Positions 1 through 64,000 of a stretch of DNA of 64,000 bases are shown here, piece after piece. This DNA comes from Steinernema hermaphroditum (lineage: Eukaryota > Nematoda > Chromadorea > Rhabditida > Steinernematidae). Position numbers and translations under genes: made by a program. The notes under the pieces are model-generated. The model did not search any database and was not told the origin of the DNA. It saw only the letters and a program-made list of their open reading frames with translations. How positions within the stretch are numbered: the stretch's first letter is position 1; every line of letters begins with the position of its first letter. The stretch is taken from NCBI GenBank assembly GCA_030435675.1, contig CM059623.1, positions 2,940,012-3,004,011 of the forward strand. The letters are read 5' to 3'.

Positions 1-157
1 AACGAATTGGATACGGTGACCATGACCCGAAGCCACGGGAGGTTCTTGAACATCTCCTCCTCTTCTTCGTCGAACTGATGTGCCGTTGGGTGCTCTTTCA
101 GCTGGTAAGATGAAGAAGATCCGGCTGGTGGTTGATTGGTCGAGCCATAGGTGGAGC
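1..157 (-). CDS. unc-80: unc-80 exon 25 (cut by window edge)
   Basis: Acceptor CCCCTAG lies just above 157, and the exon enters in phase 1 from exon 24. It reads a Ser/Gly-rich stretch (STYGSTNQPP), an acidic run (DEEEEE) and then FKNLPWLRVMVTVSN. The last part matches the UNC80-family segment beginning MSWLHVM and fixes gene, strand and frame. The exon continues outside the window. Confidence 0.88.
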
Positions 158-3100
158 CTAGGGGAATAACTTAAACTACTAAAATGCTAAAATTCCTTAC
201 CAGGACAGCTAGATCCAGCTGCGGAAATGCTGGCCCTTTCCGGCGAGACATGAAGCTCTGCTGAGTACTCCTCTTGACTCGACGTCAGTCCACATGATGA
301 CACCTTGGCGGCATTAGGCTTGAGACCCTCTCTCGAGCCGATTCCTATAGAAATCGTCGCATATTATGTGTGCACAAAACATCGTGTAACAGAGCACAGA
401 AGGAAAACGCGATCATGCAGGCAAGCATCACAGCAAAGTGTAGGATAGAAGGTGTCGAAATGAGAACTTGGAGAGTTCGCAAACCTTCGTCGGAGTACGG
501 TAGCGTTGGCGACGGAGACGCGCCTCTCATGTGAGGAAAGCGGTGGACGCTTCTCAAGGAAGCTGTCTTACGGCGACGCGTCCAATCCGATGGATGCGCT
601 TCGAGCATAAGTGGAGCTACAGAGGTTGGTAATATGGTAGTCGACATGAGGGTGGGGGTTAGTGACAAGATTAAGTCATGCTCCACAGCAATCGGTGTCT
701 TTGGTGAATCTTACCTGTTTCGGAGCTTTCGTCGCGTTCGATCTCCGAAGTCGAGCCGGTGATGCCGTTTCCGGGCGTACGTGATTGTTTCCGGGCTCTG
801 TATAGTCGGATTAAAAAATTGCTGACATTTTTTCGATTTGGTCCCACAACGTTTTTTTTTGCGCGCGCCACGCCATCTTCGTGTGTGGTACTGCATTTTA
901 CAATGGGAAATGCAAATCGTCTGCATGTTTGGACACTTTTGACGGGGATATCACACGAATCTCAAAATTCTACAAGCAAATCAGTATTGCCTGGTTAATT
1001 GCGAGTCGATTGAGCCCAAAATTGTCGAAATTGAACGCGTGCACAAGAAGTTATTCACATTTTCATCGCCAGATGCCGCGATATCAATGCACAAACCATG
1101 GTTTTGTGGTGTTTCGCCGGTTTCTTTTGGAGGTTTCGCAGAAATATGGGTTGGGGCTACACAGGACGAGTCGAGAACTGTCCTGATCGAGAAATTTGGG
1201 AAACTATTTTGGCACGAGATTCTTTCATATCACGGTTCGTCGACGAGGGGAATAGGGGGTTAGGAGTGGAACTGTCGTAACTTCCGCTATACTACTGTGA
1301 TCTCAATCCGATAAAGATGTTCTGTACCGGGGAAAACTCCAAAAGAAACCGCAAAACACCGCAAAACCATGGTTTGTGCATTGATATCGCGGCATCTGGC
1401 GATGAAAATGTGAATAACTTCTTGTACACGCGTTCAATTTCGACAATTTTGGGCTCAATCGACTCGCAATTAACCAGGCAATACTGATTTGCTTGTAGAA
1501 TTTTGAGATTCGTGTGATATCCCCATCAGAAGTGTTCAAACATGAAGACGATTTGCATTTCCCATTGTAAAATGCAGTACCACACACGAAGATGGCGTGG
1601 CGCGCGCAAAAAAAGCGTTGTGGGACCAAATCGAAAAAATGTCAGCAATTTTTTAATCCGACTATAATATGATTGGATGGATACACTACCAATATGTTCC
1701 GAAAAGTGAGACGTTCTGATTCGACGAATCAGATATCCCATGCATATAAACCGAGAATCAAGTAGCCCTTGTTTTGTACTCACCTGAAAGAAGACTGCCT
1801 TCTTTTGTGACTCGATTCCAGCGACGGCTGCGCCCCTCCCGGCGATCCTCTCTTCAGCAGCCTTTGCCTTCCCTGCGCCAGTCGACGTGCTGAAAGAACT
1901 CTTTTCACAAAATTGAAATTCCCGTCATCGTAGTGCCAAGTAGCAACGTGTTAGAGTGCCGGAAAGTAGAGAGTGTTCGTCCAAAGGGAGTGAGTCGAAG
2001 ATGCGAGTTACGGAGACCACCACCGAAAGGAAAGGCGACCGAACAGAGGACAAACAGAACGCGGCGGGATCGGATAGGGACAGGTCCCGCGACGAAACAA
2101 AACCTGAGGACTCGACCGCGTGGACGATGGAGTTGTAGGGCGAGCGGCGCGAGTGCGTGGAGCCTGAGCGTTCCGACGGCGTCGCGTCGTCCGCACCACC
2201 CGCGTTGCTCGTCTGTCGCGAGAAGGCGCCGAGCTGCGGCCTGTGGGAGGTGGTCGCGGAGAGCGTCGGATTCAGGCTACCGTAGGAACGAAGCGACGAC
2301 GAAACGATTACAAACAGTTCTGGGCAAACGGTCGGGGTTAAGCGAAGGGACCGAAGGACTGTGATGCTTTAGGGCAAGGTTGCGCAAAATTAAAACGAAC
2401 AGTCGGGGTGACAAATGAAACGAAGATGAAAAGGATGGGCAAGATGGTACCTTTCTTGTCGGCGGCGGAGACCACTTGCGGTTCGTCGATTGTGTCGCGG
2501 GAGCCGCGGGGGGATGAGTCGTCGTCGGCGGTGGAGAAGCTGATTCGACGTTCTGGGTTGGAGGCTGAAATGGTCATGATGGTAAATTTCGTAGTCCAAG
2601 CCGGAGCCAGTGCAAAATCAGCAATAAAAGATACGGTAACGAGCTCTCCCACTCCTAAGCAGCCCGATGAAATTGGTCGCAAACAGTGGATGAAACATTG
2701 TCTGAAAGGCAGACACAGACGTTTTTTTGACACCCTTTGAAACTGTATATAAAACTTTAAAGCGTGTTTAAGGATCATCTTTGACGGAAGATTAGTTCGG
2801 TTATAACCACTTTCCCACTCCAACATACCAATGGCGAGATGGCCGAGCGGTCTAAGGCGCTGGTTTAAGGCACCAGTCTCTTCGGAGGCGTGGGTTCGAA
2901 TCCCGCTCTCGTCAAATAATTTTTCAAATTTCGTGTTGTAATGAATTCGTTACAAGTGTCATCTTTTCGTCATACGGAGTTTTAGAAAGACCCTTAACAT
3001 GATGGTCAACTTACGATGTGTCAAGATTGGATTCAAATCGTTAATACTCTGCACGCTTCCTACTTGCTGCTGCTGCGTGAACGTGTTGGACAGAATGCTC

Positions 3101-6100
3101 CACCGCCTATGCGACATCAGCTTCTCCCATCCACTTGTAGCCGATTTTTGAGCGTGTTTCGCCCTCGGGATCGTTTGAAACGTCTCCCTAAGGAACGCGG
3201 TGATTTGATAGAGAAGTTGGCAGGCGACCATCCTCAGCGCCGGAGGACACTTTTCGCCGCTGTTGTCGTTCACGATTCCCTCGTCGGTGAAATCCTCCAA
3301 ATCGTCGTATATCCTCAGTTTTCGCCTATCCGTCTCGGCTTCCGTCTCCGACACTTCCTCGTTGTCGATGAGCTTCTGAAGGCGTTCGCCGATCTGCACA
3401 CCCCACAGATAGAAACATCGTCCAGCGGCCCTCTGCATCAGATGCATTCTTCTTGTTCCGCTGGGAGTGCCGCGATTTCCGAGGGCGCCCCCTATGGAGG
3501 ACATTCCGCGGAGGTCGTGGGCTCCCGAGCGGATCCACTCGGGCCAATCGCCTCTGTTGCAGCGGTGAACGTAGTGGGCACATTCGAGGAGGAGCGTGGC
3601 TCGACCGAGGATCGTGGAGCGCTACAAAAACATGCAATTAGGTAATATTCATCATGTAGAATTGGACTCAAAAATGTGAAGTTTTTGAGGGTTGCTTAGG
3701 CGTGTCGAGGAACTCAGAAGGAAGTCCCATATCAGCACTCTTTTTGAACTGAAGCTTTAGAGAATCACCTCGAAAAGACGAGGGATTCTGATAATGAATT
3801 GCGTCGATGGTGTGTACCCAAGAACCGCACTATTCTTGCGTGCTACTAGCGCATCTTTAGGGAAATGCGGGGGCATGAAAGGTCCCGCCTTCGAGTCCCG
3901 TACTCGGGCTCCGAATCGGAACTGTGTCCAAACAGAGAATGACCACAATAGTGACGTGACCCGGTCAGTACTCGCTTTGGATTCGGAACTCAATGGCCTT
4001 TTCGAAATGGTTTAAACCGGTGCTAGGCCCTGGACCCCAACTTATTAACATCTCTGTTTTAACCTGGGGCTTTCAAATCGGATTCTACGATAATTTTTGT
4101 TCTCAGGTGTTAATGACGTTTACTAAAAACCAAGATCTATCATTATTTCTTTGACAAATTATACATTTTTGTTGGTGGGTCCCTTTAGGTTTCTCTCACT
4201 AGGTTTCGGTTTCTTTCTGGACTCCAGCATTTTGAAAGAACCATCTTCAAATGACGTGGGATTCTGATAATGAGTTGAGTCGGAGCCGTACACAAGAATC
4301 GCGCTGTTTTTGCGTGCCTAAAGGGGGAGAAGGGGTTCTATCTCTGAGTGCCGCACCCGGACATCATTCGGATCTGGTCTCTGCATCGGTACTGTTTCCA
4401 TAAAGAGGAGCGTATTCTTGGTGAGACCCTACCCGAAACATTGCTGCGAAATTTTGTGTTAGGACGGAAAATTAGAAAATTAGGACAGTGGTAACGGGAT
4501 TTGAGCGGACCCGAATCGCATTCTATGATAATTTTTGCTGATTGCGGCAGGTTTACCAAAGACCAAGATTTGTCATTATTCATGTGATAACTTATAGATT
4601 TTTGGTGGGCGAGGGGTTTCTCCCTTTTAAGGTTTCTCTCTACTTCATTTAAAACAGACTGTAGGAAAGATGATGAGAAAAATGGTTATAGGATATTCGT
4701 GGAGACGGGACCTGAACGGACCCGATCCGGACTCATTTTTGACTCTCATCCCCGAGACTAGGACCCCAATTTATTTTCATCTCTGGTTTAATCGATTCAA
4801 ATCGAATTATACGACAATTTTTCTTCATTTTCTCATGTGCTAGCGAGGTTTGTTAAAAACCAAGGTCAATCATTATTTCTATGAGAACTTATACATTTTT
4901 GTTCTTGGGGTTTTTTAGTTTCTCTGTTGACTTCATGTAGAGTAAACTGTAGGACAAACAAACCTACCAAATCTAACAGTGCCGCAATCAAAGGAGCATC
5001 GGGGAATGAGCCCGGCCTGCAGGTTTCCAACAAAAACGCGAATCTTTTTGCTCCTTCTCGAATCTCCAAGATGTTCACTTCTTTCTTAGGCGGCAAATAG
5101 AATCCTTTGATCTTAGAAGGAGGTGGCTGAAGTGGCCTCGGGTTGTGCAGAGGTTCCGCCGGAGCGCTATCTATCGAAATCGAGTGTCTCTGCCTCATAC
5201 TGGTGACCGTTTTGTGGGCGGCGTTTCGAAAAGAAATCTTCGTCGATCGCCTATCGCCATCAGAACCGTCTTCGCTGGCCAAGTCTTCGGCGATCGTCGC
5301 CTCTTCCCACGTTTCGTCATCATTATTATCGGCTTTGCCGCTTCCTTTGAGAAGGTTAAAGGCTAAAAACGCTAGATCATAGTAGGATATAGAGTCTGGA
5401 CAAACCCCTCCCAAAATGCAGTTTTCCTCCGGATTTCTTTTTTGAGTAGTGGTGCATAGAGGGGAGAAGAGGACTGGCTCCTACGGATTCGTCGGTAGCG
5501 CTAAGAACGTTTCTGGGTGTGGATGGACTGGAATCTCCATCGCTGTCCTCGGTGTTATGGCTGCGGTCCTTCTTCTTGAAGAGGCCTCGTCTGAGAGAAG
5601 CGTTGTCTCTAGACGTGGAAGTTGATAAGCCTCCAGAAGGACTGCTTTTGGTGCTGTCACTTTCACTGTTGTCGGCTGACTTGGACTCAGATCTAAAGGC
5701 AGTGAATCGTTCGAAATCTGTGAAATCTGCTTAACTTACGTGTCCTGACTTTTCGTCGGTGTCTGAGGCAATAGAGCGCTCATCCCCACTCTTCTTAGAG
5801 GATTCCCATGCTGCTCCTGGACGAACGTGATGAACATTCTCACGTCCTGGTAGAGGCTCTGAAAGTTCCTCCTTAACCACTTTACCAAACCTCTTACATA
5901 CCATATTCTCAGGAAGAAGCAGCTCATTCCACTTGTTCATCAACTTTGTGGTCGTCGGCTTCAGCAAAGCGCTGATGATGATGCCCTCGATTCCCTTGTG
6001 GCCTTCGTTGAAGTTGTTTCGATAGGTTGGCACCTTCGGATCGGTGTTCGAATATCTCCTTCTCGAGCTGCTGTTGCTCCTACGTCTGCCGGTGTGCATG

Positions 6101-9100
6101 TCCGATCGACAGAACGCGGTGATGGCGTGAATGTAGTCGAGAAGCTGCTGACACGTGTTGTCGTTCACTTGAGCTATGAGGATTTCGGTGAATGAGGTCC
6201 CGTCGATTCTGTGCATCTGAGAGAGGAGGTTTCGCGCTTTCACTCGCAGGAAGTCGGCTTGAGGCGAGCGGATTCCTTCGTTGCAGCCGTGTGGACAACC
6301 CAGCGATAGGTAGGTTCTGAAATGGTCTGCATTAGTGATTTAGCTTTAATAAAAGCTCTGAAAAACGTTTTTGAAAGACAGATCCAGCTCATCTGAATTT
6401 TTACCCCATCACCTCGTATTCGTACTGCACCTCTTTGTACAAATTTTTGGACATTGCATTATTTGTTCTTCCTCATTCTGAATCCGAAGATTTGCCGATT
6501 CTCAGAAGCCCATGAAGCGCTCCGCTACCCACCGGTTCGACATGAACGCCACGCCAGGGATGAAGCCGATGTAAGTCGTGTAAAGTCGCATTATTTGTCT
6601 ACAGTTTTGTAGCGATCGAGCGATTTGTAGATTGTGCTAGATGCTAGCCTTAATGAAGTTTCATCGATGCTCTTAATTGCTATGGACATTCAAAAATGGA
6701 GGGCGTCAAGTCATCTGAAGTCTTATACTAGCACCTCGTTTTCATACTACACCTTCTTGCACAGTTCAGATTTTTGAGTTTAGTTTTTTTTTTGAGTTTT
6801 TTTTTTGAGTTTGCGGTCATCTTTTCCTTAAAAGAAGGTTGTTTATAGGAATGTAGATATGTCTATTTTGACATTGATGGAGACTCGTGGCGAGATGGCC
6901 GAGTGGTCTAAGGCGCTGGTTTTAGGCACCAGTCTCCTCGGAGGCGTGGGTTCGAATCCCACTCTCGTCAAAATGTTTTCTTTTTTTTTGCTGGTCAATT
7001 ATTTATGTGATTCCAACTTTCTTTCGTATTATCAGAAAGCGTGACAATGGTATATTTACTGTATTTATTTATAACTTCGCTTTTGAAAAACTTGGAAAAA
7101 TCCAAAATTTTCTTTTGTCCACGTTTCGTAAGGAACATATCAGTCTTTGGACAGTTTGAGTAACGACCATATCCACTTTAAATATAAAAAACGTGGAAAC
7201 ATAGGCACATTTTGAATAATAAATAAAATCGATTATATCCTTATTTGCAGCTATTTGTTTAAACATGGCGAGATGGCCGAGCGGTCTAAGGCGCTGGTTT
7301 AAGGCACCAGTCTCTTCGGAGGCGTGGGTTCGAATCCCACTCTCGTCAAAATATTTTTTTTTGCGCCACAAAAACTCACTTTAAGATCATCTGAATGCTA
7401 TCCTCGAAGAACGACCTATGATCGGCTCCGGGCATTGTGAGGAGAGTGTCGCAAATATTCATGATAAGCTCTGTTATCCTGATGACACTGCATCGATCGA
7501 TGACAGAGTTCAGCGTCTTCAAGATGACATTGAAGTTGAGGTGACCGTTCTTCTCAATGAAATTTGAACTTCCGAGTGCCTGAATATCATTCAGTGTTAA
7601 ATGACTGTTTTTGGACTTTACCTCCGGATAGAACTGCAATGGACTCATTGGGGCCTTCGTCTCGTTTTCGGTGACATTTACGGTGGATCCAGCACGTTCC
7701 CAGAAGGAAAAGAAGTCGGAACTGCTGATGGACGGATCGCTTTTGTTCCGTTCTATGCGCTTCATACGCTCGCATCGCGACACTTTCGGAGTGATGGGAA
7801 GGGTGTTGAGACTTATCCGCCGACGTTCGTTGTGCACTTTTAGCGTGGTGCTCGCTGTCGACAGTCTGAAAGTGGATAGTCATTTTTGACATTCTATCTT
7901 TTGCACAGAAATGGCTATTTACGATGTGGTTTCTTTGTAAATATGCACCTTTGTTGGTGCATTTTTGGAAATTGCAGTAAGAGTCAAATTTTGATAAAAA
8001 TTTTTGAAGATCGTACGGTCGTTAAGTCAAAGTTCGCTAGGAAACAGATTTTTGCATTTGGTTAATGCATTTGGTTAGTGCCCATCATTGGAACCTCATT
8101 TACCGAAATCCTCATAGCTCATCAACTCAAATACAAAAAAGCAGAATGGAGTCGGCCCAGTCGGCTGGATAGACCGGATTAGATAGCCGATCCATTCCGC
8201 CAGTTCTCTCTGTGTCTCTGTACATGACCATAAATAAAGGAGCTTGCCCATTTTTGTACATTACGTTAGAAATCTCCCATTTTTTTTGTACATTTTTGTA
8301 CATTCTCATCAATTTTTGCGACGTATGGACCAAAAATAGGGTATCTAGATAATAGTCTACAATGTCAATCCTCTGAATACCTTAACCTTAAATAGGCCAA
8401 AAACAAAAGCCTCTCTACAGTACTCTACGGCTATTTTTGTTTCCAATGATGATCTAACTGTGGGCAGACGAATTCATTTTCATTTTCAACTCAGGCATTC
8501 GAATTCCAGCCCAAAACCCTATTCATCACAGCCATCACACCTTTATGCGCTGCATATGTTTTTCGACACCCTGTGAACGAAGGCAAGGAGGGAAGAGCCT
8601 GAAAGATAGACGAAAGATGTTTGCTATGATCAAGTAGCGAACCCAGTTTGCCGCTTTAACTCAGCAGCAACTTCATATTGAATGAATGGAATGAACACCA
8701 TTGATTGAGTAAGGAAGGAAGAATGTAGATTTTTGCATACATGCTGTCACTCAACACCTCAATAGCAGAAGGAATGTAAAAAAAGAAGTTAGTTTGACGT
8801 TCGTAACTCTTCCTCGGACCACGAACTCATCTCTCCGAAACAGATGCGAGCCCCGAAGTCGCCCCTGTGCTGCAAACGCCCGGAGAAGTGGAAGATCGGA
8901 AGCCGTTTCCATATTCAAATGTTTGAGTTCGTGTCTCTTTGCCAAACTTTTTGCTCTTTGATTGTCTCGATACTGAGAGATACAGGGCATTTTTGGTGGA
9001 GCGCCAGCGAACTGGACGATCGAAGATCCGACGGCATTTCCATATTCAAATTTTTGAATTGATGCTTCGGTTCCCAATTTTATGCTCTTTGATATCACTT

Positions 9101-12100
9101 AGATTGTCTCGATACTAAGATACAGGGCATTTTTGGTAGGGCGCCAGCCGACTGGACCGGATTGGATAGTCGATCCGTTCAAACGGTATAGTAGCTCTCA
9201 CTAGTTCTGCCTGTATGCATGCTGTCTTCATCCGAAAGGCCGTTCGTCCTTCTGAGTGTTCCACGCCTGTAGGCTACTGATATGTTGATATACATCATTT
9301 TCTCGATTCTAAGAGATACAAGGCATTTTTGAGGCCATGATTGGCGGACTGTTCCGTTCGGATTGTTCCCAATTTTTGGGCATGCACGAGTCAATTCTCT
9401 CTTTCAGAAATGAGGTGAGTGAGCGGTCGTAAACAGAAGTTTTCGTTCTTGCATTGAAGATGCAGGAATAGAAATTTAGGGATTTTCAGTGATTTTTGCG
9501 TATCCATGTTGCAGAAAAGTCCTATCGCTATTTGTTGACAACACTTCCGCTTAGTTCCGTGTCAACATTTTGGTATTTTTGTACATTCCTGCACCTTGGA
9601 TGTCCTTCTTTATATTTTTTGTGGTTCCTCCAAGTTTCAAGAACATTCAGCCAGTTGATGTTTAGCGATGTCCTTTTTGGGAAGAGTTCGGAATCGAAAC
9701 GGATGTTATATTTTTGGCGTTTCATTCACTCCGTTTAAGAAATACTTTACTATTTTTTAAGTGGATGTAATAGAACATATCTGATAGGAACAAGAAAACG
9801 GAGAACTGAAAAGGTGGGAGACCATGAAGGCGAGCTGACATTACCACCTCCAAAGGACAAGGAAAGATACTTTTGGTAAAGTGGAGGCTCGCCGTCGTCT
9901 TTGCCACGCGGGACTTGATGTACGAGAATAACGGGCGTTAGTTTATAACACAAATTAAACTCGTCACAAAGAACAAAATCGGTTAAAAACAGGTTATCAA
10001 ACAACGGACGCGCTGAGTATCAATAGGTCGCTTGGTCTCGACGCGATCGTCTTTTCAAATTTCCTTCCTTCGCGCGTTTGTCCGTAGTTAAATCGCGCTC
10101 GGTGACGATATTTGGCCGCTATTTGCTGTTAGATCCCATCTATTTATTGGCAAACAGCGTGTATCTTTGGAAGAGCTGTTGTTGGCTTGTGAAATCTTAC
10201 CCGAGTCTTACTCGCGTACTGTAAACGTGCACTACACCTTTTCTAAATTCTACGATGTTGCATCGTCTTAATGATCTTGATATCCCTTTGCAGCATTTTT
10301 GGTTAACAGACATAGAGACAAGATAGAATGGGGCTCAAAGTGAATATATAAAAGAGGTTTAAATTGGCTTTGACCTCTCCGTTGTCAGCGAAAAGTGACC
10401 GCAATTGAAAACAGTCTTAAAGGACTAGCAACATCTCTTTCTTTGTGTGTTACGACTTTCCAATACAGGCGAGCAAATATTAATTTTTGGCGTGAGGTTG
10501 TACCAAGTGTTTCATTTTTTACTTCATAATCATAATGTAATTGACCGATTTGACCGTCTCTCTGCTAGGCACGCTAAAGCAACTGAAATTGTTGTTGTCG
10601 CTGTATCTCCAATTCTGATAATCAACGAACGGATGTTATATTTTTGGTAAGTCTTGCACCTTTCAAGAGCATCCAGCCAGTTGATGCTTAGCTAAGTCTT
10701 TTTTGGGAAGACCTCCGGATCCGGACGGATGTTATATTTTTGGCGGTTCATTTCACACCGTTTAAGGAATACTGTCGCCTCTTTTATTGTGTTTTTAAGT
10801 GGACCAAATGCGAATAAATATCTGATAGAAAAAAGAATATATATCGTATATCTCTTCTGTTATATTGGGTTGATGCATAATAAATGAGCCTTTTTGAAAG
10901 TAGATATTTATTACCAAAAAGGCACACAATCTAATCAAGGTATTTGCCGCTAGCATCAGCAACTTCAGCCCACTTTATGGCCCGCATTCGGATTCCTCGT
11001 TCGTAGAGTACCCGAGGTTTAAAATCGAAAAATGGTTTTGGTCAAATTTTCGACCTCTTCACCTTATTCTCAGTGGCTTTCTCTGATATCTTCATTTACG
11101 GACGCGTACAGATGACAGTAAGATAGAGCTAACAGAGCTCTATACGAACAACGAACATGAGTCTCACAGCTCAAAGTGGAGAGCCTTTGTGGGGGTCAAC
11201 TTGAAAATACACGGCCTCGGAGAGTCGTATTTTTTAGGAATACAAGGGCCATTTTTTCTACATTTGGCCTCTTTTTCCTTAAAGTAGAAATGAGCTCGTG
11301 AAGTCACTATGTGGGCATGATAGCTGTGAGCGATGGCTATCTGCTGCATGTCCCCGTTCCCTGTTATAGTACTTAACCATTTGGAAACATTGGAGTTGAT
11401 GGAACATGGTGATCCGAAACGGCCATCTTTTTGAGTTAGCCCATGCTGTGATATACGACGACCGCAGCGGTAGGTGCATTCAATAGGCAAGAACCAAGGA
11501 TGTACGTGGTAGAAGGCAGTCACCGTCCATCACACAAATGCTACCATAGGAAGTCCATACATCACTTCGTATTTCGCCATCTCGAGGTGCCAAAAAATGA
11601 TCATAAAAACAAAATAGACCCCCAACATCAAGAGGAATGTAACGGACAAGCCGCCAATGATGATGTAGAGTGAGAGCTAAATGTACTCAACAACGAACCA
11701 ATCAATTATACCCCAGGAGTAAATATTGTAAAAATAAAGGATGTTTACCAAGGGGCTCATTTTCAATGCATCAACCCAATAATTTTTGGTTGTTACTTCC
11801 CTCAGTTGCTAGTGTCGTGTCCGGAAGGGGACAGACAACCTTCATTACTGGGTGTGTGGCACATGCACTAGTTATAGTATAAATAAACTTTATTACATGC
11901 GTGAGGGGACTAGGGAGAGAGAGGCAGGACGACCGTGCGAGAGACGTCGCCGACTCGCAGCTGGTGGGCAGCGAGTCGGGTCAGCACTCTGCTCGGGTTT
12001 GCGAGACGCGGGCTTTTATACCCGATCTCCTGAAGCGCGGGAGCGCTGAGGCGGAGCCCCGACACTAGCTTCTAAGAAGGAAGGGCCTTCCCATTCGGAA

Positions 12101-15100
12101 AAACTTGTCCGAGAGCCAGGCGATCAGACGTCGGATAGCGCGTAATGTACACAGTCTCTTATCGCTTGATCTCTAACTTCTTCAGAGGTCTTCGGCTGGT
12201 ATCTATTATTCAGTTGGCATCGCCATTTAATGACGGCATTTCTTTTGCACCTTGGACGCCCTTCTGCACACAAAATCTTGGCATTAATCAACGAACGGAT
12301 GTTATATTTTTGGTTTCAAGAGCCAGTTGATGCTTAGCTAAGTCTTTTTTGGGAAGACCTCAGGGTCCGAACGGATTTTATATTTTTGGCGGTTCATTTC
12401 ACACAGTTTAAGAATATCGCCTCTTTTATTGTGTTTTTAAGTGGACCAAATACAAATAAATATCTGATAGAAAAACGGAAAATGGTATGAGGAGAACTGG
12501 AAAGATGGGATACCGGTAGGGAGAGCTGTCGAGACATCACTTTTTTCCAAAGAATGCGACAAATCGCAGATCGTAATAACACCTCAACCGATATAGGCGG
12601 AACTGTGTTGCCCAATTTTTGACTTAACTCCTTTTGGCCTCTATTTCTACTTTGTTTACTGGTAGAGACCTGTATTTTGGAGGAAAAGCTGGCCTTTAAG
12701 AGCCTTCTCTTGAATCCTCGTATCCCTTTGGAGCGTAATGTGGGCGCGCACTACACCTTTTCTAAACTTTACGATGTTGGATAATCTTGGACCGTCTCTC
12801 TGCTAAGCACGTGGCTTTCTTGCTTATAGTGTTATGGCTAGAGTTTGTCAATAGAGTCAACTGAAATGTTAATTTTTGCGTAACAGTTGCTCTTCAATCT
12901 TTGTATCAATGTCTTGTAGTCTTGTTGAGTCTTTTTGGGCAGTGACACTTCCAAAGAACGCGGTTCACTTCGATCGTAACAACATTGAGTTGACCGAGTT
13001 GATAGTCTCTCTGCTAGGCACGCTTAACTAACTGAAATCCGTGCAAAGTGTATTTGTGACGGTCTAAGGCAAATGCCACTTGGCCACTTATTTCGACTGC
13101 TCTTTGACTGCTCTTTTTTTCAGTTATAATTTTTGACATCGGCACCGTAGTGCTTCTACGAAAGTTTCTAAAGTCTCTTAATTGGATCATTCCCTGGAAT
13201 TGGTCACATGTTGTTGGATGTAGTCGCATAGAGTTGCCTTCTTGGTCAAGTATGAACTCGTTGCATTATTTTTGCTGTTCACATTGCACTTTACACTTTT
13301 AAAGGATATGAAAAATCAGCTTTGACCGTTCCGTTGTCAGTGGAAAGAGACCGCAATTGAAAGCAGTCTTAAAGGACTAGCAAATCATTTCGTGGCTTTG
13401 TTGCTATATAGTGTTATGGCTTGCCAAAAGAGTCGACCAAAATATTACTTTTTTTTTGGTAGGAGATTGATGACTATCTTGAATCTTGTTTGATTTGTCA
13501 CTCTATAATCTTATGGGATTGTAGCGGATTGATCTCTCTGTGGTCTCTCTGCTAATCGTGAAAAAACATAGGGAGCAACCGGATTTGAACCGGTGACCTC
13601 TCGATCTGCAGTCGAATGCTCTGCCACTGAGCTATGCCCCCACACCTTTATCCGGCTCTCAAACAGTACAACCGTCGACAATAAAGTCGCCGCGCTGCTT
13701 AAACAAAGAAAAGTCGAGAGTCGCCACCTGTGACCGCCGACTAGATGTGCACTCAGTGGTCCCGTGGTGTAGCGGTTAGCACTCAGGACTCTGAATCCTG
13801 CGACCCGAGTTCAAATCTCGGCGGGACCTTATGTTTTCCCTTATGATAAGAAATAAACAATTCCGAAATAGCTTGAATGCACCTGAATGCAAAGCGTGCA
13901 CCAAAAAAGTTAACCTGTCGCGCAGCTTCGCATATCCCTAGTTGAATGGCAAAATATTTTTGTTTGAGAACTTGTTGAACTGATGACATGTTGTTCAATG
14001 ATGCCTTTTTGGCTTGATGCAAACTGATTGCATCATTTTCACTTCTCCGAAAGTATTTTTTGGATGTGCCTTGTTGTTCTTCTTAAGATTGGCGTAGTTG
14101 AATGGTAAAATATTTTTGTTGACTTTTTTTTGGGATAAGGACTTACTTCTTAACTTTGGCGCCTCCAAAATTGACTCTGTGCTTCGGAGGAGGGATCTCC
14201 TCCACCGGCGACTTCTCATCTTCATTGTAGTTCTTAGCCAAGATCTCCGAGCTGAGCTGCAGATCTGCCCACGTCGGATTACGGTACGACGCCTCTGACA
14301 AGTCCTGCCGAGAATCCATCCCATCGGCGAACGATATCCTCACATGGGGTACGGTAGGCACCGAGTTCGAGCGATTGCGGTGCATGATGTCCTGGTTGCA
14401 TCGGTGGATTTGAATCTCAGTTAGACGATTGAGAAGGTACTTCACCGCCCAGTAAATCCCATCTTCGGACCAGTGCTTTATGAGGAGACAGCGAATGACG
14501 GCGACGTCGAGGTACGACGCTACATGGGGATCGGAGGTGGCCTAAACTACCGTATTTGAGGACATCTTGCCGCAGGACCCACCTGTTCGATCTGTTCGGA
14601 ATTGGTGGAAGTACTGTCTTGAGCGTGGAGATTTCTTGAGCTCATCGTCACGCCGCCAAGGCTAATCTTAGGCGGTGGCAGAGGCGGTTTTTGAGCGGCT
14701 TTGTTGATGATGGTCTGCTGGCTACTTGTCGAGGCCGTGTCCGTCTGATTGGACATGCACCTCGTGGACGAACGAACGGACGAATTCTTCGATTCGGACT
14801 CCCTCCGATTGTTGACGACTATCTTGAATCTTGAGCTTGAAGAAGAGGACTTCCGTTTGCACTTGCACACGCCTACGACCGTTCCTTTTTGAAAGACTAC
14901 CGTACTACAGGCTTCACACACCACCTGAAATAGACACAAGTTGTATTTTTGAGCTATCCATTGCGGTTCGATAGAACGGTTTGAAACGATCAGAGACTGT
15001 CGTAACATCCCAATTTGCATTGTAATTTCGAATGGCCTATGATTCTTCAGAAGCTCTCACTTATTGGGTTTTTGGCTTAAGGGCAGACGAGTGTATGGGT

Positions 15101-18100
15101 TCAACTCCTTATCTCACTGATCTACTGTACAACCTCTCACTCCATTTTGGGGTTTATTACTTGGATTTTTGACATTATCAAGCGGTTTCGAGTGTGTATC
15201 AGTCTCCGTTTTCGGATGGCCTATGATTCTTCAGAAGCTCTTTGTTATTAAATTTAAATTTAGATTAGTGTACGGGTTTTACTCCCCATCCCCGGATCTA
15301 CTCTTCAACCTCTCGGCCAAATTGGGGTCCATCGCTTGGAGCGGATTCGAGTTTGCATCAGTCTCTACAAAAGCGATCAATCACATCGTGGCGAGACCTA
15401 GATTTTGGGCTAGTTTTTGGAAACGACGAAGGAACTCTTGAAACATCCTAGATTTTCTGGAGATCTGAGTCAGTGTCAGAAGAGCAAAATGCCAGGTCAA
15501 ATTCTGGGTCTCGCCACGCTATCATTGATAATTTTTTTCATGGCGAAGAAGGCTCATCGTATTCGAAAAACTCCGACCGGTATCCGGTTCCGACTGAAAA
15601 ACTCCGACCGGTATTGATTTTTGCTTCTTTCAACAACCTGATGTGGTTCCCAAAAGGCTAGAGTACGAAAACACGCTACCTAGCCAACAAATTTAAAACC
15701 TACCAATAAATACCTCGTTTTTTATTTTATTTTTGGAGCGCTATGGCATTACTTTAAATTTCTTGTTTCTAACTTAAATTCAAAAGTCCAAAGCATTATT
15801 CACTGTCGTTTTGTCAATAAGATCAGGCTATTCGTTGTGGGACTGGAATCGAAAATCGCAGCGTGTACCTTGCAAAAGATTTTTGGTTTTCGAATCGAAG
15901 GAACAGTCTGTATTAAAGTCGCATATGATCTCCGACTTACTTGGACTGGTTCGGGTTGTAATTGTCATGCCGATTTTTGTTTATAAAAATAGTCAGTATG
16001 GAGCACATTGATTTTTGCGGCTGTCAATAACTTGATGCGGTTCCCAAAAGGCTAGAGTACGAAAACACGCTGCTGAGTTCTAATAACTCTCGGATTGGGA
16101 TCAAATTTTGCATATGCTCAAACTTTTTGAGCTGTCGAAAAGCAACCGTTGTTGAACGTCAATCACTGGCCGGACGAATTTGTGTACGTTATTTTTGTAC
16201 CTTATGATTCCTGTTTCTAACTTTCTTGTTTCTAACTCAAATTCAAAAGTCCAAAGCATTCTTCACTGTCGTTTGTCAATAAGATCAGGCTATTCGTTGT
16301 GGGACTGGAATCGAAAATCGCAGCGTGTACCTTGCAAAAGGTTTTTGATGTTTGAATCGGAGGGACGGTCTGTATTAAAGTCGCATATGTACCTAAGTAT
16401 CCACGATTGTTCAGCAGAGTCTGATGAGTCGAATAGGTCCCGGCTGACAATGCTTTTGACCCATGAAATAAAGTCAAAAAAAGTCAAAGTAAAATTTTTT
16501 GCATTATGTTCGAACGCCTGATTATCATGGTGTTTTCTGGTTTTCGACAATTTTAGCATCACGACTTTATTTCAAGGATCGAAGGTATTACGTATTGCAT
16601 GACACCGAATAGCAGACAAAGAGAGGATGTCACTGCTACCGCAAGACAAGTGAACCTTTCCGTCACGAATGTCACAAATGCCGCCTTCAGTTTCACATCA
16701 GTTTCAATTTTGAGCTGTAGTTTTCGTTCTATAATATACCAACTACCACCGGCGGTGTAACATCGCTGTGAGTTTGCAAAATCGCTGATCTTCGTACAGA
16801 GCGTTTCTTTAATCGATTTTTTGAGACTTATTCGGAAGGAACACGGACACACGTTAGTTTTCCTTATTGTCATTACAAGAATTTAACGTAAAATTATTTT
16901 TGAAACAACTATGTTATTACATTGCTGTTTTACTCTTTTCACCATCAAGGCCGAGGAATTTCGACCCAAATTGTATGAAATAGCGAGTAATTTTTGTCTA
17001 GTAGCCCGTCTAGTTGTTATCATACTGGGTACCATTCCAATTTTTGGACCCTGTTCACTGGCCTTTTCATCTTCTCCCTCACTATGCCATCATTGGAGTT
17101 TGTTCCTTTGGAAAATTTTGGTGGTTTGTGAAGGAAACTTTAAAGAAAAAGCGATAAATGCTGATGCAGAATTGGACAGCCACTCATGAAATCAAGTGAA
17201 CCATAAACTTCGAACCATATCCGAGATTTTTGAATCAAAGAAGGGTGGTCCGCTACACACAAACCTATGGACTTCGAGGTGTGGAGCACCCTGGAGGGGA
17301 CTTGCTGTACTCCTCACGCCACTATCGACTCGCTGAAAGCCGCTCTTCGGGACAGAATTTTGTTGAGAAATCGTGAAGAATTTTTGCCTGGAGGAGTTCA
17401 AATCGGACTGGCTTTATAATATTTTTGATGGTCAATGATGCGGTGTATGTTGTTAGTTCTATTCACCAGCATACTTCGCGCGCGCTGCGTGCCGTCCGCT
17501 GATTTTGAGTAAAATATTGTATTTGGGCTAGCTTTGCCAACGCTTCCCGAGAAGCTCATGCTTCCTATATTTTTCTGTTTATACTGTTTACGGCGCACGC
17601 AAAACCCATTTTTGAAAATCGTTCGAACATTTCGCGGCGGAACTATCGGCAAACTTCTCATGTGATTTGGGGAGGGACGGACAGATCACCTTTTAGTACT
17701 GATGTTTTCAACTGCCCGATTTTTTCTTCTTACAGAAATTTTGAGCCGTCCTGTAGGACTCTCCATACTGGATGTATCCTTACGAATACTCACGGGGTCA
17801 AGTGAATCATAAACTTCGAACCCTATTCTAGATTTTTGGACCAAAAAAGGGTGGCCCTCTACACACAACCCTATGGACTTCGAGGTGTGAAGCACCATGA
17901 AGGGGACTTCTGCACTCCTCACACCACTATCGACGCACTGAAAGCCGATCTCTGGAATGGATTTTCGCTGAGAAATCAGGCGGCCATCGTGAACAATTTT
18001 TGGGGAAAGTCTTACCGCACTGTTTTTTTGATATTTGGTGGAATTCTTGATGCTCTATCGTGTGGTATATGTTGTTTTCTTTATTCGATCATGTTTTCTT

Positions 18101-21100
18101 GTGCCCGATTTTTTCTTGTGACGGAACGTTCTCACCACTTTGTATACTGGATGCCATATTGGATGTTTTTAGATTTTTGTCAGAGAGAACAAAGAACACT
18201 TTCTTTCGATTGGTGTACAGGTGGGTTCTTCACGACTATGTTAGAAGGCAGGCAAAATATCTTAATCGCTAAGCAATTTCTGGTACTTTTCTGATGTTTA
18301 TTCCAGCTGTCTTCATTGAAAATTTAATTTTTTGAATGAATTTTAATTTTTGCATATCTAACTGTGATCCAAAGTCAATTTTTGTAATTCGATTGGGAAC
18401 ACTGCCGACCGCACTTACCTCACAGGCGCTAGAACCATTGGCGATATCACTAAGATCGACCGACGCCCCTGAGCAGATGTCCTGCAGCTGTACGAGGGGC
18501 GCCTTGTCCGAATGCTCGAATATGTCACTGTTCATCGAGTTCTCTTCGACGAACTTCATCGCCTCCTCAATCTCGCCAATTCCTTTGAACACATCGGACG
18601 TGCCTGAAACCGCCAGTTAACTAATAAGCAGACAAAAAGTGGCCGGAAGAGTCTAGACATGGTCGTTAGCGACGCCATCAACGAGCGACGATAATTAAAA
18701 GTGGAGGAAAACAAGCGACTCACTCGGTGAGCGGTCGAAAGTGGTCGTGCTCGACTTCTGCAGGAATTTGGCGCGCACGTCTTCCGCCAGCTCGTTGGCT
18801 TTGTATTCGCTGACACTTCGGACGATCGTGGATGCGGAGGTGGTGGTGGAGGGAGACGACGGTTCATCAGGGTGAGTGGGCGGTGTTGGCGGCTTGTCGC
18901 TTGTCGTTTTGATCTGGAAGTGGAATAATCATGGAAATGACAAAATGAGGTGTGATTGCAGTAGTAGTAGTTCATATGTATATTATGGATAAGCTTTTTA
19001 TCTCCCTGACCTCCTTTCCTGATTTAATGTGGGTACACGTAAGCAGGAGGTCGATTCTGGTAAGGACTTTGTGGTCAGGCTTTTATGACTTATCATCACT
19101 AAGACGTTGTGTTAGCAGAAGGTGAACTGTGATTTTTGATGATTTTTTTCGGTAAATATACAGTACACTACAATGATTCTTGCGTGTACTGGCTTCATAT
19201 ATGAAAAAAGTAATCATGAGTACTTTTTGCTGTCTCTATTTTTCAGATTTTTGCGTGTTCTGTCCTGTTTTTAGGAATTTTAGGAATTTGTCTGAGCTCC
19301 GAGCAAATTCAACAAAAGTTTATGTGCAAAAAAAGTTTGTCAAAGTCCACGTTTCACCCTTTTCAGAACACTTCTGGTAATGAGGAGGTTGATTTTTGTT
19401 TTTAGGCTTTGATGATTTTTTGCTTTGATGATCATCAATGTGACATTTGAGATTTGTTTCGTTTCTTGCAGCTGAATATACAGTGCAGTACAAACGATTT
19501 TTGCTTGCTATGTCCTGTGACATTTAAGAACCTTCCCTTGTGCGTTATGTCAGTCCTACAAGGGAACATTCCGAAGTGTTCGCCTTAGGTCGAATTAAAA
19601 CGTGGCACACTATAGTCAAACTTTGGCCACATCACCCTGACTGTGTGGGTGGTCCAACTGGACACTGCTTTGGTTCAGATTTTTTTGCGTTTACAGATCA
19701 ATGGCAGTAATCTAGAGAAATTCAGCAAGACAACCGACTTACATTCATGATCAAGTGAGTCCAACGTAGACTTTGCAGAAGCAACCCGACGAAAAAGTCA
19801 ATTCTTTGCCCGCTAATGGAGGTTCTGCCGTGAAAATTGGCTTAATTATCGGAAATGAGTCACTATAGGCTGAGTGAACAAGGCGGACTTTGGTGGGTAG
19901 ACGAAAACACGCCTAGTGTCAAGTTTCGAAGTTTCAAGTTTCTTCAATGAGCGAATTTCTGCCAGTGGACAGTTAACGCAAGATAACACTAATTATGATA
20001 AAGTCGTGAAAACACTAATCATGATCCCTGCTTCTAGTATAAAGCTCCGTGACTAATTAACATGATTGAAATGGAGCAAGTCCAATCCGTCATCTATTTC
20101 GAAGACTCTTCGGCCATCTATAGTCTCGAAACTTGGTTGCTTATGTAGCCAACGAAGGAACTCAGTACATCCTACAGTACAGAAATTCTGATGCGATGGA
20201 AACGAAGGCTTTTTTAACCAATGCATTCTTCCCGTCATGCTCTATGGATCCGAAACTTGGTCGGCCACGAGTTCAGCAAGGAAGAGTTCGACCGCTCAAC
20301 GACGTATCGACGGAGTCCGTCTATTAGACAGGAAAGCGATTGAATAGGTCCGAGATGGAAGATATCGACGGGAAAGAAACGGAACTTCGCCTGGAAGATG
20401 GCAAGCGAAAGCTCTGAGAAGTGCTCAACTCGAAAAGACCTCTTGGAAGATATCACACCCAATGGGCATTGAGAAGAAACTGGGAACCAAAGGCAGCTCC
20501 AAGCGCGACAAGAATTTGGGCAGCGATGGTCAAATATGAAGTGTGACATGATAGAATAAGATTTTACAAATAATTTGCACATGGTGATACAGTCTGTGGA
20601 ATGGTTAACCTTCTTAAGTATTGAAATTTTTGTTTTGGTATCATACCCTTTTGTAAAGTTTTCTTCTGAAATTCTTTTCGTAAGATTAATGTAGCAATAG
20701 AGAATGCAGACGGTTTCCTGTTGGAAATTTTTGTTCCGCGTTAGAAGATCGCTGTGGCGTAACTCTTCAAAGATCGTGAAAATTCATGCATCATTTTTGG
20801 TCGTTTGAAGCATTAATACCTGATCCGTTTTTACAAATTCTAGAATGCCAGTTCATCGCGGGAGGATCTATCGAAATCCAAAAGGGAACGACTCAAAAAA
20901 GGCTCAAACTTTTAATTTTTGTACAAGACACGCCAAATTTGACTTTATGATACTAAAGAACTGAAAGAAGGTGATCTTCAGTAGATAAAAGAAACATAGA
21001 AACCTTTTGTGTTTTTCCTGTTTGATTCAATTTAGGAAACACTTTTTTATGATTTTATTTTTGAATTACATAGTGATCAACCTTTCATATTTTTGGGCTC

Positions 21101-24100
21101 ATTTTCCTCTACAACTTACATGATCGACTTTTCCGTTGACCTCCAACACCGTAGGCATGGGCCTGTCCACCACGAGCTCCTTCTCTCTCGCCTTCTCTTC
21201 AGCCATCTTCTGCATCGAGATCAACACGTTGATGTCGGTCCTCGGTGGCTTCGGCGGAGGCACTCCACCGAACGGTGGCGGAGGGGCGATGTGTGTGGTG
21301 CCCGGAGCGAGAATAGCCGTAGAGGGTCGACGGTGAACTGGCGCATCGGAGTCGTCTCCTGGAAGGACGACTCTCGAGAAGGGTGGGATTGCGCGTCACT
21401 CACCGATGTAGATTCCCTGAGTGACGGCTGTGGAAGTGGTGATGCTCTTGCGGGCCAGAGAGATCTGGGGGAGCTGATTACGGCGCTGTTTCACGGGCGC
21501 GCAGAAGCAGAGGACGTCAGGCTGTCGGCTCTGGAAAAATGAGGCGGTGTACATGGAAAACAACGTTACGGATGATGAGTTGGATAGTAACTCTGTACTA
21601 CACTTTTGGATGCAAGGTGTAATACACCACTTGAAAGATGTGTGTCTACGTTACGCTCCGTTTTTCTAGACCTTTTTTTGCAGGACCCTTGCACTTGAAT
21701 TTGGATAGCAAAATTAATCTTAGAAACGGATTGGAGAGTAGACACACCTATTACAGATAATGAATCTCTCAGCTCAAAAATGGAGGTAAACTTGGAAACA
21801 TACGATGTCGGGTAGTCAGAATTTTTGTGGCTCTATTTTTTCCACATTTCACATTTGGAGCCACAGTAGATGTGAGTCGTAGCTACATGTCTCCCTAGCT
21901 TGCTATGATACTTCACTACAGTTGCGGCCATATAAATAGGTCCACCATATTCTGAGTCGGCCGAATGTATTACATTTACTGTCGGCACAGTGGGTCCTGG
22001 ATGGAAAATAAATCATACCATTTCGTTGTCTGTTCAATTCTACATTCAATGGGCTAAGTGATTTTGACAGAGGTTTGAAAGGCAAAGGTTTCAGAGGCCA
22101 ACTTCTTTCTTTACTGTTGAGTGACCAGCAGGAAGATCAGTTGGTTGATAATTTTGAACTGTACTTTTGTGGTCATTTGTTCTGTGCAATACATTATTTC
22201 AAAGAGGCGGTACTCAGCAAACCATTTTTAACAGCATTTTTGCACCCCTTTCCTATCCAGCACGGGTCTTAACCTGAGTAGGATAGCAAAATTAATCTTA
22301 GAAATGGATTGGAGAGAGCCTGAGACATCTATTACAAACGATGTTTTAGGCTTTCTTAGCTTTTTCAAATGGAACTTCTCAGAGGGTAACCTCTTTTCTT
22401 CGCTGCTGGGTGACAAAAATGTCAACTCTATTAGAAAAATCGTTGACAACCACACGGATCGAAAATTAGGGGAATAATAGGTAATGGATTTTGATAATAG
22501 GTTTCCGTATAAATATCTTGCAATCTGTCTTTAATCTAGAATCTGCAAACTATCTGTCTTTATACTCATTGCGCGCATCGCGCTCTTGCCTTCTTACCTA
22601 CAATTTCGTGCGGTCTTGTACTACACTTGTGGGGTGATTTTTGGTGAAAGAGGGGTGTCTACTCTGCACTCCGATTTACTTTTGTTCCTTTTCTTATTCA
22701 ACACAGCTCTGGACCCTCTCAAATGGACCTTCTCAGAGATCATATTTTTACGATTTTCCTACTAGTCTCCTATCTTACAAAGCTGACTGATTTCTAACGA
22801 TCAAAGTTGTCCATACATCTAGGCAACAGAAATGGACATTATCGAAGCCATTGATACCCGGATTTCATATTCCTCGCTCTAATCTTCGGAGAGACGTCTT
22901 CTTTCCATGATCCCTAATCTATTTTTGCCCGGTTTTTGTCACTTCGAATGTCGCTTTTATTCTGCGGAGAAACGGGCTTGTTGTTGAGCACGTTGGGCAC
23001 CTTGATTTTCCGATCCAGTGTTTGGTCTTGGTCCTGTTTTGTCTGTTCTTATCACTATTGCTGTTCAGAGTTTTGGACGCTATTAGAGCCGATTTTTAAA
23101 GACATCGCGGCATAAGAGGTCGATTTTTGGCTTCAATTTCACCTTTCACCTTCTGTCTTATTGGATCGGATAAGCTATTGACGAACTCAAGGTAGTTAGT
23201 TCGAAACGAGATGGTTCATTTTTCTCTTCAGTCACCTAGTAACACAATCAAAATTTTTGGTAGTTCCTCCCGAGTGCCACCTACATATGACACACAGTCG
23301 ACTATTATTATCGCTATTTTTGTGGCAATAACCGCGTTTTTTCGTGATGTAGCATTTCTCTCTAGTCACCGAGTAAAAACAGTATGAGAATTTTTGCCAA
23401 TTTTTGCCAATCACCAACAATGCTAACTGTGACACACAGCACACTTCATTAAACCGATTTTTGATCATGGATTCTTCTGTTATTGGTTTTTTTATTTCAT
23501 TTTTGGGAGCAGTTCGTCGGAACGGTTCGTGTGAACCATTCACCGAAAACACGACTCACCTACCACAGGGCTTGCCATATCTGAACGGTTAGCATAGGTC
23601 ATTTTTGAGTCCAGATGGAAATGAATGTTTTCATATTTTCTACAGTCATCCAATAGAAACACTACCAGAATTTTGGCCAATTTGTCCGATCACCAACTAT
23701 GACACAGAGACGACTATTATTTTTGTTGAGGGCAGATCAGACATGCCCTTTGTGTGACAGTCTACGCAGCAACCTCACCCGATATTTGCTGTGTGCCTCG
23801 AGTAAAGGAAACAATCAGAGCATCGCAACAATTATGACCGATTTCTGATAACGACTTTGGGTTTGGAATGATTTAATTTTTGTTTTCATTTCGAATGCTT
23901 CGTGTGAACCGTTCATCGAGAACATAACTCACCTGCCAGAGGGCTTGCCATATCTTCAGTCCGCTCTCCAACCTAATGTTCGACGCGATTTCTTCTTCTC
24001 TTATGTACTGAGTGAGTGGCGCCAGAAGATAGACGAACAACTGGATGCTTGATATGGAGAACGCCGTTTGCCTGATTTGGTGTAGTGGGTCGTCGGCGAT

Positions 24101-27100
24101 GCTCTGGAAAAGGATAATTATAATCGTGACGTGGTGAGGATAGTGGATAATTCTTTCTATTTTTGCGACATCGTACTGATACTAATATTCCTAAAAGTGC
24201 CCTTTTTGTATAATTAATGTATAATTCGAAAACTGAAAGGCAAGCAGATGTTTTGGTCATCTCTGTATTACACAATCAAATGATGAAATTGAAAATTGTG
24301 GTCCTTTTCTTTTAATGAATAAGCAATTTTTGAGCGAGAGCGATTCTGTCACAAACTGTATTTTTCATAGCAATATATAGCAATATATCTGTGAGATAGC
24401 AATATATCTGGAGATAGCAATATATCTGTGGACGGTTTGTTTGGTGCTCATAGAATTATTTTTGCTCAAGCATCATCCACCAAACCAATTTGAACGCATC
24501 TGATCGGCGGGGTCGGTTCGACGTCTGGTGTCTGAAACCGACCGCTTCTCAAACGATCGAATGTGACTTTCGATTCTGACGGGAAACCACACAAGGGGAT
24601 CGCAGGCAACTAAGAGAGATAAACACAGCCGTCGCTTCTCCATTTGTATACAGGGCACGCTGCTTCTAAAGCAACGATCAACGCTCATGGAGGATTTAAT
24701 TTTTGCAGGGTAGAACTCTTCTATTATTACTATATGGACTTGTGCGATAGGACTTGGATAGATGCTGCTTATACATGATTTTTGAGCTCTTTTGTCATGG
24801 CTTTTCGGATGGAGGTAGCGATACCACTGTGCGCGGCAGGGCAGCTCGCCATAGAATCATTTGTGTTCGAGTATAAACCACTAGTCATGTCATTTGTGTC
24901 GCTGGCCATCTCTCCGGTTGTCCACTCGCTCTCTCTGAGGTTTTCGGAGAACACACATCAGTTATATACATGAGACTATAGAAGTGCAAATGGTTGAAAA
25001 AAAGCATTTTGTTCATTTTATTCATGAAAGCAACACAAGCGTTCTTGAACGATTCAGATCTTACTTAATGTTCTTCAGTTGTTTTGCCGAATGATGGGTG
25101 TGCATTCATGTTCAAATTAATGGGTTTGGTTGGCGAAAATTAATGTGATTTTTGGCTTCCGCCTCTATAAAACTATCCCGCGCATTCTCTATAGTGACAT
25201 TCAGAGATCTTCAGTGATTCTTGCACATCACTGTTACAGATAAGATAACTTATTTGATGACAACATTCCACTTGCCACTTTTTTTCATTTTTGTACATTT
25301 CCGCACCTTGGACACTTTAACACTTCAGGCTTTTATATGAGGAGTGTGTATTGAGATGAGAAATTTTTTGATACTTTTTCGATCTGAATATTTGGAAGTT
25401 GGTATGACTGGGGATTCACTAAACAAATTACTGGGTTTCGTATCACAAATATATCACTTTCACGAAAAGTCATCATTTAAAGACCGAATTTTGCTACAGT
25501 ACATTCTGTATGTGCGGAGATGGACGCCAGCGGGCTGGGCTGGATTGGCTAATCAATCCGGTCAGCGGTTCAGCTGGGAGTTTGGAACAACCGATGTCCA
25601 TCTCTGTATGTTGTACTAAGGGGATATTCCATCTTTTCGCATTTTTGTAGTCGTGGTGTAAATGCTAATAACTTTCGTCAATTCACGTTTTCAGTTAATT
25701 CGTGATAGGGGCGCCAGCCGATCGGTTCAAACGGTTCAGTAGTTCTTTCTGCATCTATGATGTTTTCATTCTAAAGGCCGTTCATCCTACCGAGTGTTCC
25801 TGGCCGGTAGGCTACTGATATCCTGATATGCTACACCATTGTCTCGATTTGATGAAGTTGTTTTTGAAGTCACAGTGATAGGGATTGCTCCCAATTTTTG
25901 ATTCAGCTTGGTCGAAAAATGTCATATGGTCATATCGTCTGTTCTTTTAGAAGCAAACTTTTGACAATCGATAAGATCTGTGCGGGCAAAGCCCAATTGA
26001 TTTCTATTCAATCTCGCTATCATGTATTTTTGTATTTAAATAGTACCATAACGCTGATTCGTCTTTTGCTATGTATATCATGATTGCACCAGCGATGAAA
26101 GTTAGCATCATAAAGCAAGCCCTTTTACACACAAAACGTTGACTTTGATCACGCCATCCGGATTTTATATTTTTCATATTTTTGATCTTCAGACCGCTTC
26201 TTAGGGACGCTTCTTAAGCCGAATTATATCTCGCCAAGAAGACCGTCAGCATCGCCCGACCACTTGCGCCGACCACTCAAGCCGAAGAATCACCCCAACT
26301 GCGAAGTCTGCTCCGTCAACCGTACCGAAGACGGGATTCCACGTCGCCTGTCGTGCTCCACCACAGCCTCTTTATCGCTTCGAAGCCTGCGCACATTGAT
26401 GGGACAGCCGCCTTCAACTCCGACGTCGTGTCCTGCGCCGAAGAAAGAAGAGAAATAGCGACAACGGTGACGGTTCTTCATTGTGCATTATGAGATATCA
26501 TTGGTTTGGATATCAATTGGATATCAATGTTATTGGTTAAAGAGTAAAAACGTAAATGTAAGAAATACTGTCGCCTCTTTAAAGCTTTTTCTTTACTTTT
26601 TTTTTCGCATTTTTTTCAGCATATTTTATTTCTTATTAATTCGGATTGAATCACAAAAGAAGTGACCTTTCTACAAACATAAAGAAGGGCTCACATAATA
26701 CACACCTCGCATAATGGATAGATTTCGAAATTTTTGAACTAGATGATGATTTAGGGTGGAGCGTGCTTATCTCTCCTGTCCCACGGCTTCTGAGACAAGA
26801 ATGTCTTTCCTTTGTTCTGGTCTACGGGCGCAGTATGCGACCGCTCAACACCTAACGGGTTAACAGAAATTTTCGGCGCGTGGATGGATAACCGCAAAAT
26901 TCCTTACGATTTATGAATGTGTTGGGCGGATCTTTTTGATTACAGGGTTATACTTCACAATATACAGCTTTAGCCAAACGGTATCGATTTTTGCCATTAG
27001 TATGTCGATAGAAGGCTTCCCTATGAACGTGTGAACGTTATAACTGTGTGAAACTTTTAAATGTGATCTAGTTCTTGTTGCAATACAGTGTGGGCTCGAA

Positions 27101-30100
27101 AGATAGACACATCAGTGACTATAGGTCAGTCAGAGTTCATTTGAAATATGGAAACTTTCGACAAACGCGGAAGCAGCAAGAAAATAAAAACAAAAAATAT
27201 TCGCAGTCAGCAGGATTCGAACCTATGCGGGCAGAGCCCAATTGATTTCTAGTCAATCTCCTTAACCACTCGGACATGACTGCATGTGCTGTTAGTCAGC
27301 ATGGAACCCTATATATAAACGGAGAACCGACGGGTCCATTGGTCTGTCTGTGTGGGTTTTTCCGTTCGTAGGGGGGCGGAAAGGAGGACGCAAAATAGGG
27401 CAACGATCACAAAATGTCGTTCAAATCGTTCGGAAATATGGACACCATAGTAGGTCCCAAACTACGTGAAAGACGAGCGCTGTGAATCTAACTCGGTGAA
27501 GTTACTGGGGGCATTTTCGTGGAAATTGCTTGAATGTGATTAATATCTTGTTGTAATACTGTGCGGGGAAAGAGCGACGCACCTTTCCAAAACGCTGAAA
27601 TAAAGGTCATACCACCAAAAAGCGCGTTTCAAAAGACGTAGGATGACGTTAAGTCATACACGCAAAGTATGCTGTCTAGGCAAGGCTCGGTGACCAAATC
27701 GAAAAAAAGTGACACATCAACAAAAATCGGTGGTGTTTCGTACGTTTCGATGGGATTCAGATCCGGAGTATATGTTTGCCAAGGTGCGCCTATCTTTCTG
27801 CACCGTACTGCATACTGTCATTTTTGAAAACGACAACTGTGTAACAGGGATTTTTGGAGATTCCTTTAGATCACCAAGTTGATTGCGAAATTTTTGTACA
27901 TTATTGAGGCATATTATAAAAGAAGCATACGAGAGTAACTTCTACATCAAGTCTGTCAAGCAGATACCTTCTTCATGAAGAAATAGTCTATAGAAGGATT
28001 TTTTGAGGACCAATATATGTGCAGAGTACTTATGGATTTATATTTTTGTTTTCGAAGATCTGTCGACTTTACATGTAGTGTAAATCAAAATAACATTTCA
28101 TAGGTTATACTACACAGTTTGCTAGCATCTGTAGCATGGAGCCAGAGAAAAGGGCAGGAAGAACAAAGCATTTTTGCGGTGGAATTGGGTTGCCATATAT
28201 GTACATGGTTCAAGGGGTTCGTGGGAACTTCTTATTTTGTACATGGCTCAGGGTACGGTCAAACATATACGGCTAAGATCAACGCGACACCAGGGGCGGT
28301 GTACTAATCAAACACGTAAGCCATACAGACAGTTCTAACAGAGCGATTTTGAGTCACTTTTAGTCTCTTTTTGTCAGCAGTAGTTTGTCCGTAGGGCTAC
28401 TTGGCGATTTTCTTGAAGATTTTTGCACTCACAAGGGAACCACCCGAAGTGATACGCGCCGATCGAGCTGCGGTGTGGTGGGCCGGCTAACATTGTGCAG
28501 AGCCGAGCTGCGGCAAATTTCAAAACAAGCAAGTTAAGCATTTTTGCTAGATTTTGCTGCCCGGGTACAATAAAATTCGACCTGAAACGGCAAAGAAGTT
28601 CTGTAAGATGGCGGTGGGAGACCTTGAGTTGTCAATTGAAAACACTCCGAGTGGTTGTTTCATCTCCCGTCCCCGTTTAAATCGCCTAAAAGGCAACAAC
28701 AGGGAAGAAACTAGCGCTTTGCCGCAACAGAATTCGTGTGCATCTACATTATTGTATGTGGATAATTTCCGGGTCTGAGGGAAATGATCTTTTTCCTTTA
28801 TGCGGCGAGGTAGACTGCAGGGTGGTTCCCTTGTCAGTAATTTCGCGCATCAGAAAATCCTGAACTTTGCTTTTCAATTTTCGAAGGTCATACTCAAGCA
28901 GTGAAGTCAAGAAGTTCGCAATTTTTGTATGCGTACCGCAACATCGCAGATTCTGTATATGTATGTATGGGTGAATGTAGATAGCTTTCAAATGTGTTAA
29001 ATTTTTGGATATGGAAATAAAATGAGCATTTAAAAACTCTGTTTACATTAAACAAAAACGAAATTGGTTCAGCATTTTTGTGGGGAGTTGTACATATTAG
29101 CAAGGCCTTTTTGGTTATCTGAGGCTATTTGAGGTTGTGCTTAACAGCTTCTTCTGCTTCTTAAGCAGCGATATCGATGGTTGGTTAAATGTTCTACATG
29201 GAGCGATTCACACGAACGCTTAATTGTGAGTAATTCTATTCTATTTTTTTTTCTTTTTTTAATATTTTTGTGTGTTTGAAGACAGGATGAGTTTCAAGCA
29301 CTGCCCACTCAAACGGTCAAGAATCGCTACGTTTATTGCGCCAGCCGAACCCAAGATGGCTCTCCACTTCATCAGCTGTGCTCTGCCGCCTGCTTCTCTA
29401 CGGAAATAAGCCGCTCAACCACACCCATGGTGCTACTGTTTCCTGTATGCGGATACCATCTCCAATCGGGACAAGAAGAAGATCTACCTCAACGATGTGA
29501 TTTGTGTCCTCTTGTACGTCGTGCATACAAAACGACGTAGCACAGTAAGTATAATGCTGTGATTCCAGAAGATTATTGTTCTTGTACCATAATAGAGGTT
29601 TTTCATGATAGACGTAATGTCATTGAGCTAATATATTGAACATAAACAATGGTAAATAGGTAACATTTTTGGACGTGTATTTTTAGTGTGTTCATAAACC
29701 GTGTAATTACTCTTACTTGTTTTTATAAATATTTTTGTGAGGAATTCGCACAAAGATTCGGAATTGCATCCACAGAGTCAAGGGTTGTTCTGGTTCGTAT
29801 TCGAGAAATTGGGATTAAAGGGACCCGGTCATGGATAAAAAAAGTTTTATAAATCTTCTGAAAATTTGTGTACCCCTGTTTTCGGGGTCGCTGAACACGG
29901 TGGTAAAGTCGGTTTCCCGAAAATCCCGGTAGTTTCCAAGAATCAGGCCTTAGGATTCAGAATGTGTTTTACTAAGGATCCCGGCACGATTTGTTCGGCG
30001 GGAAACAACCAGCGCACAGCATCTTCGCTTTTTCTCGGCGCACTCGGCTGCTAAATGTTTGCGGTTTTCTGTATCATCATATATCGAATTATTCCGGAAT

Positions 30101-33100
30101 CTATCAGATAAGTTCAATGTATAATAATGTAGGTGCTTTTCGATCCTTCTTTTCAGGGCGTACAGAGGGAAGCTTCCAATTAGGGAGCAGATCGTGAAGA
30201 TTCTGAAGTAAGTTCGTCAAGATTTGCTGAGCCCTACTGAGAATACGTCCTCAAGTCGAACGGTACAAGCGAATCTGCATATATCTCGCGGAGCTCGCCA
30301 GGATAGATCCCTTACCGAGCTCGCATAGATCGAATGCAAGCCGCTGGGACTGAAACTCGGCCTGGGCACTAGTTTACGGTTTATGTGGAGAACATGCGTC
30401 AGGGAAAATACTTTTTATTGAACTTACTCTACAGAAGAAACGAAGAAATGGCAAAGAAGGCGCAAAGAATGGTTCGTTATTCTTCGTCAGATTCGTTTGC
30501 GTCTTCAGGAACGAACAATAGGTCACTTTCTTCGCAGTCGTCGATATTGGAAATTGCAGAAGGATATTCCGTGGGCGCATCTTCGACGTACATCACCATA
30601 ACAGGTTGCAGTTCTGTTTGCAGGTTTGTGCCATGAGTATCCTGAACGTTTGAGGCAGACTGTGTTGCTGAAAGAAGAATTGATTGGCGCCACTCATTCA
30701 GAGGTTTGAAATGAGCGTGTTTCTGGACATTACGACGCTGCGATTTACTGAAAACTGTTCGAGTTTTTTCGGGAGGGCCATTTTTTATGTACCGCAAGCG
30801 GATCTCGTTATGATGAAGCACTGCCATCTTGGATCGTTCGAAGTAGGCGCCCTTCGGATAGAAGTGATCCTTTGGCGTATAGATCTTGCCGGCCACAGAG
30901 TGGAAATTTTCAATACTGGACGTTGTGCAGATCGGAGAGCACTCGACTAGATTTTCAAACACATGCGGTTTCAGTACTTCAATATATATTTGTAAGAAGC
31001 ATCATCTGGGCTAAACCGTGCCTGATCGTCTTGCTCAGGATCGTGAAGGCATCGTTCAAGTCGCTTGAATTTTTCGTTTGGGAGGTTATGTATGCCTACT
31101 AAATGATATAAGCAGCTTTCTGCCACTTCTTTGCAGAGTTCCCCGTCCCCTTTAGCAAATTTAACCGAGAACCATAAGTGATTCGTCACTTGCTGAATTG
31201 AATCCCAAAGGTCGGACCGCTTCTTCGCTTTCGTACCCTTATAGAGCTGTTTCTTTACGTTTTTGATAACATGCCACGGATCAAGAAAACACTGGATGTG
31301 ATTCAGCAGGGGATCCTCCTTTATCATTTTTCGTACCGCCTCATTCTTATCAGTCGTTAACGATGCGATCTGCACTGGCACTACTCTATGCGCCAATTTG
31401 TCTACCAAGCGGTGCAAAATTCTTTTAGTCCCTTCGACCTCCATAGATGAGCTTTTATTCCCGGTTTCTGCTCGTTCCAGAACCTCAATATCAAGGATCA
31501 GGCCATCCCGATCCGTTACTGTGCAGCGGCATATCGTTGCACAGAATCCACGTGAATCATACTGTGCATCTGCACAAAGGTGAAGTCCTTCTTCTCCCCT
31601 TTCCGCCACTTTTTGGATGCTGATTTCGAGAATATCAATCTGCGATTGACAAAAAAATCGGTTCACTGAAGGAAGTGCGAAATGCTGAATATGTCGCGTG
31701 TGCTGCTTTTCTCGTAAAACCGCCAGTTCCGCAACATCAAAAGCTTCCACCAAACGATGATAAGAGATTCCTGCTGTGTAGCACGCCACTGAGAGTCCAA
31801 AGTCGCCGGAACACACCGATGTTCCACCAACCAGTGTTTGACTTCTCCAATCCCATCGCCCACACGAACATTTGACACCAATTGCAGATCCCTTTCGAAA
31901 CGCCCTCGCATTCTCACCCAAGTTTGTGGTACAAAAAGGACAATTTATAAGTTTGAGTAATACTTGGAGCTGTGCCCACTCTATGAAGAAGAATCGTTTG
32001 CCATCGACAAGCTCTGAGCTCGTGGACACTATTTCTGGAGTACTCTCGCAGTCTTCGAAATCGTCATCGGTAAATTCAACTTCTGTTTCCCTCGAAGACT
32101 GGTCAAATACAAAACTGGCCACGGCATCATCAATAATCACGGTCGAGGAACGCCGAAGAGCAGTTTTGCTCATTTGCGCACCCGATGACGAACAGGCGTA
32201 CCTCCGAACATTCACAGGAGCCGCGTAAGTGTTCGGCGGCTTATAAGGCAAAGGTAAAGATCCACTTACCAGTAATCCTCGCTCGTAGGTCCGATACGTT
32301 GCTGACCTTCGGTACAATCCCTGTGGAAAGTGTCGATCGCAGAGACGAGGTCGCGCTTGTGCGAACATCTGGTTTAGGATTTCCGGATATTGGCGAATAT
32401 CGAGGGCGTTAATCCAGCTGTTGCGCTCTTCTTCGTTGGTAGGAAAGCTTCGAAGTGAGTCGGCGGCCTCGCCACAAAGTGAACACTTCATGTTCGTCGT
32501 AACTGGCTAATTCCGAAAGTACAAAAAATGGCAGCTTACACAAAAAGTGCGCCGAGAAAAAGCGAAGATGCTGTGCGCTGATTGTTTCCCGCCGAACAAA
32601 TCGTGCCGGGACCCTTAGTAAAACACATTCTGAATCCTAAGGCCTGATTCTTGGAAACTACCGGGATTTTCGGGAAACCGACTTCACCACCGTGTTCAGC
32701 GACCCCGAAAACAGGGGTACACAAATTTTCAGAAGATTTATAAAACTTTTTTTATCCATGACCGGGTCCCTTTAAGCTAGCGTTGTAGACTCAGTCTTCA
32801 GCGATGTTGAAACTTTATGGATATTCTGATTTTGGGTATCTTTGAAATCTTGTTCAAGTGATGTGCTTTCAAAGTAGTGGCTAACAAATGCTTCGTAGGT
32901 GAAATGAGGATGCTTCAATTCAACTAGAGTGCCGTCTGAAACCAGCGAAAACCTTCTTTGCTGTATCATCTGTAGAAAGACACACATCCGTATGTATTTT
33001 TGCCAATCGCGCGTTCCACCTGATATGATTTTAAGGATTTTTGAAATTCTTCGAAATGTTTCTTCTCATTTAAAAGTGCAACATATACTTCGACATCTTG

Positions 33101-36100
33101 AGTTGAAGAATCAGTCTTTGGCGGTGTTGAAACGTTGTGATCTACTGATTTTGGGTATCTTTGAAATCTTGTTTAAGTGATATGCATTCAATGTAGTGGC
33201 TAAGATTTTTGCGCAAGAAATGCGTAAACTAATCTATCTTCTTTAATCATCATACAGTTTTGGAGCGAATATCTTATCATCTTTGTCAAGAGTTTCGTGA
33301 TTCAAGCTACATAATAAAAATTTGTTTCTTCTAACCAAATCTAAAACCACTCACATGGAGTTATACTTTTTACGTTAGCAATATTTTTGAAAGGAATATC
33401 ACGGCCGTTTCCTAACTCTTGTCGTAATTTTCGAACAGTTGTATGTATGTAGAAGCAGTTCCCTTGAAATCGTAGAAAACTGGCATACCCCTTTTTGACT
33501 GGAATCTGGCGCTGCATAATCTTATGAAAAGGACGAACTACCCTGCCAGAAAGAGAGGGTTACGATGGTTTTGCCAAATTGGATAAAGCACTCTTTGTCT
33601 CTCTATTCCCCACTTTGCAGAAATTTACTTTCTCGTTTGTGTCATTGAGTGTTTATAGTTGGCCCCCACCAGGAAAAATAGTTTCGCATCGGAGCGCCAT
33701 GATTGGGACCGCGACCGGTTATGAACGCTACTTAAATTGAGAAGGTTTATTTTATTTCGGCCCCTTTATTTATTTTTGGTTCCTCGTCTGGCTTCATTCC
33801 GGCAACAATGTAGTGGTCTTCGTTATCTTTCATCCTCAAATGACTCCTTTGAGAATTCTCTCCCAGATTTAATGCGCTCAAAACGACGCTGTTTTCCACA
33901 TCACCCCAAAGTGCCCACCTTTCCGCTCTCCGTTTCGTTGCACTCATTGGCCGAGTCGAGCAGCAGCCAGTGCAGAATGTAGAGGATCTTCTGCAGCGAC
34001 TGACCCATGGGCGTCGGCGTCGTCGGCGACTCCATGTCGCTGCTGGCCGCCGCTGCCGCGGCATTCTCGCTCTCTTCGGCGATGAGCGATGCGCAACACT
34101 AAATAGAGTGTGAGTGGTCCCCGAGGGCTCGTCGCCAACCTGAACGATATGTGGAAAAGCGGCCTTGACGAATCGCCATCGTGAGACCGATTGGATGGCG
34201 TCGGAGAGCGACGGCGACAGACCGTGCAGGATGTTCTGCACGACCACCCGTTCGAAAGTCTGAAAGAGCGGGATGCTTCAAGAATCACACCATTTAGATA
34301 TGATCAATCTCAAAACAGTGGAAAAGTATCCACCATTCTTGAAGTTGGTAATGATTATGGAAGTTTGGTCGGTTTTTCATATCCATTTTTGGATTGTAAC
34401 CAGGAGGACCAACTTTATCGTAGTCTATACGAGATTGCTCGTATGGACTATTAGGTCTAACCCCGAAAAGAGCGAAAAGAAAAACATGCATTACTCTCGT
34501 AGTAGGTAGTTATTATGGAAGCTTGGCCGGTCTCCATATCCGGTCTATATGATATTGTTCGTGGGTCAATTCTGTTAAACGATCACGGATCACGGGACCA
34601 GCCTTCAAGGATTGATCACAGATACGACTACATACAATCTTTTCGCTTTTTTTTGCAAGGAAATAGCGGAATGTATTATTATCTTAGTTAGCAGTTGTTA
34701 TGGAAGTGTGGCCAATCTCCATATCCATTTTTGAATTGTGACCAGCTGGAGGAATCTTAAAGCGGTCTTCATATGAGATTGATCTTAGGCCCATTCTACA
34801 AAATGGTTGCTTAAAAATCAGTGGATTAGTATGGAAATGGAAAAGTGGAAAAGTAAACTTCATTCTATTTCGGGACTCTCAATGCCAACAGTTGGGTAAA
34901 TAGGCCCACGAGGGAGATGCACCCATATTCATTTTTGGATTGTGACCAGGTCGAGTAATTTTAAAGCGATCTGTATATGAGATTCCTCGAAACATTTCAC
35001 GGAACGGTTGTTTACAAGGGAACCCAATGGTCCTAACACCATGTGAAGCATTTCTATGAAACTGCTCCGTATGAACACATATAATAACAAAACAATGCTA
35101 TGGTCGCCGTAAAATCAATGGGTGAGGCGTCCTGCCACGAAAAGTGCGCTTATGGGAAACGTCGCACGCGTTTCGCCATTAAATTTTGGAGTCGTAACAG
35201 AGAATGAGGCGTAACTCGAGAACGAGAGATTATTTCGGAAAAGTGAAGAATGATTTTGAAGAGGAGAACTTGTGCACTGCGCTTATTGGTAGATCCTGCC
35301 GCGAAGTGCTTGGACGACCAGAAAGACTCAAGGTAACTTATCAAAACAGTATAGAATTGACCATGTTACTATTGATGTTCATGTAGTTGATGAAATCATT
35401 CGGTAAATTGTTGGGAGCATGTTGCAAAGATAACATAAAAAGTTTTAAAAAGATTTGGGGTACGATAGAGCACTTTTTGCTGGCAAAGGGCGATTCCACT
35501 TTGCCGTAGAGACATACACGATACAGTGTAAACCACTGTTGAAAAAGTCGGTTTAGGTTGAACTACTGTGAGCGAGTGCTGATGGGATCTTGGGGACCAT
35601 TTTCAACCCATTGGACGTTGCCAAATTCGAACAGTTCCATTGTCTCTATAGATGATCACTTGCTACACGATGCAGGTTATTTTTGGAAAGCATCGTTTGC
35701 GCGATACCACATCTATTAATTAGGCTTAGTGACTATTCTGAGAATTGCAACTGTACGTACAAACTCCTCTAAAAGCAGGTGTTTCGAGTGATGACTCGCT
35801 CTTATTTAATGATATTTTTGGGTGCGTCGATGTGTGCCGTTAATTGAAGTGTTTTGGATTCATTTTTGAACATTTCAATGCCACGAAGCCCTTCAGTCAT
35901 TTTCATAAAGATCTATGACGTATTTTTGCATATACGTGCTTTGTAGTGCTCAGCCGACGTACACCAATTATACCATAAAACGTATTTTTGGACGAGGCAC
36001 ACATCGACTAATAACATCAGAAAATAGGTCTAGAACATCAGTTACCGTCTTGCCAAGAAGTCTCTAAATTTGGTCAGTTACCGAGACGACTATATATTAC

Positions 36101-39100
36101 ATAATTCTGTGTGATACATGGTTAAGATCTGTTAGAACATATTATTGGGTGTACGGTTGTTGAACGTTCCCTTTATTGAAGTACATAATGTCCATGTATG
36201 AGATTTTTGTAGAGAAGACACCGCGAGCTCCCACCACGAAGCCACTGTACCGTAGCCACGGCCATGCGAGCGAGTGCCATCCGCGCGGCGTTCCTAGTGG
36301 TTTGTACTAACCGGATTCCGTTCCCTACTGGAAGTGTTTTCTTAAGTCGTGTCCGTGCCCCGCGCACAGGAATTATCGCCGGAGTTTCGAAGTCTTCAGC
36401 CCTTCAGTCATTTTCATAAAGATCTATGATGCATTTTTGAAAGAATCCCAACGCCCAGGAAGCTCTTCACCATATATAACGAAAAAAGGTCTGGAACATC
36501 AGTTACCGTCCTGCCACAATGCCCATATATGAGATTTTTTCGCGCAAGGTTGCAGACGTTTCAGAAGTGAGTAGATGGAGAAAGATGAACTATAGGCGTG
36601 GAAATGAAGAAGAAAAGAGATGTTCGAAGCTCATTACAGAGTGCAGGCCGATCGTGTGTTGGACGACCCATTCCAATTTTCTCCTTAATCTTCTACATGC
36701 TCTAGCAATGTTTTCATTGGAATTTGTGTCTTGAATAGGTCGTACACATGATTCTTCTAATTTTTGATATGAAGTGACAAAATCGGAATGAAGTTTGCCA
36801 AAAAGGGCGTCTAGGCACTGATCTCGACGACTCCCCCGGTAAAACACAACAAACGACCACTTCGATGGTTTACACATATCCCTTTCGCCCCGATCGTTCG
36901 GGGGGAGCGCTGCGACAAAGCGTAGACGATGAGAGAAAAAGCACACTATTGCTTTTTGGGCGTATTTATAGTAGAGTTCTGGAATTCAAGAGTAGCTTTT
37001 GACAACAAAGTTTAAACGAAAAGCAGGACGCTTTTACTCCTAAAATCGCTCCACTGAAAGGAAAGCACCGAAAAAAAGGGCAATGTAAAGGCTGCTGCTA
37101 CCTGTTATTAAATGATGTCTTATTGGGATTTTTATTGGTTTGTGTCATTAAACAAGGTGCTCAGAAAGTTCTGTGAAATCTCTGAGTTGTCTATTTTTCG
37201 GGTCTATGCAAACTTTCAATGATTTCGTCGTGTTTATCGACTCTTTTTACCCTATATTCACTTTACAAATTTTTGTGTGTTGAATAAGGCGTTGTTGGTT
37301 TTCCGAAACAAACGTGTTTTCCATTAAAAAAATCGCTCTTTCCATTCCATTTTTCAGAACTTTCTGAACGCTCTGGTATCTTGTATTTTTGAGTCTGAAT
37401 CGTGATCTGAATCGTGAAAATCGTGCCTCATTTTTGACGCCTCGTTCATGTAGTGCCGATTTAGCTGACTCTGATGCAAAGTCTAAGAAAAATCATTTTT
37501 GTCCCATTGACGACATAGGTTTTTTTTGTGCGCTGTTTCGAATGTGCCCTTCAAAATGCAGCTGGTATCGTACTTAAATGGCATGAATTTTGAACAAGAA
37601 ACATATTATGTAAGCTGTAATACATCTATCGGTCAATGTTAGGTGGCATTTAGCGGTATGCTTGAGCGCCCTCGGTATTTTTGGATAATTGAGGTGAGAA
37701 CGTATCTTCGATTTTTGTGACAACTTTCGCGTTTCATACTTGAGTTCTAGGGTCCTGTTTTTGAAAGGCATGGAAACGTAATTTTAGGAATCTGTTTTTT
37801 ATGGGTTGGTTAAAGTAGTCTTCGATTTTTGTCACAATTTTCACGCCGGGTCCCCCCCCCCCCCCGCCTCTTAGATCACTCACTCATTTTTGTGCACTCT
37901 TCAGATCTCCTATCGATAGGTTTTGATAGAGCGAACCCATTAAAGAGGATATAACTTGTAGTCTATCCTATGGGTGCTACTTTTCTTTGGTACTGATCTA
38001 GAAAGAGAAGGGCGTATATATTAGTATCTTTTATCTATTAGGCTTTAATTTTTGCTTGGTCGAAAAAAAAACTTTTATTTGTGTCTCCAGAGATTGGTCG
38101 GGTCGTCCACTCGCTCTCTCTGAGGTTCACTCGGATGAGTTGCGTGAGCGGTCGTTCCCGACCTTCCGCCTGCAATGATAACCCTGGCTCTGCAGTTCCA
38201 CCGTATTGCAAGAAGAGCGAAGTGGATATGCTGCTGATCCAAAATTTTTGTACTCATGCTTCTCATCTGTTAGTGTTGTTGCATCACTGCTGACAATTTT
38301 TGGGGGACAGACGTTGGGAATGTTATCGATTATTCGGTTAACTGCCTTTAGTCACTGATTTGAATCTCTTTTCGACTGCTCAGCCGACGTACACTAATCG
38401 TAGAAATTGGAGTTCAATTAAGGTGACAAGGCCAATAAAGGAACGGCCAAAGGGGCTACGAGTTCTCAGTAAGTGCATAAACTTGTCTACAAGAATTGTT
38501 GTCCCCGCTCAAGTATATCCGGGAAAAGGGAGAGTTGAATGACGACCGGTCTCACTCGCTGTGGAGGAATTTTCGGATGTTTCATCGAATTTCGAATTTG
38601 GCACCTTGACTCATCTCCTATGACCGTTATGTACCGGATAAATACATGATGAATTGTTATTTTTGGTGGTGTGTGCAGATATTTTTGTGATTTGAGTTTA
38701 TCTGGAAACGAGCACGATGTGCACAATAAGAACGGGCTCTATTATCAAGCAGTTGCCGGAATGGGGTGAAGCGTTGCCGGAATGGCAGGAGCTTTGCTGT
38801 TAAGACTACAGGGCTCGCCCTTCGGGCTCGCTTTAAATATAGTCCTATTGCCAAGCCTAAGCCAAGCCAGGGTTTGCCGAAGCCACCGCGACTACAGGGC
38901 ACGCATAAAATCCATAGACATGAGCCTAAGCCGGAGCCAAATCAAGCCTGGATGTTCGGCCATACGCAAAAATGAATTCAGTGCTCGCCTATGGCTCGCT
39001 CGCAACTTTAAATACCTAGACGCCCAGATGAAAAAAAGTGATTTTGTTCACTCACTTAAATGAATTCTGTCCGTGAAATTTGGTTGTGTCAATCTAAATT

Positions 39101-40971
39101 CAGTTTTGTCAATCTAAATTCAGTTCTGTCAATTTTGGTCACTTCTTCCTAACATAGCCAACAAAATTCCGGCAACGCTTCCCCCAATCCGGCAACGCTC
39201 ACGCCATTTCGGCAACTGTTTGATAATAGAGCCTAAGAACGCATTACGTAATTTTTGATAGTCGATACAGTTCTTTGATTAAGCATTTGCGACAACATGA
39301 TATGCGGAGGCCAATGTGGACATTGCCAAACTGTATGAAAAGATGTTGCCCTAGGAATCACAAGAACGTTATCGGCATAATTTTTGTAATCCTTTTGATA
39401 GTACAGCGCAGGAACGCAGTAAATAGTTGATTAAAACATGCATTACGGCGCTGTTTGTATCTTTTTTATTTTTGAGATTGAATACGGCGAAATGATTTTG
39501 TGTTGAGGTTGAATTATTTTTGTCACAGCACGAATCCTGACGTTACCCGTTGCACTATAAGATGATAACTTTTTTTGACTTTGACTTTGACCCTCAACCA
39601 GTTAGCAACGAGTGATCAACAACTCAGATTTTTGATCCTCGATTGCACGATGTGAGCAAGCTTACAGAAATGACAAGAAGGAAAAGATAAAACTAGGTGT
39701 GGAAACTAGCAAATGAGGAAGAAGAGAGATGTTCGAAGCTCATCATAGAGTGAAGGCCGACCGTGCCGAGACCGGTCGAACGGAAGCAGATGGTGAGATG
39801 AGATATGTAAAAAGTTGTAAGGCGATTTTTGTTATGACCGCGGTATCTGGTTCCTTTGCTACTAGATGGTACCTTAACAATTTTTGGTTCTCAATTTTGG
39901 TTCTTTTGGATGCGACTGAGAGAAAGATGGATAAACTACATAAGAGTGCATGTACGCATGACCATATGAATTGGCAAAATGGTTACATGAAATACCGTGG
40001 GATAGAGTAAATGCTGCATGAGTTGCAGAAACTGTGCGTAGCTTTGAGGCGGGAGTTGACTTTTTTTAAGTATAGTTGGCCATACGGATATGTGATGTGC
40101 AAAGGGTGCTATTGCCTATTGCCATTTCATGGTGAGAGTATGCTTGTTAGTTCGCCTTCTGCGGGGGATAATCTTTTCACTTTTGAGAAAGAGTGGCACT
40201 GTGCTGATCTATCCAAAGTGCAAGGAACTCAGAAATAGACCAGAATTAAAAGGAACAGCAAGGGGAACCGAACCTGTGACCTCTCGATTAACAGGCAAGC
40301 GCACTACCAATCAGCCAGTAGGGTACGTCTCTAGGGTACAGCAAAAACTACTTATGCTCAGTGTTAGATTCGGGGGCACATAAAGAGTTTTATGGAGTAG
40401 TAATGCCGCTGCGGAAATTTTTGTTCAAAGATATTCGTCAGGGCCTTGCACACCATGCTTCAAACGATGATCTAGTATGTCGTTCTTTATGTATGCAGTC
40501 TTCTTTGTATTCGAAGGGGCATAACAACTCACCACACATGACGCCTCGTGTAGTTTTCCGATCTTGGCTCCGAGAAACGGGCTGAAAAGACATGATGTCA
40601 CTCAAATGTCACTTCTTATCCCCCTTCTTGCACGCATTTTCTGCCCTCCAAGCGCACTTGGTCCCCAGCTCCAGCAAACGGCGATCGAAACATCGCTCCA
40701 AATTGCTATTCGTTTTGTTTACTTTTGCGCGCAATTTTCCCCTTTGCCCGTACGCCCCCATTCGGCCTGCGGCGCCGCGTCGAAGGTCCGCTGTAATTAA
40801 ACGAAGCGCCGCGCGCGGCAATTAGGCAAATCGCTGTGGGAAAATTGGCACTCGACGACCACACACATGCACACACATAAGCGCCCGCGTCACTTACTTC
40901 GTTTGTCGCCAGAGGAACGTCTGGATGGGCAGCGGCACCGACTCGCACTCGTTCTCATCGTCGTCCAGCAT
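1..40971 (-). CDS. unc-80: unc-80, NALCN/NCA sodium-leak channel complex subunit (5' half of gene, 25 coding exons)
   Basis: UNC-80 is a very large, mostly helical-repeat cytoplasmic protein. Together with UNC-79 it binds and stabilises the NALCN (nematode NCA-1/NCA-2) sodium-leak channel in neurons. Identification rests on collinear matches, recalled from the UNC80 family, all along the chain: PLPIQTFLWRQT, GKLHEASCV, LHGLSPSLSDAIQSVSRW, SYLDVAVIRCLL.KHWSEDG, EGIIISALLK, LLLECAHYVHRCNRGDWPEW, ACQLLYQITAFLRETF and PWLRVMV. Twenty-five exons sum to 5,291 nt (1,763 codons plus 2 nt), about half of the usual length of roughly 3,200 residues; the rest lies beyond position 1. All phases join and every intron has GT..AG ends. 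Eight introns are 41-47 nt; others reach 9.8 kb and hold tRNA genes and transposons. No premature stop is seen, so the gene looks functional. An upstream non-coding exon or trans-splice site is possible. Confidence 0.94.
201..344 (-). CDS. unc-80: unc-80 exon 24
   Basis: Bounded by acceptor TTTCTATAG and donor GTAAGG; 144 nt, phase 1 in and phase 1 out. It encodes a polar, low-conservation segment (IGSREGLKPNAAK... to SISAAGSSCP). Support comes from splice sites, open frame and exact phase fit with exons 23 and 25 across a 43-nt intron; I see no direct family match in this linker. Confidence 0.75.
485..616 (-). CDS. unc-80: unc-80 exon 23
   Basis: Acceptor CTCTGTAG, donor GTTTGC (a weak donor), 132 nt, phase 1 in and out. 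It encodes a basic then Pro/Ser-rich linker (PLMLEAHPSDWTRRRKTASL). The phase agrees with both neighbours. RRRKTAS resembles a basophilic-kinase site, which is inference only. Confidence 0.7.
715..797 (-). CDS. unc-80: unc-80 exon 22
   Basis: 83 nt, acceptor TATACAG, donor GTAAGA, phase 2 in and phase 1 out. It encodes RARKQSRTPGNGITG then STSEIERDESSET. A foldback transposon (803-1664) ends only a few bases before this acceptor, so the polypyrimidine/branch region was split by that insertion. Confidence 0.7.
803..1664. mobile_element. Foldback Tc1/mariner-type element with ~330-bp inverted arms
   Basis: The left arm (803 to about 1136) and right arm (about 1336 to 1664) are inverted copies of each other, roughly 95% or more identical by eye, around a loop of about 200 bp. 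Both ends read TAGTCGGATTAAAA outward-in and each is flanked by a TA dinucleotide, as expected for Tc1/mariner target duplication. The ORFs on the two arms are the same repeat read from both sides, not genes. It sits in unc-80 intron 21 next to the exon 22 acceptor. Confidence 0.82.
1784..1889 (-). CDS. unc-80: unc-80 exon 21
   Basis: Acceptor TTCTTTCAG and donor GTGAGT are strong; 106 nt, phase 1 in and phase 2 out. It encodes a basic segment (RRLAQGRQRLLKRGSPGG, then HKRRQSSF). Without this exon, exons 20 and 22 do not join in frame, which supports it. RKRGS and KRRQSS look like phosphorylation motifs (inference). Confidence 0.76.
2104..2319 (-). CDS. unc-80: unc-80 exon 20
   Basis: Acceptor TTTGCCCAG, donor GTTTTG (weak), 216 nt, phase 1 in and out. 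It reads ELFVIVSSSLRSYGS, then a Ser/Thr/Pro-rich linker to RRSPYNSIVHAVESS. The long plus-strand ORF over this segment is its antisense shadow. It is a disordered linker between two conserved blocks. Confidence 0.78.
2451..2564 (-). CDS. unc-80: unc-80 exon 19
   Basis: 114 nt between acceptor CATTTCAG and donor GTACCA, phase 1 in and out. It encodes SNPERRISFSTADDDSSPRG and a following acidic tail. ERRISF followed by an acidic Ser-rich run matches the UNC80-family motif YERKISF..DEN in the same position after the ITAFLRETF block. Confidence 0.87.
2833..2914 (+). tRNA. tRNA-Leu(AAG)
   Basis: 82 nt with a long class II variable arm. Acceptor strands GGCGAGA and TCTCGTC pair, with A as discriminator base. 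Anticodon loop TTAAGGC gives anticodon AAG. The T-arm is GGGTTCGAATCCC-like with A and B boxes intact. It lies antisense inside unc-80 intron 18. The downstream T-runs are short and interrupted. Confidence 0.96.
3015..3621 (-). CDS. unc-80: unc-80 exon 18 (longest exon in the window)
   Basis: 607 nt, acceptor TTTTTGTAG, donor GTAAGT, phase 0 in and phase 1 out. It starts RSTILGRATLLLECAHYVHR and runs through CNRGDWPEW, then a linker and MVACQLLYQITAFLRETF. These are among the best-conserved UNC80 blocks. The plus-strand ORF over the same bases is a shadow. It holds the only ATTTTTG found inside a coding exon. Confidence 0.95.
3741..4930. repeat. Three degenerate tandem copies in unc-80 intron 17
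   Basis: Copies lie at about 3741-4210, 4230-4650 and (partial) 4735-4930. Shared blocks are GGGATTCTGATAATGA near 3785 and 4260, GACCCCAA-TTATT near 4032 and 4750, and AACCAAGATC-TATCATTATT near 4126, 4556 and 4856. Each copy carries one or two plus-strand ATTTTTG motifs. No ORF in it looks coding. Confidence 0.75.
4968..5362 (-). CDS. unc-80: unc-80 exon 17
   Basis: 395 nt, acceptor GTTTTTAG, donor GTAGGT, phase 1 in and phase 0 out. An acidic Ser/Thr linker is followed by EIREGAKRFAFLLETCRPGS then FPDAPLIAALLDL. The family has the equivalent GMKRFQFLLNCCEPGTIPDA block. A 43-nt intron separates it from exon 16. Confidence 0.94.
5406..5692 (-). CDS. unc-80: unc-80 exon 16
   Basis: 287 nt, acceptor GCCTTTAG, phase 2 in and phase 1 out. 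The donor is GTTTGT (weak but needed for frame; the reading frame otherwise reaches a stop). It encodes a Ser-rich region (SESKSADNSESDSTKSS) with the basic patch LRRGLFKKKDRS, comparable to the basic Ser-rich stretch of vertebrate UNC80 at this place. Confidence 0.85.
5740..5858 (-). CDS. unc-80: unc-80 exon 15
   Basis: 119 nt, acceptor ACTTTCAG, donor GTAAGT, phase 0 in and phase 2 out. It reads SLYQDVRMFITFVQEQHGNP then LRRVGMSALL, matching the family block LYCDIRQLVQFIKEAHGN..RRVALSALL. A longer reading that ignores the 43-nt intron between exons 14 and 15 is a shadow. Confidence 0.95.
5902..6316 (-). CDS. unc-80: unc-80 exon 14
   Basis: 415 nt, acceptor CATTTCAG, donor GTATGT, phase 2 in and phase 0 out. 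It begins TYLSLGCPHGCNEGIRS (family LGCAYGCGEGHRG). It runs through QQLLDYIHAITAFC and GIEGIIISALLKP to NELLLPENM, all collinear with UNC80. Confidence 0.95.
6500..6600 (+). repeat. Fragment of the 607-bp retroposon family (type C)
   Basis: CACCGGTTCGACATGAACGC and CACGCCAGGGATGAAGCCG followed by a TTTGTCTA block resemble positions 47340-47425 and 63910-63985. It lies in unc-80 intron 13. Confidence 0.6.
6889..6970 (+). tRNA. tRNA-Leu(TAG)
   Basis: 82 nt, nearly identical to the two AAG isoacceptors, but the anticodon loop is TTTAGGC, giving TAG. Acceptor stem GGCGAGA/TCTCGTC is intact, with discriminator A. A T-run (TTTCTTTTTTTTT) about 10 nt downstream could terminate Pol III. It lies antisense in unc-80 intron 13. 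Confidence 0.95.
7267..7348 (+). tRNA. tRNA-Leu(AAG), second copy
   Basis: Identical to the copy at 2833 except for one T-stem base (CCCAC here, CCCGC there). The loop TTAAGGC gives AAG. A run of nine T's follows within about 15 nt of the 3' end and is a good Pol III terminator. It sits about 300 bp from the TAG copy, in unc-80 intron 13 and antisense to it, so the pair probably arose by duplication and anticodon change. Confidence 0.96.
7380..7579 (-). CDS. unc-80: unc-80 exon 13
   Basis: 200 nt, acceptor GATATTCAG, donor GTGAGT, phase 0 in and phase 2 out. It encodes ALGSSNFIEKNGHLNFNVIL then ELIMNICDTLL. The family equivalent is GTNNFVHKNGMLDLSVVLK followed by ICDVALNIVECLL. Confidence 0.93.
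7622..7865 (-). CDS. unc-80: unc-80 exon 12
   Basis: 244 nt, acceptor CACTTTCAG, donor GTAAAG, phase 2 in and phase 0 out. It encodes a basic Ser/Thr-rich linker (NERRRISLNTLPITPK, then RNKSDPSISSSDFFSFW). The 42-nt intron separating it from exon 13 is a multiple of three with no stop, so retention would insert 14 residues. Confidence 0.87.
10865..11779 (-). mobile_element. Degenerate mariner element
   Basis: Ends are inverted: TTGGGTTGATGCATAA at the left and, on the other strand, TTGGGTTGATGCATTG at the right, each followed by a GAGCC block. Both are flanked by TA. Near the left end the minus strand reads IKWAEVADASGKYLD and a stop, which resembles the C-terminal tail of mariner transposases (KW..V....G.Y). 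The rest of the transposase is unrecognisable, so the copy is dead. Its right end abuts a plus-strand ATTTTTG. Confidence 0.75.
11245..11345 (+). repeat. Interspersed repeat, copy 1 of 3
   Basis: The run TCTACATTTGGCCTC..., AAAGTAGAAATGAGCTCGTG, then GAGCGATGGCTA and GCATGTCCC recurs inverted at about 55205-55325 and more weakly at about 21830-21900. It lies inside the mariner relic, so it is either mariner interior or a nested repeat. Confidence 0.55.
11813..12064 (-). mobile_element. Solo LTR (252 bp) with TATA box and poly(A) signal
   Basis: Read on the minus strand it starts TGTCGGGG and ends GGACACGACA, so TGTCG/CGACA form the terminal inverted repeat. It is flanked by a CTAG direct repeat (4 bp). 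In LTR order it shows a TATA box (GGGTATAAAAGC, near 12019) and an AATAAA signal (near 11882), with GC-rich U3/R. No internal region follows on either side, so it is a recombined solo LTR in unc-80 intron 11. Confidence 0.82.
13570..13641 (-). tRNA. tRNA-Cys(GCA)
   Basis: 72 nt on the minus strand, beginning GGGGGCATAGCTCAGTGG and ending in GGTTGCTCCC plus T. Anticodon loop CTGCAGA gives GCA. The acceptor stem has one G-T wobble and the T loop is TTCAAAT. It is antisense-free (same strand as unc-80) and lies in intron 11. Confidence 0.93.
13758..13829 (+). tRNA. tRNA-Gln(CTG)
   Basis: 72 nt. Acceptor strands GGTCCCG and CGGGACC pair perfectly, with T as discriminator. Anticodon loop CTCTGAA gives CTG. 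The T loop is TTCAAAT. It is 116 nt from tRNA-Cys in divergent arrangement, and the two may share upstream DNA. Confidence 0.95.
14147..14541 (-). CDS. unc-80: unc-80 exon 11
   Basis: 395 nt, acceptor GTAGTTTAG, donor GTAAGT, phase 0 in and phase 2 out. It starts ATSDPHVASYLDVAVIRCLL then IKHWSEDGIYWAVKYLLNRL. The family has YFDVAVLRCLLQPHWSEEG, which makes the identification secure. The remainder is a polar linker (HRNRSNSVPTVPHVR). Confidence 0.95.
14583..14924 (-). CDS. unc-80: unc-80 exon 10
   Basis: 342 nt, acceptor GTTTCAG, donor GTGGGT, phase 0 in and out. It begins VVCEACSTVVFQKGTVVGVC; VVCE matches the family. The Cys pattern CEAC...CKC could bind metal (inference). A Ser-rich linker and KPPLPPPK follow. 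A 41-nt intron joins exon 11. Confidence 0.9.
14925..18418. repeat. unc-80 intron 9 (3.5 kb) with two local duplications
   Basis: No gene is supported. Block 1 occurs at about 15760-15930 and 16205-16390 and shares AAAGTCCAAAGCATT, TCAGGCTATTCGTTGTGGGA and CGCAGCGTGTACCTTGCAAA. Block 2 occurs at about 17190-17390 and 17800-18000 and shares CATAAACTTCGAACC, CTATGGACTTCGAGGTGTG and GGGGACTT. The 152-residue plus-strand ORF over the second copy of block 2 is AT-rich downstream and is not convincing. ATTTTTG motifs are dense throughout. Confidence 0.7.
18419..18603 (-). CDS. unc-80: unc-80 exon 9
   Basis: 185 nt, acceptor GGTTTCAG, donor GTAAGT, phase 1 in and phase 0 out. It reads STSDVFKGIGEIEEAMKFVE and ENSMNSDIFEHSDKAPLVQL to NGSSACE. 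Helical and acidic. Placement is by splice sites and exact phase, between well-identified exons. Confidence 0.85.
18724..18913 (-). CDS. unc-80: unc-80 exon 8
   Basis: 190 nt, acceptor CTTCCAG, donor GTGAGT, phase 0 in and phase 1 out. A Pro/Thr/Ser linker (TSDKPPTPPTHPDEPSSP) is followed by SVSEYKANELAEDVRAKFLQ. KAKFLQ-type residues before the next conserved block suit the UNC80 N-terminal third. A 120-nt intron separates it from exon 9. Confidence 0.85.
18914..21119. other. unc-80 intron 7 (2.2 kb)
   Basis: About a dozen plus-strand ATTTTTG motifs and one LINE fragment (listed separately). A weak local repeat GATTTTTGCGTG/GATTTTTGCTTG with ATATACAGT occurs at about 19130-19250 and 19390-19510. 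No other gene or structured RNA is apparent. Confidence 0.7.
20130..20550 (+). pseudogene. RTE-type LINE reverse transcriptase C-terminal fragment (broken)
   Basis: In shifting plus-strand frames I read LPVMLYGSETWSAT, then RIDGVRLLDRK and KRPLGRYHTQW. These match the order of the C-terminal end of RTE-clade LINE ORFs (LLYGSETW, RR..G..LLDR, RPLGRP..RW). Several frameshifts and stops interrupt it. It is an old 5'-truncated copy in unc-80 intron 7. Confidence 0.78.
21120..21358 (-). CDS. unc-80: unc-80 exon 7
   Basis: 239 nt, acceptor CCTTCCAG, donor GTAAGT, phase 1 in and phase 0 out. It encodes the proline-rich IAPPPPFGGVPPPKPPR followed by a charged helix (NVLISMQKMAEEKAREKEL) and ends VNGKVDH. 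The overlapping longer frame with stops is a shadow. The Pro-rich run could bind SH3/WW-type modules (inference). Confidence 0.86.
21404..21530 (-). CDS. unc-80: unc-80 exon 6
   Basis: 127 nt, acceptor TTTTTCCAG, donor GTGAGT, phase 0 in and phase 1 out. It encodes SRQPDVLCFCAPVKQRRNQL then RKSITTSTAVTQGIYI. The family has RQPGVSGFTALVKPIRN directly after the IWQPMW block, the same order as here. It is separated from exon 7 by a 45-nt intron. Confidence 0.92.
23525..23595 (-). pseudogene. Duplicated 3' end of unc-80 exon 5
   Basis: GTGTGAACCATTCACCGAAA, ACTCACCTACCACAGGGCTT and GCCATATCTGAACGG closely match 23900-23965, which is the end of exon 5 plus its donor. On the minus strand it reads IWQALW and then a stop, still with a GTGAGT donor. 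It looks like a non-functional partial exon copy inside intron 5. Confidence 0.72.
23724..23830 (+). mobile_element. Decayed solo LTR of the Gag-only retrotransposon family
   Basis: TGTTGAGGGCAGATCAGACA, then TGCCCTTTGTGTGACAGTCTA, GTGTGCCTCGAGTAAA and a GCAACA end follow the order of the LTR at 60607-60773, with internal loss (107 versus 167 bp). No clear target duplication. It shows the family has been in this genome much longer than the young copy at 60.6 kb. Confidence 0.78.
23933..24103 (-). CDS. unc-80: unc-80 exon 5
   Basis: 171 nt, acceptor TTTTCCAG, donor GTGAGT, phase 0 in and out. It encodes SISSIQLFVYLLAPLTQYIR then LESGLKIWQALWQ. The family has VELFVFLFAPLVHRIKESD and LASGLVIWQPMW. 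Confidence 0.95.
24367..24432. repeat. Short tandem repeat
   Basis: Units of the form ATAGCAATATATCTGTGAG are repeated about three and a half times with small length variation. Confidence 0.85.
24890..24960 (+). repeat. Retroposon-family 5' fragment
   Basis: GTCATTTGTGTC, CTCCGGTTGTCCACTCGCTC and TCTGAGG follow the 5' end of the elements at 53007 and 62835. Confidence 0.65.
25981..26016 (-). pseudogene. tRNA-Ser(AGA) fragment
   Basis: TGCGGGCAAAGCCCAATTGA and TTTCTATTCAATCTC match the anticodon and variable arm of the tRNA-Ser at 27202-27283 with about three changes. Acceptor and T arms are missing, so it is a relic. Confidence 0.8.
26230..26490 (+). repeat. Diverged internal fragment of the 607-bp retroposon family
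   Basis: TCGCCAAGAAGACCGTCAGC, ACTGCGAAGTCTGCTCCGTC, GTGCTCCACCAC and TGCGCACATTGATGGGA follow the order of positions 53175-53470. It lacks the 5' start and the 3' hairpin, and is about 75-80% similar by eye. Confidence 0.75.
27084..27812. mobile_element. Possible decayed Tc1-like element
   Basis: The left end TACAGTGTGGGCTCGAAAGA and, inverted, the right end TACGGTGCAGAAAGATAGGC look like related Tc1-type termini. A further similar block (TACTGTGCGGGGAAAGAGCG) lies at about 27557. No transposase is visible and the tRNA-Ser lies inside. Only suggestive. Confidence 0.35.
27202..27283 (-). tRNA. tRNA-Ser(AGA)
   Basis: 82 nt, class II. It starts GCAGTCATGTCCGAGTGG and ends GACTGC plus G. Anticodon loop CTAGAAA gives AGA. 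The variable arm GGGCTCTGCCC is an intact hairpin, and the T-arm AGGTTCGAATCCT is intact. It lies in unc-80 intron 4 on the same strand as the gene. Confidence 0.95.
30477..30962 (-). pseudogene. Kolobok transposase, C-terminal ORF (after frameshift)
   Basis: A second frame continues the transposase where the upstream ORF stops. It opens with ENLVECSPICTTSSIENFHS, the usual catalytic-Glu region of this transposase type, then a YTPKDHFY block and a basic/acidic tail. The two ORFs overlap around 30960-30990 at an ATATAT run, so a small indel is the likely cause. A tiny intron is less likely because no splice sites fit. Confidence 0.8.
30971..32491 (-). pseudogene. Kolobok transposase, THAP and DDE core (frameshifted at its end)
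   Basis: 506 residues. The THAP zinc finger is C3-X2-C6-X43-C50-X2-H53 with W25; it binds transposon ends. A second Cys cluster (CPFC and CSC, about residues 184-210) follows. The nuclease core shows D308 and D312 (ADAQYDS), D381 (LTTDKNEAVRKMI) and D404-H407 (FLDPWHVIKNVKK). The frame then ends at KYILKY and resumes shifted in the next ORF. The start Met is 55 bp inside the right inverted repeat. Otherwise it is free of stops, so the break is recent or an assembly error. Confidence 0.88.
33919..34098 (-). CDS. unc-80: unc-80 exon 4
   Basis: 180 nt, acceptor CTATTTAG, donor GTGGGC, phase 0 in and out. It encodes CCASLIAEES, an alanine run, TPTPMGQSLQ and KILYILHWLLLDSANECN. The family has LLHTLHWMLLEAPQDCN. 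The adjacent intron 3 is only 41 nt. Confidence 0.95.
34140..34259 (-). CDS. unc-80: unc-80 exon 3
   Basis: 120 nt, acceptor CTCTTTCAG, phase 0 in and out, donor GTTGGC (unusual). It encodes TFERVVVQNILHGLSPSLSD then AIQSVSRWRFVKAAFPHIVQ. The family has SFERVLVENKLHGLSPALSE AIQSISRW. Secure. Confidence 0.97.
34330..34990 (+). repeat. Local tandem series (about four degenerate units)
   Basis: Units share TTATGGAAG-TTGG, CATATCCATTTTTGGATTGT and GACCAG plus a TATATGAGATT-type block. They lie near 34345, 34510, 34690 and 34925. Three carry ATTTTTG. Confidence 0.75.
36880..36945 (+). repeat. Short dispersed repeat (GTTCG...AGACGATGAGAGA)
   Basis: CGTTCGGGGGGAGCG, then GCGTAGACGATGAGAGAAAAA also occurs at about 47810-47865, and inverted within both units at 59930-60060 and 60280-60400. 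Confidence 0.6.
38068..38200 (+). repeat. 5' fragment of the 607-bp retroposon family
   Basis: TTTATTTGTGTCTCCAG, GGTCGGGTCGTCCACTCGCT and GTGAGCGGTCGTTC match the 5' part of the copies at 53007 and 62835. The internal and 3' parts are lost. Confidence 0.8.
38735..39233. mobile_element. MITE, 499 bp, with 8-bp target duplication
   Basis: Ends are inverted: GGCTCTATTATCAAGCAGTT at the left and, on the other strand, GGCTCTATTATCAAACAGTT at the right. They continue with repeated GCGTTGCCGGA units. The direct repeat TAAGAACG flanks both sides (38727-38734 and 39234-39241). Eight-bp duplications fit hAT or P-type transposases. No coding potential. Confidence 0.85.
40255..40320 (-). repeat. tRNA-derived repeat (SINE-like), copy 1
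   Basis: On the minus strand GGCTGATTGGTAGTGCGC resembles an A box and GGTTCGGTTCCCC a B box. The anticodon position reads GTT, but the T-stem does not pair, so it is not a functional tRNA. Related copies lie at 52306 and 52752. Confidence 0.65.
40533..40581 (-). CDS. unc-80: unc-80 exon 2
   Basis: 49 nt, acceptor CTTTTCAG, donor GTGAGT, phase 2 in and phase 0 out. With the split codon it encodes NPFLGAKIGKLHEASCV, matching the family SAFLRPKLGKQYEASCV between the exon 1 and exon 3 blocks. Too short to be found by ORF length; found from the missing residues and phase. Confidence 0.95.
40898..40971 (-). CDS. unc-80: unc-80 exon 1 (start codon)
   Basis: The ATG at 40971 opens MLDDDENECESVPLPIQTFL and WRQT, ending phase 2 at donor GTAAGT. 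Family proteins start similarly a few residues before PLPIQTFLWRQT, supporting this start. A CTGTTCAG acceptor lies 16 nt upstream of the ATG (exon edge 40987), so the mRNA is either trans-spliced to a leader there or joined to an upstream 5'UTR exon. Confidence 0.93.
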
Positions 40972-41329
40972 ACGGCCGCCGTTCGACCTGAACAGGAGGG
41001 CTTTACTGGGTGGTCATTGAATGCTGGTGGTAGTGGTGGTGGGATTGACACGCTTCTGGCCGTGCTGGCGATGATGACGAAAATGGAATTAATGAAGGGA
41101 ATTGCGAGAATTGAGTGGAATTAGTGGAGGACAAGAACAGAAAGTGGAAATGGAAGATGTTCGGTCGGGTGGAGTTGAATGAGGACATTGTTAAGAAACC
41201 GGTTTATTGACTCCAATGTGAAACAATCGAGCTGGCCTTCTGGCACTTAAAATGCTAATTGGGCAGCGGAATTATGGTTCTTTTACTAATGTTTATTGGC
41301 GTAAGATTTTTGGGTGTTACAACATTATT

Positions 41330-42900
41330 CAAGAGTTCCCTTCATATGTACGGACCAAAAATATAATATTCGTGTAGATATGTCTTGATAATTTAAGACT
41401 CTGGGTGTTCTATGGCCTTAAATAAAGTGGAGACTTTAATTGGAATGAAAACGATTATAACTAGCGGCAGGATTCTCCTAGTTGTACTTATGTATGAAAA
41501 TTTTTGGACGAGAGAAGAGCTCTATCTACATTGGTTGAAGCCAACTCGATAATCTTGTAGATACGACGAAATAAGTTAAGATTTTTGCCAGGAGGATGTT
41601 ATGGACGTGATGGGCTCCACGATCGCACTACTCCCGGATTCAGCCTTTTCATCGCCTCGAAGCCTGCGTAATGGGTATTCGGTGACAGTCGTCTAGCTAT
41701 TTTTGACCAAAGGAGGAAATCCGAAGAGTGCGGACCAATAATATAATATTCGTTTAGATACGACTAGAAAGACTAAATAAGATTCTAGGCGTTCCTATAT
41801 AATTACTTTTGGGCCTTGAGACCGCAACGAAGACCATTTTTGCATTAGTCGACGACAAAATAAGTTAAAATTTTTGCAAAGGGAGACATTTATTGCTGTG
41901 GTGGGCCCCACGATTGCACTACTCCCTGATTCAGCCTTTTCATCGCGATAGATTTGACCAAATGAGGAAATCCGAAGAGGACACATAAATGTGCGGACAA
42001 ATAATATAATATTCGTTTAGATACGACTAGAAAGACTAAATAAGATTCTGGGCGTTTCTATATAATCACTTTTAGGCCTGAAGGACTGAAGTGAAGGCGA
42101 TTTTTGCATTAGTCCATCATCTGTACCGGAACGAAAACGGTAATAACTAGCCGCACGATTCTGTCATCTGTACTTATGTATGAAAATTTTTGTGGAAGAG
42201 AAGAAGTGGATCGATCTGCTTTGGTTGAAGCCAAGTTGATAATCTATAATATGTATCGGTGAAGTGTTTTTGCAAATCCACTGCAAACTCATTCCACTTC
42301 CATGTACGCCGAGTGAGAGAATAGCCCAAAAAGTGGACAAAGATTATCTCATTATTTGTTAATTGAAATACTTCGCATAATTCAAGTTTCACTCTTGCTT
42401 TCCGATTTTTGCACGATTTTGCAGGAGTACCTCACTATCTTCGCCACGAGTAATTATGCGAGTGGTGCAGACGAGGAGCTGTGACATGCCAGGGCTAAGT
42501 CAACTGTTTCAAGGAGGCTCGATAAGCTAGCAATGGTCAGGCAACACGGTAGTGTGACTCCTCTACTTCGCACAATTGGGTATGAAAATTTTTGGAGAAA
42601 TCGCTCTCTTTCCCTTCATTATTTGAAGCCAACTCGATAATTTATAATGTGGATCGGTGAAGTGTTTCTGCAATAGGAAATGGTTCCACAATCGCGCTAC
42701 GTCCGGATTCAGCCTTTTCATCGCTTCGAAACGTAAAGGGTATTTGGTGACATGCACGACAGTCGTTCAGCTTCCTAACCATTCCACGCCCACAGTGAGA
42801 AAATAGCCAAAAAGTGGACAAAGAACATCTCACTGGAATATTTCGCATATTTCAAGCTTCACTCCTGCCTTCCGATTTTTGTACGACGGTGTGACCTAAC
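41330..42900 (+). repeat. Local duplications carrying ATTTTTG
   Basis: One unit contains CTTATGTATGAAAATTTTTG or GGTATGAAAATTTTTGG, TTGGTTGAAGCCAA and GATAAT-TAT. It occurs near 41490, 42175 and 42580. A second unit, ATAATATAATATTCGTTTAG, occurs near 41360, 41740 and 42000. Both families are interleaved, suggesting repeated segmental duplication. Confidence 0.8.
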
Positions 42901-43281
42901 CATCTTCGCAACGAGAAGATTCTCGAGCGATGCAGACGAGGACCTGTGACAGGCCAAAGGTTAAACCAATGGTTCCATAACGGTTTAACATGGAACAAAG
43001 GCTCGATAGGATAGCAAAGGTTAGGCAATACGGTAGTGCGATTCATCTACCTCGCATTATTCGAATTTCGGTCCTTGAACAGCTTTGCATTTTTGCGCCG
43101 CAAAACCTCCTTCATTGAGAGTTCGCATAGCTCTGCGCCCGGAAATTGGCAAAATCATTCGATGCTTTCGTGCGATCGCACGTGATATTTACAAATTATT
43201 TTTGGACCAGACCGTGCAATTCCAGAACACAAAGCTTCTCTGCGTAGTCAGCTTTATATTTTTGAATAGACGATGCAATAC

Positions 43282-43343
43282 CGAAAGCCTGGTTCCAGTG
43301 GGGCGTTGATTATGAATCATAATCAACTGGAACCAGGCTTTCG
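43282..43343. repeat. Compound perfect hairpin, 62 nt
   Basis: The outer arms CGAAAGCCTGGTTCCAG and CTGGAACCAGGCTTTCG pair over 17 bp without mismatch. The inner arms GTTGATTATGA and TCATAATCAAC pair over about 10-11 bp around a one-base centre, with a short G-rich bulge on the left only. It could be a foldback micro-element or a small-RNA precursor; I cannot tell which. Confidence 0.85.
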
Positions 43344-43769
43344 CTCTTTCCTCTTTCCTTTCCCTAATCGGGAGATTGTTAGCTGCGAGATATCGCTCTA
43401 CAAACGGTGCAAAAAATATAGAAATCCTCGGAAAACAATCAAAAATCGTTTTTGCTTCATAATTTATGAAGAGGTCACTGATGTAACCGAAAACAAATAA
43501 ATTTTTGCTGGTGGCACAAAAAAGTTAAAACACTTAAATCGGTACTGCAGTGTGCCATCGAAAAATGTTTTAGCTACTTCAAACATTTTTTTTCGCTATT
43601 TTTCTGGTCCGGCAACATGTCTATGGACCTCAGTGATTCCTAGAGTGCCCTAACAGAGTCGCATTTAATTTTTGCCACACATCGATGGCAACCACGTACA
43701 CAAGCAAAAAATGTTGTTCTTTTTTTTAAGCGCCCGGTCCAGTTAGTTGGTATAGTTGGTCAGAAGGCA

Positions 43770-44060
43770 AACCCTGTGGCAGGTGTGGTCGCCGACGGAT
43801 TGCCGACGCCCTGCGAACCAGTGAAGACGCAACACCCCGACCACGGACTCATTTTTTCGATCAGTTTGCGCGAAAAAAAAATCGGTCAGTTTGAGCGAAT
43901 GTTGGCATGTTCGGTGAGGCGAGCTCGGAAGCCTCACGCCTCAAACGCCCCGAGAAGGAGAAGTTCCGCCATCGTTTCTGCAGATTGCCTGGTCACCACC
44001 GACCGGTTCGACAAGCCCCGCTCATTTTCGTCGCGCGCTTCAATACGCAAAGGCATCACA
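43770..44060 (+). repeat. Retroposon-family fragment (type C)
   Basis: GCAAACCCTGTGGCAGGTGT, GACCACGGACTCAT and AACGCCCCGAGAAG...AGAAGTTCCGCCATC follow the order of the copy at 63540-64000. Confidence 0.7.
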
Positions 44061-45024
44061 ACTTTCCCCCACCATCATACCTGTAGCGCGGCAGAATTTG
44101 CCTAAGTCATATTTTAAGTTAATTTTTGGCCACTACACGTTGTGACCTAACAATAAACTAGGCTAATAACTTCTCTTGGCCTATAAATAAAGTCCTACAG
44201 TACTACGAAAAGCATTTCACAGTGAGTTTCATTTTTGTATTTTTCGACACGAAACAGCCCAGTTTTAAATTATTGTAGTTTTATGCATTTTTATGCAAGT
44301 TCTGCAATCTCGAAACCGCCGGCAGTTTGAATGATTTAGGACTCAATCGCTAACCATCCATGCTAAGTGCTTAATTTTTTTTAGTAGCATTTTGCAAATT
44401 TCTGTCAAATGGACCGATTTTATAAGTTAGCAAACCTTAAATTTTCGTGGACGGTGCTCCAAAGCCTGTTCATTGCTATCTCTATTCTGATGGATGCTCT
44501 ACTTATCTTTACTGATTTATACTTATTGGTCTGATCCGGTCCACCCCCGTATTCATTATTGGGTAGTAGTCCCCCTCCAGATTGGCTAGACGCCCTTAAG
44601 CTATATGATTGTTTGTAAGGGAAATAAGGGATGTGATTGTTGATAAAGATGAACCCCACTAGACCGGTCGTTCCCCAGGTTTCAACAATCATCTCAACGT
44701 CTATAAATTCTTCTATGCCGTACAGAACTACGCGGAAATTTTTTGTGACGTTGATATACCTTCGTGACCACGACAGGTCTATCTTTGTCATCTCGATTTC
44801 GAGCAATAGTCTATGCTTATTTACTGTTCACTGGTAGTATGTGTCCTTATTGCTTGACTTCGTTTTTATCGCAGCAACGCTGCGAGGTTCGCATGTTTCG
44901 TGTCTTTTTACGCTTGTTTCACAGTCAAACCCCCTGCATCTAGTCTATCAACGCAGTCCATATTTGGATTAATCATGTAACGCATGTTTCCCAGTTGAGA
45001 TCGCATGATTTCCCGCGCTTTTCG

Positions 45025-45690
45025 TCTCGCTAGACGAACTTACGCATTTCCCGCCAGAAGGAGTTCAAACGTGCTGAACGCTCGCTCGCTGTACCGTAGT
45101 AGGATCCCGCGCGCGAGAAGAGCGCTTCCGCTGTGCTGGTGCCTGCTGCGATCGGTTCCGTGCTGACGTTCCGTGCTGACGTTCCGTGCTGACGTTCCGT
45201 GCTGCGGTCCGTGCTTGCCGAGTTTTGCAGTCGGTTCACCCGTGTCGCCTGCTGGGCACCGGGTTGTTGTGATAGTGTTCGCTTGTTGATTTATCGTGTA
45301 GATAAAAATTGTGTTTTAGCTGTCTTTGTCGTGTACGCATTGCAGCTTGGTTGGTTATATCGGGATCGTCGACTTGCTGGTTCCTCGTCGTCGATATTCC
45401 CGCATTTGGCCCTGTACCTAGAGTAGGACAGGACGGACTACGCAGCCAGAGAGCGCGCTAGTCAGTAGTCGCTTGGGACTACGCATCGCCGCTAGGGGCG
45501 ATTTGGGATCACACGCAGTGATCAAGAAGAGGAAGAGAGAAGAAGGGAGAAGAGAGAAGAAAGGGAAGAGGAGAAGAAAACCGCGTCACACACGCGTACA
45601 ACCAAGCTTCAAGGGCCCAAAACCCGCGTGGCACCTTCAATAGCTGCGGATCGGCTAGAAGGTTTAAGGCGAGCGCCCGCCGGACGCACC
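45025..45690. other. GC-richer insert with 13-bp tandem repeat and purine run
   Basis: GTTCCGTGCTGAC is repeated about four times at 45156-45205. A 60-bp purine tract (AAGAGGAAGAGAGAAG type) lies at 45525-45580, followed by a GC-rich stretch. No coding frame is convincing. It could be the leader or LTR end of a retroelement; no terminal repeat was found. Confidence 0.5.
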
Positions 45691-47263
45691 TGCTTTAGTT
45701 TTAGACTTAAATTTGGTGACAAAGAATACAGATTGACTCCTATATGTCGAATTTTTGCCAGTACTGGAATCTGTCTGCTTGTATATTCTAGGGCTTAGCT
45801 GATGCTAACTGAATATTTACTATATTCTTTAGAGGTTAAGAACGATTTTAATATCTATGTGATGCAGTATGTAGAGCATCCTACGAAAAATTCACCCTCG
45901 TCTGACGGTGTGCACCGTGGAGCTAGTGACAATTTACATTTGTAGATGAGTAAATTAGAGTGGAGACCCGGGGAGACCCGGAAATGAGATGCAGACGTCA
46001 AGAAGAGGTCAAAGGAGTGCGCGACTAATTGCCAAATGCAAATGCGGACGTCGCGCGGACTCAATTATAATTTTCATTACTTGGAGACACTTTTCGTGCG
46101 AATCGATAATTTCGATGGCGTAAAAGAGACATTTTTATTGTGATGAGTACATTTTTGTGGCCAGAAGTTCACTGGAAATTCAGCCAATAAAGCTGATCGT
46201 ACTGAAGTTATCAAATCCAATAGTTCTGCAACATAGAGAAGGCGTTCTATGTTGCGCTGGTTTTGTTGAAATACATGAAATGCGTCATAAAAAAACGGGT
46301 CCCTTGTTTTATATGTTCCTTAGCCAGTCGATCCAACTTCAACAGATGGGAAATGATGTTGAAATTCGTGAAATTCAAGCGAAATTTTCATAGTAACGGC
46401 TATATTTTTTAAAATTCGACCTAACCCTAGTAACAAATCGAAATTTTGAGTTACAGGATGTCCCAAAAGTGCTGGATCATACAAAAAAACCCACTCTATA
46501 TCATTCGGGGTTTCTCGAAATGCAGCGCAATGCTGAGTATCCGTGACTGTCACAGCAAATCGTGTACGCATTTGGTTGCGACGTTTATGTTGGGACTAAC
46601 GACCTCTCGCTTACCAGCCAACCTGTATCAATTTCTCAATGATAAGGTGCCAAAGTTTTTGTCCGTCTTCTTGTGTTCATTTGCTACAATAGAAGAATTT
46701 AGCTGACAGTTGTGGGTGAACTTTTGGATCGACTAAACTGGCCGAAAGCCTAAGAACGGTAATTCATGTTAAATCTCGCATTTAATGGATTGTAAAATTT
46801 TTGATCTCAGTGATGTAGACCGATTACCTGACTACATCATAAACGGCAATGAATTGATGATTGGTCGAATACTTGATTATCCACGTTGCTTTAGAATGGA
46901 TGAACTGGGAATTGTGCATGAAACAGGCTAGCATTATCACAGCGACACTTTTTTTTTTGGGGGGGGGGGCTAGGTGTAGAGTAATTTCCTACACCAAATT
47001 CGTTAGTTTCCACAACCAACAAAGTAGTTCAAGTTTCATTTTTGTCGACTAATTTGAGGAAGGATCACATCACGTCGATAAATTTATAATTGTCTGTGAA
47101 AATTCGTTGTAATTTTTGTCAAAATCTTGCCAGCGCTGCAAAGTATGCGCCGCCAGCTGTTCGAACGATGGTTATCACTTCGCCTGCTGTGCCATTTTTA
47201 AGGATCTGTCTGTCCTGTGCCTATTTTTGTCAATTGCTAATCAAGTGAAAAAACCCGTTAAAT

Positions 47264-47485
47264 TCATGATAGAAAGCAAACGCCCCGAGAAGAAGAAGTT
47301 CTACTGCCATTTCCGAAGTTTTGCCGTCTCCCACATGCCCCGTGATGCGCGCCGTCTCCGACCGGTTCGCCATAAGCGCCACGCCAGGGATGAAGCCGGC
47401 TAAAACGAGACATCTGTTTGTCTATTATTCGGTGTCGTGCAAGGCGCAAGCCTTTGATTCACGAAATAAACTCGTTTATGAAGCT
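47264..47485 (+). repeat. Retroposon-family 3' end (type C) with hairpin and AATAAA
   Basis: AACGCCCCGAGAAG, GATGCGCGCCGTCTCCGACC, CACGCCAGGGATGAAGCCG and TCTGTTTGTCTAT match 63840-63990. It then completes the end missing from that copy: a GCAAGGCGCAAGCCTTTG hairpin and CACGAAATAAACTCGT. Confidence 0.8.
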
Positions 47486-50400
47486 GTTCGAACGAAGGTT
47501 GCCACTTCGCCTGCAGTGCGTGAAACCGCGTGGAAGTTATTTGAAGAGCATTTGCTACTTCAGGAAGGATTTTTTAGACATTATGTTTATTGATAAAAGA
47601 TGATTACTATTAGAACAAGCCGAAACAATTTTTAGAACGCTAACTGTCTGCTTAGTTTTGTGAATTACAACAGCATACGTCGTGAGTATTTTTGCACAAG
47701 ATCAGTTGGTGACGTCTTTTCTTTTAACTTCAGTCTTAGAGGGAACCGGATCGCCTACCCGAGTCAAAACCGTAGCCGTATCGCCTACTCGGCTCGGCTA
47801 TATATGAAAATGGCGACCGTTCGCGGGGAACGGTGCGAGAGAACGCAGACGACGAGAGAAAAAGACACGGAATGACGGGGCTTTTCTCTCTTTTGTGACA
47901 CAATTCAGGTGACCCTGGGCTTCCTGGCAAGACCGATGTTTTAGAATTTTTGGACGCAAGGGTTTTCAGTGTTTATCGCAAGGGTTTCGGTCGGGTTGTC
48001 CGCTTGCTCTCTCGAAAATGAGTTTCGCTGGCTTTAAGCAACTTCTAGAAGTATTCTATATGACACAGATCAAGAAGGTTCTAATTGGAGAGTAATTATG
48101 TGTGCACTTCGTGGCTTATTCATCTGGTAAATCTAGTATTCTCACACATGAACTGAATTATTCAGGAATCTACATAATGAGGACCTGATGACGAGATAAA
48201 GATCAATGAAAACAGGCGTCATAGGATAATGAGGAACTTCGAAGGCAGTGATCAGGGGGATGTGGAAAATCAGTATACATACCGACAAACATCTAACGGG
48301 GTTAGTACAACTAACGAAACATACTTAAACGAGTAACATATCAGCTAAACTATTACATACTATTGAGTGTCTAGGAATGCCGGAAGAGGGTCCAGTATAT
48401 TCTGCGTCATATGCTACCGAGGCTCACTCTTCATGCTCACTCAAAAATCTTTCAGCATCCACCTAAGCTGGTGGCGCCCCTCAACCAACTTGGACGATGG
48501 GACATGTAGGAAAAAATGAATTGGCGGGATTGGCTTGACATGTCCGAATCCTTAAAATATCTAGGTATGTAGCTAATCCGAAAACTGGAGCCTTCGATTA
48601 CGTCTCGTTTTATCAGACATTCACAAACTGACTTCGAGATTTTTGGTTCGTGGTCTAGTTCGTATATGTATATACGAACTCGTCGTAATCTCAAGAAGCT
48701 CTCTATGTATGTGGTCCCCCTGGATCCACTCTGAGGTGATGATTTATGTTTACGTGTGGCAAAATGATTGATGAATCCGCGGCTTTTTGTTGCTTGGAAA
48801 CGAGCCACTATTGATGACAGTATTTTGAGGACGATTTCGGGGAAAACATGAATTCTAAAGTGGGCTGGAATAGGAAATTTTTTATGATGGTAATGCGGAA
48901 ATTGAGGTACTTCCGTTCAGACGTTTTCTAACCTACTGGACGTAGTTCATTTCTCTATAGTATGTAGAATAGAGATGAGATAATATGTAAACAGAAGATA
49001 GTGATTTTTGCGATAGATTGTGTGGTCTTAATATGAAATGGCCTCTGCGCTCTTTGTACATTTCTGTTGACATATAGTAGTGAAATGGCTGAACAGACGC
49101 AAACCGCTAAATGTAGCGAGTAAACGTGCTTTCGGAACGTCCCCGGGGGACGATGACAACGCCACTCGCAACCGATCATTGATGCGCCGTTCGAAGCCGT
49201 AAAATTCAAATTGAGATGACAACGCAGGAGACACTGAAGGGATTTACTGCAGCGCTTGCTGGAGTGCTCGAAAAAAGTGAATGACGTTGGTTTTTGAGGG
49301 ACTGGGGGTGGAGGGAAATGGTCCAAATTTAACATTCTTTTTGCTAAAAAAGCAGCATGTAAAATACTCATCATAGAAGGTGCACTAAATTTTTGAAACA
49401 ATGCTGATACAGATGTAAATATATTTTCGACACGCTTACTTAATGCGCTAGTTGAATGATGTGTACGAATGCTAGCTTTGATTTTTGAGCTCGGGTTTTT
49501 GAGAGTCATCGATATTTACCAGTTCAGTGCTTGTTTGGATAATTTGACCAGCGAGAATACGACGAACTAGAACGGAGCCAATCAAAATCCATTGGACGAG
49601 CCTTGACCCTGGCAGTCAGGTAAAATCTGTACTTAAGTGCTCGGTATCGAGAATGCCTCAACAACCACCTTTTCGATTTTTGGCTACTTTTCGGTCAGCC
49701 GTGTTGCAAATGTTAATCGATCGAACAGAACATAATCCGGCTTTCGCTTTCACACGCGGATTTGCCTCGGCTTTGACCAGTTTTTTTTGGTACAGGCTTT
49801 GATGTCGAACCCGAGGTCGAGTGCATCTCTTGTATATCGGGATTTTATTTTTGCACATTGCGAATTCGATTCTACGTTAATAAACGCGGCTGCGCGCGAA
49901 TTCTCACTTCTAGGTACTGACAGCCAAGTAGCCCTGGGGGCGGCAGGATCGGTGATCATGGAATAAGTTTTATTCCAGTGTAACCCGGTAGATAATTGGT
50001 GAGCTATCGGTCTCAAAGCTATAGTGAATCCCTTGCCTTTTGGTGTCTGATTAGTATGGTCGGTCGGCTCAAAGCCCCGTCCTTATTTTGTCCGTAACCA
50101 AACGGACCCGTCGGTTCTTCGTTTATGTATGGGGGATGAATGTCTGTGAAATTGATTTGAAGAAGGTTCATTTCTTGGCAAACACACTCTTGTAGAACAG
50201 TCAGATTCGTCAAATACGAATACAAACAAATTTTTAGACCCTTCATCTCGAGTAGAAGTGTTGGAAAGATTGGTGCTCATCGAATCGTTTTTATTCTAGT
50301 CTAATCCGGTAGACAATTGGAGGTTTATCGATTTCGAAGACAGTGAACCGGTTTAATCGAAGTGTGTGTGGTGACCACTGTGAACATTTCTGGTCAGTAC

Positions 50401-51139
50401 TCGGTCGGTTCGGTTCAACGCCATGTCCTGATTTTGTCCATAGACCAACGGACCGGCCGGGTCTCCTTTTATTAAGGGATTGAGATTTGAAGGAGACGGT
50501 ACTACTCTAGAAAGGTCCAGCTTGGTCCGCACTTTCTAATTATCATATTACACTGTCCATTCTTTTTTATTTTGATCCTAAAAAGCCTGAGTCCCATTAC
50601 GCTCTCATCTCGTTACTGTTCATACCGTAAAAGAGGAGATTCTGGTGTGGATTTAAAAAAGGCATTTACCCTGATAGGAACCTATGTGCTTAGTCTTCAA
50701 AATAACCATTTCTGTGCATTCTGTCGGCTACGATTTGACAATCGTTTTCAATTTTTAGTGGATATTCAGGAAAGACCTACTTCTTATGGCTTCCTGTCTT
50801 AATCTTCCGATCTTTTCGTTATTTTTGTGGTTCACATGGGTTCTCCAACAAGCGGGTCTTGTACTTCCAAAAAAACCGGCCTAATCCCTAAACCCAACAA
50901 ATCCGTCCGCCTGTCCTGGCCCTCTTCACAAACGCCGATCCGGCTTGGCGACCGAAAAACAACAATTTCACACAAAGTTATTTTCTTTCGCTCGCTTTGT
51001 TGTCAAATCCGGCTTTACACGTTCGTCTCGTGACGAAGCCCTCCCTCGCACATCACCCTTCCGACTTTGTCCCCATCGAAGCCAAGTGACTAATGATGGC
51101 GACAAAAAAGAGACAAAGAAGAAGACCTTATTATCATAA

Positions 51140-52000
51140 CAACCCACCATTTCTGTTTGCGCGCCTTCTCCTCCGTCGTCAACGGCATGAGCAGCAGCTG
51201 TACCGTACCCTGATGCTGGTGTTGAAGGTAGCGTACGTGCATTGGGGTTACGGTAGGTGGTGCGGAAAGACGACGAGGGGACGATAGTAGGGGACGGGCT
51301 TTTGCGGGGTGCTGGTGGCCGAACAGTCATAAGCGCCTACGGGCTACACCATATAGCTGCCGCCTTTTCCAAGGGGATGGTCTTGTGGGTGGGCGCTCTG
51401 TGGGGAGGGGGTGGTTTCCCGCCGCTCCATATTTCGGACACTTTCGCCAGGCCCCTCCTCCCGCGGTCGGTGGCGGCGACGATGGCGCCGCTCAACCTCG
51501 GCCCTGTGGGCGCGATGGGGAGGAAGTGGGCGCGGAGGGGGTTCGCCCCTCTATCGATCATCATAGGCCGGGGGGCCAGTTGTAGAAGATGTGCTGGGTC
51601 TGAAGAAGCATCTCAGCGGCGCTTTTCGCTCTTTTCAATCGAAGCGCGCGCGAGAGGACACAACTTGATGCGCGCCGCGCGCGAGTCGATTTAATTCGTC
51701 TTCTTCTTCTTCTTCTTTGCCCCGGACTTTGCCGCCGCCGCGGCCTCTGGAATTCGGCAAAAACGGCGCCGCATTCCAAAAATCACAATTTCGTGTTTAC
51801 CCGCTGGGCGCTCTGGAAATCAGCGGGCGTGATTGCCGGAAACGTGCCGCTTTTGGAGCGGCCCCCCTCTGCAGAACGGGGTGATGCACGCGCATAATTG
51901 GAATCGAAGATGCTTGATGGACAATGGGTTGATGAGGAGGAGAAGGTGATCGCTTTCTGGCGACGGGGCGTCCCGGCAAGATCGCCGCGCGAGATAAGCG
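51140..52000. other. GC- and CpG-rich block, possible promoter or 5' exon
   Basis: Marked rise in GC, with CGCGCGCG-rich patches, GGGGAGGGGGTGG and a (TCT)n run near 51700. ORFs on both strands (up to 145 residues) overlap and none matches a family I know, so they are probably composition effects. It has no ATTTTTG. It could be the distal promoter or first non-coding exon of unc-80 or of a neighbour. Confidence 0.4.
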
Positions 52001-52305
52001 GAAATTGGGAGACGATGTCGGGCTGTGTGATGTGATTTAATGAGGTTGTTAAGCCAATTTGGGTAATGGGATTTGGTGGAGTGGGAGATGGCTGAATAGG
52101 GGAATTTTGGGGTCGATTAGGGGCGATTGAGTTAATGAACTTAGACGGTTGTGCAAGAGGATGATATCTCACGTATCGTTGGGCATGAAATCGGAAGCTC
52201 TATTTTTGCAAACTGGATTCCGATCCATAAAATCAACATAATTTCTCACGAGAATGAACGAGATTCAAGAGAAATTACAATTCACGAAGACCCAAAATTC
52301 GAAGG

Positions 52306-52374
52306 ACACCGGTAGGGATCGAACCTTTAACCTTTTGATTAGCAGGCAGACATGCTACCAATCAGCCACCACAG
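52306..52374 (-). repeat. tRNA-derived repeat, copy 2
   Basis: Minus strand: GGTGGCTGATTGGTAGCATG (A-box like) and AGGTTCGATCCCTACCGGTG (B box). The anticodon position would be GCT, but the T-stem is mismatched. Best read as a pseudo-tRNA or SINE head. Confidence 0.7.
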
Positions 52375-52751
52375 CATATCTGTGTAACTCACGAATTTGA
52401 ATGTAGTCATCACTACTTGTTCCTCTTTCTTGGGACTAAATTTTGTGATATGGTATTCCAAAGTGGTTGCTCTATCGTAGCTGGATGGTATCACCACAGT
52501 CGTAAGGCATTTGGTGGAGTTGGATATGGCTGAATAGGGGAATTTTGGGGTCGATTAGGGGCGATTGAGTTAATGAACTTATTTGTGCAAGATGATGATA
52601 TCGCACGTATCGATGGGCACAGAATCGGCACGAATATACTGGTTTTACAAGCTCTATTTTTGAAAAATTTATGGGAACCTATCAAATCGACATGATCTCT
52701 CAACAGAATGAAAGGAATACAAAAGAAATTATAATTAACAAATGAGCCAAA

Positions 52752-52820
52752 GGGGACCGGTAGGGGTCGAACCAGATACCTATTGATTGGCTGGCAGACA
52801 CGCTACAAATCAGCCGCCAA
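52752..52820 (-). repeat. tRNA-derived repeat, copy 3
   Basis: Minus strand: GGCGGCTGATTTGTAGCGTG and TGGTTCGACCCCTACCGGTC. It is paralogous to the copy 438 bp away, including the CCGGT-CCTT stretch downstream of the B box. Confidence 0.7.
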
Positions 52821-53006
52821 AGGGGCTCGAGCCATCAATTCATTTTATCCATTTTCTTGCGACTTTTTTAAGGCTGTGTGTGATATTGCAAACTTGCTTC
52901 TCTATCAAAGGGGGCTTATAAAAGTCTTAGATTCCATAAATTGGTCATTTTGGTCTCCGTCGTTCTGTACGATGTTAATGGATTTTTGTTCTTTGAACTG
53001 GAAGGT

Positions 53007-53613
53007 GGTCTTTCATTTGTGTTCCCAGTGATCGGTCGGGTCGTCCACTCGCTCTTTCTGATGCTGTCTGGGGCCGACTGAGTTGAGTGAGCGGTCGTTT
53101 TCGGCCGTCATTGTTGGTTGCATAGTGATCGCCCCGGCTCCCAGAGGGCCTGGAACACCAGGGAGCCGTAGTTCCAACGTCTTGCCAAGAAGCCCGTCAC
53201 TGCCGCCCGACTCCACCCGCGCCGCCAGAGAAGCCGAAGAAGCGTTACAACTCCGAAGTCTGTGCCGCCAGCTGCCTTGATGGTTCCCGGTTTGCCCGTT
53301 GTGCTCCACCGCCCAGATGCCGTTCTTCGCCCGTGCTGCCCGCGGAAGCCGCCGAAGAAGCTTCTCAACTCCGACGTCCGCGCTGCCACCCGAGCTGAAG
53401 ATGGGCTTGCTGTGTTCCACCGTCTCCGGGGTCAACTCTTCGCCTCTCTGATGCCTGCGCACACTGATGGGATCGTCGCCTTCTACTCTGATGCTGTGCC
53501 CTGCGCCGAAGCCAGAAGACCGACGACTACGGAGTGACAATGTGGTTTTTGTGCATATATATGACGTCTCGCAAGGCGTAAGCCTTAGATACGAGAAATA
53601 AACTCGTAAACTC
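53007..53613 (+). mobile_element. Non-autonomous retroposon, copy A (607 bp)
   Basis: It starts GGTCTTTCATTTGTGTTCCC and ends with the hairpin AAGGCGTAAGCCTT, then ACGAGAAATAAACTCGTAAA. It is flanked by an imperfect 12-bp direct repeat (GAACTGGAAGGT at 52995, GAACTGTAAGGT at 53614). The AATAAA about 12 nt from the end marks the plus strand as sense. Overlapping ORFs exist on both strands, the longest antisense, and none resembles a known protein. LINE-type mobilisation of a non-coding RNA is the best reading. Confidence 0.88.
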
Positions 53614-54684
53614 GAACTGTAAGGTTCAAGAACTCGGAGTGCAATGAGACGTACATGTAGTCGTCGCTTTATCCAGGAGATTAAAGCGAGGTAAAGAGCG
53701 CATTTTAATTCGCCCATATAGCGACGATCTGATACAAAGTCTAAGAAAAATTATTTTTGTTCACTCGGTCTTTAACAACAACTTTGCGTTGTGCGTTCTT
53801 CTTCCGCTGTTTAAAATCTGCTATTGAAAATACTACTGAAAACGATTGCTCCTAAATGACATGAATGTGCGTCGTATTTGCTACTCCTGGTGATGAATTC
53901 GAACCTGAACAACAACATATTATTTGAGCTGGATCTATCGGTCAATGCTGGCACTAAAATAATGGAGTGCCCTCAGTATTTTTGGCTAATTTGGGTGCGA
54001 TCGTATCTTCGATTTTTGTAACAACTTTTACGTATGCACCCCAAGAGATCATTTTTAAATTTTTGCATGGTTGGCGATGGTGCAGTGAGCATTGTTGGTT
54101 TGACCAGTCGATCTTGAGATGTTTCTTTCACATATGAAGCCATATCACAGCGAAGGAATATTTATTTAAAGGGTGTACTATTGACAAAATTCGACAAATG
54201 CTTCTTCAACATTCAGGGCGATTTTTGTTTGCAATGTACCAGTATAGTTGGCTCGCCGACAAAAGGTAACATTTCGCAATAACCTTTAGATTATTCCTTT
54301 TGGGTACTCTCCTCAGAGCGCCTTTTGATAGAGCGAATCCATCAAAGAGAATATAACTTGTGGTGTGATTCTATGGCTTTCAATTTCAATATATTTGGAT
54401 CTGCTATCAGCTACTTTTCTTTGGTACTGATCTCGAAGAAGCTGAGAAGGGCGTATATCTTACGATCTTTTATATATTAAATTTTAATTTTTGCTTCACA
54501 AAAAAATCATCGTAGTTCCACAAGTATATACTCGAAAAACTCGATCTCTTCAGGCACAGTTCAAGAAGTCACTTCAAGACAACTTCAGGGTACACTTCTC
54601 ATTTTTGAATTGCGAAATGATTTTAGATAAAAATCAGCTATAGTTGCTGTCATTTTGTCGCAGTCAAAACACAATAAATAGCAC

Positions 54685-54800
54685 TATTTGCGCAGTGATC
54701 GCTCCGGCTCCCAGAAGACCTGGAACACCAGAGAGTTGTCGTTCCCTTTTGCCAAGAAGGCCTTCAAGCCTCGTCGAAACAACCCGGAAGTTTGCGTCAG
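54685..54800 (+). repeat. Retroposon-family internal fragment
   Basis: GTGATCGCTCCGGCTCCCAG, AGACCTGGAACACCAGAGAG and TTGCCAAGAAGGCC match 53128-53200 and the second copy. Confidence 0.75.
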
Positions 54801-55204
54801 CCCGGTAAGCCGTTGACTCAAGAGTATAAACTCGGCACTTGTTCGAGACTGATTTGTTATACTTGATATCAGGGAAGATTGTTTTATTTTTGAGCGCGCG
54901 CTCAGGCGACAGTGTACGGAGAGGGGTGAAGCATGCTAATGCTTATAATGCGTGGATTGGTACAATTTTCAAACAGAATTAAATGTACTTCCATTTCAAG
55001 TTTTACTAGTGCAATTTTTTCCAAATTTTATGGGATAACAGCCGCGCTACTAATGGCATCTTACGTTCCAAATTACCATAAAGGGTAGCTTAGCCATTGA
55101 GATCCGTTTCTGTCAGTCATTCTCGTCCGCAACGTACTATGCGCAGAGCATTGTATCTAGCCTAAAATCCTGACCTATTGGGGGTGTACTAATCAAATGA
55201 TAGC

Positions 55205-55325
55205 AGGTCACAGACCATGAGGACATGCAACTGGTAGCCGTCACTCACGGCTCACATAGCGAATCCACGACCTCATTTCCACTTTACGGAAAAATGGGCC
55301 AAATGTTGAAAAAGTCACACTTCAA
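55205..55325 (-). repeat. Interspersed repeat, copy 3 (inverted)
   Basis: Reverse-strand GGAAATGAGGTCGTG, AACATTTGGCCCATTTTTCC and GCATGTCCTCATGG match the block at about 11250-11345. Confidence 0.55.
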
Positions 55326-56348
55326 GAATGATTCCTTGAACCTAGCATTTTCAAGTTGACCTCCGCAATGGCGCACTTTAAGCTGAGAGATTTCTATTTT
55401 GCTGTTTATCTAGCACTGTCTTAGGTCTATGTAACCCTCACCTGTGTTCTTCAATAAGTGACGACATCAGAGGAAACCACTATGAATAAGATAGAGAGGT
55501 CGAAAATTGGACCAATACATTTTTTTGACATTTTTAAGTGGACCCCAGAATGCATCTCCTTTTTAAGCTGAGACATTCCTGCTTACAGCTTATCCTACAC
55601 TATCGTAGCTCTATCAACCCTTAGCCGGTGTTCACCCGTAAGTGAAGGCGTCAGAGGAAACCACTATGAGTTAGAGAGAGAAGTCTAAAATCGGGCCAAA
55701 GACGTTTTTTTCATTCCAAACCTCTGATTTTCTATAAACGCTGCATCCGGATTTTGCTCGAGAAGTAGATTTCTGTTGCTGGTAAGGTGAATACGTTGAA
55801 ACCCAATAGTTATCAAGTTATCAAGGTTGAACATTCATGCACTGCTCTCTTCGCCACTACTCGGTTGACTGTGGGCCATACTGTGCCCAGAGATCGACGA
55901 TTCTTCGCTGACGCCGTTTGGAGTCAACCATCTTTCCACATCGACGTAAACAGAGTCAGACGAACAGAGAAAAGGCTGAATTCTGCTTGCATACTGGTTC
56001 CCGATTTGTTTGGATCGATTCGTTTGAACTGACCCGAAAAATTTTAAATAAAATTTTTTCTTGTTCGGTCAAATTTTTATTCTGTTGGGCCTTGACGTTG
56101 GGGCGAAGCCAATCCAATCGAATCGGACTTCAAAATTGGTCCTTACTGTAAAAATTCCGGTTTTCGGGTTCGGGGATGACACCTCTTCTTACGACTCAAT
56201 TTAGTTGAATGTCGTTTAATTTTTGCGCTGACCATTTCTTTACTGGGTACGTGTCTCTGTCCACACTGTGCCATCCAAAAAACCGCATTTTAGATCTTCA
56301 AGGGCTATTTGAAATGCGATCCATGTAACAAACGCCTCTTCACAATTT

Positions 56349-56780
56349 GTGACTTCCTCGTTCTTGCACTGCGCCTCATCATGCATGTGCAAAACTCACA
56401 GCTTTTTGCGTTTATGGCCTCCTGAGAGACGTGGATCGCTTTTGGGGGAGAAGAAGCTCAGACAAACTAATCGGATTTGTGGAGTGCAGATTGCCGAAAC
56501 CAGATATCGCGTGCCGACTTATCGCATCGAGTATCATGCTGGCGCGGGTTGGTTGCATCGCGTGCACATATTGACTCTTCTTAAGTGGGTCGATGGTTCA
56601 ATTCGTGCAAAGAATGGGGAATGGCGCTTTATTGGCTTCTCAGTGAGGGAACGCATGCTACGGTCGTTCGCAGAAAAAAAGGCTAAGATTTCTTATTTGT
56701 CAAGATGGTTCTTCAAATTCGACACAAAACAAAGAGTGACTGATTTTCTGAGTTATGATTACAGCTTTGGTTATATCTAG
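56349..56780 (+). CDS. Unrecognised ORF, 143 codons
   Basis: An open frame begins MTSSFLHCASSCMCKTHSFL and ends FLSYDYSFGYI. The middle, YRIEYHAGAGWLHRVHILTL then EWRFIGFSVRERMLRSF, has an ordinary hydrophobic/charged pattern, so this may be a remnant exon. No splice context, no family I recognise and no upstream coding support. It may equally be chance or an old transposon piece. Confidence 0.22.
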   Translation: MTSSFLHCASSCMCKTHSFLRLWPPERRGSLLGEKKLRQTNRICGVQIAETRYRVPTYRIEYHAGAGWLHRVHILTLLKWVDGSIRAKNGEWRFIGFSVRERMLRSFAEKKAKISYLSRWFFKFDTKQRVTDFLSYDYSFGYI

Positions 56781-58071
56781 GATGCAGCCCAAAGAGAACT
56801 AAACGGGAACGGTCTTCAATAATTTTTGTTTTTCATCTTTGCAGATCGGAGATTGTGTAATCTATATCTTTTGATAGATATTAGCGCATACAAAACGAAT
56901 AAGAAAAGTCGCTCTGCTCCTTGGTGGTATTTTTGAGGCCACAGATATTTCAGACAAGGGAACCTTCCACACAAATCAAAATGTTAGCCTTAGATTGGGT
57001 TGAAAGTTGGAAGACAACAACTACTCAGAGTGGTTTACGTTGGCCCCAAAATCCTATCTGCTTATCTCCAAATGGCTAAGGGCAGCCTTATAGAGCTTAA
57101 GGGTTTTTTTGATAGTCTATTAAGGATGCAAAACAACGAAGAGTGTAAACGAGTGATTGAGTGGGAGTCGAATCTGGATATAGTATTTGTAGCTCCCCAT
57201 ATGTCATGAGCAGGAGTTTATTGGATTTCGACAATATTGCATATTAGCTTGGCTTAACAGCATTGAGCTCTGGAAGCTTTGGATATTTTTGATATGTGTT
57301 GTGGACGACCTAAATTCCATGGGCTTGACCCATTGGAAACACCGAACAACAGAAGAAACTCCGTAGAATCCGTGGAATTCGTTGTAGGGGTAGTCGCTGG
57401 ATTGACATAGGTTGTTCATAGTACATAGGTTTTTTGTGTTTGGGATATACAAGAGGTCTCTTTTTTGCCAGTATCCGTTATTTTCGACTTTTGGCTTTCC
57501 GATTTTTGACTGATGGTCGCATAAAACCATCAATCATCGAGGCTTTTTACTATATTACGCGTTTTTCATCGGTCCTTCATCAAAAAAGCACTTTCCATTA
57601 AAACGATGACTTATGTCATCGGGCTGAATCGAAGAGTTTGGACCGATAAATTCATGGGCTGGGAAGTATTTATTACTAACGGAGTATTCGTGGCGAAGCA
57701 GCTTGATTTTACGAAGTTGGGGGAGCTGAGAGAGGAGGATGAGAGAAGAGATGTATGTTAAAGGATCGCGAATCGCGATGCAAACCGTCACGGACAGAAA
57801 TATCAGATAGGAATGGAATAGAGTGAATGCATGAGTTCGATCTGAAATAACTGTGCTTAGGCATGGTATCAATGAAGATAGCTTCGCGATTTTCTTGAAA
57901 ACACGGCGCGAAACACATTATTCTACAGTATGGAATACGTATGGATAGATCGGTATGACAACTATGTATCCTGAATAAAGCTTAGCCTACACCAACCACC
58001 GTCAATGGACACTTTTCTGTTTTATATCACAGCATCACATCAGTTCACATCTTTCAGCCAACCAAAACCAT

Positions 58072-58457
58072 AACCTTCATTTTGGTCCATACAACGATGG
58101 AGTACAATCCGTTTCATCGAAACTGTCATGTCAAGTCCCGAAAAACGTGACATACGCCATAGACATACCGCCATTAATTCTCCAGCCTCGGTAGAGTAGA
58201 ACCTTCGATCGTTCGAGTTTTCAAAATTATTTTAGAATCCTACCACGATGGGGTAGAAACATATACAAAATCGCCCTAACCAAGTCTGAGAGAATAAACA
58301 AAAGGGAAATGCGCTCTGATTATCAAATCCGTTAAAGGATACGACTCGCAAATTGAGGTTCATCAGTTCATCAGAACTGTGCAGCATCAATTTCCCTTCA
58401 TTTTGGTCCAAACAACGATGGAGCACAATCCGTTTCATCGGATCAGTTATGTCAAGT
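58072..58457 (-). pseudogene. Two tandem fragments of an unknown minus-strand coding repeat
   Basis: Near-identical blocks at 58072-58135 and 58394-58457 (TTCATTTTGGTCCA-ACAACG, CAATCCGTTTCATCG, ATGTCAAGTC). On the minus strand both read MKRIVLHRC(L/M)DQNEG. The second copy extends into a 79-codon frame. They lie head-to-head with the ORF at 58902 and could be paralogue debris; function unknown. Confidence 0.45.
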
Positions 58458-58901
58458 CTCGACTTCCGCATCTGCCATTATCTTTCCAGCCACTGTGGTT
58501 GACTGGACAGGCCACCTGAACAGCAGCACTTGTGGCTTTCGAAGAATGATCAGATTCGGTTATCTTCGGCAAAAAGGTATGTGATACGCGCCTGAGCCAA
58601 ACTCTTAAAATTGCGGAATTTCAAAATATAAAAGTTGCTTTGATTACAACCAAAAATAAACTAAATATATTATATCGATCACTGCATCTTCAGCGGATTG
58701 GGCGGGTACTTTCGGGAAAGATGTATGTGATTCGTGCATGAGTGAAATTATGAAAATTGCTGACTTTAATGTTTTTACTCAATAATAAAATATGCACATG
58801 ATATCGATCTCTGCATCTTCAGCAAGTCACACTTCCAATATCACATTCACTTTCTGAGAACACACAGTCATCTAATCGTCACCACTTCCCATCGTGCTGT
58901 C

Positions 58902-59780
58902 ATGGAGTTCACTCCTATTGTCTTCATCGAAGCGGTCATCTCCCACATCCCCGACTACGAGCCATTCCATCGTCTATCGGGCTACTGGTCCACTGTGGTC
59001 CCCACTAGAACCATTCTTCATGCCTGGATCGACGTTGCCGACAAAACGATGTCCTTGGTAAATTGCAACCCCAAAACGATGGACTACCGTAAGATTTTGA
59101 TCGGCAGAGGATGGGGATCATCGTATTTCATTCCCTTCAATACGGATGACTACGTCAAAGCCACGACGAGTCGTCAGCACACTCGTCGAGGCAGCGCTCT
59201 TGCAGTCAGAGATGTGGAAAAAGGTGATCTACCCCTCAATCGGATTTTCAATTCAATCGACGGAAATTTCTCGTTTGTCAGAATGTACAACGTGAAAGGA
59301 TATTGTACCGATATTTACAATCTACTGGTCAGAATTTCTGAACACCGTCTCCCCGACTACATAGAGATAACTCATTCGGAACTCACAGAAGGAATCATGC
59401 ATCATATTCTCGATTCCTGCCTCACATCGAAGAGCTCACATGTGACACTTCGGCTGAATTCCACAAGAGATTCTAGTGAAATCATTAAAGTCACTAAGCA
59501 ACAGATGGAGAGCTTCTTCAGCGAGTGGAACAAGTCGCCTTATCCTTTAAGTCTACTTGTTGACTGTCTGGAATTTGATGGAATGGAAGTTGCGGGCATC
59601 TTCGGCATGGGTTACTATAGAAGAAACTCAATACAGCCTCACAGAGCCTGCCGTGGAAGTGACCCGGTGTGGATCCATAGACACAAAAATCGCCGAATAT
59701 ATATTGGGAAAAGTTATTTATCATTCAAAGCAAGAGAAAAACCGCAGTGGTTCTATGTAATGCTTGGGGTTCTCATATAA
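58902..59780 (+). CDS. Intact single-exon ORF, 292 residues, possibly F-box-associated nematode family
   Basis: The ATG follows CGTGCTGTC and opens MEFTPIVFIEAVISHIPDYE. A short N-terminal block of the form M-x-F-x-P-x-x-F-x-E-x-V, before a long variable region, recalls lineage-expanded nematode F-box or F-box-associated proteins. I cannot confirm this from sequence alone. Later segments include DYIEITHSELTEGIMHHILD and PLSLLVDCLEFDGMEV. No signal peptide or membrane span is evident. No introns, no stops, codon use unlike surrounding AT-rich DNA. ATTTTTG motifs stop about 1.4 kb upstream. No AATAAA is obvious within 100 bp downstream. An arrayed direct repeat starts in its last codons. Confidence 0.62.
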   Translation: MEFTPIVFIEAVISHIPDYEPFHRLSGYWSTVVPTRTILHAWIDVADKTMSLVNCNPKTMDYRKILIGRGWGSSYFIPFNTDDYVKATTSRQHTRRGSALAVRDVEKGDLPLNRIFNSIDGNFSFVRMYNVKGYCTDIYNLLVRISEHRLPDYIEITHSELTEGIMHHILDSCLTSKSSHVTLRLNSTRDSSEIIKVTKQQMESFFSEWNKSPYPLSLLVDCLEFDGMEVAGIFGMGYYRRNSIQPHRACRGSDPVWIHRHKNRRIYIGKSYLSFKAREKPQWFYVMLGVLI

Positions 59781-60400
59781 ACATGGGAATCTACTGTCAC
59801 ACCATAGTAAAACCACTGTAAAACGATACTGAAAGCTAAATATAAGGAACGACAAACGTTGGGTATTCCTTGATTATCTACAGAATGCCTCGTATCCTAA
59901 GTTGCTCGGATTGTGAAAAAGAATACGAGAAACAGGGGGCATAGAGTAGAAGGAATCTGATTTTTTCTCTCGTCGTCGGCGCCTTCGTACCGCTGCCTAG
60001 GAACGGTCGAAAATTTCCCTAGTGCATGGAGGCCGGATCAGTATGGCTCGGCGGCTCCGGTTCCAAAGTCCCAGTGAATAACCGCAGTGGTTCTATGTAA
60101 TGCCTAATGCTTATTGACGCTCTTGGTGTGATATAAACATGGGAATGTTACTGTTACATAATTGTAAAATCACTGAAAACTGACGTCAAAAGATGTATGT
60201 AGAGATTCTAATTGTTGATTATCTAAAAATTACCCTATCCAGAGTCGAACTGCGATAGACGATGAGAGACGGGGGCCGTATGCATCCGATTTTCTCTCTC
60301 GTCGTCTGCGCCCTCTTCGTACCGCTCCTTCCGAACGGCCGCAAATTGACCTAGTGCATGGGGGCCGGCTGATTATGGCTGGGCGGCTCCGGTTCAGTTG
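59739..60400. repeat. Tandem duplication (~340 bp) overlapping the ORF 3' end
   Basis: Both units (about 59739-60066 and 60079-60400) start with ACCGCAGTGGTTCTATGTAA and share ATATAAACATGGGAAT. They end with TCTCTCGTCGTC, CTAGTGCATGG-GGCCGG and GGCTCCGGTTC. The first unit supplies the last residues and stop of the 58902 ORF, and the second is its non-coding copy. Confidence 0.82.
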
Positions 60401-60606
60401 GCATCCCTGCTTTCATCACATCTTACAAAAGAGCCTCCGAAAGTGTATGCCGGTGTTTTAGCTGTATTGCAAAAACGCGATATTGCAAAAATGTATGTAT
60501 AAATAATTCAAGGGTAGCTCCAAAGTCCCAGTTGCTGATATGCACATTTGAAGGTAAACAGAAAAGCATAAGCTATGAGGTCGAGCCCGGATCGCAAAAT
60601 TGGCAG

Positions 60607-60773
60607 TGTTGAGGGCAGACCCAGACATGCCCTTAGTGAGACAGTCTAGACTCCCCCCATCGCCCTATATATAGCCTGTATCGTTGTGTCATTTGTGTAT
60701 TCGTATATTCGTTGTGTGCTACGAGTAAACGTGCGGTCGTGTACTACCTGTGTCAACTACTCACTTCACAACA
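60607..60773 (+). repeat. 5' LTR of Gag-only retrotransposon
   Basis: 167 bp, TGTTGAGG...CACAACA (5-bp inverted ends TGTTG/CAACA). TATA-like CCCTATATATAGCC near 60663. It differs from the 3' LTR at one visible position (GTGCGG versus GAGCGG). Confidence 0.95.
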
Positions 60774-60833
60774 GTGGCGATCAAGGATTCGAAGATCTAC
60801 GAACAACGAGAAATGGAGTAACTGAAGAAAGAG

Positions 60834-62015
60834 ATGAAGCGCCTCTGGACGGCATCGCCGTGGAATGGATTGTGGAGCAAGAAGTCGAAGAATCAGAGAA
60901 GCGCGTGTGGGAACTCTCCAGTCGAGCCTGTGTGGCCGTTGTCCTGTGTGGGCGTAAAATGGATGGAGTTTGAGCGCTGGAGGGCGAGCGCTGGAGCGGA
61001 TGCAAGCGATGGAGAAGCCGCGAAGACAGGATACGAGCAGGATTGCTCAGTGAACGAAGTAGGCCGTTTAGCGGCTGGAGCGGACCGGAAGGACTCAGAT
61101 TCCAGCTTTAGCTGCGACAGTATGTCCGAGGGCGAATCGCGCACCGGTTCATCCGGAAGGAGATCCTGGTCGTCGGAAAGGCGTAATCCCAGCGAAAAAA
61201 GAGGCAACTCCGCACCTTGTGCGTCGAGAGCAATAAATACCGTGACCAGAAGTGGCCTAGCAGTCGGTGCTGACGCTAGCGACCCAGCTGGGAAGAGTAA
61301 GGTCACGAAAGGGATGCATTTCCCTGAATTTGTGCCTGGAACTCGGTGGAGCCAATACGAACGCCGTTTCAAAAACGCGTTAGTCATCTTCGGGATTGAT
61401 GCCGAAGCCGAAATGGCTTCCCGCTACTTATGCCACTATATTGGCGACGCGGTGCATTCTTTCTTGTTAACGAAGTTCGAAGAGCCTGAGATTCAGAACC
61501 TAGACAAATTATTAGACACGTTACGCGTGCAATACGGCGAGAAAAAGCGCATCTTCGCCAAGCGTGACGAGCTTGCGCGATACCATCAGAAGGATGGACA
61601 GACCTCCGGCAATTTCTTTCAAGAAGTACTGAAAATCGCCGCCGATTGCGACTTTGAATCGGTAAAAAACCCGAAGGATTCAGCGATCCTCACGGCAATA
61701 ATAAGAGGTCATCGCGACAATCGAGTACGCGCAGAGCTGTTGCGCCGAGTAAATGAAAAGACAACGCCGGAAGATGCGATGAACATCGTGCTCGATTTCG
61801 AGCAAGCAGAGTTTGATGCGCATGGAATGGCGCAAGAAGCACCAAATGCAGCGAAGGTAAACGCTGTAAGAGCCGAGCACCACAGGAAAAGTAGAAACCA
61901 CCAACACCGCCGCGATCACAGAACGTGTTATAATTGCGGGCGGTTGGGCCATGTAGCCAAAGATTGTCGTCACCGCGGTAAAATGCATGTGCTCTATGAA
62001 GGCGATAGCGAGTGA
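60834..62015 (+). CDS. Retrotransposon Gag with CCHC zinc knuckle (393 residues)
   Basis: Capsid/nucleocapsid protein that packages element RNA. The N-terminal 150 residues are Ser/Arg/Ala-rich. A Gag core follows (FPEFVPGTRWSQYERRFKNA, then HYIGDAVHSFLL and the helical region to FEQAEFD). The zinc knuckle CYNCGRLGHVAKDC (C-X2-C-X4-H-X4-C) sits at about residues 365-378, before a short basic/acidic tail. The ORF ends in a true stop, 389 bp before the 3' LTR, with no continuing pol frame. The start is uncertain: the ATG at 60834 is the first in frame, and 60963 is an alternative. Confidence 0.87.
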   Translation: MKRLWTASPWNGLWSKKSKNQRSACGNSPVEPVWPLSCVGVKWMEFERWRASAGADASDGEAAKTGYEQDCSVNEVGRLAAGADRKDSDSSFSCDSMSEGESRTGSSGRRSWSSERRNPSEKRGNSAPCASRAINTVTRSGLAVGADASDPAGKSKVTKGMHFPEFVPGTRWSQYERRFKNALVIFGIDAEAEMASRYLCHYIGDAVHSFLLTKFEEPEIQNLDKLLDTLRVQYGEKKRIFAKRDELARYHQKDGQTSGNFFQEVLKIAADCDFESVKNPKDSAILTAIIRGHRDNRVRAELLRRVNEKTTPEDAMNIVLDFEQAEFDAHGMAQEAPNAAKVNAVRAEHHRKSRNHQHRRDHRTCYNCGRLGHVAKDCRHRGKMHVLYEGDSE

Positions 62016-62403
62016 AGCGGTTTTGCAAGGTGGATAGCGGTCAGTCTTAGTGAAGTACCGCGTGATTCTTAGTGGATCGAGAGTAAGGCGAGTGATTCTG
62101 TGTGAGTCCATGCCCATTTATTTCTTTTTTGCGTGCAAACGATTCTGTGTGAGTCTAGGCTTGGGAGGAGGAGATGTAGGGAACAACCCGAACTCCTCGA
62201 ATGCGTAAGACTAGGTTGAGAGAGGTCTGTATGGACGGCTCCCTAGCAGCGTGGCAGGAGACGTAGGTTCTGTGTGAGCCGAACTCCTGTAGTGTGGCGA
62301 GAGACGTAGCTCTCAGTGAGTGAACTCTCGTGGTCCCTGGAAGAGGGTTTTTCGACCAACTCGACGTGTTGCAGTTTAGCGAATGCCTTCGCTAGGAGGG
62401 AGG
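62016..62403 (+). other. Untranslated tail of the Gag element
   Basis: About 390 bp with short direct repeats of TTCTGTGTGAG (near 62095, 62142 and 62268). It ends in the polypurine tract AGGAGGGAGG. No pol remnant is visible. Confidence 0.8.
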
Positions 62404-62570
62404 TGTTGAGGGCAGACCCAGACATGCCCTTAGTGAGACAGTCTAGACTCCCCCCATCGCCCTATATATAGCCTGTATCGTTGTGTCATTTGTGTATTCG
62501 TATATTCGTTGTGTGCTACGAGTAAACGAGCGGTCGTGTACTACCTGTGTCAACTACTCACTTCACAACA
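62404..62570 (+). repeat. 3' LTR of Gag-only retrotransposon
   Basis: 167 bp, identical to the 5' LTR except one base in GAGTAAACGAGCGG. Followed directly by the target duplication GGCAG. Confidence 0.95.
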
Positions 62571-62834
62571 GGCAGCAGATGAGAAGTTGGTAAAAAGTGG
62601 TCTCTTATAGTGCTACTCGTCCACACAAAGCTGCTTTCAATGGAAACCAGTTACGCAATGCAACACACAAAAATTTTGTCTGTTCCATAAAAAGTCCTTA
62701 AACGTCAGACGCAAAAATCAGAATATGAGAAAAGAAGATTAAAAACAGTTGGCAACTACAGCCTTTCATCGCGGTGTATTTCCCATGAATGTCCTAAAAC
62801 ATGGTTCTCTATTCGGTGACGTTTCCATATGGTT

Positions 62835-63448
62835 GGTCTTTCATTTGTGTTCCCAGTGATCGGTCGGGTCGTCCACTCGCTCTTTCTGAGGCTGTCTGGG
62901 GCCGACTGAGTTGAGTGAGCGGTCGTTTTCGGCCGTCATTGTTGGTTGCATAGTGATCGCCCCGGCTCCCAGAAGGCCTGGAACACCAGGGAGCCGTAGT
63001 TCCAACGTCTTGCCAAGAAGCCCGTCACTGCCGCCCGACTCCACCCGCGCCGCCAGAGAAGCCGAAGAAGCGTTACAACTCCGAAGTCTGTGCCGCCAGC
63101 TGCCTTGATGGTTCCCGGTTTGCCCGTTGTGCTCCACCGCCCAGATGCCGTTCTTCGCCCGTGCTGCCCGCGGAAGCCGCCGAAGAAGCTTCTCAACTCC
63201 GACGTCCGCGCTGCCACCCGAGCTGAAGATGGGCTTGCTGTGTTCCACCGTCTCCGGGGTCAACTCTTCGCCTCTCTGATGCCCGCGCACACTGATGGGA
63301 TCGTCGCCTTCTACTCTGATGCTGTGCCCTGCGCCGAAGCCAGAAGACCGACGACTACGGGGTGACAATGTGGTTTTTGTGCATATATATGACGTCTCGC
63401 AAGGCGTAAGCCTTAGATACGAGAAATAAACTCGTAAAACTCGTAAAC
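62835..63448 (+). mobile_element. Non-autonomous retroposon, copy B (614 bp)
   Basis: Nearly identical to copy A (only a handful of differences seen). It is flanked by a perfect 12-bp direct repeat TTCCATATGGTT (62823-62834 and 63449-63460). The 3' tail carries one more CTCGTAAA unit than copy A, the kind of short tail-repeat variation left by target-primed reverse transcription. The long minus-strand ORF (175 codons) is antisense to the AATAAA-defined transcript and is probably not a gene. Confidence 0.92.
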
Positions 63449-63529
63449 TTCCATATGGTTAAAGAGGACAACAGATGACCGAAGGTTACATTATTAATTG
63501 CATTATCAAAACTACATAAAACTACATAA

Positions 63530-64000
63530 TCGTAAGGACCACTCACTCGTGTCACGGTGGCGAGCGGTCGGTCCCTCATTCGCTCTCCGAGTGTCTGATC
63601 GGTCTGATAGCAAACCCTGTGGCATGTTTGAGTCTTCCGGCCTCCAGAGGGAATTGGGACACCCGGAAGCCGTAGTCCCACCACCGCTGACAACAAGATG
63701 TCCAACGCCAAGAAGCCGACGCCCAACGCTGCGTGAGATGTCATCCCGAAGGTCGCCGACGCTCTGAGGACGCCACCACCACCGAAGACGCAACTCCCGG
63801 ACCACGGACTCGTCTCTCCGAAGCCCCACAGTGCTCTAAATGCCCGCGAAGAAGATGTTCCGTCAAATTTCCGGAGGTTCGCTGATTTCCAGATGTCCCG
63901 TGAAGCGCGCCGTCTACGACCGGATCGACATCGACGCCAAGCCAGGGATGAAGTCGTCTGTCTGCCAGACATCCTCTGTTTGTCTATTTTCGGTGTCGTG
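63530..64000 (+). repeat. Related retroposon subfamily (type C), runs off the window
   Basis: The order GTGGCGAGCGGTCGG, GCAAACCCTGTGGCATGTTT, AAGCCGTAGTCCCACC, GACCACGGACTCGTCTCTCC, CGCGCCGTCTACGACCGG and TGTTTGTCTATTTTCGGTGT is shared with fragments at 43.8, 47.3, 8.8 and 6.5 kb. The copy at 47.3 kb shows it ends with the same hairpin-AATAAA module as copies A and B. Confidence 0.78.

Follow-up and report, generated by a model that had tools for sequence, protein, structure and literature searches.

What does a short word repeated on one strand mark in a nematode genome? In the window, by which we mean the whole 64,000-nucleotide stretch analysed here, the heptamer ATTTTTG occurs 195 times on the plus strand and 16 times on the minus strand. 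The initial annotation had put the imbalance at about 190 to about 10, and the count over the span concerned (4090–57510) is 194 to 10. It had also regarded the pattern as more than AT-richness, with the opposite strand at background, and this view held: 100 dinucleotide-preserving shuffles of the window gave a mean of 26.8 copies and a maximum of 41 with both strands summed, against 211 observed, and one-letter variants rise little. The dense plus-strand block runs from a first copy at 4093 to a last copy starting at 57502, with a single isolated plus-strand copy to its left at 3144. The features discussed are collected in Table 1.

Table 1. Features of the window (window coordinates)
Feature	Position	Strand	Remarks
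unc-80-like gene	2959–34277	-	human UNC80 residues 48–87 at 33.7–34.3 kb
unc-80-like gene, further matches	5.7–6.3 kb; 3.0–3.6 kb	-	UNC80 residues 804–925; 1214–1367
Plus-oriented ATTTTTG block	4093–57508	+	194 (+) / 10 (-), ~3.6 per kb
Complete example unit, ATTTTTG-N17-C	4093–4117	+	C at +24 from first base
Largest motif-free gap of plus block	29731–32996		holds Mutator-like ORF
Mutator-like ORF	30971–32506	-	one distant relative so labelled, 25% identity
Orientation switch	57509–64000	-	~7 kb with repeats and five scattered copies; copies at 58651, 59684, 60486, 62668 and 62712 open the minus block
ORF in orientation switch	60822–62015		Gag-like in our reading of the sequence
Near-identical repeat copies	53013–53750; 62841–63458		
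tRNA genes (Rfam)	2833–2914; 6889–6970; 7267–7348; 13570–13641; 13758–13829; 27202–27283		

The array had been described as stopping sharply at 57.5 kb. That position is indeed the end of one block, but the phenomenon itself goes on along the other strand: minus-strand copies appear from 58.6 kb on, and 76 minus-strand copies against 4 plus-strand copies were counted at 63–92 kb (window coordinates). This minus-oriented block reaches ~88 kb in the same coordinates, beyond the right end of the window, and is followed in the 100-kb right flank by a weaker, minus-biased stretch. The 100-kb left flank is at background, with 18 and 16 copies by strand.

Genes do not set these limits. The plus block is antisense to the unc-80-like gene (a further match, to UNC80 residues 1985–2161, lies left of the window), its left edge at 4.1 kb falls inside that gene, so that blocks do not follow genes, and it extends from the gene into DNA without recognised coding. 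The next recognised gene rightward, NR4A/nhr-6-like, is on the minus strand too. Motif orientation thus flips between two minus-strand genes and is independent of gene direction, and we rejected a gene-orientation effect on this ground. As annotated, the motif occupies introns and intergenic DNA alike (113 copies in unc-80 introns, 81 beyond the gene) and avoids exons, with 2 copies in 4,411 bp of nine sampled coding-like ORF stretches where 16 were expected. The Mutator-like ORF in the motif-free gap is probably a later insertion. Five of the six tRNA genes in the window lie within the motif block, and two more tRNA genes were seen just past the end of another array, domain D, introduced below.

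Genome-wide, ATTTTTG occurs 20,165 and 20,128 times by strand, and the reversed word GTTTTTA 8,722 and 8,816 times. Such a count had been proposed as a check on the bias: the totals are balanced, yet oriented domains exist, so that the strand bias is local. Rows of three copies with gaps of 30–59 nt number 74 and 63 by strand and rows with gaps of 60–84 nt number 52 and 60 (tandem repeats included), against 0 and 0 for the reversed control in either class across the genome. The assembly has five large contigs (C1–C5, 16.7–18.4 Mb), which suggest five chromosomes. For the wider spacing, 100 of the 112 rows were listed, and 88 were kept as clusters once nine tandem-repeat rows and three second rows at the same place had been dropped. 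Among these listed matches the right arm of C1 holds 37 of 37, the left arm of C2 10 of 11, the left arm of C3 17 of 21 (the other 4 are on C3 right) and the right arm of C4 19 of 19; the end of C4, C5 (18 Mb) and the small contigs together account for at most 12 of the 112. For the narrower spacing, removal of tandem repeats and overlapping rows left 63 clusters among 100 listed matches, 62 of them in the outer 30% of a chromosome. Four chromosomes each carry their listed three-copy clusters chiefly on a single arm, and the heptamer array belongs to the genome at large and not to one locus.

Neighbouring clusters share orientation at short range. Among the listed 60–84-nt matches, 28 of 30 pairs lying 0.2–20 kb apart have the same orientation, as do 19 of 22 neighbour pairs less than 20 kb apart among the listed 30–59-nt matches. 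At 20–200 kb the listed 60–84-nt matches gave 9 same and 16 different, so orientation is random beyond 20 kb. ATTTTTG minisatellites were also noted, on C2 (880 kb, 8.634 Mb and 17.119 Mb), C3 (593 kb and 14.104 Mb) and C4 (1.558 Mb), several of them as adjoining arrays of opposite orientation.

The concentration of clusters mostly on a single arm in four chromosomes (C1 right, C2 left, C3 left, C4 right) would be explained better by DNA-binding sites with a chromosome-scale function on one arm per chromosome, for example in a meiotic pairing centre, in anchoring or in nucleating heterochromatin, than by the short-unit reading preferred below. We nevertheless hold this to be improbable. C5 is nearly empty, at no more than the 12 of 112 clusters just given, C3 has a second site, and such sites offer no obvious role for strict block orientation and no explanation at all for a domain-dependent C at +24, described below. 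In C. elegans, moreover, different chromosomes use different motifs for meiotic pairing, and we know of no domain-dependent fixed-offset base, nor of strand blocks of tens of kilobases, at its pairing centres.

How exact is the word? We compared ATTTTTG with its variants in five domains on three chromosomes, totalling 126.8 kb: two on C3 near 3.0 Mb, and one each at C3 12.38 Mb, C4 13.2 Mb and C1 15.3 Mb. The heptamer occurs 430 times on the motif strand and 20 times on the opposite strand. The purest array is that of domain D (C3:12.380–12.406 Mb), with 105 copies against 1. In the same 126.8 kb the commonest one-letter variants were TTTTTTG (80 on the motif strand, 40 on the other) and ATTTTTT (75 and 33), and the most skewed was CTTTTTG (44 and 14); no variant exceeded the other strand by more than about threefold, and most of the rest were near other-strand or flank counts. 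The description of the heptamer as an exact, oriented unit element used many times is supported, and it recurs over three chromosomes.

The initial annotation had proposed a search for small RNAs at a fixed distance downstream of each motif, and at the sequence level there is a fixed-offset signal. Counting offsets from the first A of ATTTTTG as 0, the aligned copies of both main blocks show one outstanding column, a C at +24 in 109 of 270. By domain the counts are 67/194 in the plus block, 42/76 in the minus block, and 18/49, 13/32 and 11/23 in three further domains; domain D differs, with C in 15 of 105 and T in 47 of 105. C at +24 therefore recurs in five of the six domains, and with domain D included it remains the strongest column within 160 nt (combined z 8.4). 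A and G are depleted at this position overall. The base depends on the intact word: with domain D left out, C at +24 follows 151 of 374 intact motifs (40%), 145 of 652 one-mismatch variants (22%) and 6 of 34 opposite-strand copies. It is equally common in unc-80 introns (38/113) and intergenic DNA (29/81), and it is not repeat-derived, because singletons keep it (87/210).

The signal extends beyond the blocks. C follows at +24 in 13 of 34 copies in the left background flank, in 44 of the 142 copies that a 264-kb region holds apart from its two main blocks, and in 29% of 83 copies elsewhere (among the matches listed, some of them in the domains sampled above), where it is the top C column at z 2.0. 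Over all 40,293 copies in the genome, tandem repeats included, C at +23, +24, +25 and +26 numbers 8,333, 9,886, 8,877 and 8,436, made up of 4,188, 4,714, 4,568 and 4,160 on the forward strand and 4,145, 5,172, 4,309 and 4,276 on the reverse. On either strand +24 is the top C offset, with an uneven excess that is clearer on the reverse.

Around the aligned copies we found no second fixed element near the motif, only a weak T at -3 (combined z 4.5) and -5 (4.2), and no fixed column pairs. An A at +44, considered as a second signal, was rejected when it did not recur in domain D and another sampled domain, E (0.27), and ATTTTTGAAATTTTTG, tried as a repeated unit, had no match.

Spacing and composition give the unit a size. 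Of 425 gaps from one copy to the next, only 7 fall below 29 bp, and pairs 0–19 bp apart number 5, where jittering (which allows self-overlap) predicts 30; the minimum spacing is ~29 bp and the unit measures at least about that length. The stretch upstream (-29 to -1) is AT-rich (z -6.0), in both A and T, positions +7 to +28 are slightly GC-richer (z +2.3), and +29 to +41 are AT-rich again (z -3.2). This asymmetric profile belongs to intact copies and is flat around one-mismatch variants. Domain D lacks both the second AT-rich stretch and the C at +24, so neither is required everywhere; its array, T-rich at +24, may represent a second class of units. There is no 10-bp phasing in copy spacing, and a weak 164-bp period was reached by 7 of 300 jittered sets. 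As a look at possible periodic An/Tn clusters (PATC), autocorrelation of A/T runs at 10.5–11 bp, given without a significance test, was 0.32 in the plus block, 0.5 in the minus block, 0.08–0.14 in domain D and 0.14–0.20 in the flank.

That all this should arise as a by-product of composition, of repeats or of the assembly is scarcely credible. The blocks are AT-richer and T-skewed, and some ATTTTTG minisatellites do exist elsewhere in the genome. Yet with the minus strand at background and the one-letter variants little raised, the strand control and the variants rule out a composition artefact; a dispersed repeat was rejected since the flanks of the copies are mostly unrelated (210 of 270 are singletons) and singletons keep C at +24; and the motif-bound C is found on three chromosomes.

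The skew bears more directly on another reading, in which a whole block is transcribed in one direction into a single non-coding RNA of 20–60 kb, with AUUUUUG cut or bound so as to set small-RNA ends or mark the transcript. With the motif masked, the remaining strand-biased words are weaker, chiefly T runs, and T outnumbers A along the motif strand in the majority of 4-kb bins, a skew that flips with block orientation as transcription asymmetry would. Orientation common to whole blocks and flipping sharply also speaks for a long transcript, and the fixed-offset base and the spacing fit it; independent tiny genes would not need an orientation shared over tens of kilobases. On the other hand, GC skew keeps its sign where motif orientation flips, decayed motif copies could give part of the T skew, there is no structure near the motif, and the upstream AT-richness includes A as well as T. 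A long precursor would thus explain block orientation better than short units do and the AT flank less well, and we regard it as rather unlikely.

A further possibility is that AUUUUUG is an Sm binding site on RNA and that the genome makes Sm-class RNAs by the thousand, or transcripts coated with Sm. In its favour, the Sm ring has seven subunits, and PMC7986045 names ATTTTTG among its examples of SL RNA Sm sites, under a default pattern of AT{4,6}G. Against this, three SL1 RNA genes of this genome carry AAATTTTGG. In the 126.8 kb, ATTTTGG (31 vs 16) and ATTTTG (106 vs 72) are little enriched, and ATTTTTTG is threefold higher but rare (21 vs 7). Neither fixed stems nor a clear stem-loop signal in the flanks was found; downstream folding exceeded controls by ~0.2–0.3 kcal, a difference of no more than about two standard errors. 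We consider an Sm site very improbable. The SL1 leader followed by GT has 250 exact copies genome-wide, and its presence identifies the genome as that of a nematode. Three of four copies from C2 match Rfam SL1 with scores short of the family threshold (33.6–35.8 bits; threshold 75), and a copy sampled on C1 showed no evident SL1 gene. Leader copies are dense at C2:15.3–16.07 Mb, often as inverted pairs ~240 bp apart.

Does the array belong to the clade V 21U (piRNA) loci, as had been suggested? Nematode piRNA loci are described, in passages of PMC6436959 and PMC4323106, with a Ruby or SNAPc-like motif, and in the former with an offset of ~42 nt from motif to piRNA and a YRNT initiator. The suggestion was not supported by comparison with these features. 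In 172.8 kb of domains the Ruby motif core CTGTTTCA occurs 5 times on the motif strand and 5 times on the other, and the 100-kb flank has 7 on both strands. Around +42, downstream T does not stand out (0.37 at +41, z 2.0; 0.31 at +42). Scored as YR, an initiator at +24/+25 reaches 0.32, above its neighbours through the pyrimidine alone.

A Piwi-domain search gave 91 exon-level matches in the genome, and at none of the 26 places inspected, one of them unreadable, did we recognise such a protein. Judged by eye against known hallmarks, 22 of the 26 look Ago/WAGO-like, three of them having SD where Ago has SE, and at 3 of the 26 the best PDB match was to Ago chains. The RDGVxDGQ codon pattern has 2 matches in the genome, neither at a Piwi match; a Piwi_N search gave no match, with controls equally silent. 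Two Argonaute exons with identical scores lie inverted 12 kb apart, at C1:12994868 (-) and C1:13006620 (+). According to PMC4323106, nematodes outside clade V have neither PIWI nor piRNAs, with Plectus an exception to this loss as stated in PMC6436959. Since the Ruby core is not enriched and PIWI was not recognised at the places inspected, our best guess is an array that functions as motif-driven small-RNA clusters do, without the 21U sequence features looked for.

Comparison with known systems gives likeness in part. C. elegans 21U clusters also comprise tiny units by the thousand, which have a short element upstream and a fixed offset downstream and are densely clustered within introns as well as between genes. 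Here, however, the motif is another one, the base is C and not U, the distance is 24 and not ~42 nt, the blocks are of one orientation, no YR initiator was seen, and no PIWI-type protein was recognised at the places inspected. The dispersed piRNA loci of Pristionchus are likewise intronic units that avoid exons on several chromosomes; as PMC6436959 describes them, they are about equally sense and antisense to host genes, in contrast to the dense one-directional blocks here. The 21-22U and 27GA RNAs of Strongyloides ratti (clade IV, no PIWI) have piRNA-like roles without PIWI, and 27GA RNAs start with G or A, which is how an RNA made antisense from +24 would start here. They are listed without an upstream motif, and 27GA also as unclustered, in a table of PMC9203780. 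Among the open-licence papers listed in our literature searches, judged by title and abstract opening, none describes such an ATTTTTG array.

From the observed exactness of the heptamer, its C at +24 in most domains, the spacing, the AT profile, the shared orientation and the arm location, we propose that ATTTTTG may form the core of a functional unit that is short and oriented, and that the blocks may be clusters of PIWI-independent, motif-driven short non-coding RNAs. We put the probability at roughly 40%. A fixed base without sequence context, dependent on the intact word and differing between domains, would be best explained by an RNA end at +24. Each unit would drive or mark a non-coding RNA of very small size, one end of which is set at about +24/+25, and the blocks would work like nematode piRNA clusters, with a different element and no PIWI protein. 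A single domain-dependent base at a fixed offset could be the trace of the 5' base of a small RNA, sorted by different Argonautes. Read from the opposite strand, the RNA would have a 5' G, as in RdRP products (26G and 27GA RNAs), and the motif would lie at its 3' end. That an RNA is made, from which strand, by which polymerase and with what role in silencing are steps that we infer. Cluster counts and the genome-wide C excess give a rough estimate of some thousands of units in the genome.

In its fullest form, which we offer tentatively and from sequence patterns, the proposal is that thousands of small-RNA genes, each driven by the motif, would make up a new class that works without PIWI. They would be arranged in blocks of a single direction, for the most part on one arm of most chromosomes, with a domain-specific 5' or antisense 5' base at a set distance from the exact heptamer, and would be an independent substitute for the piRNA system in a nematode that had lost it. 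How PIWI-less nematodes recognise foreign DNA is an open question, and a sequence-encoded array of thousands of uniform units, in each of which one downstream position is fixed, would offer a concrete candidate for what replaced piRNAs. If instead the pairing or chromatin reading were true, the array would amount to a chromosome-arm code with orientation, of a kind that we know from nowhere else.
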